DNA of 35,515 nt from a virus, in IMG/VR virus record IMGVR_UViG_3300030060_004182, positions 1-35,515 of that record. One strand, written 5' to 3'. Both the position numbers and the translations under genes were made by a program. The stretch's first letter is position 1. Each line of letters starts with the position of its first letter. Shown here in pieces: positions 1 to 35,515 of the stretch. The notes below the pieces were generated by a model. That model did not search any database. It worked only from the letters and a program-made list of their open reading frames with translations, and was not told the origin of the DNA.

Positions 1-258
1 GTCGGTTACAGAGGTACTAACCCATACGACGCAGGTATCTTCTACTGTCCATACGTTCCGCTCCAGATGGTTCGTGCAGTCGGTGAGAACACCTTCCAGC
101 CCAAGATCGGGTTCAAGACTCGATACGGAATGGTTTCAAACCCATTCTCCAAGGGTGGTGCAGGTGCCGGCGACGGGTTGCTAGGTAACGCTGATAACGT
201 CTACTATAGACTGTTCACCGTTGCTAACCTACACGGTAACACCGGACACGGACTCTGA
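1..258 (+). CDS. 23: Major capsid protein gp23, 3' end only (partial)
   Basis: The reading frame is open from base 1 and ends with TGA at 256-258, giving the last 85 residues of a protein whose start lies upstream of the window. The C-terminal text (VGYRGTNPYDAGIFYCPYVP near the start, then QPKIGFKTRYGMVSNPF) matches my memory of the conserved C-terminus of T4 gp23, the major head shell protein, which forms hexamers after prohead protease cleavage. The codons are richer in G/C and more uniform than those of the following genes, as expected for the most abundant virion protein. A strong intrinsic terminator follows about 30 bp after the stop. The neighbouring T4 core genes support the assignment. 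An ATG at 67 lies inside the gene and is not a start. Confidence 0.93.
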   Translation, partial: VGYRGTNPYDAGIFYCPYVPLQMVRAVGENTFQPKIGFKTRYGMVSNPFSKGGAGAGDGLLGNADNVYYRLFTVANLHGNTGHGL

Positions 259-287
259 TCTGAATAATCAAATTGGTTAGATCTACC

Positions 288-323
288 GAAAGGGGAGTGG
301 AGCAATCCACTCCCCTTTTCTTT
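288..323 (+). terminator. Intrinsic terminator after gene 23
   Basis: A near-perfect inverted repeat, AAAGGGGAGTGG at 289-300 and CCACTCCCCTTTT at 307-319, encloses the six-base loop AGCAAT and runs into a T-rich tail (TTTTCTTTT, 315-323). This GC-rich stem plus U-tract is a textbook Rho-independent terminator. It would end transcripts of the highly expressed capsid gene just before the next late promoter. Confidence 0.93.
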
Positions 324-331
324 TATAAATA
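324..331 (+). promoter_or_regulatory. T4-type late promoter (TATAAATA)
   Basis: TATAAATA at 324-331 is an exact match to the T4 late promoter -10 element recognised by the gp55 sigma factor. It sits in the intergenic gap immediately after the gene 23 terminator and 18 bases before the ATG at 350, with a GTGGAGG Shine-Dalgarno at 334-340. gp55 is encoded in this window. The intergenic placement separates it from chance copies inside genes. Confidence 0.85.
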
Positions 332-349
332 CTGTGGAGGATTACTACT

Positions 350-985
350 ATGTCGTCAACATTCTTTCCGGGAGCGAGTGGTGGATATACTGGACCGGGT
401 ATTCCAGATGTCACCAGATCCAACCCAATAAAACAACCAGACACAAATAATTTTCTTAACACAAATTATTTCAAACTAGTTTTTGGTAGATTGCCTACCA
501 TGACATATATGTGTCAGTCTGTTTCTATGCCTAGTTTTAGTTTAGGAAGCGTGGAGGTTCCAAATACGTTAGGTGTTGTTCCTCATTTAGCAGGATCTAG
601 ATATACATTTGGTGACTTGTCCGTTCAATTTTTGATTGATGAAAAGATGGACAACTGGGTTGAGATGTTTAACTGGATGGTGAGTATCGCAAACTATGAA
701 TCTGATTTACCAAAAAGAAAAGGTGGAGAGTATATTGATCCAAGAGATCATCACTCTGATGCAAGAATACTCGTTACCAATAGCGCCTTTCAACCAAAGA
801 AAGAAATAATCTTTCAGGATGTTCTTCCCATCTCTCTTGGTGGGTGGGAATTTAATTCGGTTGACTCAGACTCTACTCCAGTTTTAGGATCTGCTACATT
901 TACCTTTACTAGTATGAGGGTGGTGGACTTTCCCTCCCAATCGCCTGGTAATATGGTTGATCTGTACACACCACCAGACAGGTAG
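350..985 (+). CDS. Virion structural protein, gp19/tail-tube-fold family
   Basis: This encodes 211 residues. It starts at an ATG 9 bases after a GTGGAGG Shine-Dalgarno and just downstream of a TATAAATA late promoter, so it is very likely a late virion gene. The central part (about residues 38-110) has the pattern I associate with contractile-tail tube proteins: NYFKLVFGRLP, then a CQSVSMP turn, then GSRYTFGDLSVQFLIDEKMDNW. T4 gp19 shows a parallel order (an LFQVEISYLG strand, CKATALP, then AGDRTFDDWTVTVMND). T4 gp19 has 163 residues, so this one is longer at both ends. It could be the main tube protein or another tube-fold protein such as a gp54-like tube initiator; the sequence alone does not decide. 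No signal peptide or membrane segment is seen. Confidence 0.65.
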   Translation: MSSTFFPGASGGYTGPGIPDVTRSNPIKQPDTNNFLNTNYFKLVFGRLPTMTYMCQSVSMPSFSLGSVEVPNTLGVVPHLAGSRYTFGDLSVQFLIDEKMDNWVEMFNWMVSIANYESDLPKRKGGEYIDPRDHHSDARILVTNSAFQPKKEIIFQDVLPISLGGWEFNSVDSDSTPVLGSATFTFTSMRVVDFPSQSPGNMVDLYTPPDR

Positions 986-992
986 TAATTTA

Positions 993-1020
993 TTGACTAT
1001 CGTGTTTTTTGTTGTATAAT
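993..1020 (+). promoter_or_regulatory. Sigma70-type early promoter for uvsY-uvsW
   Basis: TTGACT at 993-998 and TATAAT at 1015-1020 are separated by 16 bases, a near-consensus host sigma70 promoter. It lies in the 55-bp gap between the structural gene ending at 985 and uvsY. Transcription would start near 1027, placing the TTGGAGG Shine-Dalgarno (1026-1032) at the very 5' end of the mRNA. It marks the switch from late structural genes to early or middle recombination genes. Confidence 0.82.
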
Positions 1021-1040
1021 CTGTGTTGGAGGTAATTAAT

Positions 1041-1475
1041 ATGAATCTAGAAGAAATACGTCGAAGTGTTTCCGGCGATCTAACAATGGATAAAACAGAA
1101 CTAGATATGGAGTCCATGAAAACTCCACAGTTGCATAACAAATATCTTATCATGTACACTGACGAAAAACTAGTTCTCGGTAAAATGGAAAGTGATTATA
1201 GGCGTCTTAGAAAAGATAAGTGGCTGTACTACACAGGAAAAATGAGTCAAGAACAACTTGATGACAGAGGGTGGGAACCCTTTGCTTTAAATCTTCTTAA
1301 AACAGATATCGATAAGTTTATTGAATCTGACGATGACATCATTCTCCAAGAGAACAAGATTCTTTTACAGAAGGAAAAAGTTGAGTATCTAAAAAGCGTA
1401 GTGGGTATCATCACTAATAGGCAGTGGTTGATACGCTCTACTATTGATTGGATCAAATTCACAAACGGATCATGA
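1041..1475 (+). CDS. uvsY: UvsY recombination mediator
   Basis: This encodes 144 residues; T4 UvsY has 137. UvsY is the T4 recombination mediator: it helps load the UvsX recombinase onto single-stranded DNA covered by gp32. The sequence starts MNLEEIRRSVSGDLTMDKTE, which lines up with T4 UvsY (MRLEDLQEELKKDVFID). A charged helical middle with a YYTGKM segment corresponds to the T4 YYSGRG region. The ATG at 1041 is chosen because TTGGAGG lies 8 bases upstream; the frame extends to a GTG at 1023, but that lies before the Shine-Dalgarno. The stop overlaps the uvsW start (ATGA at 1472-1475), so the two are translationally coupled. A near-consensus early promoter lies directly upstream. Confidence 0.88.
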   Translation: MNLEEIRRSVSGDLTMDKTELDMESMKTPQLHNKYLIMYTDEKLVLGKMESDYRRLRKDKWLYYTGKMSQEQLDDRGWEPFALNLLKTDIDKFIESDDDIILQENKILLQKEKVEYLKSVVGIITNRQWLIRSTIDWIKFTNGS

Positions 1476-2962
1476 CAGACTTACAGATAAACGAAATGGA
1501 TTCTGTCCACATGAAGATAGAATCAGAGAAAGGAATCGCCAGGGAACTGAGCGACTTTTTCACGTTTTCTGTTCCGAACTATCAATACACACCCGCCTAC
1601 AAAAACAAGTTGTGGGACGGACAAATAAGACTCTTCAACCTCCACACCAGAACATTGTACGCAGGACTTCTGGATTATGTGTTGTCTTTTGCTAAAGATA
1701 GGAACTATACGGTTTCTAATTCACTAAAACTCCCTGAAGGGAATATAACGAAGGATATGGTTGAAAAATATATTAATGAGTACTTGGAACCATATTGTGT
1801 AGATAAACCGATTAAACCTCATGAGCATCAACTCAACGCTGTTACACACGCTCTAAATAGAGAACGGTGTCTTCTTCTTTCCCCGACTGGTAGTGGTAAG
1901 TCGTTCATCATATATGCACTTATCAGGTACTACCTAGACAAGATACCAAAAGACAAAAAAATACTAATAGTTGTCCCCACTACTAATCTTGTGGCTCAAC
2001 TCTATGATGATTTTAATGACTACTCTTCTAAGTCTTCATGGGACGCAAAGAAAGAGTGTCATACGATATATGCTGGGAAGGACAAAGAGACTGATAAGCG
2101 TGTGGTAATAACAACATGGCAGAGTGTTTACAAATTACACACCAAACACTTTAATCAGTATGGTGCTGTGTTTGGTGATGAGTGTCACTTATTCAAGGCT
2201 AAATCTCTAACCACACTGATGACTAAACTAACAGACTGTCCAATTAGAATAGGGACAACGGGAACATTGGATGGAACACAAACACACAAACTTGTTATCG
2301 AAGGACTGTTCGGTAAAGTCTTCAAGGCTACCACCACCAAAGAATTAATGGATAAAAATTTGTTGTCTAAATTAGACATTGACCGTATAATACTTAAGTA
2401 TGGTGAGGAGGAAGTAAATTCAACAAAGAGAATAACATATCAAGAAGAGATAAAGTGGTTGATAACCAATCAAAAGAGAAACGAATTCATTGTTGATTTG
2501 TGTGGTAAACTTGAGAGCAATGTTCTTTTATTATACAACTATGTCGAACTTCATGGTAAACCTCTTTATGAATTGATAAAGAAAAAATATCCGAAGAGAA
2601 AGGTGTTTATGATTTATGGTGGAACTGACGTAGATCAAAGAGAGAAGATAAGAAAGATAGTAGATAGACAGAAGAATGCGATATTGGTAGCCTCGTATGG
2701 TACTTGCTCCACTGGTATTAATATCAAAAACATTCACAACATTATTTTTGCATCACCATCTAAGTCTGTTGTAAGAGTTCTTCAATCTATCGGTAGAGGA
2801 TTGCGTAGAACTGAGGATAAAAATAATGTAAAATTATATGATATCAGCGATGATCTACGTTTCCGTAAGTATACCAACCACACATACAAGCATATGGATG
2901 AACGAATTAAGATATATAATAGAGAGAAGTTCAATCATAATGCTATCACCATAAGGCTATGA
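1472..2962 (+). CDS. uvsW: UvsW DNA/RNA helicase
   Basis: This encodes 496 residues; T4 UvsW has 503. UvsW is a superfamily 2 helicase that unwinds R-loops and branched DNA, shuts off origin-initiated replication late in infection and drives branch migration. Visible motifs are Walker A PTGSGKS (138-144), motif II DECH (236-239), motif III-like TTGT, and C-terminal VASYGTCSTGINIKN and QSIGRGLRR (motifs V and VI). The N-terminal part (FFTFSVPNYQYTPAYKNKLW, then WDGQIRLF) matches the T4 UvsW N-terminal domain. The start is ATG 1472, overlapping the uvsY stop; an in-frame TTG at 1448 inside uvsY has no better support. Gene order uvsY-uvsW-55 is typical of T4-like marine phages. Confidence 0.93.
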   Translation: MTDLQINEMDSVHMKIESEKGIARELSDFFTFSVPNYQYTPAYKNKLWDGQIRLFNLHTRTLYAGLLDYVLSFAKDRNYTVSNSLKLPEGNITKDMVEKYINEYLEPYCVDKPIKPHEHQLNAVTHALNRERCLLLSPTGSGKSFIIYALIRYYLDKIPKDKKILIVVPTTNLVAQLYDDFNDYSSKSSWDAKKECHTIYAGKDKETDKRVVITTWQSVYKLHTKHFNQYGAVFGDECHLFKAKSLTTLMTKLTDCPIRIGTTGTLDGTQTHKLVIEGLFGKVFKATTTKELMDKNLLSKLDIDRIILKYGEEEVNSTKRITYQEEIKWLITNQKRNEFIVDLCGKLESNVLLLYNYVELHGKPLYELIKKKYPKRKVFMIYGGTDVDQREKIRKIVDRQKNAILVASYGTCSTGINIKNIHNIIFASPSKSVVRVLQSIGRGLRRTEDKNNVKLYDISDDLRFRKYTNHTYKHMDERIKIYNREKFNHNAITIRL

Positions 2963-2972
2963 AGGAGCAAAT

Positions 2973-3716
2973 ATGCAGTACAGAATACTCAAATTACGAA
3001 GTGGTGAAGAAATTATTACGAGAATCACAGGGAAGCAGAAAGGTAAGATGACTTTGGAGCGTCCCATGATTTTCAGAAGCATGATGGTACACGATGGACT
3101 AGGTAGACCTAAAGAGGTAACTGTTCTCAGGAATTGGACTCCCAATACGAACGACCTACACACAAAAATACCAGAGGATCATATCGCTACTTTCATGACT
3201 CCCTCAGAAGAGGCTGTTAAGTTATATGAATTAGAGAAAGATCAAGAAGATAGACTCGATACCACAGTTGTAGGACATCCTATCAAAGAACCAAATAAGA
3301 ATGACATGATGTCATTCCTTGAGTCTCTTATTAGAATGAAAGAGGATCTTGAAGATTTTGAAGATCAGAAAGAAGAACTTTTAGATTCTCTAGAACCAAC
3401 AGATGAAGAACTAGACACAATTGAAGAGGGAGCGGAAGATGACATGGGTGATGATATGATGAATATGATCACCATGACAATGTTTTTTCCACCCGAACTT
3501 TTATCTAGTATGATGAATAAAGGCTTGATAGATCCCGCACATATAGGTAAAATATTAAGTGAGATAAGCAAAGGAGAAAATAACAAATTTTCCCCGATGT
3601 CGGATATTTACACAGGTGATCAGGATAGGGATGATATGGGTAGTTGGTGGACAGATTGGAGTTCCAACCCAGAGGATTATTTGAATGATGAAGAAGATCA
3701 AAAAGATAATCCTTGA
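2973..3716 (+). CDS. Conserved phage protein, possible Sm-like N-terminus and acidic C-terminus
   Basis: This encodes 247 residues, with an AAGGAG Shine-Dalgarno at 2962-2967. The first ~80 residues (YRILKLRSGEEIITRITGKQ, then ERPMIF and LRNWTP) look like a small beta-barrel of Sm-like type seen in unassigned marine T4-like phage proteins; this is pattern memory, not a proven homology. The rest is strongly acidic, with D/E runs around 120-160. It contains a methionine-rich stretch (DDMGDDMMNMITMTMFFPPE) and ends in a D/N/E-rich tail with tryptophans (GSWWTDW). There is no signal peptide, and the hydrophobic patch is too short to be a secure membrane segment. It lies between uvsW and the late sigma factor 55, so an RNA- or transcription-linked role is possible but not shown. 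Confidence 0.6.
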   Translation: MQYRILKLRSGEEIITRITGKQKGKMTLERPMIFRSMMVHDGLGRPKEVTVLRNWTPNTNDLHTKIPEDHIATFMTPSEEAVKLYELEKDQEDRLDTTVVGHPIKEPNKNDMMSFLESLIRMKEDLEDFEDQKEELLDSLEPTDEELDTIEEGAEDDMGDDMMNMITMTMFFPPELLSSMMNKGLIDPAHIGKILSEISKGENNKFSPMSDIYTGDQDRDDMGSWWTDWSSNPEDYLNDEEDQKDNP

Positions 3717-3739
3717 AACCAAGGCAAAAGTATTATACA
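3713..3739 (+). promoter_or_regulatory. Weak candidate promoter upstream of gene 55
   Basis: The 67-bp gap before gene 55 is one of the few gaps in this operon. TTGAAA (3713-3718) and TATACA (3734-3739) are 15 bases apart, a sub-optimal sigma70-type pair. A second weak pair, TTGAAA (3747-3752) with TAGGAT (3771-3776), has 18-base spacing. Either could give gene 55 its own transcript. No long stem or T-run is present. Confidence 0.3.
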
Positions 3740-3783
3740 CATATTCTTGAAATAGTGTCAACGAAAAAGTTAGGATTTTTATC

Positions 3784-4320
3784 ATGGAAGAGGAAAAAAA
3801 AGATACAAAGAATCATTACATAGTAAATGCTGATTTCTATGAAGCGATGAAAGAGTGGAAGAAAGAAGTAGTTGAAGCAGAGAACATAGGAGAGGGTAGA
3901 CCTCCAGTGTCCAATTATATTGGTGATTGCTTCGTTAAGATTGCAGAACATCTATCACATAAACCAAATTTCATAAACTACCCATACAGAGAAGAAATGG
4001 TTGGTGATGGTATAGAAAACTGCCTAATGTACGCACACAATTTTGATCCTGAAAAATCTAAAAATCCCTTTTCATATTTCACTCAAATAATATACTATGC
4101 ATTCTTGAGAAGAATAGAAAAGGAAAAGAAACAGTCATACATCAAATACAAGATGTTGGAACAATCAGATGATGTCGCTGTAAACAAATGGTTTAAGTCT
4201 AACTATTTCGAGAAAGATAGAAAAGACATGCCTGATACGATGACAAAACATTTCAACCTTTCCGAGTCGGACATTGAAAAGTTTACTCCGAAGAAGAAAA
4301 AGAAAAAGGGTAAGAAATAA
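3784..4320 (+). CDS. 55: gp55 late-transcription sigma factor
   Basis: This encodes 178 residues; T4 gp55 has 185. gp55 is a minimal sigma factor that directs host RNA polymerase core to TATAAATA late promoters; in T4 it also contacts the sliding clamp gp45 to couple late transcription to replication. Matching segments are NHYIVNADFYEAMKEWKKEV (T4 [20 protein letters not shown]), EEMVGDGIENCLMYAHNFD (T4 QEMIADGIEASIKGLHNFD) and KNPFSYFTQIIYYAFLRRI (T4 KNPHAYITQACFNAFVQRI). The C-terminus departs from T4. Instead of the hydrophobic, acidic SLDFLYE clamp-binding motif it ends in a run of lysines (FTPKKKKKKGKK). An AGGA at 3772-3775 precedes the ATG. An exact late promoter and gene 45 are both present in this window. 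Confidence 0.92.
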   Translation: MEEEKKDTKNHYIVNADFYEAMKEWKKEVVEAENIGEGRPPVSNYIGDCFVKIAEHLSHKPNFINYPYREEMVGDGIENCLMYAHNFDPEKSKNPFSYFTQIIYYAFLRRIEKEKKQSYIKYKMLEQSDDVAVNKWFKSNYFEKDRKDMPDTMTKHFNLSESDIEKFTPKKKKKKGKK

Positions 4321-4323
4321 ATT

Positions 4324-5364
4324 ATGAAAATTGCTGTCATAAATGACACACACTTTGGTGCTAGAAACGATCAAAAAGAATTCCTAGACTACTTTTTCAA
4401 GTTCTTTGATGAAGTGTTTTTTCCATACCTTAAAGATAATGACATCACTGATGTTATTCATCTAGGCGACTTCATGGATAGACGGAAGTTTGTAAATTTC
4501 AATACACTCAATCAGGTGAGAACGCGAATCATAGAACCCCTTGATTCAATGGGAATAAACATACATTGCATTTTAGGAAACCATGATACCTACTACAGAA
4601 ATACAAATGATGTTAATTCACTTGTAGAGTTGTTCTCCAAAAACAAAAGATTCAATGTGATTGATAAGCCTACAGTCGTGGACTTTGACGGTCTTTGTGT
4701 TGGACTAGTTCCGTGGATAACGAAAGAGAATTCAGAGGAATGTATCTCGTTTATCAAGTCATGTCCATGTCCGTTTCTTGGTGGACACTTTGAACTGAAA
4801 GGTTACGAAGTGATAAGGGGAGTCAAGTTTGACGGAGGCATAGACGACTCCATATTTAAAAATTATGAAATGGTTTTGTCTGGTCATTTCCACGGGAAGC
4901 AATCGAAAGGAAATGTTCATTACTTGGGGACTCAATACCAGATAACATTTTCAGATCTAGGCGAAATAAAAGGATTTCATGTTCTAGACACGAAGGACAG
5001 AAGCCTTAGTTTTGTAGAAAACCCAAACGTAATGTTCCACTCCATCGACTACAATGATGTAGGCGTTCATGATTGGAGAGACTTCGATTTCAATCAATAC
5101 GAGGGATGTTATGTTAAAGTGGTGGTGCATAAGAAGACACAACCATTTTTGTTCGATCTATTCGTAGATAATCTCTATAAAGCAAATGTGGCTAATCTAA
5201 CAATAGTCGAAGATTTAGTAGAAGAATCCAACGAAGAAATGGTTGACATGGCTAAAGATACAGTTACACTTATACACGAAGAAATAGATTCTTTAGAGAC
5301 AGATAAAAAAGATGAGATTAAAAAACTGATAAGTGATCTTTACATGGAGAGCCTTTCACTATGA
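4324..5364 (+). CDS. 47: gp47 recombination nuclease subunit (SbcD/Mre11-like)
   Basis: This encodes 346 residues; T4 gp47 has 339. It is the nuclease subunit of the gp46-gp47 complex, which resects DNA ends for recombination-dependent replication and helps degrade host DNA. Calcineurin-like phosphoesterase motifs are clear: NDTH (7-10), HLGDFMDRR, GNHDTYYRN, GGHFEL and SGHFHGK, which together bind the two catalytic metal ions. VDFDGLCVGLVPWI matches the T4 segment VDFDGCLIDLIPWM. It begins 4 bases after gene 55 and its stop overlaps the next start (ATGA at 5361-5364). One small gene separates it from gene 46. Confidence 0.93.
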   Translation: MKIAVINDTHFGARNDQKEFLDYFFKFFDEVFFPYLKDNDITDVIHLGDFMDRRKFVNFNTLNQVRTRIIEPLDSMGINIHCILGNHDTYYRNTNDVNSLVELFSKNKRFNVIDKPTVVDFDGLCVGLVPWITKENSEECISFIKSCPCPFLGGHFELKGYEVIRGVKFDGGIDDSIFKNYEMVLSGHFHGKQSKGNVHYLGTQYQITFSDLGEIKGFHVLDTKDRSLSFVENPNVMFHSIDYNDVGVHDWRDFDFNQYEGCYVKVVVHKKTQPFLFDLFVDNLYKANVANLTIVEDLVEESNEEMVDMAKDTVTLIHEEIDSLETDKKDEIKKLISDLYMESLSL

Positions 5365-5906
5365 ACATTTTTGTTGTTGACGAGTCCCCTGTTGTTTCTG
5401 CACAGCAACTTTGTGATAAGCATGTTGTTAAGATGATATTGGAGTCTGCACAGATGTTGTCTACAGCACATCGAGTGCTAGACGGTCATCCTTGCATCAA
5501 GAGAACACCAAAGGGTAGAAAGGTACAAGACTGGGTTCTTGATGATGATCGTGAAGACATGATTTATAGGGCGCATCAACCCAAACACCCATGTACCATA
5601 TGGACTAGAGTTGGTTCGGAGAACTACAAGTGGCATTGTGAACATGCATATGAACTCTGTAAAGAATATACACGAAGGTATGACAAGGTTCACAAAGCAG
5701 AACCGATGATTCGTCTGTTCAACCAAAACCTACCAAACAACATAGAGCAAAAAGAACTAACACCATTCGCTCAGGCTATGCCTGAGATTTACAAGAATGA
5801 AGATGCAGTTCTTGCCTATCGTTCATACTATATCAACACAAAGGCTCGATTCGCAAAGTGGAAGAATGGAAATGTTCCCACATGGTTCGAGGAGGCTTTA
5901 GTTTGA
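5361..5906 (+). CDS. Conserved phage protein of unknown function between genes 47 and 46
   Basis: This encodes 181 residues, with the start overlapping the gene 47 stop and the stop overlapping the gene 46 start. It contains CDKHVVKMILESAQMLSTAH near the N-terminus, then HPCTIWTR and NYKWHCEHAYELCKEYTRRY. I recognise this pattern as a widespread family in phages (DKHVVKM...E..Q.LSTAH followed by HPC..W and NY.W) without an experimentally secure function that I can name. The spread of histidines, cysteines and acidic residues would suit a metal-binding enzyme (inference). Its position inside the gp46-gp47 nuclease pair suggests a DNA repair or recombination accessory role. No membrane or signal segment is seen. 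Confidence 0.8.
   Translation: MNIFVVDESPVVSAQQLCDKHVVKMILESAQMLSTAHRVLDGHPCIKRTPKGRKVQDWVLDDDREDMIYRAHQPKHPCTIWTRVGSENYKWHCEHAYELCKEYTRRYDKVHKAEPMIRLFNQNLPNNIEQKELTPFAQAMPEIYKNEDAVLAYRSYYINTKARFAKWKNGNVPTWFEEALV
5891..5895 (+). promoter_or_regulatory. Shine-Dalgarno GGAGG that decides the TTG start of gene 46
   Basis: GGAGG at 5891-5895 lies 7 bases before TTG 5903, inside the end of the preceding gene. Upstream in-frame starts (GTG 5858, ATG 5882) have no comparable site. Confidence 0.65.
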
Positions 5907-7618
5907 TTATATTCAAAAAACTAAGATGGAAAAATTTTCTCTCCACCGGAAACGTATTCACTGAAATAGATTTAGTGAAACGTGATACTACTCTGGTATC
6001 AGGTGAAAACGGAGCAGGAAAGTCTACCATTCTAGATGCATTAACTTTCTCTTTGTTCGGAAAATCGTTTAGGGGTATAAACATACCTCAACTTGTCAAC
6101 AGTGTTAACGATAAAGATTGTATGGTTGAAATAGAATTTAGCATAGGAGATAAAGAGTACTATGTGAAGAGGGGACTAAAACCTAAAATCTTTGAGGTGT
6201 ATGTTGACGGGAAACTTTTACCACAAGACTCAAAGTCAAAAGACTATCAACGGATCCTAGAGGAACGGATTCTCAAGATGTCATACAAATCTTTTTGTCA
6301 GGTAGTGATCTTGGGATCATCAAACTATATACCCTTCATGAAATTGTCTGCGTCAGATAGAAGATCCGTGGTGGAAAATCTGCTGGACATAGATGTTTTT
6401 TCTGTTATGAACTCTCTTTTGAAAGGTAGAGTATCACAATGCAAAGAAGAAATACGAACACTAAAAAGTGATGTCGAACTTCTAAAGGACAAAGTGGTAA
6501 ATCAAAAAGAGTATATTCAAAAGATCAAGAACAGATCCAAGGATACCGTAGACAAATATAGAAAAGACATACTAGAAACAAAGAGTCAGATCAGTCAGAT
6601 TGATGATAAGATTTCTGTTCTTGTAGAATCAATTGATGGTTTGATTGAGAACTCTCAGAATAAAAAGTCATTACAAAGATCTCTAGAAAAACACAAAGAC
6701 TTGAGAATTCAAATTTCATCTAAGTTGAAGAAAGTCGAAGATCAAATTGAATTCTATAGTAAGAACGATGTATGTCCTACTTGTGATCAGTCAATAGGAG
6801 AAGATCATAAGAATTTTCTTTTGGATAAATCCGAAAAGGAAAAGGATCCATTGGTGGGTTCACTCCAGTCGGTGGAGAAACAAATAAACGACTACATCCG
6901 TCTTGTACAAGAAAGTGAAAAACTAATAGAACAGTGCAGCAAGATGCAAAAGTCAGTTAGTGAACTACAGTCATCGAAAAGCGCCCACGAAAAGTACATA
7001 ACAACAATACAGAAAAAAATTCATGATGTTGAGAGCGAGACAACAGAAACCACTGATGAAGAATCAGTTCTCAAGGATCTAATTCAACAGGGAACTGGTA
7101 AGGCTACTGAACATCAAGAAAAGAAAGAGGAGATGTATCAATATGATATTGTCTCCGTTCTACTAAAAGATAGTGGAATTAAAGCAAAAATCATCAAGCA
7201 CTATCTTCCAATCATGAATAAGTTAGTCAACAAGTTTTTAACATCAATGGACTTCTTCTGTCAGTTTACACTAGACGAGACATTCAACGAAACCATCAAG
7301 AGCAGACACAGAGATGAATTTACCTATCACAGTTTCAGTGAAGGTGAACGATTGCGTATTGACTTGTCTTTGCTTCTTGCATGGAGAGAGGTAGCCCGCT
7401 TGAAGAATAGTGTCAACTGTAACCTTTTGATTCTCGATGAGGTTTTTGATTCTAGCCTTGATGGTGGTGGTACAGAAGAATTTATGAAACTAATTACGAC
7501 TATGGGGAGCAGATCAAACATATTCGTAATTAGCCATAAGTCAGATCAACTTATAGATAAGTTCTCTGGACAGATTAGATTCTTGAAGAAAAACAACTTC
7601 AGTAGGATGAAGACATGA
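5903..7618 (+). CDS. 46: gp46 recombination endonuclease subunit (SbcC/Rad50-like ATPase)
   Basis: This encodes 571 residues; T4 gp46 has 560. It is the SMC-type ATPase partner of gp47. Motifs in order are Walker A GENGAGKST (34-42), a long coiled-coil region on both sides of a central zinc-hook CPTC (291-294), the ABC signature SFSEGERLRIDLSL, and Walker B LLILDEVFDSSLDGGG with the Asp near 512, then an ISHK H-loop. The chosen start is TTG 5903, preceded by GGAGG at 5891-5895. It gives an N-terminus (LIIFKKLRWKNFLSTGN) that aligns with T4 (MKNFKLNRVKYKNIMSVG). The frame stays open back to a GTG at 5858 and an ATG at 5882, so a start 7 residues earlier cannot be excluded. It overlaps the previous stop and the next start. 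Confidence 0.92.
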   Translation: MIIFKKLRWKNFLSTGNVFTEIDLVKRDTTLVSGENGAGKSTILDALTFSLFGKSFRGINIPQLVNSVNDKDCMVEIEFSIGDKEYYVKRGLKPKIFEVYVDGKLLPQDSKSKDYQRILEERILKMSYKSFCQVVILGSSNYIPFMKLSASDRRSVVENLLDIDVFSVMNSLLKGRVSQCKEEIRTLKSDVELLKDKVVNQKEYIQKIKNRSKDTVDKYRKDILETKSQISQIDDKISVLVESIDGLIENSQNKKSLQRSLEKHKDLRIQISSKLKKVEDQIEFYSKNDVCPTCDQSIGEDHKNFLLDKSEKEKDPLVGSLQSVEKQINDYIRLVQESEKLIEQCSKMQKSVSELQSSKSAHEKYITTIQKKIHDVESETTETTDEESVLKDLIQQGTGKATEHQEKKEEMYQYDIVSVLLKDSGIKAKIIKHYLPIMNKLVNKFLTSMDFFCQFTLDETFNETIKSRHRDEFTYHSFSEGERLRIDLSLLLAWREVARLKNSVNCNLLILDEVFDSSLDGGGTEEFMKLITTMGSRSNIFVISHKSDQLIDKFSGQIRFLKKNNFSRMKT

Positions 7619-9201
7619 AAAATTTTTATGAGCGTAATGATCATGTAATCAACAGTAAAGTGAATGTGCTGTTCGAGGAACTTCTTGAGATGACTCCAGA
7701 TCAATTCCGTGAGTGGGTTATTGAAATGAGATCTATAATCAAGAAGTCATGGGATGATCATGGGTGTCCTCCACGGACAGGTAAAAATGAAGAGGATATA
7801 ATTTCCCAGTTCAATAAGATGTCTGAATATCCAGTTCATAAGTTTACACACACAGACGAACTCTCTGATGTGGATGACGATGTAATCATAAACAAAGTTA
7901 GGATTGGTGTAGAGGCAGATCAGTGGTTCTCAAACATGTTCAAGACGAGAATCAACTACAGTGACACCGACAACGGATATTCAATTTATGATCTCGTTGC
8001 AGATGACGCTAGACTTGATCGTGTGGTAAAGGGTGCAATGCGTCATATGAGAAGAGACTCATTTTATACCCACGCTCTCTCTGCGATAAAGAATGACACC
8101 AAATATGGAATTGTTAGTGTCGATAGTGGTGAGGATTGGTTGAAAGCATTTTTCGGTAGTCCAGAGATTTTCAAGGATCACGACTTTCTATTAGAGCAAG
8201 TAGCAGTCCGTGAAGGTTTCAATACGGGGTACTTCCAGATCCAACAGTCGGACATTCTACAACTTACAAGAGAGCAAGTATTAGAATGGAAAGACAAGAT
8301 GTCATATCGTCACTATTCTACATTTGACATTGACAACATGGAAGATGATAAGGTATACTCTATACGGATATATAAAAAGGGAAACAGAGTGTTTCCTGCT
8401 GCGTTTAAATCATTTAGAATTGGGTACATTCAACCTGCGGTTAATTTCCCACCAATGACAGCGAAATATTTGTATGAGCGTTTCACAGAACACATCAAAG
8501 ATCAAGAACAGATCAACATCTATGATCCGTCTTCTGGATGGGGCGGTCGCATACTTGGTGCTATGGCCTGCCGCGATGATCGCATCATTCACTATGTTGG
8601 TACTGATCCCAATCCTGACAATTTTTATGATGGTGATAGTAGATCTCGTTATTCTGATCTTGCTGATTTTTACAACACCAAAACTTATCGTGGAAATCCT
8701 TTCTTTTCCAAGACAAACAGTTACGAAGTATTTAAACTTGGTTCAGAAGAAATACAACACGACGAAAAGTTCAAACAGTATCGAGGAAAATTAGATCTTG
8801 TCTTCACTTCACCACCATATTTTAACAGAGAGGCATACAGTGAAGATGAGAATCAGTCATATAAAAAGTATGGATCATCATACGAATCATGGAGGGATGG
8901 GTTCCTTCGTCCAACTCTAGAGACATGTGCTGAGTGGTTGAAACCAGAAAGATACTTGCTTTGGAATATAGCAGATCTTTTGATTAAGGGAGAGTATCTC
9001 CCACTCGAAAAGGATTCAATTGAGATATTAGAGTCAGTTGGATTACAATATAAATATACATTGAAGATGGCGATGGAATCCATGCCGGGACAAAATCGGG
9101 TGGATGAAAACGGAATTCCAAAATGTAAAAACTACTGCAAGGTAGAAGACAGATTTTTAAAGTACGAACCAATTTTTGTGTTCAAAAAAACAAAGGATTA
9201 G
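7615..9201 (+). CDS. DNA methyltransferase (SPPY amino-methyltransferase type)
   Basis: This encodes 528 residues. The C-terminal half is a class I SAM-dependent DNA methyltransferase. It has DPSSGWGGR at 304-312 (SAM-binding loop), GTDPNPDNF (ribose-binding acidic strand region) and TSPPYF with SPPY at 399-402, the catalytic motif IV of N4-cytosine or N6-adenine methylases. LKPERYLLWNIADL follows as the next strand. The N-terminal ~270 residues have no fold I can name; they may give target recognition or bind the replication machinery. No restriction partner is seen nearby, so it is a solitary methylase. It may protect phage DNA or mark it for regulation (inference). The start overlaps the gene 46 stop (ATGA at 7615-7618). 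Target base and site cannot be read from the sequence. Confidence 0.85.
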   Translation: MKNFYERNDHVINSKVNVLFEELLEMTPDQFREWVIEMRSIIKKSWDDHGCPPRTGKNEEDIISQFNKMSEYPVHKFTHTDELSDVDDDVIINKVRIGVEADQWFSNMFKTRINYSDTDNGYSIYDLVADDARLDRVVKGAMRHMRRDSFYTHALSAIKNDTKYGIVSVDSGEDWLKAFFGSPEIFKDHDFLLEQVAVREGFNTGYFQIQQSDILQLTREQVLEWKDKMSYRHYSTFDIDNMEDDKVYSIRIYKKGNRVFPAAFKSFRIGYIQPAVNFPPMTAKYLYERFTEHIKDQEQINIYDPSSGWGGRILGAMACRDDRIIHYVGTDPNPDNFYDGDSRSRYSDLADFYNTKTYRGNPFFSKTNSYEVFKLGSEEIQHDEKFKQYRGKLDLVFTSPPYFNREAYSEDENQSYKKYGSSYESWRDGFLRPTLETCAEWLKPERYLLWNIADLLIKGEYLPLEKDSIEILESVGLQYKYTLKMAMESMPGQNRVDENGIPKCKNYCKVEDRFLKYEPIFVFKKTKD

Positions 9202-9204
9202 ATT

Positions 9205-10299
9205 ATGAATACGACTCAGAAGGTAAAGTTAGACTATGTTTGGTTAGATGGTTATGAAACAAAAAATATACGAAATAAAACCAAGTATATGAGTCTTGAC
9301 ATTCTTGAGGTTGACACAGATGGAAGACCTTCCATGAAGTCACCCGAAAAAGTTTTAAGTCTTCTACCCGACTGGTCTTTTGATGGATCTAGCACCAAGC
9401 AAGCAGTGGGTAACAATAGTGATTTGGTTCTTCGTCCTGTTAGGGTTGTTAGAAATCCAATTGAACAATTTAAGATTAATGCTTTTATTGTTTTATGTGA
9501 GGTATTGAACCCGGATGGTTCTCCCCATGAAAGCAACACCAGACACGATCTGATCAGAAGCATCAGCGAAACCAATCAAAAGGAAATGATGTTTGGAATC
9601 GAGCAAGAGTATACCTTTATTAATCGGGAGGGATCGCCGCTAGGATGGCCAGACAACCCAGAGGAGCAAGGTAAATACTATTGTGGTGTTGGTGGTGATG
9701 TTATTCGAGGGAGAGAGATCGCCGATAACCACGCTATGGCGTGCCTTAGTGCGGATCTTTTATTCGAGGGAACTAACGCAGAAGTCATGATGTCGCAATG
9801 GGAATATCAGATTGGTGCCGGTAACGCAGTGCTTGTGTCTGATCACCTTTGGATTTCTAGGTATCTTTTGCAGTTGTTGAGCGAGAGATACTCTGTTTGT
9901 GTTTCATATGATCCAAAGCCAGTTGAGGGTGATTGGAATGGATCAGGCGCTCATGTAAATTTTTCAACAAAATACATGAGACAGGATTCCAATATGGAGT
10001 ATCTTAGTGTATTATGTGAAGGTATGGAAAAGCACCATGACGAATCTATCTCCAAGTACGGAGAGGGAAATGAAAGAAGACTCACAGGAGATCACGAAAC
10101 GGCTCATATCGATGAGTACTCGTTTGGAATCTCTGATAGAGGCGCTTCTATAAGAATCCCGCTTTCAACTGTGGCGAAAAAGGGAAGAGGACACCTAGAG
10201 GATAGGCGTCCAGCAGCAAATATCGATCCATACGAGTGTCTAGAATCCATCGTTAGAACTGTATCTAAGGTTCATCAAGAGTCGCTCGTTTCTACATAA
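9205..10299 (+). CDS. glnII: Glutamine synthetase, type II (eukaryote-like)
   Basis: This encodes 364 residues, close to the usual length of GSII enzymes (about 330-370) and far shorter than bacterial GSI (about 470). GS makes glutamine from glutamate, ammonia and ATP in the cytoplasm. GSII signatures are complete and in order: WSFDGSSTKQA (57-67), FGIEQEYTF (130-138, metal ligand glutamates), YYCGVGGD, GTNAEVMMSQWEYQIG (189-204), NGSGAHVNFST (245-255), RRLTGDHE, RGASIRIP (312-319) and EDRRPAANIDPY (332-343). No residue appears lost, so an active enzyme is expected. AAAGGA precedes the ATG, three bases after the methylase stop, so it belongs to the replication-region operon. It is a metabolic gene of likely cellular origin. 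Confidence 0.93.
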   Translation: MNTTQKVKLDYVWLDGYETKNIRNKTKYMSLDILEVDTDGRPSMKSPEKVLSLLPDWSFDGSSTKQAVGNNSDLVLRPVRVVRNPIEQFKINAFIVLCEVLNPDGSPHESNTRHDLIRSISETNQKEMMFGIEQEYTFINREGSPLGWPDNPEEQGKYYCGVGGDVIRGREIADNHAMACLSADLLFEGTNAEVMMSQWEYQIGAGNAVLVSDHLWISRYLLQLLSERYSVCVSYDPKPVEGDWNGSGAHVNFSTKYMRQDSNMEYLSVLCEGMEKHHDESISKYGEGNERRLTGDHETAHIDEYSFGISDRGASIRIPLSTVAKKGRGHLEDRRPAANIDPYECLESIVRTVSKVHQESLVST

Positions 10300-10317
10300 T
10301 TATGAGGTGATAAGAAA

Positions 10318-10752
10318 ATGGCTAAGGTTTCCACAAAAAAGAAGAGGAAAACCAAAAAGAAAGTTACCAAGAAGGTAGTTAAGAAGGTGGTTAAAAACTG
10401 GGAGAACGGGGACAATCCCGTAGGTATAAACCTACAATCTTCCATGTCCTATGAGAAGTATCTCAAGGCTTGTCTTGAAACCATGTCCAAGCACTTTTCG
10501 ATTCGTGTGTATAAACTTGCTCCAAAGGAAGAGTACCCTCAGTTTGTTAGGGGGAAGGATCTTCGTGTTCAGATTTTCTGGAAGAAGGACTCTAAGTACG
10601 AATTCTTGATCGAGCAGGCATTTTTCTATCAGTCCAATAGGAACAAAGAGGATCGTAAGTACATGCGAGAGTTTGCTAATGTTCACCTCAAGTCCGCCCA
10701 TGACGCTTGGTTAAAGGCTAAGGAACTTCACGAAAAGGCAAATAAGAAATGA
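10318..10752 (+). CDS. Small basic protein with lysine-rich N-terminus, function unknown
   Basis: This encodes 144 residues. The first ~27 residues are almost all K, T, V and R (KKKRKTKKKVTKKVVKKVV), a likely disordered nucleic-acid-binding tail. The remainder looks like a compact alpha/beta domain (SYEKYLKACLETMSKHFSIR, then LRVQIFWKKDSKYEFLIEQA). I do not recognise the family. GAGGTGAT lies upstream of the ATG, and the stop overlaps the next start (ATGA at 10749-10752). Two adjacent short inverted repeats lie in its early coding part (10406-10435). A DNA-binding or packaging-linked role would fit the tail, but that is inference. Confidence 0.65.
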   Translation: MAKVSTKKKRKTKKKVTKKVVKKVVKNWENGDNPVGINLQSSMSYEKYLKACLETMSKHFSIRVYKLAPKEEYPQFVRGKDLRVQIFWKKDSKYEFLIEQAFFYQSNRNKEDRKYMREFANVHLKSAHDAWLKAKELHEKANKK

Positions 10753-11069
10753 CTGATCGTATTCACAATCCCCGTGGTGAATGGAAAATGAAAGATGATA
10801 CTGGATCTTTGATTAAGTATTCTACAGGCGATCAAGTCTCTAAAGATGGATTCATGTATGTCGCAATCAGGGATACTATGGGCTTCTCTCCGGAACATGG
10901 GGACAACGGTGGATGGAAGAAGTTAAATCAGTCAAGAATCAAGGAGTTCACTTCTGGAGATAACCAACCAACCAACGCTCAGCCTGGAGATGAATGGTTT
11001 GATACCTCCAAAGGAATTCTTTATAAATATATTGATGACGGAAATACCAAGCAATGGGTATCTTTGTGA
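10749..11069 (+). CDS. Small protein with carbohydrate-binding-like and fibre-like motifs
   Basis: This encodes 106 residues. The first half (YSTGDQVSKDGFMYVAIRDT, then GGWKKL) resembles the chitin-binding type 3 / carbohydrate-binding module pattern, in which 'Y..GD.V...G..Y.A' and a terminal 'W..L' form a small beta-sheet. The second half (QPGDEWFDTSKGILYKY, then DDGNTKQWVSL) resembles the 'GD.W.D...G.LY.Y.DDG...QWV' units seen in phage tail fibre and structural proteins. A virion decoration or fibre-tip role is inferred, although the gene lies among replication genes rather than structural ones. No signal peptide is present. An exact TATAAATA inside it (11022-11029) is probably chance. Confidence 0.6.
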   Translation: MTDRIHNPRGEWKMKDDTGSLIKYSTGDQVSKDGFMYVAIRDTMGFSPEHGDNGGWKKLNQSRIKEFTSGDNQPTNAQPGDEWFDTSKGILYKYIDDGNTKQWVSL

Positions 11070-11097
11070 TTGATTTTTAAAATATAGTGAGTATACT
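11070..11097 (+). promoter_or_regulatory. Sigma70-type early promoter at the rnh start
   Basis: TTGATT at 11070-11075 and TATACT at 11092-11097 are 16 bases apart, the same spacing as the uvsY promoter. Transcription would begin about 7 bases past the -10, at or next to the A of the rnh ATG (11104). The 34-bp gap is otherwise empty, and no Shine-Dalgarno is present. Confidence 0.7.
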
Positions 11098-11103
11098 TTA
11101 GTT

Positions 11104-11952
11104 ATGATTTTAGTAGACAACAATCAAATAATCATCTCGAACATATTTCAGATGAATAAACAGAACATTGAGGGAGACAAAGAGTCAATCCTCAGACACT
11201 TAGTTCTGAACACATATCGAATGTATAGAAAGAAGTTTTCCTCTCAGTTTGGTGAGTTGGTGATATGTCATGATTCATCTAATTGTTGGAGAAAGGATAT
11301 CTTCCCCGAATACAAGGCTAATCGAAAGAAGGTTCAGAAAAACTCTGAACTAGATTGGGATGAAGTTCATCATCTTATGGATGTTGTGCGGAAAGATATC
11401 GAAGAGAACCTTCCATACAAGAACATAAAGGTAGAGAGAGCAGAGGCGGATGACATCATCTTCTCTCTGTGTAGACGGTATCATCAGGAGGAGGAGATTC
11501 TTATTATATCAAATGATAAGGATTTCCAACAACTACAGGCATACCCATCAGTAAAACAATTCAGTCCCACGAAAAAGAAGTATTTGGTTTGCGATAAACC
11601 AAAGTTATTCCTTTTGGATCACATTCTTAGGGGAGACTCTTCTGATGGTATTCCAAACATTCTATCCGATGATGATTCTTTTGTTAATGATGACAAGAGA
11701 CAGAAAAGACTAACATCCAAAAGAATTGAAACCATCTATGACCTTTATGAAAATAATAAACACCTAGAGGAGTACTCTAGAAACTGGAACAGAAACGAGA
11801 TTCTGATAGATCTTTCAAAGGTTCCAGACAACATTCAGGAGGAATCTGTTTCATTGTTTGAAACTTGCACTCCCCCTGACAGATCTAATCTTCTTAATTA
11901 CTTTATTGAAAGAAAGTTGAAAAATCTTATGGGAAGCATCGAGGACTTTTAA
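11104..11952 (+). CDS. rnh: RNase H / 5'-3' exonuclease (FEN family)
   Basis: This encodes 282 residues; T4 RNase H has 305. The T4 enzyme removes RNA primers and adjacent DNA from lagging-strand fragments with 5'-3' exonuclease and flap activity. Matches include LRHLVLNTYRMYRKKF (T4 VRHLILNSIKFNVKKA), CHDSSNCWRKDIFPEYKANR (T4 CIDNAKSGYWRRDFAYYYKKNR), the metal-binding ERAEADDII, ILIISNDKDFQQLQAYPSVK and QFSPTKKKYL. FEN-type acidic residues are kept (VDNN near the start, EADD, SNDKD). The N-terminus is shorter than in T4, starting close to the first catalytic Asp. A promoter lies directly before the ATG, and no Shine-Dalgarno is visible. It lies upstream of the clamp gene, as in related marine phages. 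Confidence 0.9.
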   Translation: MILVDNNQIIISNIFQMNKQNIEGDKESILRHLVLNTYRMYRKKFSSQFGELVICHDSSNCWRKDIFPEYKANRKKVQKNSELDWDEVHHLMDVVRKDIEENLPYKNIKVERAEADDIIFSLCRRYHQEEEILIISNDKDFQQLQAYPSVKQFSPTKKKYLVCDKPKLFLLDHILRGDSSDGIPNILSDDDSFVNDDKRQKRLTSKRIETIYDLYENNKHLEEYSRNWNRNEILIDLSKVPDNIQEESVSLFETCTPPDRSNLLNYFIERKLKNLMGSIEDF

Positions 11953-12144
11953 ATGGAAAAGAAAAATAAGAACAAGAAAAAAAACAACCCCTCATACAGT
12001 AATTATGAAGACTATGAAGACATGCGTGGTAAGGGTGTAAAGAAAGAAAAGAAGAGAAGTCACAAAAGAAATATGAAACGTCAACTTGACGATATGATTG
12101 AATTCGATTATCATGATGAAATTGATAACTTTGAAAGATTTTGA
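11953..12144 (+). CDS. Small highly charged protein between rnh and gene 45, function unknown
   Basis: This encodes 63 residues, starting at an ATG directly after the rnh TAA. The N-terminal half is lysine/asparagine rich (MEKKNKNKKKNN), the middle has tyrosines and acids (YSNYEDYEDMRGKG), then another basic patch (KKEKKRSHKRNMKRQ), ending acidic (DDMIEFDYHDEIDNFERF). It is probably mostly disordered. It keeps its frame across the gap to gene 45 and is tightly packed in the operon, which supports a real gene. I do not recognise the family. Confidence 0.6.
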   Translation: MEKKNKNKKKNNPSYSNYEDYEDMRGKGVKKEKKRSHKRNMKRQLDDMIEFDYHDEIDNFERF

Positions 12145-12159
12145 ATAAAGGATTGTATT

Positions 12160-12864
12160 ATGATGACTAGTGAAACACTGAAATTGAGTAAAGCAACGAT
12201 GGATGTTTTGAAGAACTTTGCTTCTATCAATTCAAACATTCTCGTTTCTCCGGGTAATGTTCTAACGACAGTTTCGCCTATGAAAAATCTCATGGGTAAG
12301 GCTGTTGTAGAAGAATCGTTTGATGTTGAGTTTGGAATTTGGGATCTAAACAAGTTTCTAGGAACTGTGTCCCTGTTCTCAGATCCACACCTTACGTTTG
12401 AAGAGGATCATGTTATTATTAGTAATGAGTCTAACACTTCGCGTGTTGTTTATCATTACTCAGAACCATCTCTTCTAACAACACCACCCAGAGATGTTAA
12501 CATGCCAGAAGGAGTTCTTCGTTTTGAACTTACTGAGTCCGAACTCTCAGAAGTAATGAAAGCGTCCTCCGTCCTACAACTTCCCGATCTTAAGATCACG
12601 GGTGGAGAGGAATCGGATGATGTTCTTCTTGTCCTCACCGACAAGAGTGATCCTACTAGCAACTCCTATACGGTTAGCACTGTTGGTAATCCTGTTGATG
12701 GTGTTTCTTCGTACTCCTTCTACTTCAAGGTAGAGAGTCTAAAGATTCTTCCCGGAACATACACAGTAGAGATCAGTGACAAGTCCGTTAGTCAGTTTAC
12801 CAATGACGTAGAAGATATTACTTATTGGATCGCATTGGAGAGTGACTCAACCACTAAGAGGTGA
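12160..12864 (+). CDS. 45: gp45 sliding clamp
   Basis: This encodes 234 residues; T4 gp45 has 228. gp45 is the trimeric ring that tethers the phage DNA polymerase and, in T4, activates late transcription through gp55 and gp33. Alignable segments are LKLSKATMDVLKNFASINSN (T4 MKLSKDTTALLKNFATINSG), FDVEFGIWDLNKFLGTVSLF (T4 FDVAIYDLNGFLGILSL), LKILPGTYTVEISDKSVSQF (T4 MKMQPGNYKLLLWAKGKQGA) and the C-terminal WIALESDST (T4 VVALEADST). AAAGGA lies 7 bases upstream of ATG 12160; ATG 12163 is also possible. In T4, gene 44 follows directly; here two GDP-fucose genes intervene. Confidence 0.93.
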   Translation: MMTSETLKLSKATMDVLKNFASINSNILVSPGNVLTTVSPMKNLMGKAVVEESFDVEFGIWDLNKFLGTVSLFSDPHLTFEEDHVIISNESNTSRVVYHYSEPSLLTTPPRDVNMPEGVLRFELTESELSEVMKASSVLQLPDLKITGGEESDDVLLVLTDKSDPTSNSYTVSTVGNPVDGVSSYSFYFKVESLKILPGTYTVEISDKSVSQFTNDVEDITYWIALESDSTTKR

Positions 12865-12867
12865 AAA

Positions 12868-13767
12868 ATGAAAACTTTGGTTACGGGCGGAAGTGGACTT
12901 GTAGGATCTACCATTGAGAGTGAATATAAACCCACTATCGAAGAGTTAAATCTCATGGACTATCAATCCATTGTTGATTATATCAACAACAATGGTATCG
13001 ATTCTATTGTTCACTGTGCAGCAAAGGTTGGTGGTATTAAGGCTAACTCTGAAAAGTTAGGTGAGTTCTATTATGAAAACATGGTGATGAACACGAATGT
13101 TCTAGAGGCTGCAAGAGAGACGGGTGTAGAAAAAGTTGTCTCTTTCATGTCCACTTGTGTTTTCCCGGACAACGCTACATATCCACTTTCGGTGGATCAG
13201 ATTCATCTAGGTGAACCTCATCCATCGAATTACGCATATGCTTATGCGAAGAGAATGTTGGATGTTCAGAGCAGAGCGTATCGTGATCAGTATGGTTGTA
13301 ACTTTGTAACTGTCATACCATGTAACATATATGGTCCAGAGGACAATTACAATCTAGAATCTGGACATGTCATCCCCTCTCTTATCCACAAATGTTACCA
13401 TGCAAAATGGTCAAACAGTGACTTTGAGGTATGGGGTACAGGAAGAGCGTACAGAGAATTTATCTACTCCAAAGACGTTGGTTACATGGTGCAATGGGTT
13501 CTGGAAAACTACAATGATCCAGAGCCTTTTATTATTTCTCCGGACGAGGAGATTAGCATTGCAACACTAGCACAGGAGATTGCATTCAGAATGGACTTCG
13601 ATGGTAGTATAGTTTACAATGGGGAACGTGATGGACAGTTGCGAAAACCATCTGATAATTCTAAATTAAAATCTCTTTTGCCAGATTATAAGTTTATTCC
13701 GATTGAAATCGGGTTGACGCAAACGATAAAATACTTTAATGAAAATTATGAAAAAGTGAGAAAATAA
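12868..13767 (+). CDS. fcl: GDP-L-fucose synthase (GDP-4-keto-6-deoxymannose epimerase/reductase)
   Basis: This encodes 299 residues; Fcl/WcaG enzymes have about 310-320. It converts GDP-4-keto-6-deoxy-D-mannose to GDP-L-fucose using NADPH. It is an extended short-chain dehydrogenase with nucleotide-binding GGSGLVGS (7-14), the Fcl-specific VHCAAKVGGIKAN (48-60), STCVFP (96-101), catalytic Y124-x3-K128 within NYAYAYAK, PCNIYGPEDN, GHVIPSLIHK and VWGTGRAYREFIYSKDV. These match the E. coli Fcl pattern (STCIYP, NLYGPHDN, VWGSGTPMREFLHVDDM) well. GAGGTG lies just before the ATG, and the TAATG junction with gmd couples the pair. It sits between clamp gene 45 and clamp-loader gene 44, an unusual place for sugar genes. 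Confidence 0.92.
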   Translation: MKTLVTGGSGLVGSTIESEYKPTIEELNLMDYQSIVDYINNNGIDSIVHCAAKVGGIKANSEKLGEFYYENMVMNTNVLEAARETGVEKVVSFMSTCVFPDNATYPLSVDQIHLGEPHPSNYAYAYAKRMLDVQSRAYRDQYGCNFVTVIPCNIYGPEDNYNLESGHVIPSLIHKCYHAKWSNSDFEVWGTGRAYREFIYSKDVGYMVQWVLENYNDPEPFIISPDEEISIATLAQEIAFRMDFDGSIVYNGERDGQLRKPSDNSKLKSLLPDYKFIPIEIGLTQTIKYFNENYEKVRK

Positions 13768-14756
13768 TGAAAGCACTAATTACGGGAATAAGCGGTCAGG
13801 ATGGATCTTATCTCGCTGAATTTTTACTCAGCAAGGGATACGAGGTTCATGGTATCCTAAAGAGAAACTCAGTATCAGAGAACCAGACAACCAGAATCGA
13901 ACACATTCGTAATAATCTGCACCTTCATTACGGAGACTTGACAGATCTCTCCTCTCTTCTAACCGTAATTCAGAAGATACAACCGGATGAGGTTTATAAT
14001 CTAGCAGCACAGTCTCATGTCAGAATCAGTTTTGATCAGCCGTACTATACAGGTCTTACCACTGGATTGGGGACACTTAATGTTCTAGAAGCATGTAAAC
14101 TAATTCTACCAGATGCAAAGATCTACCAAGCGTCTTCATCTGAGATGTTTGGTAACAATATTGATGAGGACGGATTCCAGAGAGAAACAACTCCAATGAA
14201 CCCAGTGAGTCCATATGGTTGTGCGAAGGTTTATTCATATAACATCGCAAGAAACTATAGAAACTCTTACAACATGTTTATCAGTAATGGTATCTTATTC
14301 AACCACGAATCTCCCCGACGAGGATCAAATTTTGTTACAAGTAAAATTGTAAAGGGAGCGTGTGCAATTGCTATGAAAGATCAAGAGACTCTCAGCCTAG
14401 GTAATCTGGAGGCTACTAGAGATTGGGGACATGCTTTTGATTATGTTAAGGCTATGTGGATGATCCTGCAAGAAGAGAAACCAGATGATTATGTTTGTGC
14501 CACTGGAGTTTCTCATAGTGTTCGTGATTGCTGTGAGACAGTTTTTTCAACCCTTGGTTTGAATTATGAAGATCATGTTATCATTGACGAGAAGTTTCTC
14601 CGTCCGGAGGAACTAAAAGATCTAAAAGGCGACTCTACCAAACTAAGAACAAAATTAGGATGGAAACCTGAATATACATTTGAATCTATGATGCATGAGA
14701 TGATAGAATATGAACTAGCGAGTGAGTACGGTACTTCGCTCGATATGATTGTGTGA
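13767..14756 (+). CDS. gmd: GDP-mannose 4,6-dehydratase
   Basis: This encodes 329 residues; E. coli Gmd has 373. It makes GDP-4-keto-6-deoxy-D-mannose from GDP-mannose, the substrate for the fcl product encoded just upstream and also for perosamine-type aminotransferases. Motifs are GISGQDGSYLAEFLL (7-21), HYGDLTD, NLAAQSHVRISFDQP, SSSEMFG (123-129) with the catalytic acid E126, Y150-GCA-K154, and NHESPRRGSNFVTSKI, which is diagnostic for Gmd (NHESPRRGE.FVTRKI in other species). LGNLEATRDWGHAFDYVKAM is also conserved. The C-terminus is somewhat shorter than in bacterial enzymes, but all active-site segments are present. It overlaps fcl by one base and is followed by gene 44 with a GTGAGGA site in between. 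Confidence 0.95.
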   Translation: MKALITGISGQDGSYLAEFLLSKGYEVHGILKRNSVSENQTTRIEHIRNNLHLHYGDLTDLSSLLTVIQKIQPDEVYNLAAQSHVRISFDQPYYTGLTTGLGTLNVLEACKLILPDAKIYQASSSEMFGNNIDEDGFQRETTPMNPVSPYGCAKVYSYNIARNYRNSYNMFISNGILFNHESPRRGSNFVTSKIVKGACAIAMKDQETLSLGNLEATRDWGHAFDYVKAMWMILQEEKPDDYVCATGVSHSVRDCCETVFSTLGLNYEDHVIIDEKFLRPEELKDLKGDSTKLRTKLGWKPEYTFESMMHEMIEYELASEYGTSLDMIV

Positions 14757-14766
14757 GGATAATACT

Positions 14767-15711
14767 ATGACTAAATTTGATGAATATCTGTGGGTTGAAA
14801 AGTATCGCCCACGGAAAGTGAGTGATTGCATTCTCTCGGATTCTCTCCGGGAAACATTTCAGAAGATGGTGGACGGTGAAGAAATTCAAAACCTCCTCCT
14901 CTCGGGTGGAGCAGGTTGCGGAAAAACAACCATCGCAAAAGCGATGTGTGAAGAACTTGGTTGTGACTATATGGTGATCAACTGTTCAGAAGATGGAAAC
15001 ATCGACACTCTGAGAACCAAGATTCGTAACTTCGCAAGTAGCGTGTCGATGTCCGGTGGTAAGAAAGTAGTCATCCTAGATGAGTTTGACTACAGCAATG
15101 CACAGAGTATGCAGCCTGCACTTCGTGGTTTTATAGAAGAGTTTAGTAAGAACTGTCGATTCATTCTTACCTGCAACTATAAGAATAGAATTATTGAACC
15201 AATTCATTCACGATGCACTTGTGTGGAGTTTACTATTCCTACAAAGGAGAAACCCACTATTGCTAAATCCTTTATGGAGAGAGTCAAATTCATATTGGAC
15301 AGCGAGGGTGTCTCTTATGACGAAAAGGTTTTGGTTCAACTCATCATGAAGCACTTCCCAGACTTCCGAAGAACCATAAACGAGTTGCAAAGGTATTCGG
15401 TTGCGGGTTGTATTGATGTTGGTGTTCTGTCTAACATCGGAGAAATCCACGTTTCTGATCTAATGAAGAGCATGAAGTCTAAGGACTTCTCTTCTGTCAG
15501 AAAGTGGGTGGTTGATAATCTAGACAATTCACATGTCGAACTTTTTCGCAGCATCTATACGGGATGCTATGAACACATGGAACCAGCGTCAGTCCCTCAG
15601 GCTATTCTAATCATCGCAGAGTATCAATACAAGTCTGCTTTTGTTGCAGATCAGGAAGTGAATCTTTCTGCTTGTTGTATTCAGTTAATGATGGAGTGTG
15701 CATTCAAATGA
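14767..15711 (+). CDS. 44: gp44 clamp-loader ATPase subunit
   Basis: This encodes 314 residues; T4 gp44 has 319. Four gp44 and one gp62 form the T4 clamp loader, which opens gp45 and places it at primer ends. This is an AAA+ ATPase with LWVEKYRPRKVSDCIL at the N-terminus (T4 ILEQKYRPSTIDECIL), Walker A GGAGCGKT (47-54), Walker B VVILDEFDYS with DEFD at 105-108, and an SRC motif (HSRCTCVEF) as arginine-finger region. MKHFPDFRRTINELQRYS matches T4 KKNFPDFRKTIGELDSYS. ATG 14767 is chosen because GTGAGGA precedes it; a TTG at 14749 in the same frame lies before that site. The stop overlaps the next start (ATGA). Confidence 0.94.
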   Translation: MTKFDEYLWVEKYRPRKVSDCILSDSLRETFQKMVDGEEIQNLLLSGGAGCGKTTIAKAMCEELGCDYMVINCSEDGNIDTLRTKIRNFASSVSMSGGKKVVILDEFDYSNAQSMQPALRGFIEEFSKNCRFILTCNYKNRIIEPIHSRCTCVEFTIPTKEKPTIAKSFMERVKFILDSEGVSYDEKVLVQLIMKHFPDFRRTINELQRYSVAGCIDVGVLSNIGEIHVSDLMKSMKSKDFSSVRKWVVDNLDNSHVELFRSIYTGCYEHMEPASVPQAILIIAEYQYKSAFVADQEVNLSACCIQLMMECAFK

Positions 15712-16004
15712 GTAAGTTCTATCCAATAAGAGGAAAAGTCGCTGTAAGAAGATCGGTTCAATCGGAGTCTACCTCCGCTGGTGTAATTTACACACCGAAA
15801 GACAATGTTCATTACGCTAAGGGACAGGTGGTGTCTGTTGGACATCCCCTACCCCTCCCTAACGGAAAAATGATCGTACCAGAGTACTATGATGGTGACT
15901 GGGTGATTTACAAACGAGAGGGAGTGGAGCATACAATGGGTTTTGATATTATGAATCATGATGGTATTGTTGCGATCATTGAAGAGGATACTGAGATCTC
16001 ATGA
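15708..16004 (+). CDS. 31: GroES-type co-chaperonin (gp31 role)
   Basis: This encodes 98 residues, the size of GroES (97) and near T4 gp31 (111). Such co-chaperonins cap host GroEL; T4 gp31 is needed to fold the capsid protein gp23. The GroES plan is visible: PIRGKVAVRRS at the start (GroES IRPLHDRVIVKR), a mobile-loop position with SESTSAGVIYTPKD (GroES ETKSAGGIVLTG), GQVVSVG (GroES GEVLAVG), GDWVIYKREGVEHTM (GroES GDIVIFNDGYGVKSE) and a final DGIVAIIEE (GroES DILAIVEA). ATG 15708 overlaps the gene 44 stop; the frame extends further upstream within gene 44 without a better start. It is closer to plain GroES than T4 gp31 is. It splits the 44-62 pair. Confidence 0.88.
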   Translation: MSKFYPIRGKVAVRRSVQSESTSAGVIYTPKDNVHYAKGQVVSVGHPLPLPNGKMIVPEYYDGDWVIYKREGVEHTMGFDIMNHDGIVAIIEEDTEIS

Positions 16005-16381
16005 AACTAACAGATTTTCTCAATGCTATAAACTACAATAAAAAGCCACTTCTTGACGGGGAGGCTTTGGAGAAAGACTACGCTCCCTTTGTTGTTAATA
16101 GATGTCTGTCTTACTTTCCAGACACAATTTTTCATGCGAATACAATGAACCACATGTGTTCAGTGGATAAGAAGATGCATTTCGACTACTTGCGAGGAGC
16201 GGTTAGAAAGCGAAAGAGATTCAGTCCGTGGTTGAAGAAAGAAGTGCAACCAGAACTAGAAGCGATAAAAACTGTGTTCGATTTCTCAGACAGAAAAGCC
16301 AAAGATGCACTAAGAGTTTTGAGTCCAGAACAGGTTAAGGACATCGTAGATACTGCGGAAAGAATGAAAAACCCTAAATAG
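16001..16381 (+). CDS. 62: gp62 clamp-loader small subunit
   Basis: This encodes 126 residues; T4 gp62 has 187, so this is a short form as in other marine T4-like phages. gp62 is the single non-ATPase subunit of the gp44-gp62 clamp loader. The core APFVVNRCLSYFPDTIFHAN followed by HFDYLRGAVRKRKRFSPWLK matches T4 gp62 ([20 protein letters not shown], then [20 protein letters not shown]). The C-terminal T4 extension is reduced to a short helical tail (LSPEQVKDIVDTAERM). The start overlaps the GroES-like stop (ATGA at 16001-16004). regA follows after a 51-bp leader. Confidence 0.88.
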   Translation: MKLTDFLNAINYNKKPLLDGEALEKDYAPFVVNRCLSYFPDTIFHANTMNHMCSVDKKMHFDYLRGAVRKRKRFSPWLKKEVQPELEAIKTVFDFSDRKAKDALRVLSPEQVKDIVDTAERMKNPK

Positions 16382-16395
16382 ATATAGGAATATTA

Positions 16396-16417
16396 TGAAA
16401 GCGGTAATTTGCTTTTA
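16396..16417 (+). promoter_or_regulatory. RNA hairpin in the regA leader, candidate translational operator
   Basis: TGAAAGC (16396-16402) can pair with GCTTTTA (16411-16417), giving seven base pairs (one G-U) around the eight-base loop GGTAATTT. It sits 16 bases before the regA ATG, just upstream of the GGAG ribosome site (16422-16425). T4 regA is translationally autoregulated, so a leader structure is plausible. The function is inferred only. Confidence 0.35.
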
Positions 16418-16432
16418 CGATGGAGAATATAA

Positions 16433-16846
16433 ATGTCACATGAAGAATATGAGGAGGATATCTTCAATGGGTTGGGGGTAGAGATAGAACTAAAGGAACG
16501 GGATGATTTCCTTAAGGTAAAAGAAACCCTTACTCGCATCGGAGTGTCCTCAAGAAAAGAAAATAAATTATACCAGTCCTGTCATATCTTACACAAGAGA
16601 GGCAGATATGCCATACTTCACTTTAAAGAATTGTTTGCGTTGGATGGGTTGGAGTCAAATATCTCCGAAAACGACGTAGCAAGAAGAAACACTATATCAA
16701 ATCTTCTTGAAGATTGGGGTTTGGTGGATATCTTAGATGAGTTGGAGGGAGAACCCACTGTTAATGTAAAGCAGTTAAAGATTCTTCCATTTTCCGAGAA
16801 GAAAGATTGGGAGTTGATTCCAAAATACCATATAGGCAAAAAGTGA
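16433..16846 (+). CDS. regA: RegA translational repressor
   Basis: This encodes 137 residues; T4 RegA has 122, and this one carries about 13 extra acidic N-terminal residues (MSHEEYEEDIFNG). RegA binds the translation start regions of many early phage mRNAs and blocks ribosome entry. The match to T4 is strong: VEIELKERDDFLKVKETLTR (T4 IEITLKKPEDFLKVKETLTR), NKLYQSCHILHKRGRYAILH (T4 LYQSCHILQKQGKYYIVH), RRNTISNLLEDWGLV and a KYHIGKK end (T4 KYSIGQK). The start at ATG 16433 follows GATGGAG; an internal start giving the T4 length is not obvious. It is the last T4 core replication gene here. In T4, DNA polymerase gene 43 follows, but here a sugar island begins. Confidence 0.92.
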   Translation: MSHEEYEEDIFNGLGVEIELKERDDFLKVKETLTRIGVSSRKENKLYQSCHILHKRGRYAILHFKELFALDGLESNISENDVARRNTISNLLEDWGLVDILDELEGEPTVNVKQLKILPFSEKKDWELIPKYHIGKK

Positions 16847-16859
16847 ATGGAGTTATATT

Positions 16860-17585
16860 ATGCATCCAATAGTGATTAGTTTTTATAGTGATATTGAGGG
16901 ACACGACTATTATTCAAGAAATGCAGAGCGGTTAAAAAAACAACTAGACAATCTGGGTGTCCCTTATGATATTCAAGAGAAAAAGTCTCTAGGTGATTAC
17001 AGGTTAAATTGTCTCAGTAAACCTCAATACATTCTAGACAAGATGGAAAAGTTAGATCAACCCGTAATCTGGTTGGATATTGACAGCCGAGTTCACAAGA
17101 AACTCGCTGACTTTGAAAACATAGATCCTGATGTGGATATAGTTTTTTCCTCTTCGATGATGGAAGAGGTTTCTAAGTTTATGTCCGAACACGGACTCAC
17201 AGAAATTGAAGGACATTTACTACCAGCAATCATTAATGGGATGAAAGCGTCCCCTTTATATTTCGGAAACACCACTGGATCTAAGAACATATTATATGGG
17301 TGGATTCAGTCAACTAGGAATCAGATCGAAACTAATGATCCTAAGTTTGATCACGAACCTCTGTTTCCTATTCTTGGTAGGGCTATCCAAGATAAAACTA
17401 TAAATTCTAGGGTGGTGGGAATAGACTATTGCACATGGCCTGGAAATACAAAACGAAGCACCGTTATTACTATGGGACTCGCTGACTCCGAAACGAAGAA
17501 AGAAAAGTTGAGAGAGATGGGACTCGAAGAGGAGTTCATAGAGTGGCAGTCGGGTGGAGATAAAGAACATGTCTGGGATATCTAA
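16860..17585 (+). CDS. Nucleotide-diphospho-sugar transferase-like glycosyltransferase (GT-A)
   Basis: This encodes 241 residues and is the first gene of the glycan island. The N-terminus (HPIVISFYSDIEGHDYYSRN) and QPVIWLDIDSRVHKKL, with DID at 73-75, give the GT-A pattern in which a DxD motif after a hydrophobic strand binds the metal and sugar nucleotide. Further on, LYFGNTTGSKNILYGWI and FDHEPLFPILG are typical of the family of cytoplasmic nucleotide-diphospho-sugar transferases in which a Gln/Asp near the end shapes the acceptor site. GGAG at 16849-16852 precedes the ATG. The stop lies inside the next gene (17-base overlap). Donor sugar and acceptor cannot be read from sequence. Confidence 0.72.
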   Translation: MHPIVISFYSDIEGHDYYSRNAERLKKQLDNLGVPYDIQEKKSLGDYRLNCLSKPQYILDKMEKLDQPVIWLDIDSRVHKKLADFENIDPDVDIVFSSSMMEEVSKFMSEHGLTEIEGHLLPAIINGMKASPLYFGNTTGSKNILYGWIQSTRNQIETNDPKFDHEPLFPILGRAIQDKTINSRVVGIDYCTWPGNTKRSTVITMGLADSETKKEKLREMGLEEEFIEWQSGGDKEHVWDI

Positions 17586-18471
17586 AGTACTGGGGTTCGG
17601 ACTTCCGTTCAATCCAGATCAATCATCATGCTCACTAAGAGTCCCCGAAAATTTTAGATGGACATCGTGGAAAAATGGTAGTCCACCGGAGGATGATTGT
17701 AAGTTAGAAGTCTGGATGGATAGATCTATCCTCACCGGAATAAACCACAAAAAAGTTTGTGAAAATAAAGTAGCATGGATATGTGAGTCTAGTCACATAG
17801 TCCCAGACGTTGTAAACTTTATTCAAGAAAAAATGGATTATGTGTTAACCGAATACGATTTCATTTTTACTTGTGATAAATCCATACTACAATGTGAAAA
17901 CGAAAAAGTTTTATACTGTCCTCCGGGTAGCAACGTCGCATGGATATCTGAGGAAAAGCAAAAAATATATGATAAAACTAAACTATGCTCAATCATAGCC
18001 TCTAATAAGAAGATAACAAACGGACACATGCTAAGACATCACATAGCAGAAATGTTCAAAGGTTCAATTGACATATATGGAGGAGTTGCCGGATCACAAT
18101 CATTTGGACATGGTAATCTTGTTGACTCTTGGCATGACAAGACACAGGGACTTAAAGATTATATGTTTTCATTTACCATAGAAAACTCCTCATACGAAAC
18201 CTACTACACCGAGAAGATAATGGACTGTTTTGTTACAGGGACAGTCCCGATATATTGGGGCAGTCCAGACATAGGCGATTACTTCAATAAGGATGGTATT
18301 ATTATTTTAGATGACTCATTCGATATAAATATGTTGTCGGAAGAGTTGTATTATGATATGATGCCTGCTATAAAAGAAAACTATGAACTAGCGAGAAAGA
18401 CTAAGATAGCAGACGATATTTTATATGAATTAGTGGAGAGTAATAAGTATGAATCTATCAGCAAATATTAA
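17569..18471 (+). CDS. GT10-family glycosyltransferase (fucosyltransferase-like)
   Basis: This encodes 300 residues. The C-terminal half has the GT10 (alpha-1,3/4-fucosyltransferase) signature: YMFSFTIENSS with E205, then YYTEKIMDCF with E215-K216, then GTVPIYWGSPDI and a short DYFN end. In known GT10 enzymes this segment binds GDP-fucose. The N-terminal half is variable, as usual for the acceptor-binding domain of a GT-B fold. The phage also encodes gmd and fcl, which make GDP-fucose, so the donor assignment is plausible. ATG 17569 is preceded by GGGTGGAGA; the frame extends to a GTG at 17554 with less support. It overlaps both neighbours. No membrane anchor is present, so it acts in the cytoplasm. 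Confidence 0.82.
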   Translation: MSGISKVLGFGLPFNPDQSSCSLRVPENFRWTSWKNGSPPEDDCKLEVWMDRSILTGINHKKVCENKVAWICESSHIVPDVVNFIQEKMDYVLTEYDFIFTCDKSILQCENEKVLYCPPGSNVAWISEEKQKIYDKTKLCSIIASNKKITNGHMLRHHIAEMFKGSIDIYGGVAGSQSFGHGNLVDSWHDKTQGLKDYMFSFTIENSSYETYYTEKIMDCFVTGTVPIYWGSPDIGDYFNKDGIIILDDSFDINMLSEELYYDMMPAIKENYELARKTKIADDILYELVESNKYESISKY

Positions 18472-19954
18472 GAATGGATATTATCTTTTCGGTGACGGTA
18501 TTGACTTTCATGAGCCTGTAGAACTACATGTTTCTAGATTTGGTGACAACAATCGTCCGGGTGGTTCTCCTAGATTTGATAACCCGTCTGCGTTCAAGGT
18601 ATATCTCAACACAACAGAACCAGTTTCTTCAGCGAACAGGGAATCTGTTGCAAGTGTCATTGAGCATGGATCTAAGTATAATTTGGTTCTTACATCCGAC
18701 ACCGAGGTGTTAAATGAATTATCAAACGCTTCTTTTTTCCCATATGGTACTACTTGGTTAAATAAAAACAGAGGTAAGATTGATCACGAAGACGGACTCG
18801 GGGAGTACAGCCCGGAACTAGACTTACTGCATAAGAACAAAAAGTTTTCGGTTTCATTTCTAGGGACAAATCATCTACCCGGACCTGATGGTTATCGAAT
18901 GAGACATGAGTTATGGTCAAAGAAAGATGATATAAAAACTCCAACCGTTTTCTATAGCAGCACAAGACATCCAATGACACCACAGGGACAATTGCTACCC
19001 GAAGACAATAAAAAGTATCTGTTCAATTCTCAGTTTAGTATCGCTATTGAAAGCACAAGTGTTGAAAATTATTTTTCAGAGAAACTCATTGACTGCCTAA
19101 TAAGTAAGACTATCCCGATTTACTGGGGGTGTCCTAATATTGATGAGTTTTTTGATACGAGGGGAATGATAATTGTTGACAGTGTTGACGATATGATAAA
19201 GAAAATCAATCGATTAACAGAGAAGTCTTACAAAAAGAAACTAAAATATGTTGAGGAAAATTATGCACTCGCACATGAGTATGCAAGACCTTTTTCTGAT
19301 AGAGTTCGGGATGCGATTATGGAAAAACTACCAGCACCAATTGAAGAGGAAACAAAGGTAGAGGAGAGCAAGTACGCACTTAGTGTTGGTATAGTTTCTC
19401 TAAAGAAAAGAGAAGATCTCCTAAACAGACTTCTCTCCAGAATGAAAGATAAAACACCCCCAGAAATAATGGAGCGGGTTGAGGTTCTTATTAATGTTGA
19501 TGAGGGTGCTAAACCCGTAGGACAAAAAAGAAATGAGATTTTGTCAAGAGCAACTGGTAAGTTTATATGCTTCATTGATGATGACGATTTAGTTTCTGAA
19601 AACTATCTAGCAACTATGGTACACGCCATAGATAGCACACCCAAGTTAGACTGCATTGGTTTTACTGGTATGTTTTACAATGACGATCAACCAAAGATGA
19701 TGTTCAAACATGCTAATATGTACAGAGGTAATTATAAAGACTCAGAGGGAACACAGTATAGACCTGCAAATCATCTTAACCCAGTCAGAACAGAAATAGC
19801 GAAGAAGATAGGATTTCCAGAGAAGAACTTTGGAGAGGATGCGGACTATAGTGATAAGTTGCTAACTTCTGGTTTGATAAATGATGAAATAATAGTGGAT
19901 GGTGAAGTGATGTATCACTATCTGTTTAGCAGAAGTCAATCCCAAACACACTAG
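18449..19954 (+). CDS. Bifunctional GT10-like / GT2 glycosyltransferase fusion
   Basis: This encodes 501 residues. Residues 1-290 carry a GT10-like domain with FSIAIESTSVENYFSEKLID: E201, then E211-K212 at exactly the same 10-residue spacing as in the preceding gene. KTIPIYWGCPNIDEFFD follows. After a charged linker (PIEEETKVEESK) a GT2-type GT-A domain begins near residue 309 (YALSVGIVSLKKREDLLNRL), with GQKRNEILSRATGKF and the metal-binding DDDD at 377-380 in ICFIDDDDLVSENYL. A late FPEKNFGEDADYSDKL carries the likely catalytic acid. One polypeptide could thus add two sugars in succession. It overlaps the preceding GT10 gene by 23 bases and probably arose by duplication of that gene and fusion (inference). 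Confidence 0.82.
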   Translation: MNLSANIKNGYYLFGDGIDFHEPVELHVSRFGDNNRPGGSPRFDNPSAFKVYLNTTEPVSSANRESVASVIEHGSKYNLVLTSDTEVLNELSNASFFPYGTTWLNKNRGKIDHEDGLGEYSPELDLLHKNKKFSVSFLGTNHLPGPDGYRMRHELWSKKDDIKTPTVFYSSTRHPMTPQGQLLPEDNKKYLFNSQFSIAIESTSVENYFSEKLIDCLISKTIPIYWGCPNIDEFFDTRGMIIVDSVDDMIKKINRLTEKSYKKKLKYVEENYALAHEYARPFSDRVRDAIMEKLPAPIEEETKVEESKYALSVGIVSLKKREDLLNRLLSRMKDKTPPEIMERVEVLINVDEGAKPVGQKRNEILSRATGKFICFIDDDDLVSENYLATMVHAIDSTPKLDCIGFTGMFYNDDQPKMMFKHANMYRGNYKDSEGTQYRPANHLNPVRTEIAKKIGFPEKNFGEDADYSDKLLTSGLINDEIIVDGEVMYHYLFSRSQSQTH

Positions 19955-19964
19955 GTGATAGCAC

Positions 19965-20888
19965 ATGAGTGATAATGAAAAACTAAATCCATATGAACAA
20001 AGAGGTCCCTTAAACCACAGACAGTCCGCAGGTAAGAGGCTTATTAGTTTTTCCCTTTGGGGAGACAAACCAGAATATTGTTTGGGTGCGTTGGAAAATG
20101 CAAAGAGAGCAAAGGTTGTTTTCCCCGACTGGACTTGTAGATTCTATGTCTCGAAATCCGTTCCTAGAAAAATAATAAAACTAATACAGGAAGAGGGTAA
20201 CACTGAAGTCATCACTGTGAATTACGAGGATGACTGGAGAGGGACTTTGTGGAAACTGTTTGCAGTCGAAGATCGGAGCATTGATATTGTTCTGTTTAGA
20301 GATGTCAATTCCAGACTTTCAACTAGAGATGCCTTAGCGGTTGAAGATTGGATGAAAACAAATATACCATTACATATTATTAGAGATCATCCCTTTAATA
20401 CCCCCCACCCAATTCCTCCGGGTTCTTGGGGCATGGTGACTGAGCCTTTTAGGTGGATCGCTTCTGACGTTCGCAAGTATATGTCAAACTTCGGGACGGG
20501 AACTCTATCCCAAGAGGACATACTTGAGGGTAGGTTAGAACCAGAGAACGAAGAAATAGAAAAAAATATTGACATAAAGTACGTCAATAAATTGTATTTG
20601 AGTCATGGTTCACATGCTTTCATTCACGACTCCTTCCCCCACTTCAATCCGTGGTCTGGTAGAAATTTTCAGATTGGTAGGGTTAAAGAATTCAGTACGG
20701 GATTCCCAGTGGTTAGAAATGCCTATGGTGATCACGAAAACAAGTGGAACGATTTTGTTGGACAGAAATATAATCATAAGAATAAACCAAATGAAAAGTT
20801 AGCAAAAGAGTTAGAATCAGTAGAAAAGGATTTAGTGAAACTAAACAAATCAATTATGATAAATCAAAGGGAGTGGTTAGATGGGTAA
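19965..20888 (+). CDS. SLWG-type glycosyltransferase paralogue 1, altered DxD
   Basis: This encodes 307 residues and is the first of three tandem paralogues sharing S-x-SLWG near the N-terminus, a DW(T/I)xRxY segment, an (F/S)RDxxSR metal-site region and a GxWG turn. Here the DxD is changed: residues 112-117 read RDVNSR (D113, N115), where the two downstream copies read RDTDSR. GSWGMVTEPFRW replaces GGMWG. It has an extra ~24-residue hydrophilic N-terminus and a charged coiled C-terminus. ATG 19965 lies 10 bases after the previous stop, and the gene overlaps the next by 8 bases. It may be catalytically impaired or work as a partner of its neighbours (inference). The exact GT family is not one I can name. 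Confidence 0.68.
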   Translation: MSDNEKLNPYEQRGPLNHRQSAGKRLISFSLWGDKPEYCLGALENAKRAKVVFPDWTCRFYVSKSVPRKIIKLIQEEGNTEVITVNYEDDWRGTLWKLFAVEDRSIDIVLFRDVNSRLSTRDALAVEDWMKTNIPLHIIRDHPFNTPHPIPPGSWGMVTEPFRWIASDVRKYMSNFGTGTLSQEDILEGRLEPENEEIEKNIDIKYVNKLYLSHGSHAFIHDSFPHFNPWSGRNFQIGRVKEFSTGFPVVRNAYGDHENKWNDFVGQKYNHKNKPNEKLAKELESVEKDLVKLNKSIMINQREWLDG

Positions 20889-21816
20889 GAAAATAATATC
20901 AATGAGTCTATGGGGCGATGTTCCCATGTATACTGTAGGTGCAATTCGCAATGCAGAAATGAATCCAAACATCTTTGGATCAGACTGGATCACTAGAATT
21001 TATATTGGAAATGATGTTCCTAGCGAGGTATGCGAGAAACTAGTATCTCTACCCCAAACTGAATGTGTTTTTCTACCAAACGAAGATCCAAATTGGAATG
21101 GAATGTTCTGGAGATTTTGGGCGATCAGCGACGAAGATGTGGATCTAGTTATTTTCAGAGACACAGATTCTCGACCTAGTATTAGAGACTCCGCTGCTGT
21201 TCAAGAGTGGATCGAATCTGGCAAGATGATTCACCTCATGCGAGATCATCCCTATCACACGGAGCCTATCATGGGTGGTATGTGGGGATGTCATGCAAAA
21301 GAAACATACGAAAAATTAAAGTCGGAACTACCCGAATTACCGTTTAGCAACATGGAAGAATTAACAAAGAAGTGGTGGGAGCATCAGAAAGAAAAGTCAT
21401 ATAAGGTTCATGTTCTGGAACACGGTGGTGACTTCTGGACAAAAAGATATGCTCCATACGATATGATGACTGGGGAATCAAAGAAAGGTGTTGATCAACT
21501 CTTTTTGCGGATGATAGTTTACAAAGCATTTCAACAAGAGTTGTTTATTCACGATGCGTTCCCGATGTATAATTCATTTTCTGGAGTGTTTGATGAACAA
21601 AGATACTTCCAATGTGAGTCTGGAACTGGTATTAAGAAAGAAATGTCAACAGGTTTCCCAAGCATGAGACAGACTTGGGATGACACTTTCCCATCGAAGT
21701 GGCATGACTTCATCGGACAACAATGGGACGAGTTTGATGTTCCTAATGAGGAGTATGCACAGTTACTAAAACAAAGAGATGAGTGCATATACTCAGACTG
21801 GAAAAAGAAAGACTAG
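20881..21816 (+). CDS. SLWG-type glycosyltransferase paralogue 2
   Basis: This encodes 311 residues, beginning KKIISMSLWGDVPMYTVGAI, almost the same opening as paralogue 3. FWRFWAISDEDVDLVIFRDT leads into D94-T-D96-SR, an intact GT-A DxD site, then HLMRDHPYHTEPIMGGMWG. Its C-terminal half (QLFLRMIVYKAFQQELFIHD, then FIGQQWDEFD) parallels paralogue 1 (AFIHDSFP, FVGQKYN), so those two form the closer pair in that region. It overlaps the preceding gene by 8 bases. It is predicted to be a soluble, metal-dependent sugar transferase; donor and acceptor are unknown. Confidence 0.72.
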   Translation: MGKKIISMSLWGDVPMYTVGAIRNAEMNPNIFGSDWITRIYIGNDVPSEVCEKLVSLPQTECVFLPNEDPNWNGMFWRFWAISDEDVDLVIFRDTDSRPSIRDSAAVQEWIESGKMIHLMRDHPYHTEPIMGGMWGCHAKETYEKLKSELPELPFSNMEELTKKWWEHQKEKSYKVHVLEHGGDFWTKRYAPYDMMTGESKKGVDQLFLRMIVYKAFQQELFIHDAFPMYNSFSGVFDEQRYFQCESGTGIKKEMSTGFPSMRQTWDDTFPSKWHDFIGQQWDEFDVPNEEYAQLLKQRDECIYSDWKKKD

Positions 21817-21818
21817 AC

Positions 21819-22637
21819 ATGAAAAAAGTAATATCAATGAGTCTATGGGGAAATAACCATCACTATGTGTTGGGTGGTATTCTGAATGCAGACATAGCAC
21901 AGAAAGAATGGACTGACTGGACATGTAGATATTACATAGCACCGACTGTTCCGGAGTCCTCCATCAAGGAGTTAAACTCTAGAGATAACGTAGAAGTCAT
22001 AATGATGCATGAAGATGTTGGTTGGAACGGAATGTTCTGGAGATTTTATGCAGCAGGTGATCCAGAGGTGGATGTAATGATATCACGGGACACCGACTCT
22101 AGAATAAATCCAAGAGATAAAGCCGCAGTCGATCAGTGGCTTGACAGCGACAAGGACTTTCATATAATGAGAGATATGTGTCAGCATGGATGGAATATAT
22201 GTGGAGGTATGTGGGGTGCTAGAAACGGAGTAGTCTCGGATATAGTTGAGAGGATTAATGGATACTCTAGAAAGGAACATGATAATAATCACGGGATTGA
22301 TCAACACTTTCTAACAGATCTATATCCACAAATTTGGGAAAAGGCGTTCGTACACGATGACTGGTTCCCACACCAAAGGACACACGAACAAAAGCATCAA
22401 TTTCCTATCCCAAGATTGAGAGGAAATGGTTGGTGGAATACAGAGTTTCCAGAATGGCATGGAGGAATAGAGGATAACGCAGAGGAGTATCCACACTGGC
22501 AAGACGGAGCAGGACATTGTTTTCTTAAGTGTCCTGCTTGTGGAGTGTTCCATGACAATGAGTATATTGGTAAATTAAGAACCTGCACTACAGCAGAAAA
22601 AGAAAAGTATTCAGAAGTAATGAAAGATTTAACCTAA
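21819..22637 (+). CDS. SLWG-type glycosyltransferase paralogue 3 with C-terminal cysteine motif
   Basis: This encodes 272 residues from ATG 21819, two bases after the previous stop; the frame continues upstream inside paralogue 2 but without a ribosome site. KKVISMSLWGNNHHYVLGGI, then GMFWRFYAAGDPEVDVMISR and D91-T-D93-SR give the same GT-A core as paralogue 2, followed by HIMRDMCQHGWNICGGMWG. It differs at the C-terminus, where HCFLKCPACGVFHDNEYIG followed by LRTC offers four closely placed cysteines, suggesting a small zinc-binding site. The neighbouring copies lack this tail. It is probably an active transferase with a different acceptor (inference). Confidence 0.72.
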   Translation: MKKVISMSLWGNNHHYVLGGILNADIAQKEWTDWTCRYYIAPTVPESSIKELNSRDNVEVIMMHEDVGWNGMFWRFYAAGDPEVDVMISRDTDSRINPRDKAAVDQWLDSDKDFHIMRDMCQHGWNICGGMWGARNGVVSDIVERINGYSRKEHDNNHGIDQHFLTDLYPQIWEKAFVHDDWFPHQRTHEQKHQFPIPRLRGNGWWNTEFPEWHGGIEDNAEEYPHWQDGAGHCFLKCPACGVFHDNEYIGKLRTCTTAEKEKYSEVMKDLT

Positions 22638-22648
22638 AGGAGATCACA

Positions 22649-23314
22649 ATGGTACAACTAAAGAACTACGAGACATACTGGACTAACACTGATTGGGACG
22701 CTAAGATTGGTGGACTCGATAACTTCGGTCCCTATAGCGGCGGAGAAACAAATTGTCCATGTAGAAAAAATACAAGAAAGCATATCAAAAAACTAAAGGG
22801 TATCAAGACAATGCTTGATGTTGGATGTGGAGCAGCAGCAGTTGAGTACTGGGGTATCAAGGAAGAGTGTCCCAAGATTAAGTATACCGCTGTTGACATC
22901 ACTCCTAAGTTTGTAGAGCATCTTGTAAACACTCACGGAATCGACGCTGTTAATGCAAGTTCAGAGGATCTTCCCTTCGAGGATGACTCGTTTGATCTCG
23001 TTCATACCCGACACATGACTCTTCATATGGCTCAGTTTGAGAAGGCTTATGATGAAATGATTCGAGTTGCGAAGAAGTACGTTTTTGAAATCTACGCAAT
23101 GGGACCTATGGGTATGGATGGAATGGAAGGACCTGAGTACATTAGTCCACATCACGAAGCAAACACAACCCCGGATTATGTTTATGAGAATCGTTACTCA
23201 AAGGCTAGAATTGAAGACTACCTGAAGAACAACAAGAAGGTGAAGAGTTGGGAGTGGGTTGACGTAAGTGAATTTAAGAACAGCACATACCTCCTGAAGA
23301 TCAAAGTTTCATAA
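22649..23314 (+). CDS. Class I SAM-dependent methyltransferase
   Basis: This encodes 221 residues. TMLDVGCGAAAVEYWG (54-69) is motif I of Rossmann SAM methyltransferases; YTAVDITPKFVEHL holds the acidic residue that contacts the ribose; SEDLPFEDDSFDLVHTRHM is motif II/III of the small-molecule methyltransferase-11 type, and IRVAKKYVFEIYAMGPMG follows. An N-terminal CPC pair (NCPCRK, 36-41) is unusual. AAAGGAGATC upstream of the ATG is the best ribosome site of the island, and the codons are less A-rich than in adjacent genes, suggesting higher expression. Given its neighbours it may methylate a sugar or sugar nucleotide (inference); DNA or protein targets remain possible. Confidence 0.82.
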   Translation: MVQLKNYETYWTNTDWDAKIGGLDNFGPYSGGETNCPCRKNTRKHIKKLKGIKTMLDVGCGAAAVEYWGIKEECPKIKYTAVDITPKFVEHLVNTHGIDAVNASSEDLPFEDDSFDLVHTRHMTLHMAQFEKAYDEMIRVAKKYVFEIYAMGPMGMDGMEGPEYISPHHEANTTPDYVYENRYSKARIEDYLKNNKKVKSWEWVDVSEFKNSTYLLKIKVS

Positions 23315-23324
23315 GGAAACCTTA

Positions 23325-24182
23325 ATGAAAGTTTTAATCATACAAGAGAACGGTCATCACGACGCAAACAGAAACTATAGAGAATGTTTTTCTTTACAGA
23401 GGGCGTTTGTTAGTCTTGGACATGACTGTTCTGTTTGGGGGAATCTTCACCCAAATTATGATCAAACACCAGACTTCAACTCTTATGATATAATTATGGA
23501 TATCGAAAATAATAATCCAGAATGGATTCCATACGAATTGATAAGAGAGACAACTAAACCAATAAAGTATCTTTGGGCGATTGACGCTCATCTAATACCC
23601 CCTGATAAATTTGAACAGAGGTATCAGATGGGTAAGTTTCATAAACTTCTTCACTCCACTATAGATTATGTAAAAGACACGCATCATCTATGGTTCCCGA
23701 ATGGATACGATGATCAACTCATATCAAAGGGAACCACAGAGAAAAAAAGTTTCATGGGATATTGTGGATCTTTGGGTAGTCCCGAGAGAACAGATCTGGT
23801 AAACTACATTTCTGATGAGTTTCAGGCTAAGATCGATATTAATGTTTTAGGTAATGATATGGTAAAAGCCATACAGACATATGTAATACACTTCAACAAG
23901 AATATAAAAAATGATCTTAACTACAGAAACTTTGAAACCATAGGTTGCGGAACTGTTCTTCTGTCTGATAAAAATAAACAGTATGAACTGCTTGGATTTG
24001 TCGATGGTGAAAATTGCATACTGTACGATAACAAGGAAGACATGAAAAGTAAGGTAATGTACTACGCAAACAATGTGGAAAAATTAAGAGAGATAGCAGA
24101 GAACGGATATCAGTTATCGAAACAACACACCTATCTTGATAGAGTACAAAAGTTGCTAGGCTTAACGGAGGATATCATATGA
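23325..24182 (+). CDS. GT-B glycosyltransferase (group 1, CgeB-like)
   Basis: This encodes 285 residues. The N-terminal MKVLIIQENGHHDANRNYRE, with a later LGHDCSVWGN, looks like the first Rossmann half of a GT-B enzyme. The C-terminal segment NDLNYRNFETIGCGTVLLSD, then LLGFVDGENCILYDN, is the donor-binding half of the glycosyl-transferase group 1 / CgeB-like type, in which 'R.FE...CG...L' and 'F..G....Y.' contact the nucleotide sugar. It ends with a helical tail and overlaps the next gene (ATGA at 24179-24182). It is soluble with no membrane segment. The donor sugar is unknown. Confidence 0.78.
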   Translation: MKVLIIQENGHHDANRNYRECFSLQRAFVSLGHDCSVWGNLHPNYDQTPDFNSYDIIMDIENNNPEWIPYELIRETTKPIKYLWAIDAHLIPPDKFEQRYQMGKFHKLLHSTIDYVKDTHHLWFPNGYDDQLISKGTTEKKSFMGYCGSLGSPERTDLVNYISDEFQAKIDINVLGNDMVKAIQTYVIHFNKNIKNDLNYRNFETIGCGTVLLSDKNKQYELLGFVDGENCILYDNKEDMKSKVMYYANNVEKLREIAENGYQLSKQHTYLDRVQKLLGLTEDII

Positions 24183-24727
24183 AAACTTTTAGATTCGATG
24201 ACATCTGTTTAAACGCAGACATGAAGACAGCACATAAAATGGCTAGATTCTTAAAAGAGAGGTTTGATAACTGTAGAATTTTGTTTTGTGTTTCCCCTCT
24301 TGTACATGACATGTCTGATGAAGAAGGAAAACACAAGCAAAGAATTTTTCCAAAGATACTAAATGCACACAGCGATCCTAGAGTTTTCTATTTTGCAGAC
24401 AAGTGTGGTGTCCCCGAAATAACAGAGGACGTTACCCTAGCGGGACACGGACTGATCCACGTTGATCATAGACTTCTAACCAAGGAAGCACAGGAGTTGA
24501 GTATTCTTACAAGTTGTAGTCTGGTAAAAGCAAGAGTCTTCGTTCCACCTTTCAATAAATGGAATAAGGACACCGAGGAAATTTGCAAGGAGCATCAGAT
24601 AGAACTTGTTAAGTTTGAGGATGGTTGGAAATGTATGGAGTATAATGATTACAATCCAAAACAAAAACTATGGTATCTGCACCATAGAGAGTTTACATTA
24701 GATGAATTTAAGGAATGGTTTGAATGA
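24179..24727 (+). CDS. NodB-like polysaccharide deacetylase-fold protein
   Basis: This encodes 182 residues. KTFRFDDICLN at the N-terminus places two aspartates (D7-D8) after a beta-strand, as in motif 1 of carbohydrate esterase 4 enzymes. AGHGLIHVDHR (88-98) offers H90, H94 and H97 as the metal-binding motif 2, and RVFVPPFNKWN resembles motif 3 (R.P.G/N). Such enzymes remove acetyl groups from N-acetylated sugars using a metal. Phage island copies are short and cytoplasmic, as here, with no signal peptide. The gene is coupled to both neighbours by ATGA overlaps. A role in trimming an amino-sugar in the glycan is inferred; the assignment rests on motif order only. Confidence 0.65.
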   Translation: MKTFRFDDICLNADMKTAHKMARFLKERFDNCRILFCVSPLVHDMSDEEGKHKQRIFPKILNAHSDPRVFYFADKCGVPEITEDVTLAGHGLIHVDHRLLTKEAQELSILTSCSLVKARVFVPPFNKWNKDTEEICKEHQIELVKFEDGWKCMEYNDYNPKQKLWYLHHREFTLDEFKEWFE

Positions 24728-25404
24728 TTGACTACCTAACGTATAAAAACAATGTGTATTCTGAAAACGGCGAAGACGGTATACTAGAAAAACTAATACA
24801 GGATTTAAATCTTACTGTTTCAAAAGACTTTTGGGTTTGTGATATTGGAGCATGGGATGGTAAAAAAATTAGTAATGTTTATTGCCTTATAGAAAATGGA
24901 GCAAGCGGTGTTTTAATTGAAGAGGAAAATACCGAAGAAAAATATAAGGCACTTGAAAAACTAGCAAAAGAGAATGAAAGAATACTTCCGGTGAACGTGG
25001 GGATTTCTTGGAAGACAGAAGGAAACGCGGAAGAGATAACAAGACGAGAGTATTTAAACGATCCCGATAAAACACTAGACAAGGTTTTATCAGAGACACC
25101 AATACCAAAAGACTTTGATGTTTTGAACATTGATACCGACACTGCTGATCATGAGATATGGGAAACCGTTACAGATTACCGTCCTAAGATTGTAATAACA
25201 GAAATAAATTCAAACATACCAAGAGACAGTGTTACTTCTGGAGAGATTGGGGATAATAAATCATACAATGAATCGATAGAGTATGCAGATAAAATGGGGT
25301 ATTCTTTGGTGTGTTCCACTGGTATTATGATGAACATTCCTATCCAACCGTATGCAGGTAATATGATCTATGTTCGGAATGATTTATTTGAATTAATAAA
25401 ATGA
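24724..25404 (+). CDS. FkbM-like methyltransferase family protein
   Basis: This encodes 226 residues. YSENGEDGILEKLI at the N-terminus is the typical lead-in of a subgroup of FkbM-like proteins (S.NGEDG.L). FWVCDIGAWDGKKISN is the SAM-binding loop (D-x-G-A-x-D-G). ASGVLIEEENTEEKYKALEK carries the ribose-contacting acid, and DFDVLNIDTDTADHEIWETV matches the later 'DFDVLSIDIDG.D' strand of the family. VITEINSNIP follows. These enzymes often methylate sugar hydroxyls in surface glycan clusters, which suits the context. Overlaps of 4 bases on both sides place it in one translational unit with the NodB-like and WbqC-like genes. Confidence 0.78.
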   Translation: MIDYLTYKNNVYSENGEDGILEKLIQDLNLTVSKDFWVCDIGAWDGKKISNVYCLIENGASGVLIEEENTEEKYKALEKLAKENERILPVNVGISWKTEGNAEEITRREYLNDPDKTLDKVLSETPIPKDFDVLNIDTDTADHEIWETVTDYRPKIVITEINSNIPRDSVTSGEIGDNKSYNESIEYADKMGYSLVCSTGIMMNIPIQPYAGNMIYVRNDLFELIK

Positions 25405-25949
25405 TTATATCAATACATCAGCCCAACTTTATGCCTTGGTATCCTTTCTTTCAGAAGATAGATGCCTCGGATATATTTGTGGTTATGTGCAATTGTCAAT
25501 ATGAAAAGAATAACTTTCAAAACAGATTTAATCTAAATGACAAGTGGAACACCATGAGTGTTAACAAAGGATTGGAACCCATAGTTGATAAGAAATATCT
25601 TTCTCCAGATAAAGATTGGAACAAGATCAAAGTTAATCTCAAAGAATACTCATCTGTTCTAGATCAATTTGATGATTGCATTTCAGATAGTTTGGTTGAA
25701 ACTAACGTGTGCCTAATAAGAAAAATATGTTCCATGCTCGGGATACAAACAGAGATAGTTTTGGACTATCCAACAGATCTACGAAGCACAGAAAGACTGG
25801 TGGATATATGTAAACACTATGATGCTACGACTTACTTGTCCGGTCCTAGTGGTAAAAAATACTTAGATCTGAATTGCTTTCCAAGTGACATAAATATAGT
25901 GTATCAGGAACAACAAGTGAAAGTTCCCATACTGGAGAAATTATTATGA
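25401..25949 (+). CDS. WbqC-like family protein
   Basis: This encodes 182 residues. IHQPNFMPWYPFFQKIDASD followed by FVVMCNCQYEKNNFQNRFN is the clear WbqC family signature ('HQPNYLPW.GFF.KI..SD.FV..D..QY.K..F.NRN'). WbqC-like proteins occur in O-antigen and capsule clusters and are linked to amino-acid or acyl modification of amino-sugars. The later TYLSGPSGKKYLD agrees with the family 'YLSG.SG..YL'. It is shorter than the usual ~230 residues, mostly at the C-terminus. It begins within the FkbM-like stop and ends within the next start. In this island it would pair logically with the DegT aminotransferase (inference). Confidence 0.85.
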   Translation: MIISIHQPNFMPWYPFFQKIDASDIFVVMCNCQYEKNNFQNRFNLNDKWNTMSVNKGLEPIVDKKYLSPDKDWNKIKVNLKEYSSVLDQFDDCISDSLVETNVCLIRKICSMLGIQTEIVLDYPTDLRSTERLVDICKHYDATTYLSGPSGKKYLDLNCFPSDINIVYQEQQVKVPILEKLL

Positions 25950-26815
25950 AACCCAAATTTGATACTGTTGTTCTCGCAACAAATGACAACCCAAAATATA
26001 GTGACTTCGTTCCATACACGGTTGCAGCGTGGAGGAAATTTTTCCCGGAGGTAAAGATAGTTTTAGCCTATATTACATCTGAAGATAAATCAGTCATTGC
26101 GGAAAGGGTAAAGAGTCTTAATGATGAGGGTGTTTCTGTTTTAGTATATCCATATGTGGGTATTGATATTCCATCTGGAAATTACGCAAAGGTTTGTAGA
26201 CTGAACACCGCATGTGAATGCATGGACGATAGAGTTTGCTTCATAGCAGACATAGATACTGTTCCCCTAAGCAGAGACTACTATGTAAACATAAGTCAAC
26301 ATTATGAAGATGGAAAAGTTTTAGCCGTTGGTGGGGAAGATTATGAAGGAACTTTGTATCCGGATGGAAGCACCGATGAGGGTAAGTTTCCTATGCATGG
26401 AACAATAACTTCACCTACCACCCTAAGATCTATAGTCAATCCAGATTCAATACAATTTTTACAACTACTAGAAATTTGGAAAAACACTAAAGCGTTTGAT
26501 GACAAAGAGGACATATTGAACTCAGATGATCCCGTGAAAAATCCCAACGATCATTTTTCAGATGAATCATTATTCCGTGTTTTAGTTGCAGCACACAACA
26601 AACATGATATAATAAAGAGAGTTCGTAGAGACATAGATGAGCCTTTTATTAAAAAGGAAAAATGGATAGACAGAAGTTGGTCTTGGAGTCCACCCAACAC
26701 CATAGATATTAATAAGATGAACGAAGGTGGGTATGTTGAGTGTAACATGCTTAGACCTTTAAACGACAATAGACGGCAACTTGAATCTGTTTTGAACTTT
26801 ATTATGGAGAAATGA
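25946..26815 (+). CDS. GT-A glycosyltransferase-like protein, intact DxD (paralogue A)
   Basis: This encodes 289 residues. It opens FDTVVLATNDNPKYSDFVPY and has CFIADIDTVPLSRDYY with D102-I-D104, the GT-A metal-binding DxD after a hydrophobic strand. A long middle region includes GEDYEGTLYPDG and FPMHGTITSPTTLR, and there is a tryptophan-rich WIDRSWSWSP near the C-terminus. A diverged copy of the same family lies at 30620-31405 with the DxD lost. No transmembrane segment is seen. It overlaps WbqC-like upstream and the next gene downstream. The family name is not one I can state; the sugar-transferase role is inferred from the DxD and the context. Confidence 0.68.
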   Translation: MKPKFDTVVLATNDNPKYSDFVPYTVAAWRKFFPEVKIVLAYITSEDKSVIAERVKSLNDEGVSVLVYPYVGIDIPSGNYAKVCRLNTACECMDDRVCFIADIDTVPLSRDYYVNISQHYEDGKVLAVGGEDYEGTLYPDGSTDEGKFPMHGTITSPTTLRSIVNPDSIQFLQLLEIWKNTKAFDDKEDILNSDDPVKNPNDHFSDESLFRVLVAAHNKHDIIKRVRRDIDEPFIKKEKWIDRSWSWSPPNTIDINKMNEGGYVECNMLRPLNDNRRQLESVLNFIMEK

Positions 26816-26817
26816 TA

Positions 26818-27801
26818 ATGAAAACCTTGGAACAAGCATTCCCAAATCTAATCATCCGAAAAAAACCAGAGGATATCAAAGAACTAAATGATATGCCTGG
26901 TAGTACCATTATGATTTATCATCATACCGGGATGGGTGATCATATTTCTCTAAGTTCTCTGGTGAGAAGAATTGCAAAAGACGGAAATTATGAAAAGGTA
27001 TATTTGATTTGCTTCGAGTCTAACAATGCAAATGTTTGTAAACTGTACCAAGATTCAGAAGTTATAGAAATCTGCACCATTCCAAACAGAGGTGATCACA
27101 ACACCATCATAAAAAAATGGGTTGCGAAAAAGAATCCAAGCAAATTCTTACAGTTAGGTTTTGATGACTGGGGTAGGTTAGACGGATATAAGGGTTTGTA
27201 TGTTGACACATTGATGTACGCTGCTGCTGGATATCCAGTGAAAACTAGATGGGATGATTACTACTTTCAGAGAGATGAAGAGGCAGAAGAAGCCGCTTTT
27301 AAGAAAGTAAACCCAGACAACAGACGGTACATTTTCATACACGATCCGGGTGACGAACCACAGCATCAATGGAGAGGTAGAATTACAGATTCTTTGGTTC
27401 GTAGACTATCAACGTCGGGTGGACCTGCATCTGGTGGACAAAGATGGCAGTGGATTGATGGAGATGAAGATACTCTAATCATACGAAACAATCCATCAGT
27501 TCCTCTCATGCATATGGGTAAAATCTTAGAGAATGCATGTGAACTTCACATGATGGAGAGTTCTCTTAGGTGTTTTGCAGAGGGACTTGACACTAGTAGA
27601 GTACAGCATTATCATCATCATTACATCCGAGATCATTACAACATAGATCATGGAACTCGTAAAGTATGGATGGTTGTTGAGGAGTATGATCCAGAGGTAA
27701 AACTTAGATTACTCAACGGTCCAGCACAGTTAGATCACTTTGATAAGTATGGAACAATTTGCAAAAACCTTCATGGGTTCTATTGTCCGACTTGGTTCTA
27801 A
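26818..27801 (+). CDS. Probable GT-B glycosyltransferase (GT9-like N-terminus)
   Basis: This encodes 327 residues from ATG 26818, chosen because GGAG (26806-26809) is 8 bases upstream; ATG 26812, which overlaps the previous stop, is too close to it. The N-terminal GSTIMIYHHTGMGDHISLSS followed by LVRRIAKDGNYEKVYLICF resembles the 'GLGDHI....LVR.I......VYLF' opening of heptosyltransferase-like GT-B proteins. A later ILENACELHMMESSLRCFAE matches the 'A..IH..ESS......' donor-side helix of that group. Between them is YIFIHDPGDEP. It is probably a soluble sugar transferase. A histidine-rich stretch (HYHHHYIRDHYNIDHG) is notable. Confidence 0.65.
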   Translation: MKTLEQAFPNLIIRKKPEDIKELNDMPGSTIMIYHHTGMGDHISLSSLVRRIAKDGNYEKVYLICFESNNANVCKLYQDSEVIEICTIPNRGDHNTIIKKWVAKKNPSKFLQLGFDDWGRLDGYKGLYVDTLMYAAAGYPVKTRWDDYYFQRDEEAEEAAFKKVNPDNRRYIFIHDPGDEPQHQWRGRITDSLVRRLSTSGGPASGGQRWQWIDGDEDTLIIRNNPSVPLMHMGKILENACELHMMESSLRCFAEGLDTSRVQHYHHHYIRDHYNIDHGTRKVWMVVEEYDPEVKLRLLNGPAQLDHFDKYGTICKNLHGFYCPTWF

Positions 27802-27810
27802 GGAGAAGTC

Positions 27811-28821
27811 ATGTTAGATATTAGTTTCAAGAAAAACCCAGAACTGTACTCTGATCTAGATAGTTGTTTAGATTATCTCAAGGGTGTTCACGCATCAAAG
27901 GATGACTATGAGTTTCCCGAGGAAGTTGTTCCCTTTCATTTGTTCATGTCTCATGGATGCAATAATGTTATTTTGCTTGAAACTATAAAGTCTTATCTTG
28001 CTACACAGGATCTTGAAAAAACCAAACTAATTTTGTGGTGTGAGAACTTAGACGATAGTAACAACCCTCTCCTAGAACCATACAGAGAATATATTTGGTT
28101 CAAGTCATATGATGCACACAAAGAGGCAAAGGGAACTCCCCTAGAGGGAAATGCAAAACTAGATGTCTTCCAACCTCTCTACTATGCACAGAGTGATCTG
28201 TTTAGAATTCTAATCACATACAAGTATGGTGGTGTGTGGATGGACATGGATGTTGTTTTTATAAACGACTTCAAGCCTATTTTAGATCAAGAGTTTTGTT
28301 ATGAGTGGGGTGGTTATCAACCACATTTAGACGATGAGTGCAAGGCTTTGGGAACCGACAGGTATTCTAAGTATGGAATGTCCACGGGAGCGTTGGGTAT
28401 ACGCAAGGCTGGTAATATGTTACCGATGGATACTTTCGCACAACATTTAATGCATCAGTTGATAATTTGTCCGTACATGGATCCCGCAACTCACTGGGGT
28501 AAAGAATTATTCGGGAAGGTATGGTCTACATGGGGACATAAGTTCACTGTCTTCCCCTCCATCTTTTTTAATACCGAGTGGGGACTGGAGTCAACCAAGA
28601 TGAGAGGGGAAGAGTTGATTAGTAGAGTTGCAACATACTTTGACGAACCGATAGATGACGAGAGACAACTGTTTGAATACGCTCCGTTCTCTTGGCATTA
28701 TCATAACTCAGGTGGACACGCAAAGAAAGCAATCACTACGGGAGAAGTACATCCAAGATCTAAATTTGGTATACTTAGGGAGAGAACAAATAAACTTCTG
28801 AAGGAAAGGGGAATTGTATGA
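27811..28821 (+). CDS. GT32-like glycosyltransferase (DXD sugar-binding region)
   Basis: This encodes 336 residues. QSDLFRILITYKYGGVWMDM (128-147), containing D145-M-D147, is the hallmark 'SD..R...L...GG.Y.D.D' of the Gly_transf_sug DXD family (GT32-like, the yeast Och1 and capsular transferases type). The later GMSTGALGIRKAG resembles the 'n......kg...' acceptor loop, and the C-terminal FSWHYHNSGGHA resembles the family's terminal 'A.H...GSW' region. AAGGAG precedes the ATG, and the stop overlaps the epimerase gene (ATGA at 28818-28821). It is predicted to be metal-dependent and cytoplasmic, using a nucleotide sugar whose identity is not readable. Confidence 0.8.
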   Translation: MLDISFKKNPELYSDLDSCLDYLKGVHASKDDYEFPEEVVPFHLFMSHGCNNVILLETIKSYLATQDLEKTKLILWCENLDDSNNPLLEPYREYIWFKSYDAHKEAKGTPLEGNAKLDVFQPLYYAQSDLFRILITYKYGGVWMDMDVVFINDFKPILDQEFCYEWGGYQPHLDDECKALGTDRYSKYGMSTGALGIRKAGNMLPMDTFAQHLMHQLIICPYMDPATHWGKELFGKVWSTWGHKFTVFPSIFFNTEWGLESTKMRGEELISRVATYFDEPIDDERQLFEYAPFSWHYHNSGGHAKKAITTGEVHPRSKFGILRERTNKLLKERGIV

Positions 28822-29729
28822 AAAAAGTTTTAGTTACTGGTGGTGCGGGGTTTATTGGATCCCATATTGTTGATAGGCTACTAGAAGAAGGTAGTCATGT
28901 AATTGTTGTTGATAACGAATCAACAGATTCACATGAAACATTCAACTGGAATAACGATGCTGAAAATTATTTGGTAGACATAAATGACTATGAAACCCTG
29001 AACCCTCTAATGAAAGATGTAGATGAGGTTTTTCATCTAGCAGCAGAGGCTAGAATTCAACCTGCTATTCAAAACCCGATACTTGCAGTCACCACTAATG
29101 TTGTCGGAACTTGTAATGTTCTTCAGTCTGCTAGAGAGAACTCTGTAAAGAGAGTTGTATATTCTTCCACTTCCTCTGCGTATGGTTTCAATGATATCCC
29201 TAGTGTAGAGACTATGAAAAAAGATTGTCTGAATCCATATTCTGTTTCAAAAACAGCCGGAGAAGAATTGTGTCAGATGTATTACAACTTATTCGGATTA
29301 GAGACAGTTACATTTAGATACTTCAACGTATATGGCGAAAGACAACCAACCAGAGGACAGTACGCTCCAGTTATTGGTTTGTTTCAAAGACAGGTTAACG
29401 ACAGTGAACCCATGACAATTGTTGGTGACGGTATGCAAAGACGAGACTTCACTCATGTCAGTGATGTCGTTGAGGCTAATATTAAGGCTATGAGAACTGA
29501 GAACAAAGACGCTCTTGGTGAAATATTTAACATCGGAACTGAAACGAATTATAACATTCATGATCTCGTTGAAATGTTGACACCGCACGATCCAGTCGAG
29601 GGAGTTGATTATGTACACATCCCAGAGAGAGTTGGTGAAGTAAAAGAGTCATTATCCGATTGCACAAAAGCAAAGAAGTTGCTAGAATGGGAAGCGAAGA
29701 TTAAACTTGGAGATTGGGTACATGCATGA
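28818..29729 (+). CDS. NAD-dependent nucleotide-sugar epimerase/dehydratase (GalE-like extended SDR)
   Basis: This encodes 303 residues. VTGGAGFIGSHIVDRLLEEG (6-25) is the NAD-binding GxxGxxG. VFHLAAEARIQPAIQNP, YSSTSSAYG (115-123) and Y141-SVS-K145 form the active-site set of UDP-glucose 4-epimerase-like enzymes. FRYFNVYGERQPTRGQYAPV and GDGMQRRDFTHVSDVV are the expected later motifs. The substrate is not fixed by the sequence: UDP-glucose/galactose, UDP-N-acetyl sugars or a UDP-uronate are all possible. The next gene is a UDP-sugar-dehydrogenase-like protein, so epimerisation of a UDP-sugar or uronate is a reasonable inference. It overlaps the next gene by 8 bases. Confidence 0.85.
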   Translation: MKKVLVTGGAGFIGSHIVDRLLEEGSHVIVVDNESTDSHETFNWNNDAENYLVDINDYETLNPLMKDVDEVFHLAAEARIQPAIQNPILAVTTNVVGTCNVLQSARENSVKRVVYSSTSSAYGFNDIPSVETMKKDCLNPYSVSKTAGEELCQMYYNLFGLETVTFRYFNVYGERQPTRGQYAPVIGLFQRQVNDSEPMTIVGDGMQRRDFTHVSDVVEANIKAMRTENKDALGEIFNIGTETNYNIHDLVEMLTPHDPVEGVDYVHIPERVGEVKESLSDCTKAKKLLEWEAKIKLGDWVHA

Positions 29730-30630
29730 TACTAGAATTGGTGTAATTGGAAACGGTTTTGTTGGTGGTGCAGTCATCAAAGCATTCACAGAATATTGTG
29801 ATGTAAAGTTCTATGATAAGAATGATGAGAAGTCGCAGAACACTCTAGAGGATGTGATATCATCTAGTGATATTGTTTTTGTTTGCTTACCAACACCAAT
29901 GGAAAACGCAGAAGGTGGGAAGGCAGATCTCAGTATAATCAAAGATACTTTTCATAAGATCAATCAAATTGATCCTCTTCTTCACAACGAACCAACAAAT
30001 ACAATTTATGTCATAAAGTCTACTGTTCCGGTTGGAACCACTCAGGAACTATCTGATCTATACCAAACAAATAGAATCATACACTCTCCTGAATTCTTAA
30101 CCGCTCGTTGTGCAAACATAGATTTTATAACTGCGACTAGACATGTGATAGGACTTGCAAAAATGATGGGGTGTGGAAAAGGAGCCGCTCCTTTTGTGTT
30201 CGGTAATCATCTGACTGAACTTTTTGAGGAAAGATTTCCAGGCTGTAATGTAATCACAACAAGCAGCAGTGAGTCTGAATTTATTAAGTATGCTGCTAAC
30301 TGCTTCTTCGCATCAAAGGTAATGATTTTTAACGAGATGAAATTGCTATCTGATAAGTTAGATTTAAATTGGGACAATATAATGTCGGGAGTTATGACTG
30401 ACGGAAGGATTGGAGTGTCTCATCATCAAGTTCCCGGACACGATGGAGATAGAGGATTTGGTGGTTATTGTTTTCCAAAGGACATAAACTCATTCATAAA
30501 TACTATGGAAGAGAATGATGTGGATCCTCTCATATTCAAAGCAGTGTGGGATCAGAATAAAAACGTGAGAAATAATTGGGATTGGGTGAACTCAGAGTCA
30601 TCCGTTGTGAGAGAAACAAATGAACATTAA
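29722..30630 (+). CDS. UDP-glucose/GDP-mannose dehydrogenase-like protein, short C-terminus
   Basis: This encodes 302 residues; UDP-glucose 6-dehydrogenases usually have 388-450. RIGVIGNGFVGGAVIKAFTE is the N-terminal NAD-binding site, FVCLPTPM and YVIKSTVPVGTT are family motifs, and SPEFLTAR is the S-P-E-F loop. SEFIKYAANCFFASKVMIFN holds the catalytic lysine/asparagine helix, and GFGGYCFPKD holds the catalytic cysteine (C250). The protein ends about 50 residues later, so most of the C-terminal UDP-sugar-binding domain is missing. Catalysis may need another partner, or the function may have changed. ATG 29722 follows GGAG (29709-29712); the frame extends to TTG 29707. Confidence 0.82.
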   Translation: MHDTRIGVIGNGFVGGAVIKAFTEYCDVKFYDKNDEKSQNTLEDVISSSDIVFVCLPTPMENAEGGKADLSIIKDTFHKINQIDPLLHNEPTNTIYVIKSTVPVGTTQELSDLYQTNRIIHSPEFLTARCANIDFITATRHVIGLAKMMGCGKGAAPFVFGNHLTELFEERFPGCNVITTSSSESEFIKYAANCFFASKVMIFNEMKLLSDKLDLNWDNIMSGVMTDGRIGVSHHQVPGHDGDRGFGGYCFPKDINSFINTMEENDVDPLIFKAVWDQNKNVRNNWDWVNSESSVVRETNEH

Positions 30631-31405
30631 ATTTCACAGAGTTGTATTAGCAACAGATGATAGTCCAGAAAATTTAGAGTTCTGGCCGTTTGTCGCTTCC
30701 GCTTGGAACACTTGGTTCCCCGAGGTATCAGTGGAACTTGCTTACATCACAGAAAAGGATTTTAACGATCCAAAGGTAAAGCACATGTCAAGGTTCGGAA
30801 ACCTGCACCTGTTTCGTCCGAATGACGTTACTACTCAGATTCCAACGGAAAGTCTTCTCTCTGCATGTCAATTACTATTAACCACTCTAATAGGTGATGG
30901 TAGTGTATGTCTTCTCAGCAATATAAATTATTTCCCAATGTCAAGACAGGGTTATAAAAACGCAACCGATGACGTAGAAAACTCTAGGGTTCTAATTTTA
31001 GATAACAATGAATTGGTTGTTAACTCTGACTATCTACGAAGAGTGCTGAACCCAGAAAAGAAAACAGCAGGTGAAATTCTATCTTCATGGAAAGATCAAA
31101 TGAACCCGTATAACCCAGATATGTTCTTTCGTTCATTCATAAACCGAGGGGCAAAATTGAATTCAATTCCATCTAACATGACAACAATAGATGCTAGTAA
31201 AGATCAGGGATTAGAATTATCTAAGTTGTGGCAGTATGAGTATGGTAGGTGTGTGGTTCCAAAAGTTCCCTTTAGTTTTATTCAAAACAATCTAAAACTT
31301 CTCATAGATTTTGTTGGACACAACGAAGTTAAGTTTGAGGGTGTAGAGAAACACCCAAAGCCTCATTGGATTGGTGTTCAACCACCAGAAAAACAAGAGG
31401 TTTGA
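30620..31405 (+). CDS. GT-A-like protein with lost DxD (paralogue B of 25946-26815)
   Basis: This encodes 261 residues. FHRVVLATDDSPENLEFWPF, WFPEVSVELAYIT and CLLSNINYFPMSRQGY align with paralogue A (FDTVVLATNDNPKYSDFVPY, FFPEVKIVLAYIT, CFIADIDTVPLSRDYY). The metal-binding D-I-D is replaced by N101-I-N103, and the middle is shortened. A conventional GT-A metal site is therefore absent. The reading frame is intact and overlaps the upstream gene by 11 bases and abuts the next, so it is kept as a gene. It may be a non-catalytic subunit, or a transferase that works without metal (inference). Confidence 0.65.
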   Translation: MNIKFHRVVLATDDSPENLEFWPFVASAWNTWFPEVSVELAYITEKDFNDPKVKHMSRFGNLHLFRPNDVTTQIPTESLLSACQLLLTTLIGDGSVCLLSNINYFPMSRQGYKNATDDVENSRVLILDNNELVVNSDYLRRVLNPEKKTAGEILSSWKDQMNPYNPDMFFRSFINRGAKLNSIPSNMTTIDASKDQGLELSKLWQYEYGRCVVPKVPFSFIQNNLKLLIDFVGHNEVKFEGVEKHPKPHWIGVQPPEKQEV

Positions 31406-31406
31406 T

Positions 31407-31802
31407 ATGCGTATTGTTACAAGTCCGACAAGCAAACAGGTTAAAGAGTTGTTCGAGAACAACGATTGTAAAACTTTTAGATACTTCAATAAAAGACCTT
31501 TTGATTGCATAGAAGATCATTTGTTTACGGTTTTGATTTACGAAAAGGATAAACCGATTGGGTACGGACACCTAGATCCAGAGGGAAATGTCACTTGGTT
31601 AGGAATCTATCTTTCACCTAACTATAGAGGAAAAGGTTACGCTAAAATTATTATGGGAATTTTGTTGTCACACGCTAAAGATAATATACAATTAACAGTA
31701 GATAAAAATAATACAAGTGCAGTTTCTTTGTATGACAATTTTGGATTTGTAATAACAGATGAGACTGAAACGTATTACATAATGGAGTTTGAAAATGTCT
31801 GA
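31407..31802 (+). CDS. GNAT-family N-acetyltransferase
   Basis: This encodes 131 residues from ATG 31407, two bases after the previous stop and preceded by AAGAGG. Acetyl-CoA binding is shown by WLGIYLSPNYRGKGYAKIIM with R74-G-K-G-Y (the R/Q-x-x-G-x-G/A motif A), then the motif B-like VDKNNTSAVSLYDNFGFVI. It transfers an acetyl group from acetyl-CoA to an amine. Next to a DegT aminotransferase two genes downstream, the likely substrate is an amino-sugar nucleotide, giving an N-acetylated sugar (inference). It overlaps the next gene by 8 bases. Confidence 0.85.
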   Translation: MRIVTSPTSKQVKELFENNDCKTFRYFNKRPFDCIEDHLFTVLIYEKDKPIGYGHLDPEGNVTWLGIYLSPNYRGKGYAKIIMGILLSHAKDNIQLTVDKNNTSAVSLYDNFGFVITDETETYYIMEFENV

Positions 31803-32103
31803 TACTTTAGGTTCGTTGATTGATAAGTTATGCACGGTTGATCTTAAGATGTGGAACAACCAAGAGATTTTATATGAGATCCGACGAATGGACTTTGATG
31901 AATTCAAGGACAAGTACTTCTCAAGCGAAGATGGTGCGGAGAAACTATGGGAGTGTCTGAAGAAGTGCTGTGACTTGAATGTTCAGAGAAATCAATTCAT
32001 GGATGAGATCGATCAGAAAGTCGTTGAGATTGTCAGTGACGCAGTTTCTGGTGAAGACTTAGATTCAGGAAAGCATATTCAGAGAAAACACAAGACTTAT
32101 TGA
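31795..32103 (+). CDS. Small DUF4254-like protein
   Basis: This encodes 102 residues from ATG 31795 (GGAG at 31784-31787); a TTG at 31789 is less likely. It is helical and charged, with LIDKLCTVDLKMWNNQEILY and LNVQRNQFMDEIDQKVVEIV. The 'L...D..MW..QE' opening and the 'N.QRN...DEID' end resemble DUF4254, a small family often found in phage and bacterial sugar clusters without known function. The match is from memory of the pattern. It lies between the acetyltransferase and the aminotransferase, suggesting a link to amino-sugar formation. Confidence 0.65.
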   Translation: MSDTLGSLIDKLCTVDLKMWNNQEILYEIRRMDFDEFKDKYFSSEDGAEKLWECLKKCCDLNVQRNQFMDEIDQKVVEIVSDAVSGEDLDSGKHIQRKHKTY

Positions 32104-32110
32104 GTGATAC

Positions 32111-33187
32111 ATGATACGAGTTTATGAACCATACATTACAAACAAGTCTAGAATATATGTAAACGAAACAATATCCTCTGGGTGGATATCGTGGCACGGA
32201 ACATATTCGGAAAAGGTAGCAGAGTCCCTGTCCAATTTGGTTGGGACTGACTACTGTTTGTTAGTTAGTAGTGGTACAACAGGGATGCATATTGCATCTT
32301 GTGTTCTCAAAAAGTTTTATCCGAAAGTAAAAAGACTTGTCTTCCCCAGTGCAGCCTACATAGCAGCATACTCCCCTTTCATGTTTGACGGTGATGAATT
32401 TGATATCGTCCTAGAAGACTTGAGCAGGGATACATGGAATCCTTCCTATGACATAGAAGCGGGAGAGGATACTGCATTTGTCATAACACACAATGTGGGG
32501 AACACTGTAAATGTTCTGGATCTAAAGAAGAGATACCCCGACAGTATTTTTATAGAGGATAATTGTGAGGGGTTTATGGGTGAGTATGATAACTCCCCGA
32601 CTGGATCTGCCGCTGATATTTCTGTCTGCTCCTTCTTTGCAAACAAAACTATAACTTGTGGAGAGGGTGGTGCGGTTTTCCTCAAGGACAAGGATCAGTA
32701 TGAATACGCAATGAAGATACGAGGACAGGGACAGTCAGAAAAAAGATTCATACACGACGAGATGGGATACAACTACAGACTAACTAACGTACAGGCTGCT
32801 CTCTTGTACGGACAATTGGAAGAGTTGCAAATCATCAAAGAGAACAAACGAAGAATATTCAACAGATATAGAAAAAATCTAGACGGCGTTTTCAAGATCC
32901 CCACCGGAGATCCAAACACAAAAAGTTCAGAGTGGATGTTTGGTGTTGAATCAAGAAGAACTTTTGATGAGGTTTCTCATCAGTTATCCAAGAGTGAGAT
33001 AGAATGTAGACCTATGTTTTATCCTTATTCTTATCATGGATGGCTACCAAAACCAATTTCTGGTTGTGAAAACAATGCTAAATACTTATCAGAGAGATGT
33101 GTCATATTACCATCATCTCCAAACTTAGACGATTTTCAGGTAGACTATATCTGTGAGAACTTAATTAAAGGTGAACCCAATGAGTAA
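32111..33187 (+). CDS. DegT/DnrJ/EryC1-type sugar aminotransferase (perosamine-synthase-like)
   Basis: This encodes 358 residues. This is a PLP-dependent enzyme that puts an amino group on a 4- or 3-keto nucleotide sugar using glutamate. SSGTTGMHIA (53-62) binds the PLP phosphate; FIEDNCEGFMG (148-157) supplies D150 for the PLP ring nitrogen; SFFANKTITCGEGG (174-187) holds the Schiff-base lysine K179; MGYNYRLTNVQAALLYGQLE is the family 'G.NYR...IQAA....QL'. All catalytic residues are kept. With gmd in the same window, GDP-4-keto-6-deoxymannose is a plausible substrate, giving GDP-perosamine, but other keto-sugars are possible. It overlaps the next gene by 8 bases. Confidence 0.88.
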   Translation: MIRVYEPYITNKSRIYVNETISSGWISWHGTYSEKVAESLSNLVGTDYCLLVSSGTTGMHIASCVLKKFYPKVKRLVFPSAAYIAAYSPFMFDGDEFDIVLEDLSRDTWNPSYDIEAGEDTAFVITHNVGNTVNVLDLKKRYPDSIFIEDNCEGFMGEYDNSPTGSAADISVCSFFANKTITCGEGGAVFLKDKDQYEYAMKIRGQGQSEKRFIHDEMGYNYRLTNVQAALLYGQLEELQIIKENKRRIFNRYRKNLDGVFKIPTGDPNTKSSEWMFGVESRRTFDEVSHQLSKSEIECRPMFYPYSYHGWLPKPISGCENNAKYLSERCVILPSSPNLDDFQVDYICENLIKGEPNE

Positions 33188-34505
33188 AGTGAAGAAAGTA
33201 AAAAGATCAGCATCGGTTACTTTGTGTATGATTGTAAAAGATGAATCTCATATTATCAAAGAGTGTCTGGAATCTATGCTTCCATACATTGATCGCTATG
33301 ACATTACAGACACAGGATCTACGGACGGAACTCCAGAACTAATCAAAGAGTTCATGGATGAGCATGATATTCCGGGAGAGGTATATCTTTCCGACTGGAA
33401 GGGGTTCGGAGACTCTGGTGGTAAGATAGGATCAAGAACTGAATCTCTGAGAAACTGTGATGGTAAGGCAGACTACGCATGGGTTATCGATGCAGATGAT
33501 GTAGTGACTGGTAATTTTCAGTATCCTCCTGTCATGGATCAGGATTGTTACACTCTTCGTATAGGGAGAGGAGAAGACTTCACTTGGTGGAGGAATCAAA
33601 TCTTCAAGACCGGTATGGGATGGCATTATGTTGGTGTTCTTCATGAATATGCAAACTGTCCCAAGGTTCCAGATCAACAAAAGATTCTTAAGATTCTTGG
33701 CGATTATAAAATCGAAGCGAGGACTGAGGGTGCAAGAAACGTAGGAATCACACCCGTTGAAAAGTATTCAAGAGACGCTGAACATCTAGAAGAGGCACTC
33801 AAGGATGAGCCAGACAACTCTCGTTATCAGTTCTATCTCGCACAATCTTATTTTGACTCACAGCAGTTTGAAAAGTCTCTAGAGGCTTACTCGAAGAGAG
33901 CAGAGATGGGAGGGTGGCCTGAAGAAGTATTCTACTCACTCTATCGGGTTGGTATGATTAAGGCTATATTAGACAAGCCTTGGGAAGAAATCCAACAAGC
34001 GTTTTTGGACTCATGGGAATCTCGTCCAACCAGAGCAGAACCATTGTATCAGATCGCTAGATGCTACAGACAGATACACAATAGACCTGTACTCGCATAT
34101 ATGTACGCAAGAATGGCTTTAGACATCCCGTATCCACATGATGATATTCTGTTTGTTCAGGACGATGTTTATAAGTTCGGAGTGTTAGATGAGGTTGGAG
34201 CCTCCGCATACTACGCAGGGAAACCACATATAGGATTCCAAGCGTGTAAGAGACTGGTGGAGGAGGATTTGATCCCAGAGGAACACAAGTCTAGAGTTGT
34301 TACCAATCTAAAGCAGTACGAGCAGGTGTTACTCCAAATTCATGCTCAACAAGCACAGATGGAGGTTGAAAAAAAGCAACAAGAGGAAATGATGAAGCAG
34401 AAAGAAAAAGAACAAAAACGAGAAGAGAAGAAACAGAAAGCCATGGAACCGAAAAAGAGTACCAAAACCTCTTCTAGAAAAGGTTACAAGAAAAGAAAGG
34501 CATAA
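33180..34505 (+). CDS. GT2 glycosyltransferase with TPR-like and basic coiled C-terminus
   Basis: This encodes 441 residues. SVTLCMIVKDESHIIKECLE, then DITDTGSTDGTPELIKEF and WVIDADD with D104-A-D106 are the GT2 (SunS/TPR-glycosyltransferase) catalytic core. The middle has tetratricopeptide-like helices (EHLEEALKDEPDNSRYQFYL, AQSYFDSQQFEKSLEAY). The last ~70 residues are a Q/E/K-rich coiled stretch ending in basic low complexity (KKSTKTSSRKGYKKRKA). TPR-GT2 enzymes can glycosylate proteins, and the tail could bind DNA, capsid or another protein (inference). ATG 33180 is preceded by AAAGGTG. This is the last gene of the island before a late-promoter-like site and structural genes. Confidence 0.85.
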   Translation: MSKVKKVKRSASVTLCMIVKDESHIIKECLESMLPYIDRYDITDTGSTDGTPELIKEFMDEHDIPGEVYLSDWKGFGDSGGKIGSRTESLRNCDGKADYAWVIDADDVVTGNFQYPPVMDQDCYTLRIGRGEDFTWWRNQIFKTGMGWHYVGVLHEYANCPKVPDQQKILKILGDYKIEARTEGARNVGITPVEKYSRDAEHLEEALKDEPDNSRYQFYLAQSYFDSQQFEKSLEAYSKRAEMGGWPEEVFYSLYRVGMIKAILDKPWEEIQQAFLDSWESRPTRAEPLYQIARCYRQIHNRPVLAYMYARMALDIPYPHDDILFVQDDVYKFGVLDEVGASAYYAGKPHIGFQACKRLVEEDLIPEEHKSRVVTNLKQYEQVLLQIHAQQAQMEVEKKQQEEMMKQKEKEQKREEKKQKAMEPKKSTKTSSRKGYKKRKA

Positions 34506-34508
34506 ATA
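34501..34508 (+). promoter_or_regulatory. Late-promoter-like site (CATAAATA)
   Basis: CATAAATA at 34501-34508 differs from the T4 late consensus TATAAATA only in the first base, a variation that I recall from T4-like marine phages. It overlaps the end of the glycan island's last gene and lies 21 bases before the next start, at the point where structural genes resume. A short inverted repeat (TACC 34507-34510, GGTA 34516-34519) follows. Confidence 0.55.
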
Positions 34509-34529
34509 CCTATAAGGTAGGGAACTAAT

Positions 34530-34937
34530 ATGTCAGCACAGCACGATATAAAAGCAAATCAAGGCTCTTCTTTACTCGTCCACTTTCAATATTTGGATGA
34601 AGATGGTAATCCCATAGACATTAGTGGTTGGAACGCAGAGATGCAGGTAAGACGATCAGTTGGATCTGATTCTAAATTACTTCACCTGACACCAAATGGT
34701 GTAACTTCAGGCGGAACCGGAGCAACATTCGGATTCACCGGAGGTATCCGATTGTCCAGCAATATGGGAGGGACTGGATCTCTGGATGGTGGAATACTTG
34801 TTATCGCGGGTGCTACTGCAACAGGATTCATACCCGAAGGTATCCATCAGTACGACTTGGAGTTGAAGGATCCTTCTGGATCAGTCACCAGATTGGTGGA
34901 AGGAAGATTCGATTGTTCAGGTGAGGTGACAAGATGA
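34530..34937 (+). CDS. Probable virion (baseplate/fibre-associated) protein with Ig-like N-terminus
   Basis: This encodes 135 residues. The opening QHDIKANQGSSLLVHFQYLD followed by EDGNPIDISGWNAEMQVRRS matches the 'G.....F...D.DGNPIDLTG..A..QIR' start of phage baseplate and fibre proteins such as BppU-type N-terminal domains. The middle is glycine/threonine/serine rich (SGGTGATFGFTGG), and the end EGIHQYDLELKDPSGSVTRL resembles 'G.Y.YDL...D..G.V..L..G'. AGGGA precedes the ATG, and a late-promoter-like CATAAATA lies 21 bases upstream, so late expression is likely. It is coupled to a small basic gene and then to a collagen-like fibre gene. The exact virion location is not readable. Confidence 0.72.
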   Translation: MSAQHDIKANQGSSLLVHFQYLDEDGNPIDISGWNAEMQVRRSVGSDSKLLHLTPNGVTSGGTGATFGFTGGIRLSSNMGGTGSLDGGILVIAGATATGFIPEGIHQYDLELKDPSGSVTRLVEGRFDCSGEVTR

Positions 34938-35062
34938 AAATAAAAGTCACAGAAAACTCTTTGAAAAAAATCACACCAACTACGAAACGAACTTTAAATA
35001 ATCAAAAGGTTGAGTCCATCAAAATCCAAAAGAAAAAAAACACTAGCATAGTTTACGTTTAA
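34934..35062 (+). CDS. Small basic protein, 42 residues, function unknown
   Basis: ATG 34934 overlaps the previous stop (ATGA), and the frame ends at TAA 35060-35062. The product is lysine-rich (MKIKVTENSLKKITPTTKRT, then SIKIQKKKNTSIVYV). The coupling, and a following gene that begins only 16 bases later with its own GAGG site, support it as a real small gene between structural genes. It could be a fibre chaperone or a minor virion peptide, but nothing in the sequence decides. Confidence 0.5.
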   Translation: MKIKVTENSLKKITPTTKRTLNNQKVESIKIQKKKNTSIVYV

Positions 35063-35078
35063 TCTTGAGGTAGTTATT

Positions 35079-35515
35079 ATGCGTGGATTCAATGAATACT
35101 TTAAATCAAATAAAGAGGACTTGCAAAAGGAATTTGACAAAGAAGTTATAGTTCCTGATGTACCTGCACCTCCACCCGAACCTCAGATAACAGAAGTAAC
35201 AAAAGTTATAGAAGGGACTCCCGGAATCCCAGGTCCACAAGGAACGCAAGGTCTAAAAGGAAGAGATGGACTTCCCGGACTCCCAGGTCCAAAGGGTGAA
35301 AAGGGAGACAGGGGAGACAAGGGTGATGATGGAGATGAGGGACAACAAGGAATTCCCGGTGAGCAAGGAGAGCAAGGAGAGAGAGGAGAGCGAGGTGAAC
35401 AAGGAGAGAAGGGTGAACAGGGAGAGCAGGGAGAGGTAGGAGATAGAGGAGAAAAAGGCGAAAGAGGAGAGGATGGAATAGATGGAAAAGACGGGAGAGA
35501 CGGAAGAGAAGGTAT
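35079..35515 (+). CDS. Collagen-like fibre protein, 5' part (partial at window edge)
   Basis: ATG 35079 follows TTGAGG (35065-35070), and the frame is open to the window end: 145 full codons are visible. Residues 1-45 form a charged, proline-rich lead ([20 protein letters not shown], then VPAPPPEPQ). From G46 to the edge there are 33 uninterrupted G-X-Y triplets ([10 protein letters not shown] at the start, then mostly GE(K/R/Q) and GD(K/R)). These form a collagen-like triple helix, as in many phage tail fibres and head fibrils. The X/Y positions are rich in charged pairs (E/D with K/R), which stabilise bacterial and phage collagens that lack hydroxyproline. The receptor-binding end lies outside the window. 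Confidence 0.88.
35364..35470 (+). repeat. GGAGA-rich tandem coding repeat in the collagen-like gene
   Basis: The DNA encoding the G-E-x triplets is an imperfect 9-base-type repeat built on GGAGAGCAA, GGAGAGAGA and GGTGAACAA units. Such near-identical units favour slippage and recombination, so the number of triplets may vary between relatives. The repeat follows directly from the protein repeat. Confidence 0.7.

Follow-up and report, generated by a model that had tools for sequence, protein, structure and literature searches.

A constant GT2+TPR glycosyltransferase beside fibre genes closes a variable sugar-gene island in an apparently marine relative of T4

T4-like cyanophages such as P-SSM2, S-SSM7 and S-SKS1 carry LPS gene clusters, located near hli03 or phoH, in which many glycosyltransferases accompany gmd, fcl-like and epimerase genes (PMC3037559). 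Pelagimyophages have a hypervariable host recognition cluster that combines glycosyltransferases with tail fibres and is located in the structural module, between VrlC and gp14 (PMC7029224). What purpose the many sugar genes serve in marine T4-like phages has been an open question since 2005-2010, and proposals run from modification of host LPS to stuffer DNA. Here we describe an island that resembles the former clusters in gene content and the latter in combining variable glycosyltransferase genes with tail fibres.

A sugar island directly downstream of regA

The stretch of DNA analysed (35,515 nucleotides of IMG/VR record IMGVR_UViG_3300030060_004182, referred to as the window) apparently derives from an uncultured marine relative of T4. 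PHROGs matches give the T4-like core order uvsY-uvsW-gp55-gp47-gp46-gp45-gp44-gp62-regA, the best gp44 match among isolates is to the Methylophilales phage Melnitz (59%), and a nucleotide search with the window found no match among annotated phages. A cyanophage identity was rejected because photosystem genes (psbA-type) are absent from all 15 contigs tested.

The island is an unbroken + strand run (16860-34505) that starts 14 nt after regA (16433..16846, phrog_242, E 1.6e-53); all features described below are on the same strand. It contains 21 ORFs, rather than the 18 genes counted in the initial annotation, whose description of mostly short overlaps holds: all 20 junctions range from a 35-nt overlap to an 11-nt gap and about 15 of them overlap, as computed from mechanically assigned start codons. 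At 0.36-0.41, G+C in the island is the same as in the core genes. An independent sister contig, IMGVR_3300030060_003925, has the same junction, with 94% identity in regA and 51-73% amino acid identity in i01-i06, and regA-i01-i02 is present in about 20 further contigs. Since both the regA-i01 and the i21-g34530 junctions recur in independent contigs, an assembly chimera is ruled out.

The enzyme classes named initially were all recovered, namely GT10, GT2, GT-B-type and DXD-sugar glycosyltransferases, NDP-sugar enzymes and modifiers, and gmd and fcl are indeed upstream, between gp45 and gp44 (12868-14756). The fcl-like GDP-L-fucose synthase gene (12868..13767) matches NCBIfam GDPFucSynFcl (E 1.1e-61; 209 bits, below the curated cut-off of 500), and gmd (13767..14756), for GDP-mannose 4,6-dehydratase, scores 412.3 bits with TIGR01472 against a cut-off of 415. 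The conserved first island gene, i01 (16860..17585; after regA in about 20 contigs), belongs to an unknown family and had no match in Pfam and PDB sequence searches, and is probably a glycosyltransferase with a D-x-D motif (DID), D73 and D75 being invariant in a 16-sequence alignment. It is followed by the GT10 fucosyltransferase-like i02 (17554..18471; PF00852, E 3.7e-9) and by i03 (18449..19954), in which a GT10-like N-terminus (PF00852, E 1.3e-4) is fused to a GT2 C-terminus (PF00535, E 1.4e-7; phrog_14775 glycosyltransferase). Alignment identifies i04 (19965..20888), i05 (20881..21816) and i06 (21783..22637) as paralogues, and a GT-A fold is predicted for them; none has a Pfam or PDB sequence match, but the i06 model (pLDDT 82), with a conserved RDTDSR motif, aligns with KfiA (Z 14.2) and glycogenin (Z 14.1) in VIA-align.

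The central genes encode a class I SAM methyltransferase (i07, 22649..23314; PF08241, E 6.8e-14), a GT-B type glycosyltransferase (i08, 23325..24182; PF13524, E 1.8e-18), a weakly deacetylase-like protein (i09, 24179..24727; DUF2334, PF10096, E 0.0043, below cut-off), an FkbM-type methyltransferase (i10, 24724..25404; PF05050, E 3.6e-5) and a WbqC family protein (i11, 25401..25949; PF08889, E 5.3e-29). Several island ORFs have no convincing match in a Pfam search. Among the proteins of unknown family, i12 (25946..26815) and i17 (30620..31405; 57% identical to a homologue in contig L252) are related and share a family in relatives; i13 (26812..27801; no Pfam match) recurs in the islands of L252, L140 and L051; and the small i19 (31789..32103) has a 62% homologue in L088, where its pairing with i20 is conserved. 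The remaining genes encode a GT32-like DXD-sugar glycosyltransferase (i14, 27811..28821; PF04488, E 3e-10), an NDP-sugar epimerase/dehydratase (i15, 28818..29729; PF01370, E 4.4e-60; galE/LegB-like below cut-offs), a short NDP-sugar dehydrogenase lacking the C-terminal domain (i16, 29707..30630; PF00984, PF03721; GGYCFPKD site), a GNAT N-acetyltransferase (i18, 31371..31802; PF00583, E 8.4e-16) and a perosamine-synthase-like DegT sugar aminotransferase (i20, 32111..33187; PF01041, E 6e-52), for which the PDB matches are 7b0m (E 1e-28) and then the perosamine synthetases 3bn1 and 3dr7.

The constant GT2+TPR enzyme and its fibre neighbours

The right edge of the island is formed by i21 (33171..34505), a soluble protein that combines GT2 and TPR domains as GmaR and SunS do. 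Its N-terminus is a GT2 domain with a DxD-type metal site (PF00535, E 5e-10), in which the IVKDE, TGSTD and IDADD catalytic motifs are invariant among homologues (n=16), and its C-terminus is TPR or TPR-like (TPR_16, E 4e-4; helices at 195-364 in the model). In a profile search of the PDB, the flagellin GlcNAc transferase GmaR (E 3e-14, a match that covers the GmaR GT domain only) and the peptide S-glycosyltransferases SunS (5e-7) and ThuS outrank all other glycosyltransferases. The model aligns across both domains with SunS (Z 19.3 over 271 residues) and ThuS (Z 18.1 over 279), with an rmsd above 5 A because the domains move; the GmaR GT domain is not in the VIA-align list for i21, an absence that carries little weight. 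In Firmicutes, four homologues have flagellin genes at a distance of 6 kb or less. The relatives are diverse, and many, such as the mycobacterial ones, are functionally uncharacterised. Taken together, i21 looks like an enzyme that adds the first sugar to a protein.

Downstream of i21 are g34530 (34530..34937; phrog_1084, E 2.6e-15), which is probably structural, and a collagen-like tail fibre gene (35079..35513; phrog_6320 and other tail-fibre families, E down to 3.9e-21) that continues past the window end, such that the island is bounded by this pair on the right and by regA on the left. Their products are the candidate substrates of i21. The neighbourhood of i21 does not by itself prove a substrate. 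Ser/Thr are scarce in the collagen repeats close to the window (6.8% in L223), so that a role of the triplets as BclA-like Thr-rich O-glycosylation tracts is unsupported there; in other contigs Thr is frequent at the Y position.

A late-promoter-like CATAAATA (34501..34508) is situated 29 nt upstream of the g34530 start. Among relatives, 28 of 63 contigs have NATAAATA in the 90 nt upstream of the fibre-type gene, compared with 2.3% expected by base frequency and 10% for other ORFs, and the fibre-gene timing predicted from this motif would count in favour of fibre glycosylation. For i21 itself the motif is found in 14/75 contigs against the 10% control, too weak to indicate a late promoter, and the four exact copies of TATAAATA in the window are not significant (2.1 expected).

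The clade shares the order regA - [0 to about 33 variable sugar genes] - i21 - g34530/collagen fibre - dUTPase - gp43. The initial expectation of gene 43 after regA is borne out in the isolates Melnitz, Mosig and Bellamy, where gp43 is within 0-3 genes of regA, whereas in the island clade it is displaced to 1-8 kb past the island end; loss of gp43 is therefore rejected, and the window stops short of its expected position. The gene directly after i21 and within 100 nt is fibre-type (g34530 or the collagen fibre) in 64/75 contigs, g34530 being next in 42 of the 75 and some other gene in 11, although these contigs are related to each other and the counts are not independent. In G005-type genomes the fibre pair is located past gp43.

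Each of the 12 contigs compared has its own set of genes between regA and i21, showing that these genes are swapped wholesale between lineages while i21 keeps its place, with regA on one side and the fibre genes on the other. The 77% DNA identity to the nearest relatives covers exactly i21-g34530 (33180-34661) and no part of the cassette, and in a cassette-free clade (6 contigs) only 19-32 nt separate regA from i21, which is followed by g34530. Such strong variation in content could indicate that the genes are mainly headful stuffer, as raised for cyanophage LPS clusters (PMC3037559), or drifting cargo with no common pathway. We regard this as improbable, as the frames are intact and coupled, catalytic motifs are kept, the order of i01-i02-i03-i05-i06 and i21 is stable in many contigs, and one clade retains i21 and the fibre gene with no cargo.

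Possible targets of the glycan

Because i21 resembles a protein-priming enzyme and is constant beside fibre genes, the phage probably glycosylates its own fibres with a lineage-specific chain. Virion glycosylation is thus the best supported of the three uses suggested initially, the others being DNA base glycosylation and host-surface change. We consider it somewhat better than an even chance that the phage encodes a cytoplasmic protein-glycosylation locus that acts on its own tail fibre, with the island as the variable part of this locus and with putative substrate and linkage. The TPR domain of i21 would grip g34530 and/or the collagen-like fibre while i21 places the first sugar, and chain extension by the remaining transferases would also be cytoplasmic and would precede or accompany virion assembly. 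Gmd and Fcl could supply GDP-fucose for L-fucose transfer by i02 and i03, the GT10 enzymes; i15 and i16 may provide a hexose or uronic acid; for an N-acylated, possibly perosamine-like amino sugar, i20 could act on the Gmd product, followed by i18 and possibly also by i11; and i07 and i10 may O- or N-methylate the chain. The pathway was first described as nearly self-contained, which fits GDP-fucose (gmd, fcl and two GT10 genes) but not GDP-mannose and UDP-sugars, which would be host-derived. Variation of the cassette among lineages would give each its own fibre glycan, which could change receptor contact, shield the fibres or decoy competitors.

An alternative is that the island remodels the glycan of the host surface (LPS core or O-chain) at an early stage of infection and so blocks superinfection, as proposed for GT8-rich clusters of related pelagimyophages (PMC7029224). 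The sugars are LPS-typical (GT10, perosamine-type, methyl-decorated), cytoplasmic enzymes could have access to lipid A-core until host MsbA translocates it, and regA-side genes would be expressed ahead of late genes. However, the 365 proteins of 12 regions include no polytopic one: none has more than three hydrophobic segments, and in the window set there are none at all. PF01943 (Wzx-type flippase) and PF02397 (Bac_transf initiator) are absent from 15 contigs in which controls were positive, and the island clade contigs searched likewise yielded no polytopic sugar exporter and no polymerase, ligase or lipid-carrier transferase. As judged from sequence, these absences would favour a cytoplasmic mode. 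The invariant enzyme is moreover of the protein-glycosylating kind and tracks fibre genes, not host-takeover genes. Host-surface change thus seems unlikely for the island as a whole, but the middle transferases could target host LPS.

Glycosylation of unusual bases of phage DNA is known from T4-like phages, and the island is inside the replication operon, near gp44, gp62 and regA. Nevertheless, a pathway to such a base was not found: PF00303 (thymidylate synthase/dCMP hydroxymethylase fold; controls positive in 9 genomes) and PF00145 (C5 cytosine methylase; controls positive) are unmatched in the 15 contigs searched, which reach 157 kb in length, the window being a fragment, and the resemblance of i21 to protein glycosyltransferases argues against a DNA target, making this use very improbable. 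PF12851 (Tet_JBP) also gave no match, with its controls silent too, and the DNA methylase of the window is of the N6/N4 type.

Comparison with known systems

GmaR of Listeria and SunS/ThuS of Bacillus have their domain order, catalytic motifs and fold in common with i21 (PMC9638930). The differences are that i21, whose substrate is putative, has no antirepressor domain, carries a Lys-rich C-terminal tail and adjoins phage fibre genes. Literature searches with thin coverage of subscription papers did not turn up a previous description of a GT2+TPR enzyme linked to phage fibres. Mycobacteriophages are reported, as cited in PMC12619734, to bear glycans on their own virion proteins (capsid, tail tube); the glycosylation proposed here concerns another phage type and another virion part.

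In contrast to the cyanophage LPS clusters, the island fills the regA-gp43 slot and ends in i21 and the fibre pair; psbA-type genes are lacking in the 15 contigs tested, and no cultured cyanophage yields a match to i21. It also differs from the pelagimyophage cluster in its position in the replication operon and in its constant GT2+TPR gene. The constant i21, of a protein-glycosylating type, stays joined to fibre genes even in the clade that lacks every other sugar gene of the slot, and one answer to the role of such genes thereby becomes directly testable; if it is right, fibre specificity in these phages would rest on sugar chemistry plus protein sequence.

As in bacterial O-antigen and capsule loci, a swappable centre with deoxy- and amino-sugar genes lies between fixed flanks, but Wzx, Wzy, a ligase and a lipid-linked start are missing. 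Tentatively, and short of calling it probable, we propose that a widespread T4-like clade carries a serotype-like locus, in which a fixed GT2+TPR primer and collagen-like fibre are combined with a swappable regA-gp43 cassette that varies the fibre glycan; the virion surface itself would then vary as bacterial O-antigens do. The initial annotation singled out the island as a candidate undescribed system. The presence and size of sugar clusters in T4-like marine phages were already known (PMC3037559, PMC7029224), whereas the regA-gp43 location, the fixed protein-glycosyltransferase/fibre unit and the swappable cassette appear to be new.

Gene order and junctions of the island

The sequence is a 35.5-kb IMG/VR fragment from a T4-like phage, with a left half reading gp19, uvsY, uvsW, gp55, gp47, gp46, gp45, (fcl, gmd), gp44, a GroES-like gene, gp62 and regA (16433–16846); among isolates gp44 matches Methylophilales phage Melnitz best (59%), then pelagiphage Mosig and cyanophages. 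The GroES-like (Cpn10) gene (15672–16004) may correspond to T4 gp31, and relatives have other inserts in that place between gp44 and gp62. Further to the left, a 528-aa protein (7615–9201; 92% conserved in the sister contig, IMGVR_3300030060_003925) ends in an N6/N4 DNA methylase domain with a TSPPY motif; its N-terminal half is uncharacterised. The adjacent gene, as in many relatives, encodes a GlnII-type glutamine synthetase (9205–10299; NCBIfam NF041605, E 9e-110, below the curated cut-off), possibly with a role in nitrogen metabolism.

Twenty-one + strand ORFs (i01–i21) occupy 16860–34505 with intergenic gaps of at most 11 nt, and their base composition is that of the flanks, with no shift; ORF starts were assigned mechanically, and functions throughout by similarity. 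On the 3' side are g34530 (phrog_1084, 34530–34937) and then a collagen-like fibre gene (at least eight Gly-X-Y triplets) that runs off the window end. The sister contig, a separate assembly, has the same gene order, with core genes 80–94% identical and i01–i06 51–73%, and quite different genes beyond i06. A gp44 search brought in 80 more contigs, about 20 of which have regA-i01-i02, usually with i03, i05 and i06. Because the junction recurs in the sister contig and in these 20 or so, the island is not an assembly artefact, and the same comparisons show a left flank that is conserved, faster-evolving than the core, and followed by a middle that is replaced.

Melnitz, Mosig and Bellamy have gp43, the DNA polymerase gene, after regA with 0–3 genes between; in the clade studied here the gene is found on the far side of the island, 0.8–8 kb 3' of i21. 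In L252, the nearest relative, about 5.4 kb separate i21 from the gp43 start, which would put the gene about 4 kb past the window end in this phage. In one i21 clade (L285, L292, L296, L299) gp43 is 0.8 kb after i21, and the fibre block has apparently been relocated, since g34530-like genes sit about 9 kb downstream, past gp43, in two of these contigs.

A variable cassette and a constant i21-fibre unit

The island encodes a GT10-like fucosyltransferase (i02), a protein with a GT10-like N-terminus and a GT2 domain at its C-terminal end (i03), methyltransferases (i07, i10), a GT-B-type enzyme (i08), a WbqC protein (i11), a DXD-sugar enzyme (i14), an NDP-sugar epimerase/dehydratase (i15), a GNAT (i18), a DegT aminotransferase (i20) and a GT2+TPR enzyme (i21, 33171–34505). 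Perosamine synthetases are among the best relatives of solved structure for i20, and the gmd product as its substrate would fit this likeness. The NDP-sugar dehydrogenase i16 (29707–30630) is short, with the C-terminal substrate-binding domain absent, and is not a local truncation because several relatives also carry short versions, of about 280 aa. The tandem paralogues i04–i06 (19965–22637), which vary in copy number between contigs, matched nothing in Pfam or PDB sequence searches. An AlphaFold2 model of i06 (pLDDT 82) resembles GT-A enzymes (KfiA, Z 14.2; glycogenin, Z 14.1), so that a GT-A fold is predicted for the family, a common fold being no proof of function; its conserved RDTDSR motif appears to lie where a DxD site is expected.

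The contigs used throughout are fragmentary and related to one another. Across 12 of them the layout is, with exceptions, regA and a run of sugar genes (7 to about 33), then i21, g34530 and the collagen fibre, followed by further tail genes, dUTPase, a MazG-like gene, gp43 and recA. The cassette centre differs in each and carries other pathways, including, as assigned by reading the sequences, UDP-GlcNAc 2-epimerase with CMP-sugar synthetase (two contigs) and aldolase/kinase with nucleotidyltransferase (three). The exception to this turnover is i21, the constant element. An i21 profile collected 80 contigs, 75 of them with enough sequence; of these, 42 have g34530 as the next gene within 100 nt of i21, and 22 have a collagen-like gene there. 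In six contigs, which form one clade of the i21 tree (100/99 support), regA and i21 are just 19–32 nt apart, so that the cassette is missing, yet i21 and the fibre gene are retained. At the nucleotide level the window resembles its nearest relatives by i21 only over 33180–34661, which covers i21 and the start of g34530. Of 63 contigs, 28 have a late-promoter-like NATAAATA within 90 nt 5' of the fibre-type gene, most often at -29 to -34, compared with 2.3% expected from base frequency and 10% at other ORFs; the window's own copy is CATAAATA at 34501.

A candidate starter of protein glycosylation

Run against solved proteins, a profile of 16 i21 homologues matched GmaR (E 3e-14), with SunS and ThuS next (E 5e-7 to 2e-5), above all other glycosyltransferases; designed or natural TPR proteins also matched. 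The i21 model (pLDDT 86) aligns with SunS (Z 19.3) and ThuS (Z 18.1) across the GT and helical domains, and this two-domain match is the informative part, since single domains alone reach Z 15–17. SunS and ThuS glycosylate peptide cysteines. GmaR adds GlcNAc to flagellin, with the TPR domain as the proposed recognition part (PMC9638930), and flagellin genes adjoin some Firmicute i21 homologues. These likenesses and neighbours make i21 a good candidate for initiating a glycan on protein; the nearest proteins are fibre parts, and its substrate would be g34530 or the fibre. Homologues at 36–45% identity (L145–L188) are common in mycobacteria, sometimes multicopy, and present in Chlamydiae; no cultured marine phage in the collection encodes i21, and the eight records that match it come from jumbo phages or are short records of Listeria phages.

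A simple hydropathy scan found no polytopic membrane protein among 365 proteins of 12 regions, and searches of 15 contigs, in which controls matched, found no Wzx-type flippase or lipid-carrier initiating transferase. It is therefore unlikely that the phage's own genes build a glycan chain on undecaprenyl phosphate, while a chain built on protein in the cytoplasm would need none of these components. A change of host LPS by the island enzymes is possible, because host enzymes could supply the missing functions. As for glycosylation of modified phage DNA bases, searches of 15 contigs with the PF00303 and PF00145 models found no route to a hydroxymethylated base; a Tet/JBP search gave no match, nor did its controls.

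Comparison with known phage sugar clusters

In the papers searched there was no earlier report of a sugar cluster placed between regA and gp43, of the constant pairing of a GT2+TPR gene with a fibre gene, or of the cassette-free clade. Sugar clusters with no established function lie near hli03 or phoH in P-SSM2, S-SSM7 and others (PMC3037559), and the pelagimyophage cluster, explained as changing the host O-chain, lies between VrlC and gp14 (PMC7029224), whereas the cluster described here occupies the interval between regA and gp43.
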